This document shows, one piece after another, positions 1-64,000 of a DNA stretch of 64,000 bases. Position 1 is the stretch's first letter; the number at the start of each line of letters is the position of its first letter. The notes under the pieces were generated by a model. The model worked only from the letters and a program-made list of their open reading frames with translations. It made no database searches and was not told where the DNA came from. The position numbers were made by a program, and so were the translations under genes. Origin of the DNA: Dipteronia dyeriana (lineage: Eukaryota > Streptophyta > Magnoliopsida > Sapindales > Sapindaceae); assembly GCA_032871835.1 (NCBI GenBank), contig CM065295.1, positions 44,390,360-44,454,359 of the forward strand, read 5' to 3'.

Positions 1-244
1 AAATGAGGATAAGCTCCGAGCTAGCCTAGATCTCTTGGAAGAGAAACAAGATCAGGTAGCTGATAAAGTAACGATTTACCAGAGCAAGACCGCTCGGTAC
101 CTTAACAGGAGAGTTAAATCTCAAAACTTTAAGGAAGGGGACCTACTTCTTAGGAAAGTGACATTGAATACCATGAAGAGGTTAGACGGGGACTTGGGGC
201 CCAACTAGGAAGGGACTTACTTAGTATAGATAGTGGTCCGCAAC
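1..244 (+). pseudogene. G1 integrase C-terminus, part 1 (broken by hAT insertion)
   Basis: The + strand, read from base 2 or 3, gives the typical Tat/gypsy integrase tail: a DLLEEKQDQ segment, a TARYLNRRVKSQNFKEGDLL segment and a LRKVTLNT motif, then GPN followed by an in-frame stop (Trp-to-stop, TAG at 208-210) and EGTYLV. The reading frame runs into VVRN directly at the hAT junction and resumes at 4459. Integrase inserts element cDNA into host DNA; this C-terminal part lies after the catalytic core, which is outside the window. The in-frame stops show it is not functional. Confidence 0.85.
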
Positions 245-265
245 TAGTGGTGTAATAATGGACTG
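237..265 (+). repeat. hAT left target duplication and terminal inverted repeat
   Basis: 237-244 is the 8-bp target site copy (TCCGCAAC). 245-265 is the ~21-bp terminal inverted repeat, starting TAGTGGTGTAATAATGG. Eight-bp duplications are diagnostic of hAT transposition. Confidence 0.9.
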
Positions 266-475
266 CCCCAAGACAAGCCGGTCCGGTCGGTCCACCAGTA
301 GAACAGGTCATGCCAAGCACGACCCGTAAAAGAAGAGGACTAGGTCGAGGCCTGGTCCTTGGTAGGCCACGTGCCGGGTCGAAGGTACATGGTCCGGCGG
401 GCCGGCCTTCCAGGCACGCCTAGCTGGGGTGCCAAGCCCCTAGATCGGCGCGCCGGTCCGGCACATCAACCGGTT
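262..475. repeat. hAT left GC-rich subterminal region
   Basis: A dense series of short GGTCC, GGCC and GCCGG-type motifs in both orientations, with far higher GC than the flanks. The counterpart is at 4130-4437. In plant hAT elements such subterminal clusters are the usual transposase-binding regions; that role here is inferred. A poly-A run follows at 482-498. Confidence 0.65.
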
Positions 476-505
476 ACTATTTAAAAAAAAAAAAAAAAGC
501 CCTTT

Positions 506-533
506 AACGGCTGGATTTTGAATTCCAGCCGTT
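506..533. repeat. Perfect 10-bp hairpin
   Basis: AACGGCTGGA (506-515) is followed after an 8-base loop by its exact reverse complement TCCAGCCGTT (524-533). It sits just inside the left subterminal region of the hAT element. Similar AACGGC palindromes are common near plant hAT ends; the function is unknown. Confidence 0.7.
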
Positions 534-604
534 GGAGGCTAAACAAATTACAAAAACCTCCCCTCAAATCTGGCAAATTACATTTTGACCCCAAATCAAA
601 TTTT

Positions 605-613
605 TATATAAAT
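605..613 (+). promoter_or_regulatory. Probable TATA box of the hAT transposase gene
   Basis: TATATAAAT lies about 950 bp before the transposase ATG, in pyrimidine-rich, 5'-UTR-like DNA. A likely 5'-UTR intron runs from a GT at 786 (AAAG/GTACA) to an AG at 1548-1549 (TTTTACTTCAG), which would place the ATG at 1553 close to the start of exon 2. Splice sites are predicted by eye. Confidence 0.45.
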
Positions 614-1552
614 ACTTCCATCCATTTCATTTTCCATTCACTCTCTCTATCATCTTTTCAATCTGTCATTCTCTCAAATCTCAATCTCTATATTCTCCAA
701 TTCTCTACATATTTTTCATTCAATTTCATTATTACTCTCTTTACAAAATTCTCTACATTTTCCACCAACACACCAAATTTTAAAGGTACAATTTTGTTAT
801 TACTTTTGCTCAAACATTTTTTCATTGTAAATTTTATGTTTATGTTTAGAATGTAGTTACTAAATTAAAACATATTTATTTAGTTAGTTAGTTTATCAAT
901 TTTTGGCCTTTAATGTTAATATTATTTGTTTAGTATATTAAGAATTTTAAGTTTAGTAGTAATTTTAATATTTGTTATTAGCAAATTTAGAAAGTTAATT
1001 TGTATTACTGAATTTAATTTTTGTAATAAGTAAATTATGAATGTTAAGTGTAGTAGTTAAGTTTAATATATTTTTTTCATAAATTATGATTTTTTAGTGT
1101 AGTTTGTTTTAATATTTTTGGTGAGTATATTATGAATTTTAAGTGTAGTAGTTAATTTGAATAAGTTTTATTAGTAATTTAAGATTTTTATGTGTAGTAT
1201 TTAATTTAATATTTGTTGTAAGTAAATTTATCAATTTAATTTGTAGTAGTGGATTTAATATTTTTTGTTAGTAGATTATGAATTTTTTGTGTAGTTGTTT
1301 ATGATATTTTTTTTTATGGACCATTATGGATTTTAAGTGTAGTGGTTAATTTTAATAAGTTTTATTTGTATATTAAGATTTTTATGTGTAGTATTTCATT
1401 TCATGTGTTGTTAGTAAATTTATCAATTTTATTTGTAGTAGTGAATTTAATTTTTTACTAATTATTGTTAGTAAATTAAGATTATTGTTAGTAAATATTG
1501 ATTTTTAATTTGACTATTAATGACTATAATGCTCATAATTTTACTTCAGATA

Positions 1553-3861
1553 ATGGATCCTAACCAGTACCCTTATTTTCCGGACGGTTTGAATATGCTC
1601 AACGATGATTTTGATATTTTAGAGCCGACCTATACTCAAGCGGGACCTTCTGGTTCCGCCGTTACACCAACGTCATGTCCCAAAAAATTAACATCAAATG
1701 TGTGGCAGTGTTTCAACATAGTCCAAATGACACTCCCAGACAGAACGTCTGGGCCCATAGCTAAATGTAAGTTTTGTCTTAAGGATTATGCTACAAGTAC
1801 GAGGGGAACCGGACATTTGAGACGACATATGTACAAATATATGCCTACACATGGACAGATAGTCACTACAACCCAGACACAACTACAACGGCACCCAGAC
1901 GGGTCCGTTACGACGTGGCAGTTCGACGCCATGCACGCGAAAGAGTGCTTGGCACGATACATTGCACAAACTGATCAACCGATCAGTATTGGTGAGAGTC
2001 CATTTTATAAGGAATTAATCACTTCTACATATAACCCCCAATATGAACCTGTTTCTAGAACCACCCCTATAAATGATTTGATAAGATTGTTTGAAACCCA
2101 AAGGGATGACTTAATTGCTGAAATACAGCATTTAAGTATCTCTGTTGCATTAACTTCTGATATTTTGAATGCATGTTCCAAACAGGACTATTTATGTGTA
2201 ACGGGACACTATTTAGATTCTGACTGGAGGATAACAAAAAGAATTAATCACTTCTGCATATAACCCCCAATATGAACCTGTTTCTAGAACTACCACTAGA
2301 AATGATTTGATAAGATTGTTTGAAACCCAAAGGGATGACTTAATTGCTGAAATACAGCATTCAAGTGTCTCTGTTGCATTAACTTCTGATATTTGGAATG
2401 CATGTTCCAAATAGGACTATTTATGTGTCACGGGACACTATTTAGATTATGACTGGAGGATAACAAAAAAAATTATTGGTTTTCGTCCTATGGATTTTGC
2501 ACATACCGCAGAAAATATTTTTAATGTCATTATTTCTATTTTAGAAACATATGAAATCATGCATCGCATCCTTTCGATCACATTAGATATTGCATCTGCA
2601 AATACTAGATCTATTGCATTGTTTGTTGCAAGAAATATCCCGCAAGATAGAGGTTATTTCTTCCATCAACGGTGTGCATATCATATTATAAATTTAGTTG
2701 AACAGGCTGGTTTAAAGCAGGTAAGCAACCAAATAGATCGCATCAGAGATGCCATTTCTTGGATTTGCAGTTCTAATCCTAGATTCAGTGAATTCAAGAG
2801 ACATTGTAAATTAAACGGTTTCAAACCCCGACGATTCCAAACTGATATGCCTGTAAGGTGGAACTCTACTTATTTAATGTTGGGAAATTGTTTGGAATAT
2901 GATACAACCATTACATGTTTTTATAACATGAAATTGGCCGAAATAGGTCAAATGGGAGCAAAAACACTTACCACAGACGATTGGTATGTGGTAAAGATTT
3001 TTGTTCAATTTTTAAAGATTTTTTACAATGTTAATGTAACTCTTTCCGGGGTCTATTACCCCATATCTTCCAAGACAACACATCAGATAGTGGAAATATC
3101 TGAAGTGTTAAACAGTTATAGAGAAGATGAACATCTAGGCGCTACAGGTTTTGCCATGGAGACAAAGTTGAAAAATTATTGGGCTAACATTCCTCTACTT
3201 TATGCCTTAAGTGTTATAGTAGATCCTAGGGTTAAATTGTTTGGTTTAGAAGTTTTGTTTGAGTTTATTGGTATTAATTTGTCAATAGATTATTCAGAAC
3301 AAATTACTGACATTCGAACCAAGTTGTTCGAGATTTTCCGTATTTATGATAGAAGGTTTGGCAACATTGGCACCCCCCAATCAACATAACCGGAGACAGA
3401 GCCGAATCAAACAAGTTGGAGCCTTCTGAAACGGTGAAAAAAAGGACAAATCAGCAAGTACTTCTTCAGGGCAAAGATCTGGCTCATCTTCTTGTACCGA
3501 ACTGATTAGGTACCTTGAAGCACAGTTCGATGTTGTTGAAGACAAAGAAGAGTTTGATTTGTTGTTATGGTGGAAGACCTATACGTACAGGTATCCAGTT
3601 CTGTCACACTAAGCACGTGACGAACTGGTTATTCCTATGTCAACAGTTTCTTCAGAACAAGCTTTCAACACCAGTGGATGCATAATTGAACCAAGAAGAA
3701 TCTGTTTGTCTCCGGAGATGGTGGAGGTATTAACATGCCTTCGGGATTGGGAGCATGATAAAAAAAGGTTGCGAAATCTAACTGTAGATAAAGAGCTTAT
3801 TCTAAGTTTCAACAATCTATATATTGATGACCCTGCAGGTAATGGCCAGGGCCAGAACTAG
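1553..3861 (+). pseudogene. hAT transposase with BED zinc finger (disrupted)
   Basis: The ATG at 1553 (MDPNQYPYF) follows a good splice acceptor and is preferred over the upstream in-frame ATG at 1520. Residues ~45-100 form a BED zinc finger (CKFC ... GTGHLRRHM, a C2H2 pattern). The RNase-H-like core is readable at 2490-3389 (LDIASANTRS, HQRCAYHIINL, MPVRWNSTYLML). The hAT dimerisation domain is at ~3484-3861 (FDLLLWWKTYTYRYP, STVSSEQAFNTSGC, EVLTCLRDWEHDKKR). The layout matches RICESLEEPER/DAYSLEEPER-type plant hAT transposases, which cut and paste the element. It is broken by a 229-bp tandem duplication (frame change plus TAG at 2412), a frame break after 3389 and a stop near 3610. Confidence 0.9.
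2012..2469 (+). repeat. 229-bp tandem duplication inside the transposase
   Basis: 2012-2240 and 2241-2469 are two direct copies offset by exactly 229 bp and differing at a handful of positions. 229 is not a multiple of 3, so the duplication shifts the frame. The second copy also has CAG changed to TAG (2412-2414). Confidence 0.92.
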
Positions 3862-4067
3862 GTTATACTTTTACATATGTATTTATTATTTACTTGTAAG
3901 TTGTAAAACGATTGCACTCTTTTTCCCTTACCAAGTTTTTATCCTACTGGGTTTTTCTTGGTAAGGTTTTTAATGAGGCAATCATGTAAATATGTAATAC
4001 TGAATTCCATAAGTGAAAAATAATTAAATAAATAAAAAATTGTTCGTTCTCTTTATTCATTTCAAAT

Positions 4068-4106
4068 CCTAAACCCTAAACCCTAAACCCTAAAACCTAA
4101 ACCCAA
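4068..4106 (+). repeat. Telomere-like CCCTAAA repeat inside the hAT 3' region
   Basis: About five plant-telomere-type units (CCTAAAC / CCCTAAA, the last two degenerate) lie just before the right GC-rich subterminal region. Because they lie within a transposon, they are not a chromosome end. They contain AAACCC hexamers, the type of motif bound by the Arabidopsis Tag1 hAT transposase. Confidence 0.8.
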
Positions 4107-4129
4107 ACAAATGTAATTTGGAACATTAT

Positions 4130-4437
4130 TTTGGACCAGACCCTCCAAGCCCGTCGGACTAGGCCTGCCAGGCCCGCAAGGCCAGGCCGGTCAGACCAGG
4201 CCATTGACAGGCCTGGCACGGCCGGCCTAAGGCAGATCGGCATGCCGTACCGGGCCTCATCTTTCATAAACTGGCCGGGCCTGGTCCGGCATGCCCAGGG
4301 TCTTCAGGCGGGCCGTGCCAGGCCTCATCTTTCGATAACTGGCCGGTCCTGGTCTGGTACTCCCAGGGTAACGTGCCGAGCCTGGCCTGGCCCATTTCCA
4401 GAAATGGACTGGCCAAGTCGTGCCTAATGGGCCAAGC
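4130..4437. repeat. hAT right GC-rich subterminal region
   Basis: Many GGCC, CCGG and GGCCTGG motifs in both orientations. An internal direct repeat shares GCCTCATCTTTC..AACTGGCCGG (4255-4275 and 4323-4345). It pairs with the left region at 262-475. Confidence 0.7.
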
Positions 4438-4466
4438 CAGTCCATTTTTACAGCAATATCCGTAAT
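4438..4466 (-). repeat. hAT right terminal inverted repeat and target duplication
   Basis: 4438-4458 is the inverted counterpart of the left terminus (3 mismatches in 21). 4459-4466 (TCCGTAAT) is the second target-site copy. Confidence 0.9.
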
Positions 4467-4550
4467 GGGGAGTACAAGCTTGAGGACATGGATGGCCGGC
4501 TCATCGACCGCACTTGGAATGTCGATCACCTGAGGAAATATTACCCCTAA
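4459..4550 (+). pseudogene. G1 integrase C-terminus, part 2
   Basis: After the duplicated target the frame resumes as RNGEYKLEDMDGRLIDR then TWNVDHLRKYYP and a TAA at 4548-4550. This is the usual end of a Tat-type gypsy polyprotein (YHLEDLDG...WNxxHLKKYY). It is the natural pol terminus, so the next 4 kb is the 3' non-pol region of G1. Confidence 0.88.
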
Positions 4551-4730
4551 ATAGGGAACTCATGAGCAGATCACCTCCATTTGGGTTTTAATGAAATCTC
4601 CAACAATAATGTACTCCATTTTTTTACCCATAAAGTCTGTTTTCTCCATCATTGATTATATTCTACAATGATTTCTCTGTAAACTAGGGTCTACATAGGT
4701 AAGTTCAATATAGTCATCTCAACACCAAGG
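4551..4730. other. G1 post-pol spacer
   Basis: AT-rich non-coding sequence between the pol stop and the tandem array. Nothing further is recognised. Confidence 0.5.
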
Positions 4731-5210
4731 ATTAGCCGGGGAAGCCCACTCGCTATCCTTGATGCCTCGGTCGGGCACCACCCCTGGCCAAGAAGGGTTT
4801 GAGTGTAAAAACATAGTTTCCATCCAGATCTCGAGACCGGGGATTAGCAGGGGAAGCCCCCTCGCTATCTTGATGCCTTGGTCGGGCTACCACCCCCAAG
4901 AAGGGTCTGAGTGTAAGACCATAGTTGTCATCCAGATCACGAAACCAGGAAAGAGCTAGATAGCCCTCCTGATGCCTTGGCTGGGCTACCACCCTCAAGA
5001 AGGGTCTGAGTGTAAGAGTATAGTTGCCATCCAGAACATGAGACCAGGAAATAGATAAATAGCCCTCTTCATGCCTTGGTTAGGCTACCACCCTCAAGAG
5101 GGGTCTGAGTGTAAGAGCATAAATGTAATCCAGATCACGAGACCAGGATATAGCTAGATAGATCTCCTAATGCCTCGGTCGGCCTATAACCCCCCAAAGA
5201 GGTGCAGGAT
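4731..5210 (+). repeat. Tandem repeat, ~100-110 bp x 4.5 units
   Basis: Units begin near 4731, 4840, 4948, 5046 and 5144. Each contains ATGCCTCGGTCGGGC-like and GGGTCTGAGTGTAAG-like blocks and ends with CCAGATCACGAGACCAGGA-like sequence; the last unit is partial. Tandem arrays between pol and the 3' LTR are common in Tat/Ogre elements. Confidence 0.85.
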
Positions 5211-5741
5211 TGGAAAGCTCTTCTACTTAAACTCCAATGATCTAGCTATTAGTAGTTACTAATCTTCCATGCGTATATGATTGCTTGTTGTGACATGTGC
5301 AAACTAGCATATAATCACATAAGGGGACTATTCACTACAGTCATCGAGCTACAAATTTCTACTGAGAGTTAAGAGCTCGAGCTGGCTGTCTACTTTCACA
5401 CTTAAACAAAATTTTATATCTCGTTATCTCTGCCAAGACTAGTAAGTCAAGTTATTTTAGAGGTCGCATCTAGGGCGGGATCAAGAATGAAGAGAAAGGA
5501 TGTCAACCAAGTCAAAATTAGTTGAAGATAACATGAATGAAATCTAAAGCTAGTTTCATTAATGAAATGGGAGCCTATCCCCTGGAAAGGCTACAGTCAT
5601 CAAGCAGAGATCCCAACCCCAGGTTCCGGGCTACACAAGCTGAAAGAATGAATATGAAAAAGCTAATTAAACATGGCATGAGTAAAGCGGGGTGCCCACC
5701 CCTTTTTCTGGGTTGTAAAAGCTAGTTGTGAATAGACTGTG
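5211..5741. other. Non-coding stretch of G1
   Basis: I see no protein motif or repeat here. The short ORF at 5537-5725 has no recognisable content. Confidence 0.4.
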
Positions 5742-8027
5742 TCAGGCTCCAGCTTTCTCCTGGTTCCCTTCTACTGCTCCCCTTTCCTGGTGATCCTCAC
5801 CTTTTACTTCTCCTTCTGGTGGTTGCTCATTTTGGTTGGCCATTTCTGTTACCCCTTCCAGCAGAGGATCCCCGATCGCCCGCTGTTCAGCAGGGTCCTC
5901 CTCCAATATCTCATTAACCACCTTCATAACCTCAAGCGAGATGGCCGCATCAAGAAGGGTGGCCATTGACTCCGTCATGCTCTCTCCCACCTCCGGATCT
6001 TCCCTTGAAGACACTTCAGAAGGGTCACAGGCTTCTAGATGGCCTCCCACATTTCCCAAGAGCTGAACCCCCCATTGAGGATTCTTCGGGACCTGATGTT
6101 AGGAAAATGGGGGGATGAGAAGGAAGGTATGGCATAGTTGGCTGCTTTCTAGCTCTTGCCATATTAGAATGACCAATTTGTTACCTTCTAGATAAGACAT
6201 ATCCATGACCTTGGTCGTTATCTCCTCCTCACCCTAGCCGTCAATGATGGATAGGTCGAAAGTAGAAGGTAGAGCTTCTATAACCTAGAAGGAGGCATAA
6301 AAATACCCATCGCCAAAGGAAGTATCCATCCTCGCTTACAGCTTGGCAACCTGAGCATGCATGGCTTGATTCTCGATGTCCAACATCTTTGCTTTTGCCT
6401 TCCAGGAGCCCATTTGCTCAGCCCGACACTCAAACCGAAGGGTTTCTAAGTCAAGGGATCTCTTCATCCTCTCAAGATAGCATTAAAGCTCGGCTAGCTC
6501 CGCCTCTATCCCCCATTGGCTAGAAGTCATCTCTTGTACTAGATCTTAAGCCCATGCCAATAACTTCATGGCCCGCTCTGCTTCAGCTTCAGCTTTGATT
6601 GCCCGATCAAGGAGATTAGCCACATGGTGGCCTATGGCCACATTGAATTTGAAGGCCTATAAAAGAGTTCAAGTTAGAAAGTGGTGAACCAAAATATTAT
6701 AGGAAAAGATAAAAGACGATGATTACCTCAGCCAAGAAGGATGACCCTTTGGTGATCAGGATATCTACGGGAATTGAAGCCATCATAGAGAGACTACCCC
6801 CGGGGCAAAAAGTGAAGAATTGTGCTAAGACCTCGTCTAGAGTGGCAGAGCCTGACTGATTATGTGGGCTAATATGGGGCATTTCTTCAATATCAGCTTC
6901 GGAGTCCTTTGAAGCTTGAGGGACGAGAAGTGTAGATAGAGAGACAGAAACATCTAGCGAGGTAGAAGCGAGGGCTACAGGAGCTGAAGCAAAAGTATGG
7001 ACAAGTAGAGTAGGAGTTGTCGTTGCTACGTCAGCTGCTTGAGAAACAGAGGTCCCTTTACCCCGCACCTTGGTAGCCCGGGATGTGAGGAGCGCCATCT
7101 TGGACCTGTGCTAGGAGGGGGGGGGGAACAAGAGCAGATGAAGCCTTTCCTGGAGACTCGATTTGGCAGAAAGAGGAGGGGTGCAAGCTTGTTGGGCTTC
7201 ACGGGAAGCTGGAGCAGCAACAAAAACTGCTATAAAAAAAGGAAGGGAAACTATCAGAATTGAACTAATCAATGAAACAAAACATGATTATTTAGTGTTG
7301 CTTATGAGGAGTAGCATTACAGATTCGCAGATAGTGGTTTACCCAGTGAGAATCGAAAGGGTCTGCGGTTGGGAATTTCATGTTCAAGTAGTTCCTAGCA
7401 AGGTTGGCCTTCAACACAGATTCAGACTCAGTGGGTAAGGAATCCTGGCCCCATGATGGTTTACCGTTAAAAGTTATAGGAACCATAAACTCATGCCCGT
7501 CAATGAAGGTTGAGCTTCCCTAGTAAACTCCAGCTAAGATCCACTCCTCCTTCCAAGCAGGATCCTTCCTCGAAGCACCAGGGATGATGAATTGGGAGCA
7601 TGCCGCTGGAAGGTTTGAAGACATCATAATTCCTATGAGGGACGGAGAGAAAAAAGATGTCGGGGATGACGTACTTCGACCACAGGCGATCGAGCGAGTT
7701 GGGGTCGGTGGTAGAGTCTGGGATAATTCTAAAATCTAAGGGGGAAAGCCTCTCCAGAGAAGAACCGGCAACTGTGACTTGGCCCTTCCCAGTAGCGAGT
7801 CCCTATTTTTCTCACCGAAATCTTTATCAACAAAGCTCATAGGATTATCTAATCGATTAGAAAACCTGATCCCCAATGGCTACGTTCATGTTCTACCGAC
7901 GACGCTACAGGGCCGGAGGTGAGTCGTCACTGTCAAGGTCTCATCTAGCCCGTTTTCCTTGGGCAAGATTGGAAACCTCTACGTCATCAACGAGGGAATC
8001 AATGGAGTTATGGTTGACTTTTGACAT
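5742..8027 (-). pseudogene. G1 antisense ORF (Tat-type 'putative gypsy type transposon' protein), degraded
   Basis: Read on the minus strand from a possible ATG at 8027 (MSKVNHNSIDSLVDD). Recognisable blocks follow: SLERLSPLDFRIIPDST and WSKYVIPDIFF (~7760-7650); PAWKEEWILAGVYWGSSTFI and NGKPSWGQDSLP (~7560-7440), then LARNYLNMKFPTADPFDSHW; a low-complexity Ser/Thr/Ala part starting MALLTSRATKVRGKG (7098); and an acidic Glu-rich tail (6059-5742). G2 has an equivalent antisense gene at 29430-32371. Such ORFs lie antisense between pol and the 3' LTR in Tat elements; their function is unknown. Stops and frame changes, possibly some introns, interrupt it. Confidence 0.65.
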
Positions 8028-8415
8028 AATGGAATAGAGTTTGGAGGCTGAGAAAAAGAGAAGGAATAAAGGCGTAGTTAGAGAGGCAGCAAAAGAGAGG
8101 GATTTTTAAATTTTAAAGTTTAAAGAGTAAACGTGAGGAAGGCGGTGAAACTGTTGGGTATAAACAAAAGTAGGGGAGGTGATGACGTCAACGAAATCTT
8201 CGATCGGATTGCCTTAAATAGAAAGAATAGTCGTAATGTAGCCGGACTGTTTCGGGGAATGTACCGGCCAATGCTCGCCACGTCTCTTATGCAATTAATG
8301 AGAATATTTCCTTCGAATTTTTTTGCAATGATAAAGGGGGAAATTTCCAAATTAAAATAGGAAATCTGACTCAAACCCTAACTCAATCACCGGTGTTCAA
8401 GTCAGAGAGGGCTTC

Positions 8416-9537
8416 TGTTAATAGCTAAATTTGGCTAGGAACCAAAGAGAAATTTTCCACTCTTCCAGCCTGAATCCAAACCCAAGATCACCTATTCTTC
8501 AACCCTGGTTCCTGAGGTCTAGCTTTGGAACCATCCTGTAAAAGTAAGGAAGGGTCACCGAGCTCAAGAAGCCTCTAAGGTGAAGTCCGACACAAACGAA
8601 TCGAGCTCCTTCCACCAAATCAAGGCTCCCCGAGGTCGAAACTACCTTATAACCTCTCTAGAAGCCAACCATCCTCCCTAAGCATAAAGAGACCCATTGA
8701 ATGCCCATTTTACATTACAGTACTGCTTCATCTCTCCGAAGAAAGATTTGAACCTATATGGACCGGTGGGACGAAGCTCGCCAAAGCTCCATTACCACCA
8801 AAAAGTGTTTGCACGGTCACCTCAAGTTCCAAGGGATCTAGAAGGGTCTAGCCAAACTTATAGTACTAAGACCGATTTATGAATCTACCCCGCACTATAA
8901 AATGTTGAACGCTATGCACGTTGACCTCTATGAGGAATAACACCATGAAGACACATAGGATCATATCCGTATTCCATCGAAACACTGTGTACGTGCATGG
9001 CAAGTGTTTGAGTCCAAAGAGGAAACAAACTTATCTCTAAAAGATATTCTCATCTCCATTATTAGATCAAAGTCAACAACATTCAAAATAAGATATCCCA
9101 GCCGATAATGAGGGATTGGATTCAGAGAATCACCAATTTAACCTATTTTGACTGTGTAAAATACGCGGAAGTATGCACAAGAAAAAGGGAGAAAAACAGT
9201 GAATGAATGAGAGCAGGATAGGGAAAATAAATAAGAGATTTAACTTCGGTCTAAATTCTATAATCAGAACATGGTTGGTATCGTATTCTACTATTCGATA
9301 GGCACGAGGTTGCCACCCTACTGTACTCCAGCAAGTTTGAGTGTGTTTGAGAGATTTCTACATTTCATACATGTTTTACAATAAACATTTATACTCTCGT
9401 TTTCATTATATTCAAACATTCATTTCTATCCTAACTGGTCAGGTACCTAAGGCACCGACCCAGACCACCACCTCCGTGGTAGAGGTCTCGAGGGTGTTAG
9501 TTGGAATTTCTCACATCGAGTAAATTTCCTATTAACA
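8416..9537 (+). repeat. G1 3' LTR (1122 bp)
   Basis: It starts TGTTAATAG at 8416 after a purine-rich stretch (AGAGAGGG, 8405-8411) and ends CTATTAACA at 9537. These are perfect 9-bp inverted ends with canonical TG...CA. A TATA-like CTATAAAATG lies at about 8893-8902, a plausible LTR promoter. Only one LTR is in the window. Confidence 0.8.
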
Positions 9538-10084
9538 TTTACAAATCTACCTAAAGAAAAATTATAAAAAGAACCCATAAATTAATGTTATTATAAAAAA
9601 AATCAGACTAAAAAACAAGAGAAAAAAACATCATCCACCGGTTGTTATCGTCGGTGGAGATTGGATCTCCTTCTGATGCGGAGGAGATTGAGTTCTCTCA
9701 AGAAGATCGTCGATCATCTCTTGGGAGACCGTTTGATCTCCTCCAAAGAAGATCATTAATCTCGGCGTCACGTGCTGAGGAGATCACACAATCTCTCATG
9801 ACAATCTCCTCTGCGTGAAATCATTCCATCTAGGGATGGACCAATCCCCATAGGGCTGCATCCCCACGGTGACCCATGAGGTATTGGCCGTGTAACAATT
9901 CATTCTTGTGTGTAGTGCGTAGGGCCATGTCTCCCGAATGATCATAGTATAGTCGCTCATCTAATACTAAATGAATCCAAATCCTTTGTTAAAAAAATCA
10001 ATAGAAGCACTGAAAATAGATCTCCCTTAACCCATAGGATAGCCAGAAGGTATAACGTATCTATAAAAGAGAGAGTACGGGGCC
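9538..10084. other. Unclassified repeat with palindromic GAGATC/GATCTC motifs
   Basis: 9650-9830 contains about a dozen GAGATC or GATCTCC motifs in alternating orientation. A related cluster lies at 10885-11035. No ORF or element terminus could be fixed. 9830-10084 shows nothing recognisable. Confidence 0.45.
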
Positions 10085-10215
10085 TTACCCTTAATTTAGC
10101 AAATTTTTCCCCCAAATGGGGTTTAGGGTGGGGGTGGGGGCAAACTGGACCCTATTTTCATAATGGGGGAAGTGGTGGGGGAATCCCTTCCACTCCCACT
10201 CCCCCATTTCTCCCA

Positions 10216-10256
<41 letters not shown>

Positions 10257-10860
10257 AATTTTATTTTTATTTTTATTTTTAATCCTAACTAATAAGTAAT
10301 ATCTAAACAATTAAAAAAAAACAGATAAATAAACCTAAGTTAGTACCTGACCCATTTGGTCATTCACTCAGGTATTTCTTTAATTTTTCTTTATAATTTT
10401 TTTAAACAACACACGGTCCATGAGACCAAGACTTTAATTTTTATTTTATTCAATTTTCTGACTCTCTCTCTTCTTTCTTTAAAAACCCTAGTTGCCCAAG
10501 TCCCCTATGTAGTCCCTATCTTCTCCACCTCCGACTGCTACCAATAAGAATCTTCGATCGCTGACTATTGTTTAATTGTTATTTTTTTTATTATTATTGT
10601 TTGGTAGTGTTAGTTGTTTTCTTTTCTTCCCTTCTCCACGGTGATTCTTCGATCATCGACTGTTACCACGGTGAGTTTCAGACTGTCTATTTTTGGATTG
10701 AAATTTTGGATTGAAAATGGGAAAAATGAAGTTTAGGGTGGGGATGGGAGAACTTTCCCATAAACACTCTCATCCCCAATTCCTCTGAATAGGGTTTTGG
10801 GCATGCAGGGGTATCGTCCTCCGCCCCCTCAATGGGACCGTCCTCTGTCCTCTCAATGGG
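10085..10860. other. Possible non-autonomous element with G/C-run ends
   Basis: A GGGGTTTAGGGTGGGGGTGG-type block at 10120-10205 and a related GTTTAGGGTGGGGATGGG block at 10730-10790 bracket AT-rich DNA. Runs of CCCC/GGGG near both edges resemble hAT-type subterminal repeats, but I could not fix terminal inverted repeats or a target duplication, so the class is open. Confidence 0.3.
10217..10253. repeat. (TA)n microsatellite
   Basis: About 18 uninterrupted TA dinucleotides. Confidence 0.95.
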
Positions 10861-11530
10861 AGCCTACACCCATCCCTACTTCGATCTTTTCTATAGGAGA
10901 TCATCAATCTCGTGCAGAGGAGATCAACGATCTCTTTTGTAAGAGATCATGGATTTCCTTCACAGTATATATCGACGATCTCCTCTGTGGAGCTCGTTCG
11001 ATCTCTACGGAGGAGATCAAATCTCCATTGGTGGTGGAGTCAACAGTTGGTAGAGTTTTCTCCTTTTTAATTTTTTAAATTTTTCAATAAGGTTATTTAA
11101 GTCTTTTAAGGTCAACCGTTAAAACTTTTGGTTGACCATTAATTGTAAGGAGTTTGATTGTAATTAAAGGAACTCCTAGCATATTTTGCCTTATTGCCAA
11201 AACACAAGATAAGTTTGTGCAATTTATCCCATTTTAAAAAATAGATAAAAGATGTTTTGAATAAGTTGTTATCGGATAGGATTCTTATCCTATCTAATCT
11301 CTAAATAGTTATATTTTGAATTTCTTGTGTTTCTTTATAAATAAAGTCTACTATCAATAAAACAACGATGAGTTAAAAATCTATAAATTATGTGCTAGTG
11401 TTTCTAACATTTTGTGTGGTTCTTGTTTCCCTCAAAGCATACCTGTTTTTCATTTTTGATCTATCGAACGTTGGTCAATCAACGAGTCAAAAGAATGATC
11501 TGGAAGATGACATGGCAGCTAAGTATATAG
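10861..11530. other. Second GAGATC cluster and AT-rich LTR-like fragment
   Basis: 10885-11035 repeats the GAGATC/GATCTC motif family of 9650-9830. 11190-11480 looks like an LTR fragment (TTATCGGATAGGATTCTTATCC, then a TATAAATAAAG box at ~11337), but no paired LTR is in the window. No coding sequence seen. Confidence 0.35.
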
Positions 11531-11712
11531 TGTTTAATTGTGAATACAAATTGGAAAATATTTGATTGTTATGCACACGGTATTCAATTCAGTTAGAAGG
11601 GTGTGCAATGCACCACCATTGTATAAAAGCTCACTCTCAGAGCTTAGATTTTTTGTACAGTTCTGTTATATAAAAAATACACGATTTTAGATTTCTTCAA
11701 ATCTCTTTAATG
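11531..11712 (+). repeat. Short copia 5' LTR (Ale/Retrofit-like), approximate limits
   Basis: A short LTR-like segment beginning TGTTTAATTGTG with a TATA box (TGTATAAAAGC, ~11618) ends just before a primer-binding site. Its right end is uncertain: CA occurs at ~11700, a few bases before the primer site. Short LTRs of this size are usual for Ale/Retrofit copia elements. Confidence 0.55.
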
Positions 11713-11724
11713 TGGTATCAGCGC
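11713..11724 (+). other. Primer-binding site for tRNA-iMet
   Basis: TGGTATCAGCGC matches the usual copia primer site TGGTATCAGAGC with one mismatch. It is placed directly between the LTR and the gag start. Confidence 0.75.
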
Positions 11725-11750
11725 TTGAAGATTAGGCTTCCGCTAATTCG

Positions 11751-12060
11751 ATGAGAGAAATGACGACATCTCAACTGACACCAACACCAGTCATCGTCGA
11801 CCAACAATCCTCTGTTTCAGCTTAACAATGGGTCATAGTCAAACAACTAATAAGGGTCAAGCTTAGCGACAATTACTTCTTACTGTGGAAACAACTAGTC
11901 AAAGTCGTGATTTGAGGTCATAGACTTCAGGGATTCCTCGACGGAACATCACTATTTCCTGTAGAGAAAACTTTAAACTCCAATGGAAACCAGGTAACAA
12001 ATCATGCTTAAGATATCTGAAATCATCAAGATCAGTTGATCGCGTCATGGATCGCGCCGG
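11751..12060 (+). pseudogene. Copia gag N-terminus (decayed, truncated)
   Basis: The frame from ATG 11751 starts MREMTTSQLTPTPVIVD and continues through KLSDNYFLLWKQLVKVVI and GHRLQGFLDGTSLFP to NHQDQLIASWI. This is the conserved start of Ale-type copia gag (LxxxNYLLWRxQ...GxxLxGFLDGT...WxxQDQLxxSWI). At least four in-frame stops kill it. Homology stops near 12060 and the sequence passes into a LINE-like tail, so the rest of the copia element is absent. Confidence 0.8.
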
Positions 12061-12079
12061 TGGCCTTTGATCCTCTAGC

Positions 12080-12438
12080 AGATGATTGTTCTTCGTTTCT
12101 TGGTGTGCAGCTGTTCATCTGGTTTTGGCTTCAATTTTTGTATTAGTGATGTTGTTGTCATGTGCTGGTCTTGCAACGGTCTTGTTGTTGTCTATGCTTG
12201 TTTTATGTAGCTTGTTGCAGTCTTTGTGATTTGCAGTCGCTTTTCTCTTCTCTTTAGTCTTGTCTAGGGCTGCTCTGCTATTTGCTATGGCTCTGCTTTC
12301 CTTTGTGATGGTGTTGTCTGACCTTCTTGTGTTTTCCTTCTGTGTGGGAGTTGTGGCTAGTGTGGTGTCTCGGTCTCTTGCCTGTTGTTTCTTTTGCCTT
12401 TCTTGGCGTCTTAATGAAATTTGCTATTAAAAAAAAGT
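12080..12438 (+). mobile_element. 5'-truncated LINE (L1-type) 3' end with poly-A
   Basis: T/G-rich sequence typical of plant L1 3' UTRs (repeated TGTTGTTGTC, TCTGCTTTCC, GTTGTGGCTAGTGTGG blocks) ends TTAATGAAATTTGCTATT plus A8 at 12430-12438. The tail is the strongest clue. It directly abuts copia gag sequence, so it is either an insertion or an RNA-level chimera. Confidence 0.65.
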
Positions 12439-12577
12439 GATGAACGCTTAAACAATATATATAAAAAATTAAAAGTTCTGCTATTATTATTAGTAATAAA
12501 AATATACATATATTCTAATCTCAATCATAAATGAAAGGAAATGAATATATATACATATATATATAGAGAGAGAGAGA

Positions 12578-12690
12578 GAGGAAATACCCCTTTTTAGTCT
12601 AAAAATTAGAAGATTTATTGTTTTTAATCAAGATTAGTGTTTATTGTTTTTACCCAACAATTGGCTGTAGAGACTGAAATACCCTTCATT
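12578..12690 (+). repeat. MULE-like left terminal inverted repeat
   Basis: It starts near GGAAATACCCC and includes AGATTTATTGTTTTTAATC, AGATTAGTGTTTATTG and TTTTTACCCAACAATTGG. It matches the reverse complement of 21924-22034. A (TA)n(GA)n microsatellite (12545-12580) abuts it. Confidence 0.7.
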
Positions 12691-13074
12691 TATTCATTAT
12701 TTGTTTTATTTATTTTCTTTTTATCTTAAAAGTTCCTCTTCTCTCTCCAATTATTAGGTTATTAAGTCAATTTCTATATCTCATTTCTCTCTCTTTGCTT
12801 TTTCACGGTCTACCCTTTTTTTTTATCTTATCTTCAATTTCTCCTTCAACCGCAGCTACTGCACATGCTTTTTCTCTTCTACAATATTTTTGTACATGAG
12901 TTTTCTCTTCTTCAATTTCTACATCTCATGCTTTTTCTCTCTTTGCTGTCTCTTTCGATCTTCAATTTATTCAATCGCCGGCCTCCCATGTCTTAAATAC
13001 ATATAGTTCAAAATCCTCTCTTCAATCTCTACTATTGTTGAAACTGCAAAGCCATTTTTTTTATCTCGGTACTG
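12691..13074. other. Pyrimidine-rich leader inside the MULE-like element
   Basis: C/T-rich, 5'-UTR-like DNA (repeated TTCTCTC, CTTTTTC) precedes the first exon-like module. No ORF of note. Confidence 0.4.
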
Positions 13075-13255
13075 CATAAAAACCCATATAAGAGATTTAG
13101 ATTTTGCTTCGAATTTCAACGATTGGGATTCGTATTTCACGGATTTGAATTAGGTTGTTAGGATGAAACGAGATGCTCCAGATCCTTATTCTAGAAGTAT
13201 GTATTAGAAACCCTATTTTAATTTGTTTCATATACAGATGTAATGATGATTTAAG
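13075..13255 (+). repeat. First-exon-like module, copy 1
   Basis: The module contains an AACCCATATA block, TTTCACGGATTTG, then ATG at 13163 opening MKRDAPDPYSR and a splice-donor-like GTATGT at 13197, followed by AAACCCTATTTTAATTTG. Two further copies lie at 14305-14525 and 14912-15115. The shared ATG plus donor suggests a short coding first exon; the downstream exon was not found. Confidence 0.6.
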
Positions 13256-13264
13256 GTTGAAGGA

Positions 13265-14175
13265 GATGGTTTACTTTGGTGTGTTTAATTGATAAGGTGT
13301 GGTGTGTTTTAATTGATTACGCTTGGTGTGTTTAATTTATTATCCTTAATGTGTAATTTGTTTTGTTCTGGTGTGTGTAAATTGATTACGAGGGTTGCCT
13401 TGATGTGTTTATTAGGTTGCTTCGATGTGTTTAATTGATTTGCCATAGTGTGTTTAATTAAGTTGTCCTAGTGTGTTTAATTTAGTTGTCGTGATGTGTT
13501 TAATTGATTTTTCATTGTGTGTTTAATTGATTTACACCTGGTATTGCCCTAGTGTATTTAATTGGGTTGTCATGATGTGTTTAATTGGTTTTCCCTTATG
13601 TGTTTAATTAGGTTGTCTTTGTATGTTTAATTGATTTACAACCGGTGTTGCCCGTGTGTGTTTAATTTGTTTACCATTGTGTGTTTAATTGATTTACACT
13701 TGTTGTTGCTCTGGTGTGTTTAATTGGATTGGTATGATGTGTTTAATTGATTTGCCGTAGTGTATTTAATATGATTGGCCTGATGTGTTTAATTGATTTT
13801 CATGGTGGGTTTAATTGATCTCCATGTTTTCAAACACTTATTTGGCTCCATCTTCTTCTCTGACAACTTCAACTTCAACTTCTTTTTCATGATCCATGTT
13901 TTCATCCACTGGTTTTTCTCCATTTTCTTCTCCAACAACTTCAACTTCTTCTCCGGTGCACTTGTTTGTGTTTAACTGATTAACTTATGTGTTTAATTGG
14001 GTTGAACCAGTGTATTTAACAGTGTTTGAAATATATTTGTGTTTAATTAGGTTGAACTGGTGTGTTTAGTTGTGTTCGAAATATGTTTGTGTTTAATTGA
14101 TGAACTGGTGTGTTTAGTTGTGTTAAAAATAGGTTTGTGCTCACTTGTTTAACTGGTGTGTTTAATTGATATGAA
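13265..14175 (+). repeat. GTGTGTTTAATTG motif array 1 (~30 copies)
   Basis: Degenerate units, typically (G/A)(G/A)TGTGTTTAATTG(A/G)TT followed by ~12 variable bases, recur about every 25-35 bp. A ~130-bp gap with TTCTCC-rich sequence lies at 13830-13960. Units all point right. Confidence 0.9.
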
Positions 14176-14304
14176 TAGACAAAACTATCTAAACCCGACG
14201 GCCATTCAGCATGGCAATCTTCTGGACCCACAAACAAATCCATCATCCCCCCGACGTCGAAATACAATTAAATCAAAAATCTCACTTCAATTTCTACCAT
14301 TGTT

Positions 14305-14525
14305 GAAACTATAAAGCCATTTTTTTTGTCTCTGTAAATCACATAAAACCCATATATAGGAGATTAATTTTTTGGTTCGAATTTCAGGGATTGGGATTTG
14401 TATTACACAAATTTTTGGTTAGGTTGTTATGATGAATCAAGATTCTCCAAATCCTTCTTCTAGAGGTTTGTATTATAAACCCTATTTTAATTTGTTTCAT
14501 ATGAAGATGTAATGATAAATGCCAA
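14305..14525 (+). repeat. First-exon-like module, copy 2
   Basis: Homologous to copy 1: ATGATG at 14429/14432 opens MNQDSPNPSSRG, and a donor-like GTTTGT starts at 14466, followed by AAACCCTATTTTAATTTG. Confidence 0.6.
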
Positions 14526-14911
14526 ATTTAGTAAACATTAATTTTGGGAGAATATATATGGTGTAAAGTTTTCGGATTTTTTTTTTAAATTTGCTCGATT
14601 GATTCTGAATCAAATAAGATTTTTAAATTTGACTCATTGTAATCTGTAAAAATTAATCGGTATGCTATTGAATGAATAATATTCAGGTTAAATAGACATG
14701 TTTTGATTTGTCAAAGCTAGTATTCTTGCTTCACTAAACTATTGAGGGTTCTTGATGATAATAATGCTTTATGTATCTTATGCAAACAGAAGAGATAACC
14801 CTCAAGAAAATTTATCTACTTGTTTCCGTATATGAAAATTTATGGATCAAAACCCAAATCTAGAATCTTCGTTCATTATATACCATTATTCTAACCCATT
14901 TATTTTTCTAT
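14526..14911. other. AT-rich spacer between modules
   Basis: No ORF, repeat or motif recognised. Confidence 0.4.
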
Positions 14912-15115
14912 ATAATGACAGAAAAACCATATAGGAGCTTCTGATTTTGCTTCCTATTTCATGGATTTGACTTTGTATTTCACGGATTGAGTTTCGTATT
15001 TCATGATGAATCGAGATGATGCAGGTCCTTCTTCTAGAGGTATTATTTTGAAACCCTATGTTAATTTGTTTCACTTTGTAGATTTGATGGTGAATTTAGG
15101 TTGAAGAAAAATGGT
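14912..15115 (+). repeat. First-exon-like module, copy 3
   Basis: Homologous to copies 1 and 2: ATGATG at 15003/15006 opens MNRDDAGPSSRG with a donor-like GTATTA at 15040, then AAACCCTATGTTAATTTG. It leads directly into array 2. Confidence 0.6.
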
Positions 15116-15380
15116 TTGCATCGATGTGTTTAATTGATTAACCGTGGTGTGTTTAATTTATTAACTGTGGTGTATTTAATTTGTTTATCCTGGTGTGTTT
15201 AATTTGGTTTGACCTGGTGTGTTTAATTGAGTGTGGTGTGTTTAATTGAGTTGCCCCAATGTGTTTAATTGGTTTGTGTGTTTAATTGGGTTGTCCTAGT
15301 GTGTTTATTTTTGTCTGCAGTGGTGTGTTTAATTTGATTCGCTCCGGTGTGTTTAACTGGTGAAACAAATATTTTGGTGT
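15115..15380 (+). repeat. GTGTGTTTAATTG motif array 2 (~12 copies)
   Basis: Same motif and orientation as array 1. It is cut at ~15380 by the nested LTR fragment and resumes at ~16940. Confidence 0.88.
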
Positions 15381-16934
15381 GTAATATTAATCTAGAGGGG
15401 TGTGAATAGATATTAAATAAATTTTACCAAATTTTCGTTAAAGGTCAAGTTGATGAAAATACCCCTATCTAGTTACAAAAATACCACAAGTGTAATAAAT
15501 GCGGAAATAGTAAAGACACTTGAGATATACGTGGAAACCATCCAAATGGAAAAAACCACGGGCTGATGAGTGCGCTACACTAGAACCTCGAATCCACTAA
15601 TGACAAAGGAATTACAACCTAATCCCGGTTTAATCCACCACCACTACCTAATCCTGGTATAAGTGAACCTAGTCCATCTTGCTTGCGATTTAAGCTACCT
15701 ACTCCCGGAAGCAACACAAGTCTTACTTCTCAATGAAGAGATAAAATGTCCTAAGTGAATATATGATGATATTCAAGAACAAACAAGGCTATGAAACCCT
15801 ACATTCTTATCTAGGATAATGAGATGACAATTAATGCAATCCTAGATATCAAAAGCTAAATGACATGTTCAAGAAGTTTAGCTAAACATAGACCAAACAA
15901 TCCTATGAAGCTATCACAATACAACACTCAATCATGGCATCACAACAATCTCTAATTTGTATATAGAAAATGTTCTAAGAGCATAAAAATAATTAAAGAG
16001 AAGGCTTAGCAAGTAAAACACTTAACTTATAAGAAGATAGTGAAGAACTTACCAAACAAGATGTGATGAAGCAACCCTATCCATAGATGCACTCTAAATG
16101 AACTTAGAAGATGCAAGATTAAGTTTTTATGCACATGGGAATACTTTGAGTGATTAAAAATGAGTTCTTGGAAGAGTTTTTCCTTTGAAATGTGTTCTAA
16201 GGAAAATATGTGATGTTCTGAACTCTTGTACAACCTTAAAGCAATAAGTTATATATATATGAGATCCAAACAAAGTGAGGTCGTTTTGGAAAAAATGTTC
16301 CAGCTTCCTCTGTGTTCGATGGTAGAGTAGCGCACCACCAGCGCACAACCTAATTTTACAATAGGCACTGGTCGATTGGCGCAGCCCAGTGGCGCAACAC
16401 ATGCGTTAATCCACTGGAACGTTTACGCTGGTGAGGCTGCGCTAGTCGAGTAGCGCACTACCAATTTTTTCATCTTTGCGCGGGTGCAGCAACACAACTT
16501 AGTGGCACAACACATGAGACAACCCACTGGAATGTTACGCTGGTGACGTACGCTGGTTGAGTAGCGCACCACCAGCGTAATGCCTATTTTCAACACTCAA
16601 ACACACAATAATCAATAAGTTCAAGAGTGATGAAAAATGCATCCTATTCTAATGCCTAACATGACATGAAACTTTAATTACAAGATGCAAATATATCAAA
16701 CAAGAGTCATTTAAATCAAAATGCACACAAGTATAACCACTCAACATATATGAATAAGAGTTATGTATGAATATGTGAGTGTGTGCTACTATCTCTTCAA
16801 AGTAAGTAAGCACAAGAATTTTACCTTCGGTGCTTCTCCTCTTGAGGTCTTGAGAGCCTAAGCTACCCTTACATAATACCCCAAAAATGTGATTTGTTCA
16901 CGAAATAAGCCAATCAACAAATGAGAATTTTACA
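15380..16934 (-). mobile_element. Nested solo LTR-like copia fragment, approximate ends
   Basis: The insertion interrupts the motif array. It starts TGTAATATT (15380) and ends AATTTTACA (16934), imperfect inverted TG...CA ends. Reverse complemented, it finishes with a CTATTCACACCCCTCTAG block like that near the 3' end of the copia LTRs at 44411 and 52340. No ORF of an element is inside, so a solo LTR is the simplest reading. I found no clean 5-bp target duplication. 16321-16580 carries three GTAGCGCACCACCAGCG-like repeats. Confidence 0.5.
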
Positions 16935-16939
16935 ACTAG

Positions 16940-17200
16940 GTAGCTCTGGTGTGTTTAATTTAGTGTACAGTGGTGTGTTTAATTTGGTTCGTCCCGGCGT
17001 GTTTAATTGGGTCGCACCAGTGTGTTTAATTGGTTTGCCGTTGTGTGTTTAATTGGTTTACCATGGTGTGTTTAATTTGGTTTACCATGGTATGTTTAAT
17101 AAGTTTGCCTTTGTGTGTTTAATTGGGGTTGCATTGGTGTGTTTAATTGGGTTGCCCCAATGTGTTTAATTGGGTTGCCCTGATATGTTTAATTGGTTGC
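16940..17200 (+). repeat. GTGTGTTTAATTG motif array 3 (~11 copies)
   Basis: Continuation of array 2 beyond the nested LTR fragment; same orientation and spacing. Confidence 0.88.
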
Positions 17201-18590
17201 ATCTTGTTTAATGTATGACTGATTTAATAAACTGACATCTAAATGTGTGATTTTTATTAGTTGAAACGCATGATTATAACCAACGAAATTTTTAGGTTTT
17301 GTAAAAAGAAATTTATCTACTTCAGTTCTGATTTCTACAAAACAAGCACCTGGTTGGAAAGCTATTCCAGTGTCATTTTTCTCATTGGACACCCAAGCAA
17401 ATGGAATACTTCCGAAAAATTGTGTTTGTGTTATTAAGGATTATGTTGCAATTGTTATGAATTTAGTTGTATTTCATGAACTATGTTGAAATTATATTTC
17501 ATGAATTGTAAGTATGGATTTTGTATTTTATTGAAAACACTTGTTTTGGAATTGTGATGAAACTAATGTTGATGATTATTTATTGATGAAACATATTATT
17601 TATTAAGGATTTTGCATTTTGTATGAAGCAGATCATTTGTTAAGATAGTTGGTGTGTTAAAAATGGAAAATTTTGGTGTGTTAATAATCTGTCACCATCC
17701 ACCAAAATTATCAGATTTTCTGCAACTCTATCAAGGAAAAAAAAAAACAAATTAACACATGATAAAATTCTACTCTAAAGATTTTTCATGTATTGAAATT
17801 GAGGCAACAACACGATTATAATCGTAAACATTATATGATATAGACATTATATGATATGACCATAATGTCTAAACAATAAAAACCCTGCAATAATTTGTAG
17901 AAAAAATACTAGTGACAAATTAAAATGTAAAAATTACAATACTCAACATTACTGGAATATATTTAGGCATAGTCACTAAATCACCCCACCTGCTTGAATT
18001 TTCTACATTAAAGCACTCCTTCCGAACATTCACCTATTTATCGGTTCCGTTCTGCCCACTGATTGTATACCAGTTTTGAGGTTGGACAGACGATCTCCTC
18101 TTCTCGGGGTTCGCGCTTCCAGCTCTTCTTCTATTCATGAAAAAAAATGAAAAATTAGTTTAATAATTGTCAATGTTCAATTAACAACCAGTTACAAAAG
18201 ATTGGGTTTGCCTAGTTACAAACAAAAACTTAGTTTCATAATTGTCAATGCCTCACAAATCTGAGTATTTTTTCTCTACAAGACTGAATGGCCTCTTTAA
18301 GACACTACACAAATTGGCTAAAGAACACACTCATCTTGATTCTCACCATTTCTTTCACATTTATTTCCACCAATTCAACACCACATAGTTGAAAGTGGGT
18401 TTTTATCTATTTTAAGAGAAAAATAATATTAACTTCATTAGTAGGTGGGTCGGTATTTCAACATATGGGTTCATAAGATTTCATTCCAACTAACTTTAAT
18501 TGTTTAAGTGAAAAATATAAAAAAACAGAACAACAAATGTCATCACAACTTCTGATTCACAAGTGCAGCAGAAGAAGTGGAAATTCATGA
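17201..18590. other. Central part of the MULE-like element
   Basis: AT-rich. Two short stretches look less random. 17270-17400 has an open minus frame (FQPGACFVEIRTEVDKFLF). 18035-18138 minus opens MNRRRAGSANPEKRRSS from an ATG at 18138 and runs ~34 codons to a stop. Neither is identified. If a transposase gene existed it would be expected here, but I see no MURA, SWIM or zinc-finger motif. Confidence 0.35.
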
Positions 18591-18990
18591 TCATGTCTTG
18601 GTTGATAAACAATTAAACACACTAAAAAACACATCATTGCTAAACAATTAAACACACCAGTCATAACCCATTAAACACGCATATAATAACCCGTTAAACA
18701 CATCAATCATACCCAATTAAACACACCCGTTCACAACAATTAAACACATCAGTCATACCAAATTAAACACACCATCCATAACACCAATTATAACCCATTA
18801 AACACACCCGTCCATAATAATTAAACACACCAGTTCACACTTAATTAAACACACCAGTCATAACCCATTAAATACACCCGTTCGCAACAATTAAACACAC
18901 CAGTTCATACCCAATTTCACATTATTAATGAAATGAAACCATAAAAAACACACAATTTCATATCATTAAAACACACCAGTTCACAACAAC
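18590..18990 (-). repeat. Inverted motif array 4 (CAATTAAACACAC, ~13 copies)
   Basis: Units read AATTAAACACACC on the + strand, the reverse complement of arrays 1-3, spaced ~25-35 bp. Confidence 0.9.
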
Positions 18991-19019
18991 TCATTGAATG
19001 GAGCAATATTTTAACATTC

Positions 19020-19375
19020 CAGTTGCTTCCAAAGTCTATCATTATCAATATTTAAAAAAAAACTGTAAATTTATTCAAGAGCAAAATGCCAAACACCACA
19101 CCAGACCGCCCCAAAAACAAACACCCAAGCTGCCACTGCAAAGCAACCAGAAGCCCCAACAACGCAGGGTAAAAAACAGGGTTGTCTCACGCCAACAAAC
19201 ATCAACCAAAAACAAGACCAACAAAAAATAACAACCAACAAAAAAAACAGACAAAACAATCGGCTACAAAGGTCCCCCCCACTCAACAAAATCACCACCC
19301 ATGCTAGAACCAAGCTTGGCAAGACTATCCGTAAAATGGTTGGAAGCTCTCGATTTGAACCTTGCCATCAATAAT
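19020..19375 (-). mobile_element. 5'-truncated LINE tail, minus strand
   Basis: Read on minus, 19375 to ~19270 gives FKSRASNHFTDSLAKLGSSM then GGDFVEWGDLC. This matches the end of the RNase H domain at the C-terminus of plant L1-type ORF2 (the REANxxADxLAKxG motif). It continues into T/G-rich 3' UTR and stops at a homopolymer tract (19052-19060). Only the last ~350 bp are present. Confidence 0.65.
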
Positions 19376-20024
19376 TAAACCACAAAAAACACATATAATC
19401 AAAGAAAGAAACAAACGAAAAACTCACTGTCAACACAACTTGTTTCAAAGAATGAGATGTCCAAACAAAAAAAAAACAACAGGGGTCTGGTCATCATCTA
19501 ATTGAAATATACTTTTATGTTGTTTGAATTTAGAACCACAAATCATGCTAACATTTTTCATATGCAAATTATGCTAACACCAGATATAAAAAACACTCTA
19601 AAGCTTCAAGCTTTCTTAATGTATCTATGAAAATCACAAGTTCAAACCAATTTGTTAAAATCCCTGTTCAGATTTTGAAATCCGTCACAACTGAATAAAA
19701 TGAATTTCTTAAAATCCCCCCTCAAATTTAGACAACCATTCACAAGTGAACAAAATTCACTTTGTTAAAATCACTGTTAAAATTTCGAAAACTATCACAA
19801 CTTAACAAAATCAATTTGTTAATGTACTTCAGTGAATTAATATAAGCATTACATTTGGTTGTGTTATGTACTTATAATTTGCTTGGAACTTCAATTAAGT
19901 GTTTTATAACTGCAATGAATTAGAAATAGATGGTGGCGAAGAAAGTATGTGGGTAATACTTGACGTGTTTTAAATTCAAAGTATGTAGGTCAAACAAATA
20001 CAATAGTACACTGATGTTAAAGGA
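19376..20024. other. AT-rich spacer between arrays 4 and 5
   Basis: Contains loose repeats of TTTGTTAAAATC...TTCACAA type (19650-19820). No coding signal. Confidence 0.4.
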
Positions 20025-20300
20025 CAATTAAACACACTAGTGCTCACGAATTAAACAAACTGGTGCTATTGGTTAATTAAACACACCAGTGCAAAAAAAC
20101 TAAACACAACAATGCTAAGTTGTCAAGATTTAAACACACCGGTTCTATTAAACAATTAAGCACACCAGTGTTCTAAAAATTAAACACACCAATGCTCACG
20201 AATTATACACACTGGTGCTATTGGACAATTAAACACACCAGTGTTGTTGGACAATTAAACAAACTAGTGATAAAAAATTAAAGACAACAGTGCTCAAGTA
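20025..20300 (-). repeat. Inverted motif array 5 (~11 copies)
   Basis: AATTAAACACACC-type units as in array 4, alternating with GTGCTATTGG / AGTGCTCACG spacers. Confidence 0.88.
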
Positions 20301-21390
20301 AAAGTATATGTATTCTGATTCAAAACCTTTCATTAAAACCATCATTCAAACAATAAACATGTCTAAGTTAACAATGGACATTCAAAACCATTCATCAAAA
20401 CAACCACTTTCCGTTAACCGCCACTTTCTGTTGCCATTTTTAAACAAAACATCCATAAAAAATCATCTATAAACAACACAACCATTTTCTCAGACTTTAG
20501 CAATAACAGCTTGTAAGAGTTCAAGGTATGTGTATCCACCTCTATAAAAATAACAAAAATGCAATGAAACAATCGGTTGTCGAAAAAAAGAAAGAACATA
20601 TAATGAAAAAAGGAAGAACGGTATTCAAACCTGAAAATTCATCTAAAAATCAAAGGGAGACTTGTATAGCACGCTATTGTTATATATCTCGAATGCCATT
20701 TCTTTTCGAATGACATTCAAAGATGACATTCCAAACAAATATCTCTATACCCAAATACTAACTTGATAGAACAAAACACAACATCACTAATTATAACATG
20801 AACTTGGCTTAATCAACTGTTTCAAAATGAAACATTATTTATGAAAATGAATTCTTTGCATTGGTCTAAAATGTTGTTATAAGCGAACACTTTTTCTTTG
20901 CATGCAAAATCTGTAAATTACATGGTACCTTATTTATGAGTGAAAGCAAAATAGAATCCAACACTAATACCCTTTCTATAGGCGACCACATATATAATGA
21001 ATGAACAATCCAGCTGTAGTTTTCATTTTGTCTAAGAGCACAAACAAAAATTAACTGCAGGGCACAAAAAATTCCACTCAAATCTACTAAAACATTGCTT
21101 TTCTGCAGATAGACTATTGACATGTTAGAATACTACAATAAACTAAAATATTTACATATGACAACTAACTGATGAGTTGCAAATTATAAAAAAAAAACAC
21201 CTGATATAAAATGTAACAACTTCAGTCGTTTCCATAGACCAAATAATGAAAGAATTTATTTGATAGAAAAAACTTTATTAAAAAAACAAGAGTACAAAAC
21301 CTCTGACATTTCAAAATATCCACTGATATTTTCTTGGCAAACAAACACAACCTTAATACCTCTGCTTTGTTAGTGTATGCATGTGTCTAT
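20301..21390. other. Right arm of MULE-like element, unassigned
   Basis: AT-rich with scattered short ORFs, none convincing. Confidence 0.35.
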
Positions 21391-21482
21391 CAAAATCATT
21401 TTCGAAATCGATTTTGAAATCAAAATCATTTTCGAAATCGATTTTGAAATCAAAATCAATTTCAAAATTCAATTTGAAATAA
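21391..21482. repeat. Tandem palindromic 30-bp repeat, 3 units
   Basis: Units of the form AATCATTTTCGAAATCGATT followed by TTGAAATCAA repeat three times; each half is a near inverted copy of the other, so each unit can fold back. The third unit has diverged. Confidence 0.8.
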
Positions 21483-21923
21483 AAATCAACTCCATCTCAA
21501 ATGCACAAAAGCAACCAAAATTACACAAAAATTAAAACCCTAAAATCAATTGTAAAGAGTAAGTGCAAACCTTTTTGTTTCTTTCACGCCACCGTGGAAA
21601 ACGCCGTTGACTAGAATCAAAGCCTGGTCACATTCGGTCGCCTCTCCCCTCTATCGGGGTCGGGTCGGGTCTTGCTCTTCTCTCCATCTTCACCATCATC
21701 ATCATCGGGTCTTTGTGGTCTTCGTTGTCGGATGTTCCTCATCGTTTGAACCCACAGTCGGTGCTCTCTCTAGTTTGTGATTGAAACACTTTGATTTTCA
21801 AAACTCACGGTTTCTTTTCAACCTTCTTTTTCTTTTCTTTTTTAATTTTATTTCATTTCTATCTTAATTGATTTTTATTATTACTTGTTTTTTTATTTAG
21901 TTTGTTTTCAATTCATTTTGATT
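21483..21923. other. Gene-5'-end-like stretch inside the MULE-like element
   Basis: 21590-21760 is GC-richer than its surroundings. On minus it opens MRNIRQRRPQRPDDDDGEDG, then a Lys/Arg-rich stretch, and ends soon after. It may be a captured exon or part of a lost transposase gene; not identified. Confidence 0.3.
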
Positions 21924-22034
21924 GAAGGGCAATTTTGTCCCAAAAGGGGAAAATTGGGTAAAAACAATAAAATTACTAATCTTTGGTAAAAACAATAAAC
22001 CCATTAATTTTTTGGCTACATTTGAAGTTCTCCC
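21924..22034 (-). repeat. MULE-like right terminal inverted repeat
   Basis: Inverted counterpart of 12578-12690; the outermost bases read GAAGTTCTCCC on +, then TATATATATA. Confidence 0.7.
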
Positions 22035-22087
22035 TATATATATAATTGAACTTTTCAATCTTTTAAATCACGAAAGTTATCAAAATT

Positions 22088-22900
22088 TGTTGTATAAAAA
22101 ATTTATAAGACTTAAACGTCGTTGACAAAGAGGATAGAATTGCCAGGTGGACATCCGAATAAGCATTCAGAAAGTATCCTACAAGATATCACCAAAAAAG
22201 AGAAGCCCGAGTAAACAAGTATTGAACAAATCATACTCGGGATCAACTGACGTCATTCGCGACCAGCTAATATCATGTTCTACTCGGGACAAACATGAAG
22301 AAAACCGAATAAAGAAGCCCATCGTGTAACTCACGAGTCAAGAGTCGTTAAAATACGGGAAGATATTCATATCAAAGAAGAATTCCAAGAAGAATAGAAT
22401 ACCAAACAGAAAGGGTTCCAAATCAAGCAACAATTTTATTTCTTCAAAAAGACTACGATTTTATAAGGAAATAAGTCCTAACTGGACTACATCACTAGAG
22501 TCCCATTCGATCTCAATGCAAGTCTCTGAAATAGGAAATAAGACAGACTACTTTGAACAAGTAACCAATCATAGTTAAGAATAAAGATCTTTTATTACTT
22601 GTACAAAAAGGATTAGGGTTGTATGAACATATAAATAGACCCATAATATCGTCACAAAAGACATACAGAAAACATATAGAAAAATACAGAGAGAAAAAGA
22701 GAGATCGAGAGTTGTAAATCTTTTCAATAGTGGATTTTGGCTCGGTTGATTATTCAGCCACCCGTGGACGTTTCTCCGGTCATCGGAGTTTTACCACGTA
22801 AAACTTGCATCCTATTACTTTCTCCTTCTCTCTCTTTGAAATCACAGCTAAAATCCAATATTGTTGACTTTTCTCATACATCCAGAAAGCGACGTCAACA
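22088..22900 (+). repeat. G2 5' LTR (813 bp)
   Basis: TGTTGTATAA...GACGTCAACA. Relative to the 3' LTR it lacks ~74 bp of CTCGGG-containing repeat near 22250. A CATATAAATAGACCC TATA box lies at ~22628. Confidence 0.93.
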
Positions 22901-22920
22901 ATTGGAGCTAGAAGGAGGGG
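22901..22920 (+). other. G2 primer-binding site
   Basis: ATTGGAGCTAGAAGGAGG follows the LTR directly. It resembles the TTGGCGCTAGAAGGA primer sites seen in related elements, with a changed base. The tRNA partner was not assigned. Confidence 0.5.
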
Positions 22921-22946
22921 TTGAACCTCCGATTTAATTAAGAGTA

Positions 22947-24716
22947 ATGGTGGGAAGCAGAAACAGTCATGGGGATGTCTAAAAATCTCCAGATAATGTC
23001 CATATTGGCAGTAGTTCACGAGATCTTGCCGTAACCACTGAGAATCAACCAACATCCCTAGAAGGGATTCAACAGATCCCTCCGACCAACGAATACCTAA
23101 CATGACGCTTCTGCGAGGCGCTGCAACAGCTGGTGGCAGATGCAGCTAGGGAAGAAGTTGATTTACTGGTTACAGAAGAAGCGCAACCTCCTAACCTTCC
23201 ACCTACAAGGCTTTGTTCGGTTGTAGTGGAGAGATAACTAAATATGCCGGAAGCCGAAAGGAACTGTTCCAACTAATCATGCTGGACGTGAAACACCCGA
23301 AGAGGACCAACCACGCCATAAGCAAAACCATGATCAGATAGCCCGTGCAAGACACCGCAAACATGACCGACACAGGGATAGGTCGTAATCAGAAGATAGT
23401 GATCGACACCATCGTAAGCTTCATCACGGAACCATAAGCTTGTAAGAATCAACCCGTGAGACTCGACATCAAAGCGAAGAGCCAGAGAGAGGAATAACAG
23501 TCACTCGGCAGTTTAACCATCTTAGAAGTCCTGTGGGAGATAGAGATGTCGTAATTCAGAGCCTAACTCGAGAAGTCGAAAACAATAGGCGTCAAATGGA
23601 CGCACTGGTCAAACGTTATGGGTACAATGACTTATCTGACTAAGATTCTGACAGTCCATTCATTATGGACATCTTACGGACTTTATACCCAGAAAGATTC
23701 AGGATGTCGCACGTGGAGCAGTTTAAGAAGGATACAGACCCTAAAGAACACGTCAGATGCTATAAAAGTACTATGGCCCAGTATGCCCACAGCGATCCCT
23801 TACTATGCCTCAACTTTCCACAAACTCTAGGAGACACAGGCTCAAGATGATTCGGGAGATTACCTCCAGCGAGCATCAGAAGCTTCAGTGAACTAAGCAG
23901 GAGTTTCTCAAGACAATTTCGGAGCAACGTTCACAGGAAAAAATCAGTGGTTTACCTTTCTTTGATAAAACAAGGAAAAGATGAGTCGTTGAGGAAGTAT
24001 CTGGGGAGATTTGGCCAATCGATATCAAAAATCGGCAGTGCAAACGATGAAGCGATAATTGCTGCATTCATCAACAATCTACATAATGGACGACTATCTT
24101 TTGACCTAAGAAGAGCCCGTCTAACCAGATATTCAGATATGATGGACATGGCGGGAGGATATGCACTAGCCGAAGAAGAAGAGTTAGCACATGCATGGAG
24201 GAAAACCTGAAAAAGATGCCAAGTCTAAGGTACAGAACCAAAAGGGAAAACAAAAAGGAAACAACAAAGAAAAAAGCATGGCCTAGGGAAACGGGCGTAA
24301 TGCCGAACAGACCACGGAGAAATTTCGAGGTAGATATGCCAACTACATCCCTCTTCGGAAAAAGTATGAGGAAATCCTGGCCATACTAGAAGAGAAAAAT
24401 TTGGTAAAAGAGCCACGCCGACAGTCTCAGTTTGCTCGACGAGATACAATCAAATACTGCAGATTCCACAAGAAAACCGGTCGTGAGACTTCCAAATGTT
24501 ACCAGCTCAGAGATTACATAGAACCCTCATTTTGGAGGGACACCTTAAGGATGTAATCTTGAAAAGGGATGAGAAGTCAGAGACAAAGAAAGAGATCAGG
24601 GCCGATCACAGCTCTGGTCGAAATCGAAATCGAAATCAAAAGGCCAGCCCAGAGGCCAATGAAGTAAAACAAACAATCTTTGGAGGACCATCCACTGGGA
24701 GAAGTAACCGAGAGTG
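22947..24716 (+). pseudogene. G2 gag (decayed)
   Basis: The ATG at 22947 (MVGSRNSHGDV) begins a frame with several stops. The capsid-like retrotrans_gag domain is clear at ~23660-24210: MDILRTLYPERFRMSHVEQF, TDPKEHVRCYKSTMAQYAHS, LSLIKQGKDESLRKYLGRFG, AFINNLHNGRLSFDL and GGYALAEEEELAHA. A nucleocapsid-like KYCRFHKKTGRETSKCYQLR follows at ~24450-24520, as in Tat elements. Gag forms the virus-like particle that packages element RNA. Frame changes near 23830-23930 and 24210-24500 break it. Confidence 0.85.
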
Positions 24717-24819
24717 AACGCAGGAAATCAGAGAAGCAGTGGAAGCAAGACAGAACTTTGACGTGAACTCGGTCTAGCTAGACCCGAAAAAGGGTAAATG
24801 AAGGATAGGACCCAATAAT

Positions 24820-25471
24820 ATTCACAGAAGCTGACTCACATGGGGTCGATGTTCGGCCAAATGATGCCCTAGTCATAAGCATTAGGATTGGTCACCGGAA
24901 AGTCAGGAGAATCCTGATAGATAATGGAAGTTCGACAGACATTCTCTATGTAGTCGTCTGCGATCAACTAAGGTTGGACCGAAAGGATTTATAGCCTTTC
25001 CATACCCCACTCAGAGGATTTGGGTGAATTGAGGTCAGGTCTCTCGGGACGGTAAAGTTACCAGTAAAAATTAGAGCGGTACCTTGTCAGAGAACAGTAT
25101 TGCTCGATTCCGTGGTGCTAGACTTAGATAATTGGCCGTATAATGCATTGTTGGGTCTGCCATTCTTGAATAAAACTAAGGCCGTAACAGCCATGTATGC
25201 ATTGATGATCAAATTCTCGACCGAACAGAGGGTCGGTGTAGTCAAGAGGTCCCAAGAGATGGCCCGAAGAGCTAACCTGTTAGTATACAAAGACAAAAAT
25301 GTTGGTGAACAAGTATGCACTATAACGCAGCCGAGTCAGAATAAAGAGTCACTGTCATTCGAATTTGATCCAAGTGAAGATTCGAAGGAGTGTAAAAATG
25401 AACCGGTTGAAGAAATTATCTTGAAAGAAGATGAACCAGATAAGAAGATCAAGATCGGGGCCAATTTGTAA
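24820..25471 (+). pseudogene. G2 aspartic protease region
   Basis: Reads TEADSHGVDVRPNDALVIS, then the catalytic motif ILIDNGSSTDIL (catalytic Asp at 24920-24922; DNGSS replaces the usual DTGSS), then WPYNALLGLPFLNKTKAV and an ARRANLLVYK-type block. Stops near 24990 and 25026 disrupt it. The protease matures Gag-Pol. The 25100-25471 frame ends in a Glu/Lys-rich linker leading to RT. Confidence 0.85.
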
Positions 25472-26340
25472 GGAAAAGTCAAACAAGGCCTCACTGATCT
25501 GCTTAAAGAATACAAGGATGTGTTCGCCTGGAGTCATGAAGATATGGTCGGGATAGATGCCTGAATAATATCTCATCATCTCGCAGTAGACCCAAATGCA
25601 AAACCAGTGATACAAAAGAGAAGGTCATTCAATCTCGAGAGAAGTCAGGCAATCAAACAGGAAGTGGAGATGCTACTCGCTGTAGGGTCGATTAGAGAGA
25701 TCAACTACCCTTAATGGGTAGCTAATATAGTCCTCGTCCAAAAGAGAAATGGACAATGGAGAATGTGCGTAGATTTCACAGATTTGAATAAAGCATGCCC
25801 AAAAGATAGTTTTCTACTCCCAAGGATAGACCAACTGGTGGATGCTACATCCGGCCATGAATTACTCAGTTTCATGAATGCCTACTCGGGATATAACCAA
25901 ATCTGGATGAACAAGGCTGACGAAGAAAAGACAACGTTCACAACCGATCAGGGCTTGTACTGTTACACAGTGATCCCCTTTCGGATTAAAAATGCAGGGG
26001 CAACATATCAATGGCTGGTCAACAGAATTTTCGCATGACAAATAGGAAGAAACATGGAAGTATATATTGATGACATGCTAACCAAGAGCATCTCAGCAGA
26101 CAAGCATACCTCAGACCTGTGAGAGACATTTGATGTTTTTAAGAGATACCAAATGAAACTGAATCCGAACAAGTTTTATTTGGAGTTCCTTCAGGAAGGT
26201 TCCTGGGTTTCCAAGTTAACCAAAGAGGAATCGAAGTCAATCCTGAAAAGATCCAAGCCCTGCAGAAAATGACTTCACCAAGGAAACTAAAAGAAGTACA
26301 ACGTTTAACAGGATGTTTAGCTTCCTTGGGTAGATTCATC
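25472..26340 (+). pseudogene. G2 reverse transcriptase
   Basis: Motifs in order: LLKEYKDVFAWSHEDMVGID (25500), KRRSFNLERSQAIKQEVEML, RMCVDFTDLNKACPKDSF (25760-25815), MNAYSGYNQIWM, KTTFTTDQGLYCYTVIPF, NAGATYQWLVNRIF, and the catalytic YIDDM (26063-26077; usual form YVDDM). TKE / RKLKEVQRLTGCLASLGRFI follows. Several in-frame stops (25480, 25561, 25713, 26036) and a frameshift near 26200. RT copies element RNA into cDNA. Confidence 0.92.
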
Positions 26341-27290
26341 TCAAAGTCCATAAACAGATGCGTACCCTTTTTCAAGGTAATTAAAATAGGAAAAGGACTC
26401 GAATGGAACAAAGAGTGCGAGCAGGCATTCTTAAAGATCAAAAAGTACATAGGGCAGGCTCCTCTCCTTTCGAAACCACATGTGGGAGAGATACTCCATT
26501 TATACTTATCAATTACAGAACTAGCAGCAAGCTCAGTCCTAGTCAGAAAAGAAGATGGAGTATAGAAGCCAGTGTATTATACCAGCAAGACACTTTTACC
26601 CGCCAAGACCAGGTATTCACAGGCAGAAAAAATGGCCCTAGCATTGGTTTCAGCGGTAAAGAAGCTAATGCCATACTTTCAGGCTCATACAATCTAGATT
26701 CTCACCGAATGCTCAATGAAGCAATTTTTACAAAAGCTAGAGATTTCAGGAAGACTAACCAAATGGGCAATCGAGCTAAGTGAATTCAATAACCACTACG
26801 TTCCTAGAACATCTCTCAAAGGACAAGCAGTGGCAGATTTTATAGCAGAGTTCACAGAATCGAACCTGGAAGCAAAAAAGATGTTGGGTAAAAATTTCCC
26901 ATGAAAATTATATATTGATGGCTCTTCAAACACCTACGGTAGCTGGGCGGGGATCATAGTATGCACTCCAGAAGGAGATGATGTGGAATGTGCCATGAGG
27001 TTTGACTTCAAAGCAACCAATAATTAAGCTGAGTACGAGGCGCTACTAGCTGGACTCAGAGTCTGAATAGTTCTCGGGGAAGATGAAGTCGAGATATTTA
27101 GAGATTCACAGATAGTTGTCAGCCAAGTCCTAGATGAATACCAAGCCAGGGATGAATGCATAATAGTCTATCGTGACATTGCAAGACAGCTCCTCCAGAA
27201 ATTCAAAGAATATAGGATTGCCCAGATCCCCAGGGAGAAGAATGAAAAGGCAGACGCTTTGTCCAAACTAACATCAGCAACAACCATAAT
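26341..27290 (+). pseudogene. G2 RNase H region
   Basis: The connection domain WNKECEQAFLKIKKYIGQAP (26404 on) and LYLSITELAASSVLVRKEDG are followed by a second RNase H fold: YIDGSSNTYGSWAGIIV (26911 on), AEYEALLAGLRV (~27029) and IPREKNEKADALSKL (~27230). Two RNase H-like domains fit the Tat architecture. Stops and frame changes are scattered through it. Confidence 0.85.
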
Positions 27291-28500
27291 TAGGCCAAAA
27301 ACTATTCTTGCACATCTCCTCAAACCGAGCACAGCTAAGCCAAAAAACTTTGAAATTTCAGAAATCCGGACATCGTCAGACCATTGGATGACCCAGCTGA
27401 AAGGGTTCCTGGAAGAAGTCGTGCTCCCGAAAGATCCCCTTCAAGCAAAACGTATCAGGTATCGTTCAGCAAGGTACACATTAGTCAAAGGAGAACTATA
27501 TAGAAGGGGTCCCGAGCGCTTCAAAGATATGTGTCAGAGGAAGATGCATGTCAGATATTACAGGAAATCCACAGGGGAGTTTACGGAAACCATACTGGGG
27601 GTAAAAGTTTAGCACACAAGGTACTCAGGCCAGGTTATTATTGGCCTATTTTATTCTCAGATGCACAACGATGTTCAGAGAGTTGCAATACTTGACAAGG
27701 GATTGCTAATGATATCTGACAACCCTCTGAACAACTCAGAAACCTCACATCCCCATGGCCATTTGCCATTTGGGGTTTGGATTTAATCGGCCCAATGCCA
27801 GTTGGGATAAGGGGTGGAGCGAAGTATGCCATAGTAGCCGTTGACTATTTCACGAAGTGAGCAGAAGCTGAAGCATTAGTGCATATCACATAAGCAAATA
27901 CTATCATCACTGATAACGGCACCCAGTTTCGATAGCCTGAAATTCAGACAGCTGTGCAAGGAGTACCAACTTGCTAATTACTATGCCCCACCTGCCCATC
28001 CTTAAACAAATGGGCAGGCTGAAGCAGTAAACAAAATCATCAAGCATACACTCAAAGCAAAGCTGGATGCCAAGAAAGGAAGTTGGGTTGAGAAGCTTCC
28101 CAAAGTATTATGGGTGTATAAAACGTTAACAGGAGAGACTCCATTCACTTTAGCGTTTGGAACAGAAGCTGTTATCCCTATAGAAATGTCATATGCATCA
28201 CCCCAGGTCAGGCTATATAATGAATATCAGAATGTTGATATGCTGTTACAAAGTCTAGATGAACTAGAAGAGAAAAGGGAGAAGCCCAAAGTATGAAATA
28301 TGGCATATCAGCAAAGAGTAGCTTGCCACTACCACTCTCATGTTCGGGTCAGGAAATTAAAACTAGGAGACCTTGTCCTTAGGAAGGTGTCATTGAATAC
28401 AAAAAATAAAGTTACAGGTTCCCTGGCTGATAAGTGGGAAGGCCCGTAAAAAATTGAAGGAATAGCTGGCCATGGAGCATATTGGATTGCTTGACCCAAT
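27291..28500 (+). pseudogene. G2 integrase
   Basis: 27259-27612 encodes the linker and the start of the zinc-binding part (LVKGELYRRGPERFKDMC). The core is recognisable in pieces: TDNGTQF at ~27908-27930, then TNGQAEAVNKIIKHTLKAKL (~28008-28068), followed by WVEKLPKVLWVYKTLTGETP and FTLAFGTEAVIPIEM. The C-terminal LRVRKLKLGDLVLRKVSLNT-like block (~28345-28400) and WEGP end it. Frameshifts and stops in the DDE core make it non-functional. Confidence 0.9.
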
Positions 28501-29039
28501 TGAGGGTTTTACCCCGACCATGCAATGCCCAATATTTGAAAATTTTCTATCCTTAAATTATTTTTTGTTTTCCTTTCTAGTTAAGACAATTTACGTCAGA
28601 TCAAATATTAGCTTTGGAATTTAAATCTTTGTTGGTTTTGCAGTTATAAATAAAAATCAAACTAGGGATTTCTGAAAAATAAAGCATATGATAATAAGAA
28701 CATATGAAAGACGAGCATGATAATAAGAACAAGCAAATAGAAGCTTGAATGAGCATGCCAGATGAGCAAGGTCAATTGACCTTAGCAAAAAGGCAAACCC
28801 GATGCACCAGATTCTGAAGAAAGGCTCGGGACGCTATCGGAATTTTTTTTGGTGAAATACGTAACTGTGTTAAGCGGTTCGAAAAGCTTAATGATTCGGC
28901 AAACCCTTGCACAGAAAAACTGGAGAGACGTCCTCGGTAATATGCAAGGACTCAAACATATAATCATGGTGAGCCTTGATGTAATGTTTGGGTAGCAACC
29001 GAGTATGAAACACAAGTATAAATCTACTTGCCTGTTTTA
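28501..29039. other. G2 post-pol spacer
   Basis: AT-rich, non-coding DNA following the pol end, with short local repeats (GATAATAAGAACA, 28690-28735). Nothing else recognised. Confidence 0.4.
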
Positions 29040-29295
29040 AGATGACCCGGTTAATAATATTAGCCTGTTTAATAAGATACTTGGTGTTAAAAATTATTCG
29101 GGTAACAAAACAAGTTTAATAAGATACTTGGTGAAGTTACCCGAACATCAGAAATGACCAGTTTAATAAGATACTTGGCATAAAGATTGCAATAGCCAGT
29201 TTAATAGGATACTTGGCATAAATTTCAACAGCCGGTTTAATAAGATACTCGGTAACAATAGAATCAAGTTAAAGAAGATACTCGGTGAAATTCCT
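29040..29295 (+). repeat. Short tandem repeat (GTTTAATAAGATACTTGG, ~6 units)
   Basis: Units at ~29070, 29115, 29160, 29198, 29234 and 29268, 36-45 bp apart, the last ones diverged to GATACTCGG. It occupies the same post-pol position as the array at 4731-5210 in G1, with unrelated sequence. Confidence 0.85.
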
Positions 29296-29429
29296 AGAGC
29301 AATGAATCAGATCAAACCACTCAGTTTTCAGAATTACAGTTAACTCAGAATTTCATTAATAATCTTTACAAAGAATTGTTACAAAGAATCGTTATAAAGA
29401 ATCTTTACAAATATGAAATTTCTACAAAA

Positions 29430-32371
29430 TAAATCAAGGTGTTAGGAGGATTTAGAACTTTTGCCGATGCTCGGGTCGGGCATTATTTAGTATTTGCAGA
29501 GCAGATTTTCATTGGAAGGCCAAGCAATCATATCAACCGAATCTTCCATCCGTTTACTATAATCTTCTATCGGGATCGGTCCGACATCAGGCACCACACC
29601 TTCCACGACCGACTTCTGACTGGCATAAAAGGTAGAGAGGGAGTGCTCGGATGGAACCTCCAAATGCATGGGATGGGGCTCTTTGCCTCGACTACGGCAA
29701 TAAGCTTTCCACTTCTTCATCTGAGTCTGAAGAGATTCTAGGGATCGATCCACGTGATTCTTGATCGATAGCTCCCAGTTGGTTCAGGCTTTTTCAGTTG
29801 CCCGATTCTTGACCTTAAAAAACTCGCCAGCTGAAACTAGCCCTCATTGAAATTCTCGAAGAAGAAGTGCATCATAAGCAGGGGATCTTTTAAAATGGCC
29901 AACCCACTGGACTTCGAGTTCCAACCTAGCCTCTTTGGATAGGGACTCGACTGTCAAAGCTTGGCGTTCCAAGTCCTCGATCTTTTGTTCATATGCCGAC
30001 TTAGACTGCTCCGCTTCCTACTCGGCCTTAAGCATTGATTTTTGGGCAGAAGACAACAAGTTTTGAAGTGACATAGCCTTCACCTTTGCCAAAGAAGCTC
30101 TTTCCTCAACCTCTTTCCTCAACCTCTTTCCTCAACCTCTACTTGTTTCGCCAAAAAGTGGTCGGCAAACACTTAGGCAGAGCCCACCTTCTTCTGATAA
30201 GCAGATTCAACCCGAGCACGACTATCGTCACTTTCTTTCAGTTGAGCCTCAAGACGCTTTATTCGATCGGCTTGATGTTGTTGTGTCTGAACAAGCACAG
30301 CGAACTCGGCCACCATCTATAAGGAAACGAAATTAAAAATCTAGCAAGAAAGATGATAAAAGTTGGGAATAACTTACATAGGATGCGCCGTTAAAAATTT
30401 TCTGAAGACGACTAGTCAAAGATACATCCCTAAGGTGGCTCCAGTGATCATCCCCGATGAAAGCCCGACCGGATGACATCGCCCTGAGCATATCTTAGGG
30501 AGAATGATAGGAAGGACCTCCCGAAGATTCAGCCCTTAGATCTTCAACCTCGGATGGGAAAGAGCCCCTGATCGGTTCCGAAGTCTCTGCACCAACCGAT
30601 GCTTCAATATCAACGCTCGGGGGATTCTCAGCTCTAGTGTTTTCACCACAGGAGTCGATGAATGAAACCACCTGAGAAACCTTATGAGGGCGAGCGGGAG
30701 AATCGACTGCCTTCATTTTCTCAGCGCGAGAGTGATAAAAGCCGAGATCATCTGAGGGATTTCCCTTAACAACATCCCGAAAGGATTCAAAAAAGTCGGG
30801 ATCTATATTTACTTGTCCCTCAAGGGTTTTACTTCCATCACCAGTATGCGTCTGCTCTGTAGGGCCCATAATCGGGTAGCTTGATCCACTAGGCCCCTCA
30901 CCAAGACGGCCACTCTACCTCCCTCTGTCTTCAGGCAACTCCTAAATATGGCCACTCGGGCCATTTGACTCCCATATAGTCGGCCGGATGACTTCCTTAA
31001 AGACACTTTTGAGAACCTGCTCATCAGCCTCATCAGGGTCCTCATCTGACTCAGATGGGGCGATGCCCTCTTCACTCTGATGAGAAGCCTATTTTTGGCT
31101 CACTTGGAGGATTGACTTCACTTGACGAGCTTGAATGTCGCAGACGATGTCCGATTCATACACTTTACAGAAAAAGGGGAATCACGTCAGAATTTAAAAA
31201 AAAAATGGTACAAAGATCACTTACAACTCCTGCGACAGCTTGAAATCTGGCTAAAGAAGCGGAGTTCTATCATCTTCTTCTCATTGAAAAGATAGGTCCT
31301 GCTCCTTTTCTTTAGAGTGTGAACTGCTGCACGAGCATGTTTGGTCAGCTCAATATCGCTGAATTCATGTTTTTTCTTGTTCCATACTTCGGGGAACAGA
31401 AAAAACAGGAAACTTTTAACACTCTCCGAGGTTCCCCAACCGAAATAGTGACTTCGAGACCTAGGTTTTCTCCGTAAAAAACCAATTGTTCTTCCAGTAC
31501 CTGTTGGACGATGGAAATCCCCATGCAAAGCCATTCTTTATGATGTCATCAGAGGTGTCAACTCCCCGATTCACTTTTGTCCCCTCGGGGACCCAGCAAT
31601 CTGGCGGGTTAGACATGAGGAAATAAGTCCCTATCTTACCAGACTGCCTTAGCGTGTAGAAATTCCTTATTTCACTTGGGGAAGGCGGCGACAGGTTCAT
31701 TCAGCTCCACATATGCCACATGCATGTCAAGATCTTGTAGCTATTGGGGCCAATTTAGCAAGAGCGATCCCTGCTACAGCCAGAAACCAGGCAATGAAAG
31801 GTTGAAGAGGAAGAGTAACGCCACAACAGAGCATGAACCCATAGATTGCCACCATGCCCGGGGGAGGGTTCCATGTAGCTCTATCACCAGCAGGAATCAG
31901 AGTAACTGAATTATCCAAGTCGAATTGGGCACGATATTTCTCTATCTCATCTACCCAGACCACATTCAGTTCGGCATCAAACCCACTCGGGCGATCAACA
32001 GAAAAAGAGAGAGATTCTCTGAACTCCTTTTCGACTTCCATCTCATTAATAATCTACTCCCTGATCTGGACGCTGCCCAAGTTGTTCTTATGGACTTCAC
32101 TTTTACTTTGATGTTTTCTCATCCTTGATCGAAGTGGTACCCTGTGATTAGAAACGACAGATTCAGAACTAGATGAATCAGAATCAGAACTGGATATAGA
32201 ACTAAAACGGACGTCAAGGTAAAGCCCAGAAATGTCAACTTCTAAAAAAAGAGGTTCATCCGGGGGTATTTCCCCCAACAATCTTTGAGGGCAAGATACT
32301 AGTTGAAAATCCCCACAATCAAGCGCTTCGAGAGCTATAGTAAAAAGTCGATGACGGGAAGTCGGATTCAT
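29430..32371 (-). pseudogene. G2 antisense ORF (Tat-type 'putative gypsy type transposon' protein)
   Basis: Minus strand from ATG 32371: MNPTSRHRLFTIALEALDC, a Ser-rich part, then at 32041-31727 the conserved core VWVDEIEKYRAQFDL, SVTLIPAGDRATWNPPPGMV, AIYGFMLCCGVTLPLQPFIA, which I recognise as the domain often named 'putative gypsy type transposon'. Next come NFYTLRQSGKIGTYFLMSN and GFAWGFPSSNRYWKNNWFF (31700-31461), then acidic and coiled-coil-like parts, ending MDRSLESLQTQMKKWKAYCR (29753-29487). Frame changes may be introns or decay. Product function unknown; it is transcribed opposite to gag-pol. Confidence 0.75.
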
Positions 32372-32866
32372 TAAAACTAACCTTGAATGAAGAAACCTGA
32401 TGCAAAATCTTCAACGGAAAATAGGGATTTTCTGTGTAAAGAAATCTGGGCTAGAAAATTTATGGTTTGAGTCTGAGAATGAACCAACACAACTTCTTTC
32501 AATGGAGAATTTAAAGGAGTAATAGCACGAAACCCTAGGATCTTGTGGCAGGAAAAATCAAAGACAGATCTAACGATGTATGCGGTGCACTAAGAGACGC
32601 GTAGGTCGTTTCTCATAAATGGCATCGAGAAATGAAGTGGTAGAGGACACGTGTTAAGTGAAGAATTGGCCAAGGCCATCAGAAATCCAAAACATCGTAA
32701 TCATTGAGATCTTGCGTGAGGAAGAGGCAAATTGAATTTACATGGTTACCATTAAGACACGCCATTATGACAAGACATTTACCCTGGCATTAAAAGGATG
32801 AAGAATTTGAAGAAATGATTAAAATACTTTTGCCCGGAATGAAACCCTGTTCGGCAAAAATATTTT
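32372..32866. other. G2 spacer / upstream region of the antisense ORF
   Basis: No coding signal. If the antisense gene has its own promoter, it would lie here or in the 3' LTR. Confidence 0.4.
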
Positions 32867-32876
32867 AAGGGGGTAT
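32867..32876 (+). other. G2 polypurine tract
   Basis: AAGGGGGTAT immediately before the 3' LTR, the expected plus-strand primer position. Confidence 0.75.
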
Positions 32877-33763
32877 TGTTGTATATAAATTTTATTAGAC
32901 GTACACATTGTTGAAAAAAAGGATAGAATTGTCAGATGGACATTCGAATAAGCATTCAGAAAGTATTCTGTAAGACATCACCAAAGAACAGAAGCCCGAG
33001 TAAACAAGTATTGAACAAAACCTACTCGGGGTCAACTGACGTCATATACTACTCGGGGTCAGTTAATGATGCTCGGGGTTAGCTGATGACATGTTCTACT
33101 CGGGATCAGATGATATCATTCGGGACCAGCTAATATCATGTTCTACTCGGGACAAATATGAAGAAAACCGAATAAAGAAGCTCAGCGCGTAACTCACGAG
33201 TCAAGAGTCGTTAAAATACAAGAATATATTCATATCAAAGAAGAATTCCAAGAAGAATAGAATACTAAATAGAAAGGGTTCCCAATCAAGCAACAAATTT
33301 ATTTCATCAAAAAGACTACGCTTTTATAAGGAAATAAGTCCTAACTGGACTACATCACTAGAGTCCCATTTGATCTCAATACAAGTCTCCGAAATAGGAA
33401 AGAAGACAGACTACTTCGAACAAGTAACCAATCATAGTTAAATACAAAGATCTTTTATTACTTGTACAAAGAGGATTAGGGTTCTATGAACATATAAATA
33501 GACCCATAATATCGTCACAAAAGACATACAGAAAACATATAGAAAAATACAGAGAGAAAAAGAGAGATCGAGAGTTGTAAATCTTTTCAATAGTGGATTT
33601 TGGTTCGGTTGATTATTCAGCCACCAGTGGACGTTTCTCCGGTCATCGGAGTTTTACCACGTAAAACTTGCATCCTATCACTTTCTCCTTCTCTCTTTTT
33701 GAAATCACAGCTAAAATCCAATCTTGATGACTTTTCTCATACATCCAGAAATCGACGTCAACA
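32877..33763 (+). repeat. G2 3' LTR (887 bp)
   Basis: Same family as 22088-22900. The 74-bp length difference is explained by extra CTCGGG(G/A)TCAG-type repeat units at ~33045-33130. Confidence 0.93.
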
Positions 33764-34478
33764 AAATTATTAAAAAATTTAATAATTTAAAATATGCCAA
33801 ATTTGAATTTGTCATTATGATTTAATGTAAAAATAAACGATTATTGAAGAACAACTCAATTTATCAAACCGGCATATGAGAAGGAAAAAATATTAAAAAT
33901 TATTAAAGGGAAAGAGAAACTTAAACGGAAAGTAAAAAACATAAAAGTTAAATTAATTTTATATTTTATTTCTTTTAAAATTGTAGAATATATTTATTAA
34001 TTAAACTGTTGCTACTGTGGTGTTTTTTTAAACAGTAAATTTTTAAATTTTATTATTGACTATTAAAATTAAAAGATTAATTAAAAGCACTAATGAATAT
34101 AGCCGAAAGATACATTATAAATCTTAAACTTTTGAACACTGCTTTGGTGTAGACCGATCAATACCTAGCCATACTGACCAACCAATGTTTAGTTGTCATG
34201 TAACCCAAAGCAAGAAGAAAATGGTAAAAAGTGAAAGAAATTTAACCACGTGGCAGTACTCTATTTGGGGTTAGTATGGTTGGATGATGATTGGTCAACA
34301 CCCAAGATCTTTCCAAAACCTTTTTCCATGAGGGATGAATAGTTTATGAGTATAAAAACAGCCCAAAGAAACAATTCTGTCACGACTAAAGGGAGTATGA
34401 CAGTGCATGTCATAACCTTTTATCTCAAATTCCAAGGAGGAGATCACGGTTTTATCCCTTGAAATTGTCAGGATGAAG
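33764..34478. other. Gap between G2 and the Athila-like cluster
   Basis: 33764-33768 is the target duplication. The rest is AT-rich. 34246-34357 looks promoter-like, with CCACGTGG (34246-34253, a G-box) and TATAAAA (34351-34357), but no ORF follows before the LTR at 34479. Confidence 0.4.
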
Positions 34479-35773
34479 TGTGATTAACACTAAAAAAGTG
34501 TGTTTAATAAAGGATTATATTATCATTTTACACTTTTAATATTATTAATTCCTCAATTTAGACATATTTTTGTTCCCTTACTTAAAGAAATGTGTTATAT
34601 AGTAATTATTGTATTTTCCAGGGGTAATATCATCAATTCAGAATTATGGAGAAGTTAGATAGCAAAACAGACATCACTTTCAAGTTCAGAACGTTCAAAA
34701 GCCTCAGAAAAGTTATGAAGGGTATTTTTATAATTTTGACTATGTTCGGAGTCTCGTAAAGTAAAATCGGCATAAAAAACGAACTCAGAAGACCTAAAAC
34801 CCTTGAAGTTAGGCAAAAACAGTAGTCAAAACAGTCAACGATTGTATAAAAGAAGTTCGGATCTAGTGTGAAAAGATGTATGATATTCTGGTGAGCCCAT
34901 ATTATTTAGATGACGTGGCAGCATTTGATTGGTCCACGCATGCAAGCTCATACTCTCTACATTAGATCCGTTAATACCAGAAGACTGTTGACTTTGTATG
35001 TTGATTGATGACGTAGCATATTTATATCGGAACAAATTGCGAGTGCATCGTACACGCGACAGTAGGGAATCATATTCTAGAAGACTGTTAACTTTACTTT
35101 GGTCGGCCCAATCAGAGCATACCACGTGGTGAAATCTGGACACTCCATTTTAAATTCATCTGATGGTCAATTTTTATTCGTATTTTGTTTAAACATAGGA
35201 CCTATCCCCCCAAATTTGGGTGTCATGAATCCATTTTTTATTTTAGATTTGGAAAATTCTCTCTATTGTTCTCAAATTCTCAGTTTAAATAAAATAGCTA
35301 TTTTCTAGAAAAATTCACTATATCTAGGTAATTCAATATAGTTAGGGTCAAATGTGATATTGTTGGTGTGGAAAATATGATCCAGTTTTGGTAAATTTAT
35401 TTTCTTACTTTTTCCCCTCTAGTTTTTATGGAGTCTTGGCTCAACATAGACAGACAGACACTCTTTGGCACAGTGGGTATTTTACACCATATCTATCAAT
35501 AGAGTGGCCAGTGGAGTTGAAATTCCTCGCACAAATTTGGACTAAATATTAATAATTGGATCTTATTTGAAATACCAACAGTGGATCTCTTAGCCCTAGT
35601 TTTAATTTCAAATGATTTACACTTTTCATAACAAGCTTAGGAATTAACCTATACAATTAATTTTACAAAAATAAGTGATCAACCTCTTTGTGGTTCTACC
35701 CGGTCTTATCGGTTAAATTATTACTCTGGCACTCTTATACTTGAGAGAAAAAACACTTCTTTAGGACGTGTCA
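34479..35773 (+). repeat. Athila-like LTR, + orientation (1295 bp)
   Basis: It begins TGTGATTAACAC (34479) and ends GTGTCA (35773), followed by a degraded primer site. It is ~85-90% similar by eye to the reverse complement of 35966-37269 and 56320-57626. GTATAAAAG at ~34845 is a possible TATA box. Confidence 0.8.
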
Positions 35774-35965
35774 AGTTTTTGACGTCGTTACTGGGGAGGT
35801 AAGTCAGCATTTTCTTTGTAGAGGTAATTTCTTTTTAATTTTTTTTTTTTTGTTATTTTTTTTTAATCTTCCTTGTTCTCAATTTGTGTTCAGTTTTGTA
35901 TCATTCATCTCAACAAATCATAAACTTCATCCACTTTAAAAAAGAAAAGAAAAGCATATACGAAC
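35774..35965 (+). other. Primer site and leader of a + oriented Athila-like element (E3 left part)
   Basis: TTTTGACGTCGTTACTGGGG is a mutated form of the Athila tRNA-Asp primer site TTTTGGCGCCGTTGCCGGGG. The following ~165 bp match, inverted, the leader at 62220-62394. The leader breaks off at ~35960, where the minus-strand LTR begins. Confidence 0.7.
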
Positions 35966-37269
35966 TGCCTAAGGAAGTGTTCATACTCCTAAGTATATGA
36001 GTGCCAGAGTAATAATTTAACCGGTAAGATCAGGTCGGACCACAAGGATGTTGTTCACTTGTCTTTGTAAAATTAATGGCATAGGTTAATTCCTAAGCTT
36101 GTTACAAAAAGTGTAAATCAATTGAAATTCAAAATATGGCTAAAAGATCCACCGTTGGTATTTCAAATAAGATCCAATTATTAATATTTAGTCCAAATTT
36201 GTGGGAGGAATTTCCAATCCACTAACCACTCTACTGATAGATATGGTGTAAAATACCCACTGTACCAAACAGTAACTGTTTGTCCACGATGAGTCAAGAC
36301 TCCATAAAAACCAGAGGGGAAAAAGCAAAAAAATAAATTTACCGAAATTGGATCATATTTTCCACACCAACAGTATCATCTTTGACCCTAGCTATATTGA
36401 ATTACTTGGACATAGTGAAATTTTAGAAAATAGCTATTTTATTTAAACTCAGAATTTGAGAACAATAGAGAGAGAATTTTCCGAATCTAAGATCAGAAAT
36501 GGATTCAAGACACCCAAATTAGATGGGACTTGGGAGAGGTCCCATACTTATATAAAATACCAATAAAAATTGACCATCGAATGAATTTAAAATGGAGCGT
36601 CTAGATTTCACCACGTGGCGCGCTCTGATTAGGCCGATAGAAGTAACGTCAACAGTCTTCTAGAATGTAATTCCTTACAGTCGCGTGTACGATGCACTCA
36701 CAATTCTGTCGAATATAATGTACCATGTCATCAGTCAACAGACAAATTCAACAGTCTTCTGGTGTTAGCAGATCTACTATAAAGAGAGTGAGCTTGCATG
36801 CGTAGACCAATCAAATGCTGCCACGCCATCAAATCAATATGGGCTCACCATAGTATCATACAACTTTTCACAATGGATCCGAACTTCTTTTGTGTAATCG
36901 ATGACTGTTTTGACTCCGGTTTTTACCTATCTCAAGGTTTTTGTATTTCTAAGTCCATTTTTGACATCGATTCTACTGTTCGGTACTCCGAACATGGTCA
37001 CAATTTTAAAAATGCCCTTCGTGACTTTTCTGAGGTTTTTGAACGTTCTAAACTTGAAAGTGATGTCTGTTTTGCCATCTGACTTCTCCATAACTCTGAC
37101 TTAACCATATTACCTCTGAAATATAAAGAAGAATACATTAATTACTACACAACACATTTCTTTAAGTAAGGGAACAAAAATATGTCTAAAATAGAGAATT
37201 AATAATATTGGAAGTGTAAAATGATGATATTATCTCTTAATAAACATACACTTTTTAGTGTTAATCACA
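35966..37269 (-). repeat. E1 3' LTR
   Basis: The U3 start reads TGTGATTAACAC in reverse complement (ends at 37269) and is preceded by a purine tract. The U5 end is ragged at ~35966: the terminal GTGTCA is missing. Confidence 0.8.
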
Positions 37270-37281
37270 TCCCCCAACTGG
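37270..37281 (-). other. E1 polypurine tract
   Basis: CCAGTTGGGGGA on minus, directly before the 3' LTR. The equivalent in E2 is at 57627-57638. Confidence 0.65.
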
Positions 37282-38526
37282 CTTATTGCTAGTCCCTAGC
37301 AATTAAAGCGAAAACAGTAAAAACTTAAATTCAAATCTCCAAACTACCAAATAGACATACTCTTTCGTACCTCTTTTCTCACCTCCGTCGATCAGTCATC
37401 AATAGAGATATCAATCAAACCTTCTTGTGCTCAATAAAGATCAACACAATAACAATGAGATTCAATTAAAATCAAACAACATTTTGCTTCCAAAATCTCA
37501 TCAGAGCTTCTTCCTTAGGCAGCAGTTTTATTCTTTTTTTTTAATATTATAACAAAATTGGAAACAAACATTCCATCTTTAATCCATGTAGCGAGCTTTA
37601 GGCCAATAAATCCTAAACCTGTTGGCTTTAGGGCCTTAAGTGTTGAAACACTTCTATTGACTTAATTACTCGGATTGCAGATGTTTATTAATACAATTCC
37701 CTTAACCATTCTCTTTAACCTGTGTAGCGAGCATTAAGTCAATGGCTCCCAGACCAATTGATCTTAAGGCATTAGGTGTTAAAGCACCCCTCAGACTTAA
37801 TTGCTCAAGTTAAAGAGGCTATGAAATTAAACATTATTCTTATTAAGACTCCACCATTTTACGCGAACACTCTATGCTTACTTGGCATGAGCCCCGGCTA
37901 CTAAATAAGAGTTTTGGTCAGAACACACAAAATTATTATAAGTATTATTACTATTATTATTAGTATTACTATTTTTTTTAAAAAAAAAACACTACCTTCG
38001 GTTGTTACCCTTGAATGAAGCTTCAGAACTAAATATGCAAAATCTCAACTTACTACATATAATCACGTGTCAATGTGCATGTGTATCCGAAATAGTTCGA
38101 AAAATCTCTCAAGATGACTAAATGAATAAAAGGATTAGTCAACAATATCTCAACGAGGAGTTTATAAATTTTAATAGTCTGAAGAGAGGAAACAAAAGTA
38201 ATTTATTATGAATCTAAAAATAAAAAATGCATCAGAACTACCTCATGAGCAACTGAAAGAACTCATTACTCGACCATCTTTTAGGAAAAAAAATGGTCAG
38301 AAGTTAGCTTGGTTTTAAAAAAAAATTACAAAAAATTACTAAATCGGCATTAATGTCCACTATCCCCTCCCTCTAACCAGAAAGAGACATTTTATCCAAT
38401 GTCTTTTAGAAAGAGGTAAGGTTAAGAAGATATCACCTGAACAACTTGAAAGACGACAAAATCCTACAAAAAACAACAAAAGTAATACAAAATAAAGGAA
38501 AATAAAATACATAAAAAACATTGGAT
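37282..38526. repeat. E1 3' untranslated region with a two-unit repeat
   Basis: 37570-37690 and 37720-37830 are two diverged copies containing GTGTAGCGAGC, GGCATTAGGTGTT-like and GAAGCACCCCT-like blocks. An interrupted (ATT)n tract is at 37931-37972. Homologous sequence is at 57640-58797 in E2. No ORF seen. Confidence 0.6.
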
Positions 38527-39185
38527 AAATATAGACAGAGATTTAAATCAATTATGCGCTTCTTGCTGTCTTCATCAATGGACCACTCTAACCTGGAAGC
38601 TAAGTGATCTAGCTCATATTTAAAAGCTTGTAACTGGTCAATCAGCTTATGAGCAATAGAAGCAGAGATAAATATTTTTTGGATTAAAGGTTGAATGTAA
38701 TAATTGTTTTGAGCATGATCAAGAGATTAAAGGAAACCATCATAAAATTTATTAACATTCAACAAACCGATGGATTTCTCATGGATATGTAGTTACGCCT
38801 AGGATGCTATTGTAAATAATTCATATAAGGTTCCAAAACCACCTGGCAAAGCTATAAATGCATCAACATGATGTAGCATTGTAGTCAGTCTTTCCTACAT
38901 ACCTAAAATAACTAGCTTTTCACCGTTTGTCTTTCCAATGATGTCTACTGTGGCCATAGGTTTTGGGACAATACCTAAAACTTAAGTACCTCAGTCTCGT
39001 GCAACTCATGAAATACACCCCACTAATCCCAAGTTACCTCCCCCATACACTAGGTGTGTTTTCCGTTCAACCAAAACCTTATCAAAATGAGTTGCAGCAT
39101 CAACAAACTCTCTGTATATATCCCATAATTAATGCCACCAAATACACAAATGTTTGTGAATCATTTAGCTGAAGGTGTTCTTTTG
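38527..39185 (-). pseudogene. LOG-like gene carried by E1 (cytokinin riboside 5'-monophosphate phosphoribohydrolase family)
   Basis: On minus, without introns: FTNICVFGGINYGIYTEFVD, AATHFDKVL, then the signature THLVYGGGNLGLVGCIS (39060-39010), VLGIVPKPMATVDIIGKTNG, VDAFIALPGGFGTLYELFT (PGGxGT at ~38850-38825), IHEKSIGLLNVNKFYDGFL and a C-terminal LIDQLQAFKYELDHLASRLE. GGGxxGLMG and PGGxGTxxE are the defining motifs of LOG enzymes, which release active cytokinin from its nucleotide. About 220 codons equals a whole LOG protein. At least six stops and loss of the ATG (a ~30-bp deletion relative to 59964) make it dead. It lies in the 3' region of E1 where retrotransposons have no gene of this kind. 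Confidence 0.85.
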
Positions 39186-39230
39186 AATGATTATGAGTGC
39201 TTTGAAGAAAAAGGGAAAACAAACGCTTGT

Positions 39231-39237
39231 ATTTATA
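39231..39237 (-). promoter_or_regulatory. TATA box upstream of the LOG-like gene in E1
   Basis: CTATAAATACAAGC on minus, followed by TTTTCTTCAAAGC. The same element is conserved at 60037-60043 in E2, ~75 bp before the LOG-like ATG there, so it is a plausible core promoter. Confidence 0.5.
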
Positions 39238-39344
39238 GATCCCAAAAAGGTAACACTATGATACACCTATATGTATAGGGTGGTGCATTTATCAATGATA
39301 TATTATATCCAAATGGTTCAAAAATAAAAAGTAAACAACAATAA

Positions 39345-39998
39345 TTGCAAAGGACATTAAATGCAAAAGGAAAAAAGATATTTATTGGTAATTGTGATTG
39401 TGGCTCACATCGTCCTCTTATTTTACATCTAGTAACGGCTTCAAACGCTCTTTATGGGTCAGGGATATGCTTCCCATCCAATTTCTTACAAATTAGCAAA
39501 CATGGCCTTTTAAAGTCAGATTCCCATGACTATATTGTGCATGTTCTTTTTGGAATTGTGGCGCCATAATTGGTCAATTGCCTTTTGCACATATCCACTA
39601 GGATAGGCATCAAGAGTCGTTAGGATATCCAATAACTCCCTAAGAAAACCATGCCTAATGAATAAAATTTTATCCTCCCAATTATCAGACACATTCCTAA
39701 AGAATGACAACGTGTGTTGCAAGTTGTACGTGTACATTTGTGACAAGTAATGCCTAACTTCTTAGCTCTTCGTTTCTTTGCAGGGTTACTTTTTCTAAAG
39801 CAAGGCATATAAGATATAAATGAGTCAAAAGACTCACTCGCTAGACACCTTAGCTTCGATCAACCAGTGAACATCAGCTTGAATGTTATACATCATCAGT
39901 AAGAGCAATCTTTTGAACCGTGCTCTGTAAATCTTTTTCAGAGCATTCTGAGGTAGAGATGGAAAATATTTTAACAGGTTCGGGAAAATTTCATCCAT
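39345..39998 (-). pseudogene. Second non-canonical ORF of E1, unidentified
   Basis: The minus ATG at 39998 opens MDEIFPNLLKYFPSLPQNAL then KKIYRARFKRLLLLMMYN and DVHWLIEAKV. After a frameshift come FRKSNPAKKRRAKKLGITCH with Cys spacing C-x2-C-x4-C-x3-C, then ILFIRHGFLRELLDILTTLD and YPSGYVQKAIDQLW. The homologue in E2 spans 60263-60806. A TATA-like TTATATAG lies at 40088-40095. I do not recognise the family. It may be a second captured host gene or an element-specific accessory protein with a zinc-binding cluster. Confidence 0.55.
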
Positions 39999-40209
39999 GC
40001 CTTGTTTGGGGGATCAGTTATTTTGAGAAATTGAGTTAAACGGACTTGAATTGTTACAGAGTACCATTATCCGCCACTCAACCGGGGTTATATAGTACAA
40101 CACACCAAGCAAAAATTGAACCTAGAAATTAATCCTGCAAAAATTCAAAACGTAAAAGTGAACAAAAATAATCGCAAACACAAATAAAGTCAAAAAGCAA
40201 GAGATTTGA

Positions 40210-41330
40210 TTACTCACTGTTGTAACAAGGGTCAGATAGGATGATAGAGTCTATTTGAAAATCTGTATTTTCTAAGAATGGTTTCACACGTTGTCCGTTT
40301 ACTTTAAACACATTACCATTCCTAGGATTCTCAATGTTGATGGCATCATATGGATACACGTGTTTCACAACAAATGGACCACTCCACTTTGATTTCAATT
40401 TGCCAGGAAATAAATGAAGTCGAGAATTATAAAGCAAAACCTTTAAACAAACTTCAAATGATCTTAAAATCCATTTGTCATGGAATGTTTTAGATTTTTC
40501 TTTAAGAATTTTTGCATTTTCATATGCATCATTTCTTAATTCATTAAGTTCATTTATTTGCAACTTGCGTAATTCACCAATATCATTTAGGTTAGAATTG
40601 AAAGCTTTAGTGGCCCAATATGCTTTATGCTCAAATTCAGCAGGTAAGTGGCAAGGTTTTCCATAAACTAAACGATAAGGAGACATACCCAAATATGTTT
40701 TGAATATAGTGTTGTAAGCCCAAAGTGCATCATTTAGTCTAAGACACCAATCTTTTCGATTACGGTTAACCATTTTTTACAAGATCAGTTTTATCTCCCT
40801 ATTTACTAACTCAACTTGACCACTTGTTTTAGGGTGGTATGGTGTGGTAATTTTGTGTGTAACTCCATATTTCTTTATTAAAGACTCAAAGGGTTTATTA
40901 CAAAAGTGTTTGCCTTCATCACTGATAATGGCTCGAGGGATTCCAAATCGACTTAAAAGATTTTCTTTTAAAAACTTAATCACTGTTTTATGATCATTAC
41001 TTCGATAAGGAATTGCTTCAACCCATTTTGACACATTATCAACGGCAACCAAAATGTACAAAAATTTAAATGATAGTCAAAATGGACCCATAAAATCAAT
41101 TCCCCAACAGTCAAACATTTCAATGACAAGAATGGAGTTTACAGGCATCATATTTCGTTTATAAATGGACCATAACTTTTGACAATTTTCACAGGTTATA
41201 CAAAATGCATGTGCGTCTTTAAACAAGTTGGGCCAGTAAAATCCACACTGTAAGATTTTTGCAGCTGTTTTCTTTGACGAAAAATGACCACCACATGCTT
41301 TAGAATGACAAAATTTAATGACGTTACTAA
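40210..41330 (-). pseudogene. E1 integrase
   Basis: Minus strand: a zinc-binding part around 41330-41190 (ACGGHFSSKKTAAKILQCGF, YWPNL, CITCENCQK), then GIDFMGPF (~41100), VAVDNVSKWVEAIPYRSND, IISDEGKHFCNKPFE (DEG in place of the usual DxG), TTPYHPKTSGQVELVNREIK (~40820), [20 protein letters not shown], and a C-terminal [20 protein letters not shown] ending at 40210. The core D,D,E order is visible, but a stop near 41080 and a frame break near 40775 disrupt it. Sequence style ([17 protein letters not shown]) is typical of Athila. Confidence 0.92.
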
Positions 41331-42268
41331 CCTCATTGCCTGGAATGCACTGTCGAACGATTTGATCAGGACAATACTTTAATAAGTATGGGTCATCCTA
41401 GTAAAAATGCTTTAACGCGGTAAAAAATTTCATTTTATCTTGTGTATTCCAATCAAGTGGCATCATTCTTGTTGCAAGATAACTAACAATGTCAGCTTAC
41501 TAAGGCATAGTTGCGACAGAGAATAAAAGATCACCAGGAAAAGAATTATTGATGGGTGCTTTATCAAATGACGACTCAACGGTGAGTTGTGATAAATCCG
41601 TGACAACATTTTCAGTACCCTTTTTGTCCTTGATTGTGAGATTGAATTCTTATAGCAAAAAAATCCAGCGAATCAATCTTGGCTTCACATCGTGTTTAGA
41701 CATTAAATACTTCACAACAATGTGCTCAGTAAAAACAATGGTTGAAGCGCTAATCAATTATGATCGAAATTTATCCAATGCGAATATCAACAACAAGTAA
41801 TTCTTTTTCAGTGGTGGTGTAATTCATTTGTGCACCATTCAAAGTTTTACTTGCGTAATAAATCACAAAAGGCTTACCTTTTCTTCTTTGTCCTAAGACA
41901 GCTTCAACAGTAAAATCACTTGCATAACACATCAACTCAAAATGCAAGGACCAATTAGGGGATTGCATGATAGGAGTAGATGTTAAAAGGTCAATTACCT
42001 TCTTAAAAGACTCTTGACCCTCTTTTGTCCATTCAAATTTTGTATATTTTAATAAGAGGTTATAAAGTGGTTTAGATATGACACTGAAATCTTTAATAAA
42101 CCTCTTATAAAATCATGCATGCCCAAAAAATGATCGCACATCTTTGACTGTTTACGGTGGTAATAACTTTGAAATGACTTCAATTTTTACCTTATCAACC
42201 TCGATTCTGTTGGATGACACAACATGACCCAAAATAATTTTAGACATGGTCATATAATGACACTTTTC
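41331..42268 (-). pseudogene. E1 RNase H and connection region
   Basis: The clearest part, 41968-41771, reads LHFELMCYASDFTVEAVLGQ, GKPFVIYYASKTLNGAQMNY and TTTEKELLVV, the gypsy RNase H start. Degraded matches run on both sides. RNase H removes the RNA strand during cDNA synthesis. Confidence 0.8.
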
Positions 42269-42880
42269 TCAATTAAACACAAGTCCTTTTTCCGTGCAAC
42301 GTTTCAAGACTCTTTCCAAGTTATTATGACAATTATCAAAAGAATTCCCAGACATAGTTAAATCATCCATAAAGACCTCTAAACAATGTTCAATCATGTC
42401 ACTAAAAATACATAGCATGCATCGTTGAAATGTGGTTGATGCATTACACAAACCAAATGACATTCTTCTAAATGCAAAGGTTCCTAAAGGACATGTGAAT
42501 ATGGTATTTTCTTGTTCTTCTAATGCAATGGGAATTTGATAGTATCCTAAATTCCCATCAAGAAAACAGTGATATGGATGTCCAGCCACTTTTTCTAAAA
42601 TCTGGTCAAGGAATGGAAGGGAAAAATGATATTTTCTAGTGGCATCATTTAATTTTCCATAATCAATGCACATGCGCCAACTAGATGGAACACGAGTTGG
42701 AATTAACTCACCCTTTTCATTTTTAACAACAATGATTCTAGATTTTTTTGGCACAACTTGTGTATGATTCACCCACTTACTATCAGAGATAGGGTAGATA
42801 ATTCCTATGTCAAGTAATTTAAGGACTTGAGTCTTGACAACTTCTTTCATGTGTGGGTTAAGGCGTCTTTGGGGTTGTCA
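42269..42880 (-). pseudogene. E1 reverse transcriptase
   Basis: The open frame 42850-42269 has VLKLLDIGIIYPISDSKWVN, WRMCIDYGKLNDATRKYHFS, LPFLDQILEKVAGHPYHCFL, DGNLGYYQIPIALEEQENTI, FTCPLGTFAFRRMSFGLCNA and the catalytic FMDDL (42359-42373; FMDDF is more common in Athila). The domain is nearly intact over ~190 residues, but flanking stops make the polyprotein non-functional. Confidence 0.93.
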
Positions 42881-43189
42881 ATAAGTTTTAACATTTTCCT
42901 CTAAATTTATCTGATGTGAACAAATCAAGTGGTTAATTCCTTTAAAATCTTTCAAAGCCCAACCAATTGCATTATTATATTTCTTTAAAACATGTAACAT
43001 CTTACCTTCTTGTTCTTCTGTAAGGTTAGAAGAGATTACCACTGGGTAGGTCTGCTCGTCTCCAAGGTATGTATATTTGAGTCTTTCTAGTAAGGGCTTC
43101 TAATCCAGTTTAGGTGTTTTTTCTTCAGGCTCTTCATCTTTCTGTTCCAATTCTTCAAAATCTTAAGTATCTCCTTCTTTTTCGATTGC

Positions 43190-43905
43190 CTACAAACAAT
43201 CATCAAGATGTGAATGCATACTTGAATCAAGTGAATTGATCAAACAAACATCAAGTGAGTTAAAAGTATCATTTTGAACATGATCTGCAACAATGGTTTC
43301 AATAATGTCTACATCTTCATCTTCATTTTCATCATCAAATGGTTCCTTAGACATGTTGAAAACATTAAGCTTAATTTCCATATTTTCGAAAGACATGTTC
43401 ATTATTCCATTCTTGCAATTAATCAAGGCATTAGCAGTAGCTAAATATGGTTGGCCTAATATAACAGGAATTGATTTGTGCCTATTAACAACAGGTTGTG
43501 TTTCCAAGACAATAAAATATATTGGGTAAATAAATTTATCGCATTGTACTAACACATCTTTCACAATTTCTTTTTGGTATTTTAATTGACCTATAAGTAT
43601 GACAAAGTGTGGTTGAAGTCAGTTTTAACTCACCAAGTTTAAGTCGCTGATAAACTGAGTTTGGGAGCAAATTTACACTAACATCTAGGTCAAGTAAAGC
43701 ATGCTCAATTTTACAGTAACCAATTTTGCAGGAAATAGTGGGACAACCTGGATTTTTATATTTCAAATCATTTTTGTTGGAAAGAATGAAACTTACCTGT
43801 TCAGCCATAAAGGCTTTCTTTCTTACCTGATTCTTAATTTTTACAGTGCACAGATTCTTCAAAAATTTGGTATAGGAAGGTACCTGTTTGATCGCATCCA
43901 ATAGA
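43190..43905 (-). pseudogene. E1 protease region
   Basis: 43901-43536 has YTKFLKNLCTVKIKN, then CKIEHALLDLDVSVNLLPNS, which corresponds to the Athila protease motif ALLDLGASVNLLP, with GA replaced. The frame shifts and continues at 43564-43190 with PVILGQPYLATANALINCKN (the ILGRPFLATA block). The tail is acidic. Confidence 0.85.
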
Positions 43906-44410
43906 GTAACATTGATCTTTACCTATTTGAAAATTTCAAAAATCTCTAGGTAATACTTCGATTTCTGTGAATTTTTAAAAGACCAAGTAAATGGAAGTGT
44001 AGGCGGGGAATCAATTAATTCTTCATCAACAGTGGGTTCATCAACCCTTTCTTTACCCTTGGAAAATGTTTTATCATCATTTTTACCAGATTCAAGAATA
44101 GGTTTTTTGATGACCTTTCCACTACGAAGAGTAATAATTGATTTGACTTGGTCTGGGCGTTGGTTTTTGTCATAGGAATTTGACTGACTCCTGAGATTTG
44201 GTTGTGTTTGAGATGGAAACTTACCTTTTTAATGTGTGGTGACTGTAGAAGAATTTTTTACCAAAGTATCTTTAACATCTATCAATGTTTGTGCCGTTTG
44301 GGTGTTTATGGCTTCTTATTTCTCAATGAATGAGTGCAAAGTGTCTTAAAGGTTTTTCCTAGATGGTAGGACATAAAGTGCATTATCTTGAGGGTTTTGG
44401 AAATTCTGGT
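43906..44410 (-). pseudogene. E1 gag C-terminal part and linker, left of the copia insertion
   Basis: Decayed linker: ITLRSGKVIKKP block (~44140-44105), VDEPTVDEELIDSPPTLPFT (~44040) and a QTAQTLIDVKDTL-like stretch (~44290). ITLRSGK is a typical Athila linker motif. It joins across the copia insertion to 54903. Confidence 0.75.
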
Positions 44411-47015
44411 TGTTAGGTTTTAGTTTGTGTTGTTATTAATTCCATATCAAAATGATGTTTACCTTGTAATGACTTAGTTGTTTAGGTTCATAATGATTCA
44501 AGCTTTAAGGAAGAAGAAACAACAAGTCAAAGCAAGTTCTAAGTCTTCAAAGAAAAAGGATGCAATTTGGTTATACAAAGGTATACTAAGACCTTATCTT
44601 TCTCTTACGTGGCTTAGGCACACACATACATATCATACATTTGTGTCCCTGCATCATTGTGCACCTTTATAGGCACACATATACAATTCATTCATATGTG
44701 TCCCTGCATCGTTGTGCACAATGTATAACACATTCACACATTTAAAGATGAATGCTCATGCATTGGTATGAATATAACATGTTTTGGAATATGCATGATT
44801 GGAAACATTCTCTATGAAATTTGCATTCTAGAATAAATTGTGTTTGTGTGTGTATATGTTTGTATAACATGGATTTGAACTTGGATTTAGTCTTAAATCA
44901 TTTTTGATTGAGTTCCGGTCATTTCGGTTACTCATACTATTGATTTCAAGTTCAAAGTCAAAAGATACTACACTTTCAACTCATGTTTCATACATTGTCT
45001 TCGTCTTCATATATCGAGTCAAATTATTATTTTTTGGGTTAATTATATTATATTTCCATGTTCGTATGAGAGTTAAGGTTCATAATCCAAAAACGGATTT
45101 TAATTTTGAGTTCGGAGGCCAGAGAACGGTCGAAGAACGCGAAGGGAGCGCGAGTGATTGCACCATGGCCAATAGGCCATAAATGTGTGCAAGCCCAAGA
45201 TGGCGTGTGGCCATCTCGGCCGCACAACCTCTCTGCCCTGAGATGCCCATGCACCATCTCGGTGGAGCACTTCCAAGGGTGGGAAAATTGGTCTTTTCAT
45301 CTTTCATTCTTATCCCTCTCTTTATAATTCCTTTTCCTCTCACATTTCATTCTAAGAAGAAATTCAAATCAAGTGTGCAGAATTTTCTCTCTAAATTTTC
45401 TCACCTTCCAAACACCATAAACTTTTTCATTTGAACTTCGATTTAAGTGATTCGAAGTTGAGCGTGTTCATCTATTCATCCTCTATCTTTTCTCTGAAGG
45501 TTTGAGTTTATTTTGCTGCTGGTTTTTGTGTCTAGTCATACAAAAACTAGACTGCACCTAGATCAACTAAGGTATTGATTTTCTCTCTAAGTTTTCTTTT
45601 AAAAATTGATCAATTGCCTTGGGTTTTCTTCTTCTACATATATTTTTATATTGTGAGTGTTTTGATTTGTGTTTTGAACATTTTCAAAGCTAGATTGAAT
45701 TTCAATTGAAATCATACTTGTTGAGTTATGTTTTGATTTTGCCTATGTTATCACATGTTTGGGATTGTATTGTGCTAGCTTTGATTCTAGGACTATTTTA
45801 TGATCTTTGATTGAATGATTTTGAGATAAATAGTTCTTCACATGTATTAGGCTCTCTTGGCCGAAGTTCTCACATAATACATGTGTTTATGTTTTTTTGA
45901 GCTATTCATGTGATTTGTTGAATCTATGATTAGGAATATGCTCTAGAACTTATGCTTAGATCTATTTTACTTTGTCATATGATTTTAGCATGTTTTAGGT
46001 TTTTGTGATTTAAACTTGATCTTGTTATTTGTTGATAATATCTTTTGATTCAAGTTTAGATATATGCATGAATCTAGTTTGTGATTAATGTTGAACATAT
46101 TTTACATGATCTAGATTGACTACTCATGCATGATTAACTAGACTATATGTGATTTGTGCATTCATGCTCATGTCTAGTATTTTCCATAGGATGTGTTGAT
46201 CATAGCATTCTATGTTACGTGCTTGTTTGCGTTTTGCATTCATGATCACCTATATGCCTTGTGAGAAGAAAGTCTTGACAATAGGTGTGAGACCTATGGT
46301 GTTGAACAAGAAGTCTTGGCAAGAGGTGTGAAGCCTCGGATTGTCGAGCAAGGAAGTCTTGGCTAGAGGTGTGAAGCCTTGGATAGTCGAGCAAGAAGTC
46401 TTGTCTAGAGTTGGGAGAACTCGATTAGTTGAGCAAAGAAGTCTTGACTAGAGTCAGAAAGACTCGGATAGTTGAGCAAGAAGTCTTGCCTTGGGTTGTG
46501 AAGATCCAGATAAGGTGAGCAAGGAAGACTTGATAAGAGGTGTAAAGCCTCGGATTGTTGAGCATAGGGCGACAACTTCTATAGTAGGATATGAAGGTAG
46601 TTTCTAGGAGAAGAGGTCACTTGAGAGATTGTACTTGTCTTATCTACTAGTGGATTTTGTTTGCCGGTGGCTGCTAGCCTGTGGATGTTTCCTCTAGGAG
46701 GTTTACCACGTTATATCTTGTGTCAGCTTTTCTCTATCCCTATATCTTTGATATTAGTATTGTGGATAGAACTTTTTATGTATGTTGACTTCCTTTCTAT
46801 GAAATTGATTTTATATGTATTTCAATTGCTTGTTTGCATCACACTTTACTTGTGTTTTATATATTGATTAATTGTCTTTAATTAATATATATTGTGATAC
46901 AAGCAATCTAGAGGGAAAAACTTTTGTTTGTTTCTAAGAGTGTCGAAAAAGGTGTCTAACCTATTCACCCCCCATCTAGGTTAGCCTTGAGCATTTAACC
47001 GTGATTGTATTTTCA
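44411..47015 (+). repeat. Copia 5' LTR (2605 bp)
   Basis: TGTTAGGTTTTAG...GTATTTTCA. Its first 100 bp differ from the 3' LTR at about four positions. It contains a minisatellite (46255-46575). Short ORFs in it (for example 45048-45343 minus) are repeated in the other LTR and are not genes. Confidence 0.93.
46255..46575 (+). repeat. LTR minisatellite, ~40-45 bp x 7
   Basis: Units contain AAGTCTTGGCTAGAGGTGTG and AAGCCTTGGATAGTCGAGCA-like blocks. The same array is in the 3' LTR at 54150-54475. Confidence 0.88.
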
Positions 47016-47017
47016 AT

Positions 47018-47029
47018 TGGTATCAAAGC
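47018..47029 (+). other. Copia primer-binding site (tRNA-iMet)
   Basis: TGGTATCAAAGC, two bases after the LTR end; one mismatch to TGGTATCAGAGC. Confidence 0.85.
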
Positions 47030-47099
47030 AGGACACTAGATTGCACTTAGTGTGAATTCGGGGTGATACTTTCACGGTTTTTGCAAGGCGTCTGGAGTC

Positions 47100-49140
47100 A
47101 TGGGTTTACAAGATGATGTAATGGCGGAAGGAGCCTTAAATACTAGGCCACAATTACTTCATGGCACTAACTATGGGTATTGGAAGTTGAGGATGAAAGC
47201 CTACATCCGCTCTATTGATGAAAGGGCTTGGATGGTAGTGGAAAAAGGTTATAGTCCTCCTACCAAGGTTTTAGAGGATGGAACCATGGTACTCAAGCCA
47301 ATGAGTGAGTGGACAACGAATGAGTTTGAGGTTGCTAAATGGTACAATCGTGCTATGAATGCCATCTTTAGAGGAGTTGATGGGCATCAATTCTCCTACA
47401 TTCAAAATCTTGAATCCGTAAAAGAAGATTGGGATACTCTCCAAGTTACTAATGAAGGAACCTTAGCGGTGAAGAAATCGAGACTTCAAATGTTGGCATC
47501 ACAATTTGAGGGTTTAAGTCTGGGTGAGGAAGAAAAGTTTGAAGACTTCTAATTCCGACTTCTTAACATAGCTAACCAATGTCAAGCACTTGGAGTACCT
47601 ATCTCAAAAGAGCGTTTAAATTGGAAAATCCTTAGGTCTCTTCCTAAGAGATTCAAATCAAAGGTGACGGCCATTGAGGAAAGCAAGGATGTGGATAGTT
47701 TGCATATTGATGAGTTGCTTGGGTCTTTCCAAACTTATGAGATGTGATTGAAGCCAAAGATCAAGAGTAAGGGAATCGCTCTCAAAGCTATTGAGGAGGA
47801 GAGTGATGATGAAAATGAAGAAATGGCACTCTTGGTTAGAAGGTTCAAGAAGTTTCTAAAGAAGAATGTCAAGCTTAAAGGCAAGTCTTCTAAGGAAAAA
47901 GGAGTCAAGAGAACATCATCTCCAAGGATTGTGAAGAATAGTCAAACCATGAACAAGAAAGAGGTTCAATGCTAAAATTGTTAAGGTTTTGGTCACTTTG
48001 CTAGTGAGTGCACCAAGAAGCCATCTAAGAAAGACAAGAAAGGCAAAGTGTTGGCGGCTACTTAGAGTGATGATAATTCTAGTGATAATGAGAGCTCTAG
48101 TAGTGAGTCTTCAAGTGATGAAGAGATGGTGAGCAACTTTGTAGCTCTAACGGCTTCTTATTCTCCACTAGATGTTAGCAGTACAATATCTTTGAACAAG
48201 GACCTTGATGCAAATCATGATGGAAGCTCTAGTTCCATTCCTACTAATCTTGAGTTGTTGAAAATGATTAAAAAGCTTGAAGAAGCTAGAGACAATGCTC
48301 AAAGAGAAGTAGTTGAGAAGGATGATTTGATCAAGAAGCAACTAGATGAGTTTGTGGTTGTTACTCGTAGACTTCTTGGTGAAAAAGTTGATATTGTGAA
48401 TAAATTTAGAGAACTTGAAAAGATAAACCTCGGGAAGGATATTGTGATATCCTCTTTGAGGACGAGAGAACAAGAATTGATGGAAGAGATAGACACTGCT
48501 AAGGAGGCTATCAAGGACTTAGTGAATGATTCAGTTAGTGTGTCTAGTGTTAGGAATCTTGTTAACTCTTATAGTGGTAAAGACGACTTGGTAGTTGAAG
48601 ATGAGCTCTTGGAAGCACCATTTCCTACACACTTTGATGAATTCGTGAATGATAAGAAACCACAAAAGAAGAGAAGACCAAAAGCCAAGAAGAAGTTGGC
48701 GAACAATGTATCTTTGCAAACTCCTAGTGAAGCTAGTTCAACTCCAAAAGATACAATCTCATCTTTTATTCCAATTTGCCATTATTGCAACACAATAGGT
48801 CACATTAAGCCTAGGTGTTATAAATATATTGAAAAATGCAAATTAGGAAATGAATCTAGGGATAACGAGATTAAGCTTCAACTTGAACATGCTAAGGCCT
48901 TGAAAGTTGAGAAAATGATAATATTGCTAAGCATTAGAAAAGATTTTGGAGTAGAAAGAATTCTAATATTGTTCAACTTGACAAAGCTTGTGTTAAAAAT
49001 ATTAAGGAAGAGTGTGTTAATGATATTCTTGTTAATCAAGTCATTGAAGGACTTTACTCTAGATTTAACATTGTTGTCAAGGATGATATTGGAAATGTTT
49101 GTGTAGGTACACCCAAGAACTGGTTGTTCAAGGGTGAGTG
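47100..49140 (+). pseudogene. Copia SIRE-like gag with two zinc knuckles
   Basis: ATG 47100 opens MGLQDDVMAEGALNTRPQLL, then the UBN2/gag domain (GTNYGYWKLRMKAYIRSIDE, WTTNEFEVAKWYNRAMNAIF, LAVKKSRLQMLASQFEGL). The same frame continues through nonsense codons at 47550, 47745, 47973, 47982 and 48063. A first knuckle NC.GFGHFASEC (~47980) with its first Cys before a stop, a Ser/Asp-rich part, a coiled-coil-like 48230-48540, a Lys-rich KKPQKKRRPKAKKK and a second knuckle CHYCNTIGHIKPRC (48777-48818) follow. A frameshift near 48930 precedes its fading end. Gag would form the particle and bind RNA. Confidence 0.88.
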
Positions 49141-50836
49141 CTCTTATCACTAAAATAAGAAGCACATGTGAGATAGCTTTGAGGCTATATATCAATTGTG
49201 TTGAGAATTCTTGCTTGCTAGCTTTGAATACTCCATGTATTGATATGAACTTGGTTATCTCACATCATGTTTGTTATGATGGTCAAAATTTGTTGATTAA
49301 CTTTGAAGAATTTCTTTTGTTATATGTGTTGATTGAGTTGAGATATTATGCTTTTTACACTTTTATTGTGAAACATCGTCAACTTGGTACCATGAGGACA
49401 TTCAAGGCAAGAGTGCTCATAAAAAGGGCAGAAGTATGATATTTGGTGAATATAATGTGCAAAAAGGTATCTCTATACTCTATTGCATGTTCTCTTAGAT
49501 ATTCATCTTTTGACTTAATTTTTGACATACATCTCATAGCCTGTCATATTAGAGAATTTTGTATAGCATACATATGGTTCTCATTGACATTTGCTATTTT
49601 AGGATCTGATAGTGATATTGTTGACATTGATCTTAACTTTGATGATTGTTTGTGTATAGTATATTGAGTGGCATTACCTTTGAAAATATGAGCTTCATAT
49701 TCTTTGAAAACTACTCATTAGAGAAGTAATGATCTTGAATAAGTCTCTACTTATTGTTTTTAGATCATGTGCTTATGAGCCATAAAATCTTGGTTTTCTA
49801 AAATTGCACCTTGCTTCTCTTATATGTTTTGCTAATAGATTGAGTTTACTAATATGTAAACATTGGATACACCTTGAAGTTTTTGTGCTTAAGTACATTT
49901 AAAATGACTTATGGTTAGTATCTATTATACTTTGGCAATTATATAGAACTCAACGAGCACCTTCATGGAAAGGGCTACACACATTGGTTGTGAAAGCTAC
50001 CCAATGTTGGAAAGAGCTACACCATTGTGATGAGTGAAAGCCATCATGAAGTGAATTTTTGTTTATGTAAAAAAAATGGAAAAATCAAAGAAGTGTTGAA
50101 ATGAAATCAATAAAAAAAAATCTCTGATTCAAAGCCTAAAAAGAAAATGAGGAAGGCTTAAAAATGAGTTTAGTTGGAAATCAAATGAGCTCGGGTTGAA
50201 AAACAGAAATGGGATGATGAGCCACATGCACACACATGCTCATATGTTGAAATCTATTCTCTTAATAGCAAAAATTTCGGATGATAATCGGTTTGACTTT
50301 TTATGGAAAAAGCTTAAGATGAATAGTTGTTGGAAATTGTTTGCATGTTGATTATCAAACTACTTCTTGATATATATTTGAAGAATATCTCTCTCACACA
50401 CACACTTTGTTTATGAGTATAATGATATCTTTGCAATTGTTGAAGAATTATGAGAGAACTTGAAAAATCTTTGTGTATCTCTCTTAGCTTATGAAGCTTA
50501 TTTTGTTGATACTTCTTCAAATTGCTTGAATGTGTGATTGTGTGAATATCTTTGTGAAATCTATGCTATCATTGATTTTAGTTATAGCATTTATCAAGGG
50601 GGAGCATTGTATGCTAGACATTGTTCTCTTTTATGATATGTTCACATGCTTCATTTTGTTACATGTTGGCATATTTTGACTTAAGGATACTTGTAAGATA
50701 TTACTCACTATCTTTGTCTTGCAAGATGATTCATTCTTAAGTCATATGTCATTTTTTTATATATTTGTGACCAATAAGCTTGTTTTGTCTTTCACTCACT
50801 TTTGTATGTTTATAGCATCTTATTTCACAAGAACAA
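49141..50836. other. Copia internal region where pol should be: no pol recognised
   Basis: AT-rich DNA with only short ORFs and no integrase, RT or RNase H motif on either strand. A small repeat of AAAGGGCTACAC / GAAAGCTACCC type is at 49970-50035. A full SIRE pol needs ~4 kb, so a large deletion or replacement is implied. Confidence 0.65.
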
Positions 50837-51893
50837 ATGGGAAGAACTAAAGTTACCGGAAGTGGAAATCAATCGAATCCCATTGTGAAAGCCAAGTCAA
50901 CCTCAAAGGGATCCAAAGCTTCAAGGTCAAAGGATTTAGGGATCTTTGCAACTAAGAAGATATTTCAAGAGAGAGGCATTGACATAGGTAAATATAAAGA
51001 TTCTTATGTTCTTAAATGAATTAAGGATAGAAATTGGGAATCTTAGGTGAGCATAATAGGAATAGTGAATGACACTATTGTTAGAGAATTTTATCATGAA
51101 TATAGAGAGAGTGCCACCTTATTGGATGCTTTGATGGATGTTAGGGGTGTTGTGTTTAGAGTTAACCCGGTAAACATTAACAAGTTTCTTGGGCTAACCA
51201 GTGATATTGATTCAAACTTTCTAGATGTTGATATCATTGAGAATCTTAATATCATGGGCAGAACTCTATGTGACAATGCTTCTTTTGAGTGGAAAGGTAG
51301 AGCATATATTAGTCAACATGAGTTAACTAAGGCAAGTGCATTTTGGCTTCTTTTCATTTGCACATATATTATTGGATCTTCGAATTCAACCGAGTTCAAT
51401 AAAGACAATATCAAGTATATGCCTTAGTGACTAATCAACCTATAAACCTTGGGGATTTGCTTATGTTTTATTTGGATAATGCAGCTTTCTCAACTAGAGG
51501 AGATAAGAAGCTTTCATTACCGGGTTTATAACTTCTTTGTGTTTAGCTCGTGGTGTTCAAAGTAGTGGATATGATATGTTAGTACAACCCTTGGAAAAGT
51601 ATAGTGATAAACGTGTGTCATATATGTCATTAAGGATAAGGGTAAGACATGTGATACTTTTTGACTATTTAGTAGTTCACAAGTTGATTGTCAAGTGACT
51701 AGCGTGAACATTCTTTCGGATTGGGCATTACATTTGAAGAAGAAGGTTGATGAGCTTAGTGCTATAGTTGAAAAACAAGATGCTAGAATAAAAGAGCTGG
51801 AGGAGTGTATTGCATCAAGTTCAAGACCACCTCTCAAGCATTATGTTTGGTTAACTACACACACATCTTTCTTTGGTGGATCTAGTAGCTAGT
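50837..51893 (+). pseudogene. Copia env-like / third ORF ('putative plant transposon protein' domain)
   Basis: ATG 50837 opens MGRTKVTGSGNQSNP and a basic Ser/Lys-rich N-terminus. The conserved part follows in the same frame: KDRNWES, VSIIGIVNDTIVREFYHEYR, VRGVVFRVNPVNINKFLGL, and EWKGRAYISQHELTKASAFW. I recognise this as the domain common in Athila and SIRE elements between pol and the 3' LTR (RNW...VREFY...VRG). Stops at 51017 and ~51044, then after 51427, break it. 51695-51892 encodes a heptad-like segment (KKKVDELSAIVEKQDARIKE). No signal peptide or transmembrane helix is seen, so true envelope function is unsupported. Confidence 0.7.
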
Positions 51894-52328
51894 ATTTGAG
51901 TCTCATGGTATATTTCTTACCTTTTGGTATCATTTCTTGTCAAAAAGGGGGAGAAAGAGTTGTTAAGAGTTGCTAGTTACTTAGTTTCCTTTTTATGTTG
52001 TTTTTGTGAACTTTTAAACTTTCAATGGCTTGTAATAATTAGTCATAAGATTTGGTTAAGAATTCTTGTATTTGGCATTTATTGAGGGGGAGATACATGT
52101 ATTTGTGGACTTAATTGTATATTCTTATCCATATTATATGTTGTCATTTGTTGTTTTTCTCTTGTAAATGCATTGTGCTTTGAGATGATTTGTAGGTTGC
52201 TTCAAGAGAAGATCAAGATGAAGTTCAAGATTTGGTGAAGATTAGTTATAGGAATCTTACTCATTGTGACCTATCTTCATTTTTATATTTGTAGTAAATG
52301 TATAGGTGTTTTGACATGGAATTTTCCA

Positions 52329-52339
52329 AAGAGGGAGAT
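52329..52339 (+). other. Copia polypurine tract
   Basis: AAGAGGGAGAT directly before the 3' LTR. Confidence 0.8.
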
Positions 52340-54902
52340 TGTTAGATTTTAGTTTGTGTTGGCATTAATTTCATATCAAAATGATGTTTACCTTGTAATG
52401 ACTTAGTTGTTTAGGTTCATAATGATTCAAGCTTTAAGGAAGAAGAAACAACAAGTCAAAGCAAGTTCTAAGTCTTCAAAGAAAAAGGATGCAATTTGGT
52501 TATACAAAGGTATACTAAGACCTTATCTTTCTCTTACGAGGCTTAAGCACACACACACATATCATACATTTGTGTCCCTGCATCATTGTGCACCTTTATA
52601 GGCACACACATACAATTCATTCATGTGTCCCTGCATCGTTGTGCACCATGTATAACACATTCACACACTTAAAGATGAATGCTCATGCATGATTGGAAAC
52701 TATCTCTATGTAGTTTGCATTCTAGTGTGAATTGTGTTTGCGTGTGTATATGTTTGTATAACATGGATATTGAACTTGTATTTAGTCTTAAATCATTCTT
52801 GATTGAGTTCCGGTCATTTTGGTTACTCATACTATTGATTTCAAGTTCAAAGTCAAAAGATACTACACTTTCAACTCATGTTTCGTACATTGTTTTCATC
52901 TTCATATATCAAGTAGAATTATTATTTTTTGGTTTGATTATCTTATATTTCCATGTCTGTGTGAGAGTTATGGTTCGTAATCCACAAACAGATTCGAATT
53001 CTGAGTTCGGAGGCCGGAGAACGGTCGAAGAACGCGAAGGGAGCGTGAGGAATTGCACCATGGCCAAAAGGCCATGAAGGTCTGCAAGCCCGAGATGGCA
53101 CATGGCCATCTCGGCCGCACAACCTTGCTGCCCTGAGATGCCCACATGCCATCTCGGGGGAGCACTTCCAAAGGTGGGAAAATTGGTCTTTTCATCTTTC
53201 ATTCTTATCCCTCTCTTTATAATTCGTTTTCCTCTCACATTTCATTCTAAGAAGAATTTAAAATCAAGTGTGCAGAATTTTCTCTCTAAATTTTCTCACC
53301 TTCCAAACACCATAACTTTTTCTTTTGAACTCCGATTTGAGTGATTCAAAGTTGAGAGTGTTCATCTATTCATCCTTTATCTTTTCTCTAAAGGTTTGAG
53401 TTTATTTTGCTGCTGGTTTTGGTGTCTAGTCATACAAAACGAGATTGCACCTAGATCAACAAAGGTATTGATTTTCTCTCTAAGTTTTCTTTTAAAACTT
53501 GATCAATTGCCTTGGGTTTTCTTCTTCTACATAAATTTTTTATATTGTGAGTGTTTTGATTTGTGTTTTGAACACTTTCAAAGCTAGATTGAATTTCAAG
53601 TGAAATCATACATGTTGAGTTAGGTTTTGATTTTGCCTATGTTATCACATGTTTGGGATTGTATTGTGCTAGCTTTGATTCTAGGACTATTTTGTGATCT
53701 TTGATTGATTAATTTTGAGATAAATAGTTCTTCACATGTATTAGGCTCTCTTGGCCGAAATTCTCACATAATACATGTGTTTATGTTCTTTTGAGATATT
53801 CATGTGATTTGTTGAATTTTTGATTAGGAATATGCTCTAGAACTTATGCTTAGATCTGTTTTACTTTGTCATATGATTTTAGCATGTTTTAGGTTTTTGT
53901 GATTTAAACTTGATCTTGTTATTTGTTGATAATATCTTGTGATTCAAGTTTAGATATATGCATGAATCTAGTTTGTGATTAATGTTGAACATATTTTACA
54001 TGATCTAGATTGACTACTCATGCATGATTAACTAGACTATATGTGATTTGTGCATTCATGCTCATGTCTAGTATTTTCCATAGGATGTGTTGATCATATC
54101 ATTCTATGTTGTGTGCTTGTTTTCATTTTGCATTCATGATTACCTTGATGCCTTGTGAGAAGGAAGTCTTGACAATAGGTGTGAGACCTATGGTGTTGAG
54201 CAAGAAGTCTTGGCAATAGGTGTGAAGCCTCGGATTGTCGAGCAAGGAAGTCTTGGCTAGAGGTGTGAAGCCTTGGATAGTCGAGCAAGAAGTCTTGCTT
54301 AGAGTTGGGAGATCTCGGATAGGTGAGCAATGAAGTCTTGACTAGAGTCAGGAAGACTCGGATAGTTGAGAAAGAAGTCTTGCCTTGGGTTGTGAAGATC
54401 CGGAGAAGGTGAGCAAGGAAGTCTTGACAAGAAGTGTGAAGCCTCGGATTGTTAAGCATAGGGTGGCAACTTCTAGATTAGGATAGGAGGGTAGTTTCTA
54501 GCTAAAGAGGTCACTTGAGAGATTGTACTTGTCTTATCTACTAGTGGATTTTGTTTGCCGGTGACTACCGGATGTTTCCTCTTAGGAGGTTTACCACGTT
54601 ATATCTTGTGTCAACTTTTCTCTATCCCTATCTCTTTTATATTAGTATTGTGGATAGAACTTTTTATATATGTTGACTTCCTTTCTATGAAATTGATTGT
54701 ATATGTATTACAATTACTTGTTTGTATCACACTTACTTGTGTTTTATATATTGATTAATTGTCTTTAATTAATATATATTGTGACACAAGCAATCTAGAG
54801 GGACAAACTTTTGTTTGTTTCGAAGGGAGTCGAAAAATGTGTCTAACCTATTCACCATCCCTCTAGGTTAGCCTTGAGCATTCAACCGTGATTGTTTTTT
54901 CA
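52340..54902 (+). repeat. Copia 3' LTR (2563 bp)
   Basis: TGTTAGATTTTAG...GTTTTTTCA; includes the minisatellite at 54150-54475. High similarity to the 5' LTR indicates fairly recent insertion. Confidence 0.93.
54150..54475 (+). repeat. LTR minisatellite, second copy
   Basis: Same array as 46255-46575. The 121-codon minus ORF over it is only a translation of the repeat. Confidence 0.88.
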
Positions 54903-55986
54903 CTGGTGTGTTTGTGGATGTGGTGGACCTAGTGGTTGTGAAGACTGAGCTTGATTATTATTTCTCCAACTATTGTTTGGGTGATTTCTTCAACCAGGAT
55001 TGTAGGTTTGTGAGTATGGGTTGTTGAAAGTGTGCAAAGCATTGGCTTGCTCATGAATGCAATCTTTTAAGGCTGGTAAACTTGGGCAATCATGAGTGAT
55101 ATGATCATCAGAATCACATACATGGCTTGCAGTTTCTTGTACATATTTTACATGTTCACTCTTTTTAATTTCTAAAGCTTCAACTTTCCTAGCTAGGGAT
55201 TCAAATCTAGCTTGAAGGTCATGGTCTTCCCTAAGATTGTAAATGCCTTCACTAGATAGAGATGGTTATGGTTTGCTCATGGACTCATAAGAACCAATTG
55301 TGTTCTAATTTTGAGCATTTTCAGTAATGTGGTCAAGGTAGTCAAGTGCTTCTTCAAAAATTTTATCCCTGAACTCCCAATTACACATCATCTCAATGAC
55401 TTGTATACTTTGGGGTGTGAGTCCCTCGTAGAAATATGACACTATTCTCCATGTTTCAAAACCGTGATATGGATAGACATTTAACAACTCTTTGAACCTA
55501 TCCAAACATTGGTAAAGTGTTTCCCAAGGTTTTTGGGTAAATGAAGTGATTTGCCTCTTAAGATAGTTTGTTTTATGAGATGGGAAAAATTTTCTTTAAG
55601 AATTGTTGTTGCATATTATTCCAAGTTCGGATTGATCCTGACCTAAGGTTTTGTAACCAGGTTTTAGGTTTATCTTTTAAGGACAAAGGGAAAAACTTAA
55701 GTCTGATCATATCCATGCTAACATTTTGGTCAGTGCAAGTGTTACAGACTTCATCAAACTCCCTAATATGAAAATATGGGTTTTCAGATTCAAGACCGTG
55801 AAAATTAGGTAAAAGTTGAATGATTCCCAGTTTAAAATTAAAGTGTGCTGCATTTGGTGGAAAAGCTATACATGAAGGTGCTCCAGTGCGTGTAGGGTTC
55901 ATGTAGTCTCTAAGAGTTCTAGTTGGATTTGGGTTAATATGTTGGTCATGGTCAATATAAGAGGGATGATTGCTGTGTTGAGACAT
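54903..55986 (-). pseudogene. E1 gag, right of the copia insertion
   Basis: Minus ATG at 55986 (MSQHSNHPSYIDHD). The Athila gag domain follows: NFKLGIIQLLPNFHGLESEN, FHIREFDEVCNTCTDQNVSM, RLKFFPLSLKDKPKTWLQNL, WNNMQQQFLKKIFP; then after a frame break MDRFKELLNVYPYHGFETWR and WEFRDKIFEEALDYLDHITE. A knuckle-like CDSDDHITHDCPSL lies at ~55100. The frame runs into the CTGGT copia insertion and resumes at 44410. Confidence 0.9.
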
Positions 55987-56319
55987 ATTGTCAAGGTTGT
56001 CTGAAAGGTTCTCGGCTTGGTTTCCTGATGGATGTCTAAGTGGGATTTAAGTCATGTTGTTGGTAAATGTGGGTGATTGTGATCTCCTAATTAACTTGCC
56101 GCTATATGTTCGAGATCAACGTCTCATGCAAGTTTAATGAGGGCTCATGGAGATAAAATGCACAAAAATAATAAAATAAAATAAAAACTGATGAAAATAA
56201 CTAAGATGCAAAATTCTAAAGGTGTGAATGCAAATATACACAAGTGTTGGGGTAAAAGTGCAAATACCTATAAATCTATGGGCAAAAATGCAAATACAAA
56301 AATTAGAAGGACTAAAACT
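55987..56319. other. E1 leader lacking its primer site
   Basis: It aligns with 61859-62215 of E2 up to AGAAGGACTAAAA, then jumps directly to the LTR end at 56320. The ~195 bp holding the primer site and proximal leader (62218-62417 in E2) are absent. Confidence 0.7.
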
Positions 56320-57626
56320 TGACACTTTCTAACGAAGTGTTCCTACTTTTAAGTATAAGAGTGTCAAGGTAATAATTTAACCGATAAGATCGAGTCGAAC
56401 CACAGGGAGGTTGTTCACTTGTCTTCATAAAATTAATTGTCTAGGTAATTTCTTAAGCTTGTTATAAAAAGTGTAAATCAATTGAAATTAAAACTAGGAC
56501 TAAGAGATCAACTGTTGGTATTTCAAATAAGATCAAATTATTAATATTTAGTCTAAATTTATGGGAGAGATTTTCCACTCCACTGACCACTCTACTGATA
56601 GATATGGTGTAAAGTACTCACTGTGCCAAACATCATCTATCTATCTACGATGAGTCAAGACTCTATAAAAATCAGAATGGAAAAAAACAAGAAAAGAAAA
56701 TTACCAAAATTCAATCATATTTTCCACACTAACAGTATCACCTTTGACCTTAGCTATATTGAATTAGTTGGACATAGTGAATTTTTCTAGAAAATATCTA
56801 TTTTATTTCAACTGAGAATTTGAGAACAATAGAGAGAGAATTTTCTAAATCTAAGATCATAAATGGATTCAGGACGCTCAACTTAGGGGGGCGAGGATCT
56901 CTATTTAAACAAAATTCGAATAAAAATTGACCATCGGATGAATTTAAAATGGAGCGTCCAGATCACGCCATGTAGCGTGCTCTGATTGGGCCGACCAAAG
57001 TAAAGTCAACAGTCTTCTAGAATGTGATTCCTTACAATCGCATATACAATGTACTCGCAATTCGGTCGAATATAAATATATCACTTTAACAGTCAACAGA
57101 CAAAGTCAACAGTCTTCTGGTATTAGCTGATCTATTGTAAGGAATGTGAGCTTGCGTGCGTAGACCAATCAAATGCTACTACGTCATCAAATCAATGTGG
57201 GCTCACCATAGTATCATACACCATTTCACACTGGATCTGAATTTCTTTTGTGTAATCGGTGACTGTTTTGAATCCCCTTTTCATCTATCCAAGGTTTTTG
57301 AGCCTTCTTAGTCCGTTATTGATGTCGATTCTGTTGTCCGGGACTCCGAACATGGTCAAAATTATAAAAATACCCTTCATGACCTTTATAGAGCTTTTGA
57401 ACCTTCTAAACTTGAAAATGATGTCTGTTTTGCCATTTGACTTCTCTATATTTTTGAACTGACCATATTACCCCTGAAATTAAAAGAAAAATACAATAAT
57501 TACTACACAACACATTTCTTTAAGTAAGGGAACGAAATATGTCTAAATTGGGGAATAAATAATATTGGAAGTGTAAAATGATAATATTATCCGTTAATAG
57601 ACATATACTTTTTAGTGTTAATCACA
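56320..57626 (-). repeat. Athila-like LTR shared by E1 (5') and E2 (3')
   Basis: 1307 bp. On its left is E1 leader and gag. On its right is a polypurine tract (57627-57638) and the 3' region of E2. One LTR thus serves two same-oriented elements. Confidence 0.85.
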
Positions 57627-58303
57627 CCCCCAACTAGCTTATTTCTAGTCTCTAACGTTTAAAGAGAAAAACAGTAAAAACTCAAATTCAAATCTCCAAA
57701 CTACCAAATAGACAAACTCTTCCATACCTCTTTTCTCACCTTCCGTCAATCGGTCATCAATCGAGATATCAATCAAACCTTCTTGTGCTCAATGAAGATC
57801 AACACAATAACTATGAGATTCAATTGAAATCAAACAAGATTTTCATTCTAAAATCTCATCAGATCTTCTTCCTTAGGCAACAATTTTATTCTATCTTTTT
57901 TTTTTCTTTTTATAATAATATAACAAAATTGGAAACAAACATTCCATCTTTAATCCATGCAGCAAGCTATAGGCCAATGGCTCCCAAACCAGTTATCTTT
58001 AGGGCATTAAGTGTTGAAACAATCCTACAGGCTTAATGATTCGGATTGCAGATGTTTATTAGTGTAATTCCCTTAAGCTTTCTCTTTAACCTGTGTAGTG
58101 AGATTTGGGTCAATGGCTTCCAAACCAGTTAATCTTAGGGCATTAGGTGTTGAAGCACCCCTCGATCTTAATTGTTCTAGTTAAAGAGGCTATGAAATAG
58201 CACTTTATTCTTGTCAAGACTCCATCGTTTTACGTGAACACTCTTTACTTGCTGAGGCATGAGGCTCGGCTACTAAGTTAGAGTTTTGGTCAGAACACAC
58301 AAA

Positions 58304-58358
<55 letters not shown>

Positions 58359-58797
58359 TTACTATTATTACTATTATTACTACTATTATTATTTTAATAT
58401 GTTTTATTTTAAGAAAATCACTGTCTTCGGCTGTTACCCTTGAATGAAGCTTCAGAACTAAATATCTCAAAATCTCAACTTACTACACATAATCACGTGT
58501 CAATGTGTGTGTGTGTCCGAAATAGTTGGGACAATGTCTCATTACTCGGCATTCTTTTAGTAAAAAAAATGGTTAGAAGTTAGCTTGTTTTTTTTTAAGA
58601 AAAAATTACTAAATCCACATTAATGTCAATTATCCCCTCCTTCTAACCAGAATGAGACATTGTCCTAAATGTCTTTTAGAAAGAGGTAAGGTTGAGAAGA
58701 TATCAACTGAACAACTTGAAAGACGACAAAATCATGCAAAAATAACAAAAGTAATACAAAATAAAGAAAAATAAAATGCATAAAAACCATTGGATAA
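57627..58797. repeat. E2 3' untranslated region
   Basis: Homologous to 37270-38526, including the GTGTAG(T/C)GAG repeat (57955-58165). An (ATT)n microsatellite spans 58304-58395. No ORF. Confidence 0.6.
58304..58395. repeat. (ATT)n microsatellite
   Basis: About 30 trinucleotides with a few ACT interruptions. The matching end of the inverted copy begins at ~63978. Confidence 0.95.
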
Positions 58798-59138
58798 TTA
58801 CAAACAGAGATTCAAATCAATTCTGCGCTTCTTGATGTCTTCAGCAATGAACCACTCTAACCTAGAGGCTGAGGGATCTAGCTCTATTAAAAAGCTTGTA
58901 ACTGGTCAATCAATTCAAGAGCATTAGAAGTAAAGATAAAGATTTTTCAGATTGAGGGTGAAATGTAATAATTGTTCTGAGCATGATCAAGAAATGAAAG
59001 AAAACTATCATAAAACTTATTAACATTCAACATACCGATGGATTTCTCATGGATGTGTAGTTACGCCCAGGATGCCATTGTAAAGATTTCTTCTAAGGTT
59101 TCAAAACCACCTGGCAAAGCTATAAATGCATCAGCATA
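58798..59138 (-). pseudogene. LOG-like gene, 3' half (tandem partial copy in E2)
   Basis: Minus: YADAFIALPGGFETLEEIFT, MASWA, HIHEKSIGMLNVNKFYDSF, LSFLDHAQNNYYISPSI. It starts abruptly at 59138, where the upstream sequence is 3'-UTR-like (ACCAGAATGACATTGTTCCC), so it arose by a ~515-bp tandem duplication of the gene end plus 3' flank. The copy is PGGFETLEE, with Gly changed to Glu inside the PGGxGT motif. Confidence 0.8.
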
Positions 59139-59304
59139 ATGTATCCCCTCCCCCCAACCAGAATGACATTGTTCCCAATGTCTTTTAGAAAGAGGAGGTT
59201 GAGAAGATATCACCTGAACAACTTGAAAGATGATAAAATCCCGCAAAAACAACAAAATTAATACAAAATACGGGAAAATAAAATGCATAAAAACCATTGG
59301 ATAG

Positions 59305-59964
59305 TTACAAACAGAGATTCAAATCAATTATGCACTTCTTGTTGTCTTCATCAATGAACCACTCTAACCTGGAGGCTAATGGATCTAGCTCATATTTAAA
59401 AGCTGGTAACTGGTCAATCAGCTCATGAGCATTAGAAGCAAAGATAAATATTTTTCGGATTGAGGGTGGAATGTAATAATTGTTCTAAGCATGATCAAGA
59501 AATGAAAGAAAACCATTATAAAATTTATTAACAACCAACAAACCGATGAGTTTCTAATGGATGTGTAGTTGCACCTAGGATGCCATTGTAAAGATTTCTT
59601 CTAAGGCTCCAAAACCACCTGGCAAAGCTATAAATGCATCAGCATTATGTAGCATTGCATTCAGTCTTTCCTCCATACATGAAACAACTAGCTCTTCACC
59701 GTTTGTTTTTCCGATGATTTCCATTGCATCATAGGTTTTGGGAAAATACCTAATACTTGACTACCTCCATCTCGTGAAGCTCGTGAAGCTCGTGAAACAC
59801 ACCCTATTAACCCAAGTTACCTCCCCCATACACTAGTGTATTTTCCGTTCAGCCAAAACCTTACTAAGATGAGTTGCATCATTAACAAACTCTCTGTATT
59901 TCCCATAATTAATGCCACCAAGCATACAAATATTTGTGAATCATTTAGCTGAAGGAGACACCAT
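59305..59964 (-). pseudogene. LOG-like gene, full-length copy in E2
   Basis: From ATG 59964 (MVSPSAK) to a TAA at 59305 is 660 bp, ~219 codons, the normal size of plant LOG proteins, with no intron. Readable: FTNICMLGGINYGKYREFVN, GKTNGEELVVSCMEERLNAM, NADAFIALPGGFGALEEIFT (59635-59600), LIDQLPAFKYELDPLASRLE, WFIDEDNKKCIIDLNLCL. The GGG motif region (~59850-59820) is present at DNA level (TATGGGGGAGGTAACTTGGG) but out of frame. Several stops. The best-preserved copy at its start and end. Confidence 0.87.
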
Positions 59965-60036
59965 TAATGCACTCTCAGAATTTTTCATTTGAATGATTAT
60001 AAGTGCTTTGAAGAAAAAGGGAAAACAAACGCTTGT

Positions 60037-60043
60037 ATTTATA
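60037..60043 (-). promoter_or_regulatory. TATA box of the E2 LOG-like gene
   Basis: TCTATAAATACAAGCG on minus, ~75 bp before ATG 59964; conserved in E1 (39231-39237). Predicted by position and sequence. Confidence 0.5.
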
Positions 60044-60262
60044 GACCCCCAAAAGGTAACACTATGATACACCAATATGTACAGGGCAGTGCATTTGTCA
60101 ATGATATATTATATCCAATGGTTCAAAAATAAAAAGTAAACAAAAATAATTACAAAGGACATTAAATGCAAAAAGGGAAAATATATTAAAAATGAAAGGA
60201 TATTTATTGGTAGTTGTGATTGTGGCTCACATCTTCCTCTGGTTTTACGTCCAGTAACGGCT

Positions 60263-60806
60263 TCAACGCCCTCTATGGGTCTGGGATATGCTTCCCATCA
60301 ATTTTTTTATAAATGGGCAAACAGGGTCTTTTAAAGTCAGATTCTCAATACTATATTGTGCATGTTCTTTTTGGAATTGTGGACATAATTTGTCAATTGC
60401 CCTTTGCACATATCCACTAGGATGGGCATCAAGAGTCATTAAGATATTATCCAATAACTCCCTATGCAAACCATGCCTAATGAATAAAATCAGACAGCAT
60501 TCCCAAAGAACGACAACGTGTGTTGCAAGTTGTACATGCACATTTGTGACAAGTAACACCTAACTTCTTAGCTCTTCGTTTCTTTACAAGGTTACTTCTT
60601 CAAAAACCAGGCATATAAGATATAAATGAGTCAAAATACTCACTCGCTAGACGTACCTTAGATTCGATCAACCAGTGAACATCAATAGGAATGTTGTACA
60701 TCATCAATAAGTGTAATCTTTTGGACCGTGCTCTGTAAATTTTTCTCAAAGCATTCTGAGGTAGAGATGGAAAATATTTTCACAGGTTCGTGAAAATTTC
60801 ATCCAT
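60263..60806 (-). pseudogene. Second accessory ORF in E2, unidentified
   Basis: ATG 60806 opens MDEIFTNL, then a stop, KYFPSLPQNALRKIYRARSK, IPIDVHWLIESKVRLASEYF, DSFISYMPGF, KKRRAKKLGVTCHKCACTTC, and after frameshifts ILFIRHGLHRELLDNILMTL, AHPSGYVQRAIDKLCPQFQK, IENLTLKDPVCPFIKKL. It is homologous to 39345-39998. Conservation of the same reading-frame content in two elements argues it was once coding. Family not recognised. Confidence 0.55.
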
Positions 60807-60829
60807 GCCTTGTTTGAGGGTTCTTACCT

Positions 60830-61858
60830 GTTCAGCCACAAAGACTTTCTTTCTTACCTGGTGCTTCATTTGCACAGTGCACAGATCCTTCAAAAATTTG
60901 GCACAGGAAGGTACCTGTTTGATCGTGTCCAATAGAGGAATATTGATCTTTACCTGTTTGAAAATTTAAAAAATCTCTAGGGAATGCTTCAATTTTTCTG
61001 TGAATTTGTAAAAGCTTGAGGAAATGAAAATGTAGGTAAGGAATCAATTATTTCTTCATTCATTTTTACCATATTCATGAATAGGTTTTCCGACGACCTT
61101 TCCCTAAGATTGTAAATGCCTCCACTAGATGGAGATGGTTGTGGTTTGCTCATGGACTCATAGGAACCAATGGTGTCCCAATTTGGAGCATTTTCAGCAA
61201 TGTGGTCAAGGTAGTCAAGTGCTTCTTCATGATTTTTGTCCATGAACTCCCCATTACACATCATCTCAATGACTTCTCTACTTTAAGGTGTGTGTCCCTC
61301 GTATAAATAAGACACTATTCTCCATGTTTCAAAACTATGATGTGGACAGACATTTAACAACTCTTTGAACCTATCTCAACATTGGTAAAGTGTTTCCTTA
61401 GGTTTTTGGGTAAATGAAGTGATTTGCCTCTTAAGAGAGTCTGTTCTATGAGGTGGAAAAATGTTCTTTAAGAACTGTTGTTGCATATCATTCCAATTTC
61501 GGATTGATCCTGACCTAAGGTTTTGTAACCAAGTTTTAGCTTTATCTTTTAAGGAAAAAGGGAAAAACTTACGCCTGGTTATATCCATGCAAACATTTTG
61601 GTTAGTGCAAGTGTTACAGACTTTCTCAAACTCCCTAAGATGCAAATATAGGTTTTCAAATTCAAGACCGTGAAAATTGGATAAAAGTTTAATGATTCCC
61701 AATTTAAAATTAAAGTTTGCTGTATTTGGTGGGAAACCTATGCATGAAGGTGCTCTAGTACGTGTGGGGTTCTTGTAGTTTGTAAAAGTTCTAGGTGGAT
61801 TTTGGTTAATGTGTTGGTCAAGGTCACCATAAGGGGGATGATTGCTGCGTTAAGACAT
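60830..61858 (-). pseudogene. E2 gag plus protease-region remnant
   Basis: Minus CAT at 61856-61858 gives the start. Readable: NFKLGIIKLLSNFHGLEFEN, HLREFEKVCNTCTNQNVCMD, FFPFSLKDKAKTWLQNLRSG, WNDMQQQFLKNIFPPHRTDS, WEALDYLDHIAENAPN-like text, then SGGIYNLRERSSENLF at the deletion joint, and a PR-leader remnant 61047-60832. More intact than E1 gag over 61702-61376. Stops are few, so gag decay is mild. Confidence 0.85.
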
Positions 61859-62217
61859 GTTGTCAAGGTTGTCTAAAAGGTTCTTAACTTGGTTTCCTGA
61901 TGGATGTCTAAGGGGATTTCAACCATGTTGTTATTGAATGTGGGTGATTGTGATCTCCTAATTAAAATGTCGCTAGATGTTCGAGACCAACGTCTCATGC
62001 AAGTTTAATGAGGGTTCATGGAGGTGAAATACACAAAAATGAAGAAAATAACAATAAAAGTGATGAAAATAACAAAAAAAGTGATGAAAATAATTAATTT
62101 GCTAAATTCTAAGGGCGTAAATACAAATATACACAAGTGTTTAGGTGAAAGTGTAAATACCTATAAATCTAGAGGCTAGAATGCAAATACATAAAATGGA
62201 AGGACTAAAATGCAAGA

Positions 62218-62394
62218 ATATGATTACTAATTACAAGTGATTTTTTTTTAAGTGGACAAAGTTTATGATTTGTTGAGATGAGTGATGCAAAACTGAACAC
62301 AAATTGAGAAAAAGGAAGATTAGAAAAAAATAATAACAAAACTAAAAGAAAATTAAAAAGAAATTACCTTTACAAAGAAAAAGCGGATTTACCT
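62218..62394 (-). other. E2 leader
   Basis: Non-coding leader between primer site and gag. Homologous, inverted, to 35795-35960. Confidence 0.65.
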
Positions 62395-62411
62395 CCTCGG
62401 CAACGGTGCCA
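62395..62411 (-). other. E2 primer-binding site (tRNA-Asp type)
   Basis: TGGCACCGTTGCCGAGG on minus; the typical Athila primer site is TGGCGCCGTTGCCGGGG. It lies 6 bp inside the LTR end. Confidence 0.8.
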
Positions 62412-62417
62412 AAAACT

Positions 62418-62937
62418 TGACACATCCTAAAGAAGTGTTCCTACTCCCGAGTATAAAAGTGCCAAAGTAATAATTTAACTGGTAAGACCGGGTCGAACCA
62501 CATGAAGGTTGTTCACTTGTCTTAGTATAATTAATTGTCTAGGTTAATTCCTAAGCTTGTTATAAAAAGTGTAAATCAATTAAAATTAAAACTAGGGCTA
62601 AGAGATCCACAATTAGTATTTCAAATAAGATCCCATTATCAATATTTAGTCCAAATTTGTTGGAGGGATTTCCACTCCACTGACCACTCTACTGATAGAT
62701 ATGGTGTAAAGGACCTACTGTGCCAAACAACATCTGTCTGTCCATAGTGAGTCAAGACTCCATAAAAATCAGAGGGGAAAAAGCAAAAAAATAATTTTAC
62801 CAAAATTGGAACATATTTTCCACACCAATAATATCACATTTGACCCTAGCTATATTGAATTAGCTGGACATAGTGAATTTTTCTAGAAAATAGCTATTTT
62901 ATTTAAACAGAGAACCTGAGAACAATAGAGAGAGATT
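62418..62937 (-). repeat. E2 5' LTR, truncated
   Basis: 520 bp of LTR U5/R side homologous to 56320-56845. It stops at a T-rich run (62931-62948), where + oriented 3'-region sequence begins. Confidence 0.8.
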
Positions 62938-64000
62938 TTTTTTTTTCAAAGAACTCGTAATGATTCAAAATAAAATTTTAGAGAGTTCATTAATGGCATC
63001 ACCTTCAGTTAAACAATTCACAAACATTTGTGTGTTTGGTGACATTAATTATGGGAAATACATAGAGTTGAGTGATGCTGCAACTCATTTTGGTAAGGTT
63101 TTGGCACGAGACGGAGGTAGTCAAGTTCTGGGTATTGTCCCAAAACCTATGGCCACAGCGGACATCATTAGAAAGACAAACGGTGAAGAGCTAGTTGTTT
63201 TAGGTATGTAGGAAAGACTGACTGCAATACTACATTATGCTGATGCATTTATAGCTTTGCTAGGTGGTTTTGAAACCTTAGAAGAAATCTTTACAATGGC
63301 ATCCTGGGCGTAACTACACATCCATGAGAAATCCATCGGTATGTTGAATGTTAATAAGTTTTATGATAGTTTTCTTTCATTTCTTGATCATGCTCAGAAC
63401 AATTATTACATTTCACCCTCAATCTGAAAAATCTTTATCTTTACTTCTAATGCTCTTGAATTGATTGACCAGTTACAAGCTTTTTAATAGAGCTAGATCC
63501 CTCAGCCTCTAGGTTAGAGTGGTTCATTGCTGAAGACATCAAGAAGCGCAGAATTGATTTGAATCTCTGTTTGTAATTATCCAATGGTTTTTATGCATTT
63601 TATTTTTCTTTATTTTGTATTACTTTTGTTATTTTTGCATGATTTTGTCGTCTTTCAAGTTGTTCAGTTGATATCTTCTCAACCTTACCTCTTTCTAAAA
63701 GACATTTAGGACAATGTCTCATTCTGGTTGGAAGGAGGGGATAATTGACATTAATGTGGATTTAGTAATTTTTTCTTAAAAAAAAACAAGCTAACTTCTA
63801 ACCATTTTTTTTACTAAAAGAATGTCGAGTAATGAGACATTGTCCCAACTATTTCGGACACACACACACATTGACACGTGATTATGTGTAGTAAGTTGAG
63901 ATTTTGAGATATTTAGTTCTGAAGCTTCATTCAAGGGTAACAGCCGAAGACAGTGATTTTCTTTAAATAAAAAATATTAAAATAATAATAGTAGTAATAA
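62938..64000 (+). mobile_element. + oriented Athila-like 3' region (E3 right part), continues past the window
   Basis: Contains a LOG-like gene and then the 3'-UTR in + orientation, opposite to E2. From 63232 on it is ~99% identical by eye to the reverse complement of 59138-58270. It may be the outer half of the + element whose 5' LTR and leader are at 34479-35965. Confidence 0.65.
62993..63576 (+). pseudogene. LOG-like gene, + strand copy with in-frame deletion
   Basis: ATG 62993 opens MASPSVKQFTNICVFGDINY, GKYIELSDAATHFGKVLA, then jumps to RDGGSQVLGIVPKPMATADI: about 69 bp including GGGNLGLMG are missing. It continues IRKTNGEELVVLGM, stop (63209), ERLTAILHYADAFIALLGGF (Pro of PGG changed to Leu), TLEEIFTMASWA, stop, IHEKSIGMLNVNKFYDSFLS, and ends near a TAA at 63574. 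Both nucleotide-binding signature motifs are damaged, so it cannot be active. The N-terminus is the cleanest of the family. Confidence 0.85.

Follow-up and report, generated by a model that had tools for sequence, protein, structure and literature searches.

For extra open reading frames (ORFs) that occupy the env position in plant Gypsy elements, function is often called into doubt, a question raised in PMC6317226. According to the available parts of the accounts of Athila elements with extra 3′ ORFs (PMC6317226; Diaspora/Calypso, PMC1142308), these ORFs lie downstream of integrase and are either env-like, as has been speculated, or Athila ORF-1, whose domain PF03078 was found in 16% of Athila elements and is not defining. 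The primer-binding site (PBS) of Diaspora/Calypso is complementary to tRNA-Asp and begins about 5 nt after the LTR (PMC1142308), and the additional RNase H (aRH) that marks Tat is absent from the Athila lineage (PMC6317226). A YgdH (LOG) domain has been reported in Gypsy consensus sequences of Citrus sinensis, C. clementina and Populus trichocarpa (PMC9289625, where Steinbauerova 2011 is cited). The same source presents Gypsy elements of orchids carrying AlkB, so that here, too, an enzyme domain of cells has become a fixed part of a Gypsy lineage. Both AlkB and NABP are also met with in flexiviruses; the NABP/cysteine-rich proteins of flexiviruses such as mandariviruses and carlaviruses are cysteine-rich and often suppress silencing (PMC12172455, as far as the available text goes).

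The window analysed here is a 64,000-nucleotide stretch of the Dipteronia dyeriana genome. It contains four LOG-like segments (E1, E2, E3 and E4), each just before an LTR of one Ty3/gypsy family. In our reading, which we hold to be probable, they are what is left of the last gene in a family that likely belongs to the Athila lineage and whose 3′ pair, an NABP-like gene followed by LOG, was likely acquired once and is predicted to have eased the life of the element in host cells. The features are as follows.

35968..38359, minus strand: 3′ LTR of E1, starting with TGGACA at 38359; far end truncated, lacking TGTCA
38363..38374, minus strand: polypurine tract of E1, immediately preceding the LTR
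38532..39178, minus strand: LOG-like pseudogene of E1 with GGGNLGLVG, PGGFGTLYE and the tail KKRIIDLNLCL; intronless, several stops and a frameshift
39427..39998, minus strand: NABP/CRP-like gene of E1, broken
40210..41397, minus strand: integrase of E1, broken into frames (H2C2 41077-41397, rve core 40777-41076)
41771..42112, minus strand: RNase H of E1
42269..42877, minus strand: reverse transcriptase piece of E1
43190..44228, minus strand: gag/protease region of E1, matching Citrus sinensis P0144
54990..56046, minus strand: gag of E1, split from E1 pol by an insertion (44410-54902)
56320..58628, minus strand: LTR (TGACA...TGTCA), placed as 5′ LTR of E1 and 3′ LTR of E2
58633..58644, minus strand: polypurine tract before the shared LTR
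58801..59143, minus strand: E4, a partial, 5′-truncated LOG copy adjoining the shared LTR
59308..59967, minus strand: LOG-like pseudogene of E2 with PGGFGALEE and the tail KKCIIDLNLCL
60293..60806, minus strand: NABP/CRP-like gene of E2, better preserved than that of E1; two stops, one frame change
60823..61059, minus strand: gag/PR piece of E2, at the joint 60823/61059 where the greater part of pol has been deleted
61100..62210, minus strand: gag of E2
62395..62411, minus strand: PBS of E2, 6 nt past the LTR end TGTCA; tRNA-Asp-type with two mismatches
62412..62940, minus strand: 5′ LTR remnant of E2 with the LTR-PBS spacer
62993..63573, plus strand: E3, a LOG-like pseudogene with an internal deletion, a fragment joined to an LTR
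63730..63741, plus strand: polypurine tract of E3; its LTR starts with TGACA at 63746 and extends past the window end

By sequence the four segments belong to the LOG family; for intact element LOGs enzyme activity is putative. An X-masked read of the E1 LOG matched the Arabidopsis structure 2a33 (At2g37210), which we take to be a LOG, with an E value of 1.8e-41, and database relatives carry PF03641, which bears out the homology claimed in the original prediction. Motifs that it quoted were located: the LOG signatures GGGxxGLMG and PGGxGTxxE are present in E1 as GGGNLGLVG (39018-39044, minus strand; one change) and PGGFGTLYE (PGGFGT of ALPGGFGTLYE at 38829-38846, minus strand), the second signature reads PGGFGALEE in E2 (PGGFG of ALPGGFGALEE at 59608-59622, minus strand), and the motifs of E3 and E4 are altered. 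Of the copies proposed, at least three full or near-full and one partial, all four segments exist and none is intact: each has in-frame stops and a frameshift, the span of about 219 codons in E2 taken for a LOG-sized frame is broken, and the stop codon expected after the tail of E1 is gone. Intact relatives are present in databases. E3 and E4 are not two independent insertions, since both form part of one inverted duplicate (58374-59143 and 63231-64000, 99.35% identity).

When the window copies were compared by codon position, no third-position excess was found in any of the 6 pairs, and in the E2-E4 pair position 3 was the least changed (p 0.038). Selection was examined by codon position and not found; the window copies are dead, and they differ without codon constraint. 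Their stops are shared in a conflicting pattern, two being common to E1 and E3 and two others common to E1 and E2 but absent from E3. This points to parallel changes, exchange between copies or the copying of already dead genes, and in the last case LOG was not needed in cis. Some of the stops probably predate the copies.

E1 has the order gag-PR-RT-RH-INT-(NABP)-(LOG)-PPT-LTR, and its RT-RH-INT arrangement, with integrase last, is that of gypsy elements. Integrase part 40210-40776 had no Pfam match but was similar to Citrus pol proteins, and the pieces scanned of the gag/protease region gave no Pfam match. The PBS of E2 agrees, apart from its two mismatches, with the string that we assume to be tRNA-Asp-type. 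Only 373 nt separate the RNase H ORF (from 41771) from the integrase ORF (to 41397), which we judged too short for aRH, taking a presumed length of that domain as the yardstick. On the strength of this PBS and of the lack of room for aRH, the family likely belongs to the Athila lineage, in agreement with the original prediction; PF03078 was absent among the Pfam matches of the window pieces scanned. As far as the available parts of PMC6317226 and PMC1142308 show, it is like Athila elements with extra 3′ ORFs in having a tRNA-Asp-type PBS a few nucleotides past the LTR, no aRH and extra genes downstream of integrase, and unlike them in that these genes are NABP-like and LOG. Both fall below the limit of the Athila survey, in which, according to its available text, only ORFs of at least 250 codons were counted. 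The position predicted for LOG, between integrase and the 3′ LTR, applies to E1; E2 lacks most of pol, so that the place of LOG relative to integrase is unreadable from E2 itself, and E3 is a fragment joined to its LTR.

The same pair is found in other plants. Of 37 proteins found with a Citrus leader, 25 had both NABP and LOG, 9 had NABP and pol, and 4 had all three. Citrus P0087 keeps the window order, with NABP at residues 4-56, the NABP end and spacer at 55-91 and LOG at 96-318, and Citrus gene models comprise NABP-LOG and pol-NABP-LOG. In Dipteronia the LOG model P0006 ends inside the LTR of the window family, and in Xanthoceras P0001 LOG is joined with the gag/PR region. Since related Citrus elements have the same pair, it was likely acquired once, long ago. 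The single ancestral capture and spread with the element that had been predicted is likewise favoured by the NABP-LOG joint of E1 recurring in E2, by E1-E2 identity being similar (86.2-92.5%) across LTR, LOG, NABP, spacer and gag, and by the grouping of element-type LOGs in one clade. One ancient acquisition, old spread and death in the window is therefore the likely course of events.

The view that LOG in such elements was undescribed did not hold, because the YgdH domain in Ty3/gypsy elements of Citrus and Populus had been published (PMC9289625). For these elements the available part of that account states neither the lineage nor the order of genes, mentions no second virus-like gene, no tail and no change in the active site, and does not name Sapindaceae; its orchid elements concern another enzyme and another host, with neither NABP nor LOG described for them. 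Our searches of open-licence papers turned up no report of the NABP-LOG pair. LOG and integrase queries revealed nothing related in viral contigs, and the plasmid collection contained no match. The NABP/CRP-like second gene, the LOG tail and the altered active-site motif in Citrus go beyond the original prediction.

The second accessory gene, between integrase and LOG, encodes a protein of about 182 aa. At E<=1e-3, PF05515 (Viral_NABP) matched 81 and PF01623 matched 79 of 101 database relatives, and no other Pfam family did; these relatives were picked as best matches, and the broken window copies are linked to them through tblastn only. At E<=0.01, SHQ1 also matched 3 of 31 members and AAA_18 one of 31. 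P0146 exceeded the curated cut-offs of PF01623 (27.9 vs 20.9 bits) and PF05515 (23.1 vs 23 bits), P0129 fell below, P0131 and P0142 had no match, and none of 4 members matched NCBIfam. Like flexivirus NABPs, the protein has the PF01623/PF05515 profile and a basic stretch with a cysteine cluster; unlike those in the available part of PMC12172455, it is about 182 aa long and, according to prediction, has N- and C-terminal helical regions of its own.

Convergence as the source of the viral likeness, in which an ordinary plant retrotransposon protein would score owing to a basic stretch that precedes a cysteine cluster, without common ancestry, is somewhat unlikely: what aligns is short and basic (stretches of, for example, 27 to 87 residues), and of two structure models (pLDDT 62 and 72) the latter gave no significant viral fold match, but two separate viral families were matched with no other beside them among the 101 members, none of 7 reversed or shuffled controls matched PF05515 or PF01623, and the top viral hit of the fold search, which fell short of significance (E 0.51), was a plant-virus silencing suppressor, that of Grapevine Kizil Sapak virus. 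The PDB held no sequence relative, with two chains at E 0.6. A further reading, which we regard as rather unlikely, is a two-gene host-handling kit as in viruses, combining a zinc-finger protein that suppresses silencing or acts as a transcription factor, and is related by descent to flexivirus cysteine-rich proteins, with a cytokinin-activating enzyme bearing a corepressor-type tail; retrotransposons may then be the source of the cysteine-rich proteins of RNA viruses. The LxLxL part of that tail is presumably an EAR-like corepressor-binding motif. The LxLxL tail occurred in 57 of 75 rows of a large LOG subclade (or 56 of 74 if the window row, cut at the tail, is left out) against 0 of 30 outside, conventional plant LOGs lacking it, and basic residues preceded LxLxL in 55 of the 57. 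It is doubtful that the LOG-type protein acts through this tail by silencing host defence genes, its enzyme activity being dispensable, as in Citrus. There, among the 14 rows listed, 7 retain the tail and none of 10 readable motif patterns has PGGxGT, so that Citrus is unlikely to have kept the protein for activating cytokinin; but the LxLxL part is missing from the Xanthoceras and P0005 groups, and LPGGxGTLEE is kept in at least 71 of the 87 listed LOG rows that are neither from Citrus or Dipteronia nor conventional.

That conservation also bears on the suggestion that LOG and NABP were passengers, never useful to the element and decaying as they rode along. The broken state of all four window copies without codon constraint, the stops common to several of them and the altered Citrus motif speak for it, yet we consider it unlikely, as passengers would hardly be expected to stay open so long: many of these LOG rows have the full length of 212-217 aa, align with few gaps and stand for clusters of up to 81 members, and the 101 picked NABP relatives have 69% mean column identity. 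Local host LOG pseudogenes or retrocopies lying near LTRs by chance and multiplied by segmental duplication might be suspected from the inverted duplicate holding E3 and E4 and from E1 and E2 standing side by side, apparently with one LTR in common. This is very improbable and largely refuted by the identical gene order and joint in Citrus, the LTR fusion in Dipteronia and the separate clade; independent host insertions were ruled out by the same joints and order elsewhere.

Under the reading we prefer, LOG, being intronless in the window, was likely captured when a spliced host mRNA was reverse-transcribed, and would then have been inherited within an element lineage that predates the split between Sapindaceae and Rutaceae. 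As long as they were intact, the NABP and LOG genes would have been expressed through messages that were spliced or initiated downstream. With its basic stretch and cysteine cluster, the NABP-like protein would bind nucleic acid and likely dampen silencing or alter transcription, like some viral look-alikes, while LOG would release active cytokinin, keep the cell dividing and thereby favour transposition in meristem or germ-line precursors. We infer this function of the pair, easing silencing and raising cytokinin. Two ORFs in the env position can now be named, side by side and with many relatives, one a hormone-activating enzyme by family and the other sharing a profile with silencing-suppressing proteins of RNA viruses. 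Through them a retrotransposon could influence its host cell in a way open to testing, and they point to possible gene exchange between retrotransposons and flexiviruses.

As a caution to annotators, the gene models annotated as LOG that this analysis covered in Citrus, Dipteronia and partly Xanthoceras are likely transposon genes. In the LOG tree, which included 12 conventional LOGs and a bacterial outgroup, 39 element-type rows (38 hand-picked database rows plus the window) fell on one side of a branch with support of 97/100, apart from the sampled conventional LOGs. Genomic context is known for a minority of the non-Sapindales LOG rows, and P0100, which grouped with these, carries a LOG3-like annotation.

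LOG-like segments had been predicted in the window, and these are real: a motif search returned GGGNLGLVG, PGGFGT (in ALPGGFGTLYE) and PGGFG (in ALPGGFGALEE) at the predicted positions. The X-masked reading of E1 matched two structures from Arabidopsis, 2a33 (E 1.8e-41) and 1ydh (E 1.6e-38), which we take to be LOG3 and LOG8, respectively. Four copies of this cytokinin-activating enzyme gene were found, in E1 and E2, two broken copies of one retrotransposon family, and in the further pieces E3 and E4; all four carry stops and a frameshift.

Parts of E1 (in order along the minus strand) and E2, and the LOG copies of the window
58628-56320, minus, shared LTR (E1)
56046-54990, minus, gag of E1
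54902-44410, insertion in E1 with 2.6-kb direct repeats at its flanks
44228-43190, minus, gag/PR of E1
42877-42269, minus, RT of E1
42112-41771, minus, RNase H of E1
41397-40210, minus, integrase of E1
39998-39427, minus, NABP-like gene of E1
39178-38532, minus, LOG copy of E1
38374-38363, minus, polypurine tract of E1, after LOG
38359-35968, minus, LTR of E1 beyond the polypurine tract
60806-60293, minus, NABP of E2
59967-59308, minus, LOG copy of E2
59143-58801, minus, LOG copy E4, 5'-truncated
62993-63573, plus, LOG copy E3, internal deletion

E2 has gag, lost most of pol at the joint 60823/61059, and continues downstream with NABP, LOG, a further, incomplete LOG (E4), the polypurine tract and the shared LTR. 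Since E3 and E4 are both parts of an inverted duplicate (58374-59143 and 63231-64000, 770 nt, 99.35% identical), they are not two independent insertions. This duplicate is far younger than the surrounding elements, and could be a recent rearrangement, gene conversion or an assembly effect.

The primer site of E2 (62411-62395) lies 6 nt past the LTR end, with 2 mismatches to a string that we take to be of tRNA-Asp type, and a gap of 373 nt separates the RNase H frame from that of integrase. Diaspora, assigned to the Athila clade (PMC6317226), has a tRNA-Asp primer site 5 bp past the LTR, like the Calypso group (PMC1142308), and Tat elements are marked by a second RNase H (PMC6317226), for which we judge the gap too short. 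Because of this primer site just past the LTR and the lack of room for a second RNase H, the lineage is likely Athila. The insertion sits within the E1 gag; its direct repeats (44410-47015 and 52339-54902) are 92.5% identical and enclose a copia-type gag (47067-47552, PF14223, below cut-off), which gives it the look of a non-autonomous element that has gag alone between very large terminal repeats.

LTR, LOG, 3' flank, NABP, spacer and gag diverge alike between E1 and E2 (86.2-92.5% identity), which fits joint arrival of these parts. Constraint is missing from the window LOG: none of the six pairs of copies had a third-position excess, and the E2-E4 pair (p 0.038) had fewest differences at that position. 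E1 and E3 have two nonsense changes in common, GAG to TAG and CAA to TAA; CAA to TAA also occurs in E4, from which the GAG to TAG site is missing. A further pair of stops, one a TGA close to the N-terminus and the other TGG to TAG, is common to E1 and E2 and absent from E3; E4 is without TGG to TAG, and its N-terminal part is missing. This conflicting sharing speaks against a simple history, and would be explained by parallel changes at methylated cytosines or by exchange between copies. LOG was likely dead before some copies diverged.

In the Citrus protein P0087, LOG is preceded by a leader, and the window has a match to this leader upstream of LOG in E1 as well as in E2. A search with this leader retained 37 of 64 candidates, of which 25 match the window NABP and LOG, 9 NABP and pol, and 4 (P0126, P0151, P0152 and P0154, all Citrus x changshan-huyou) pol, NABP and LOG; these are gene models spanning transposons, whose exon borders are uninformative. 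Pol, NABP and LOG are thus neighbours in Citrus. Up to residue 156 the Dipteronia protein P0006 matches LOG, after which it runs into the LTR of the E1/E2 family (residues 146-170), and in Xanthoceras P0001 LOG is fused with the gag/PR region.

A search for relatives of the entire NABP-like gene retained 557 of 648 candidates at E<=0.001, mostly proteins of 182-185 aa; the best 120 come from Xanthoceras, Acer yangbiense, Populus, Rhamnella and Orobanche, and from metagenome contigs that are presumably of plant origin. Among 101 aligned members drawn from these 120, 81 matched PF05515 (Viral_NABP, the flexivirus nucleic-acid-binding protein) and 79 PF01623 (Carla_C4) at E<=1e-3, with no other Pfam family at that threshold; at E<=0.01, SHQ1 was also matched by 3 of 31 and AAA_18 by 1 of 31. 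None of seven reversed or shuffled controls matched either viral family, and two reversed controls weakly matched some other family. P0131 and P0142 had no viral-family match, and P0129 fell below cut-off. For a structure model of the NABP-like protein (pLDDT 72), the top viral fold match was a Grapevine Kizil Sapak virus silencing suppressor, at a non-significant E of 0.51.

The window LOG is closest to one from Dipteronia, with 74% identity across 174 columns, which makes a host within or close to Sapindaceae likely. In a tree of 105 rows (the window, 102 of the best 120 LOG matches, taken mainly by length, and 2 leader-search proteins), whose bootstrap had not settled, the window LOG groups with Dipteronia (100/98) and next with Citrus (99/86). 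A second tree, with a bacterial outgroup and Arabidopsis chains, separated 39 element-type (retrotransposon kind) from 12 conventional (ordinary plant) LOGs by one branch (97/100, length 0.67); its 48 database rows (38 element-type, 10 conventional) were hand-picked and hand-labelled from the best 120 of 7938 matches, so that further groups of host LOGs may be absent from it. We infer the element-type label for most rows beyond Sapindales, helped for Populus by PMC9289625.

Within a large LOG subclade, 57 of 75 rows have LxLxL as their very last residues (56 of 74 when the window row, cut at that point, is left out), with basic residues ahead of it in 55 of the 57, and none of 30 rows outside does so. 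The other 18 include several truncated models and some with one change. The tail of the window copies is DLNLCL. We take LxLxL to be an EAR motif by name. It is retained in 7 of 14 Citrus rows, and PGGxGT occurs in 0 of 10 readable patterns there (11 given, one a gap), mostly LPGDLATLEA. Conventional LOGs have LPGGYGTLEE in 20 of 20 and the tail in 0 of 20; the remaining 87 rows have the tail in 54 and LPGGxGTLEE in at least 71. On sequence, the Citrus element LOGs are a candidate for change of function. In P0076, P0087 and P0121-P0156 (mostly Citrus), LPGDLATLEA mostly replaces PGGxGT, and several retain the basic LxLxL tail.

Host LOG genes contain introns; the intronless window LOG may have been captured from a spliced mRNA. 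The accessory genes would be expressed through splicing, the NABP-like protein binding nucleic acid and relieving silencing and LOG releasing cytokinin; the Citrus evidence argues that the enzyme step is dispensable in some lineages. Several viral proteins of the NABP kind suppress silencing, and one is described as an overgrowth-inducing transcription factor (PMC12172455). A LOG in Athila had been thought undescribed, but LOG in Gypsy elements is already known, since PMC9289625, citing Steinbauerova 2011, reports that Gypsy consensus sequences from two species of Citrus and, when a five-consensus filter was dropped, from Populus trichocarpa contain a YgdH domain, which LOG proteins also have. 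By title and abstract, no further paper on LOG in elements was found in the open-licence literature, and listings there gave no report of an NABP-like gene in retrotransposons. The extra-ORF survey of PMC6317226 counted only ORFs of >=250 codons, and would thus have missed both genes. AlkB is common to orchid Gypsy elements and flexiviruses (PMC9289625), and the NABP-like gene is a second accessory type so shared, which suggests that genes may have been exchanged repeatedly between the two.

Elsewhere in the window, a second LTR of the E1/E2 family (34478-35943), in opposite orientation and head to head with the E1 LTR, is followed by a primer-site-like stretch. A further Gypsy integrase-like stretch lies at 27500-28500 (plus; 29-35% identity to Citrus pol proteins), the stretch 1900-2900, which weakly matches (24-29%) a BED-type domain protein of Citrus, is possibly a hAT-type transposase remnant, and 12995-20300 is crowded with direct and inverted repeats that have diverged to about 68-82% identity.
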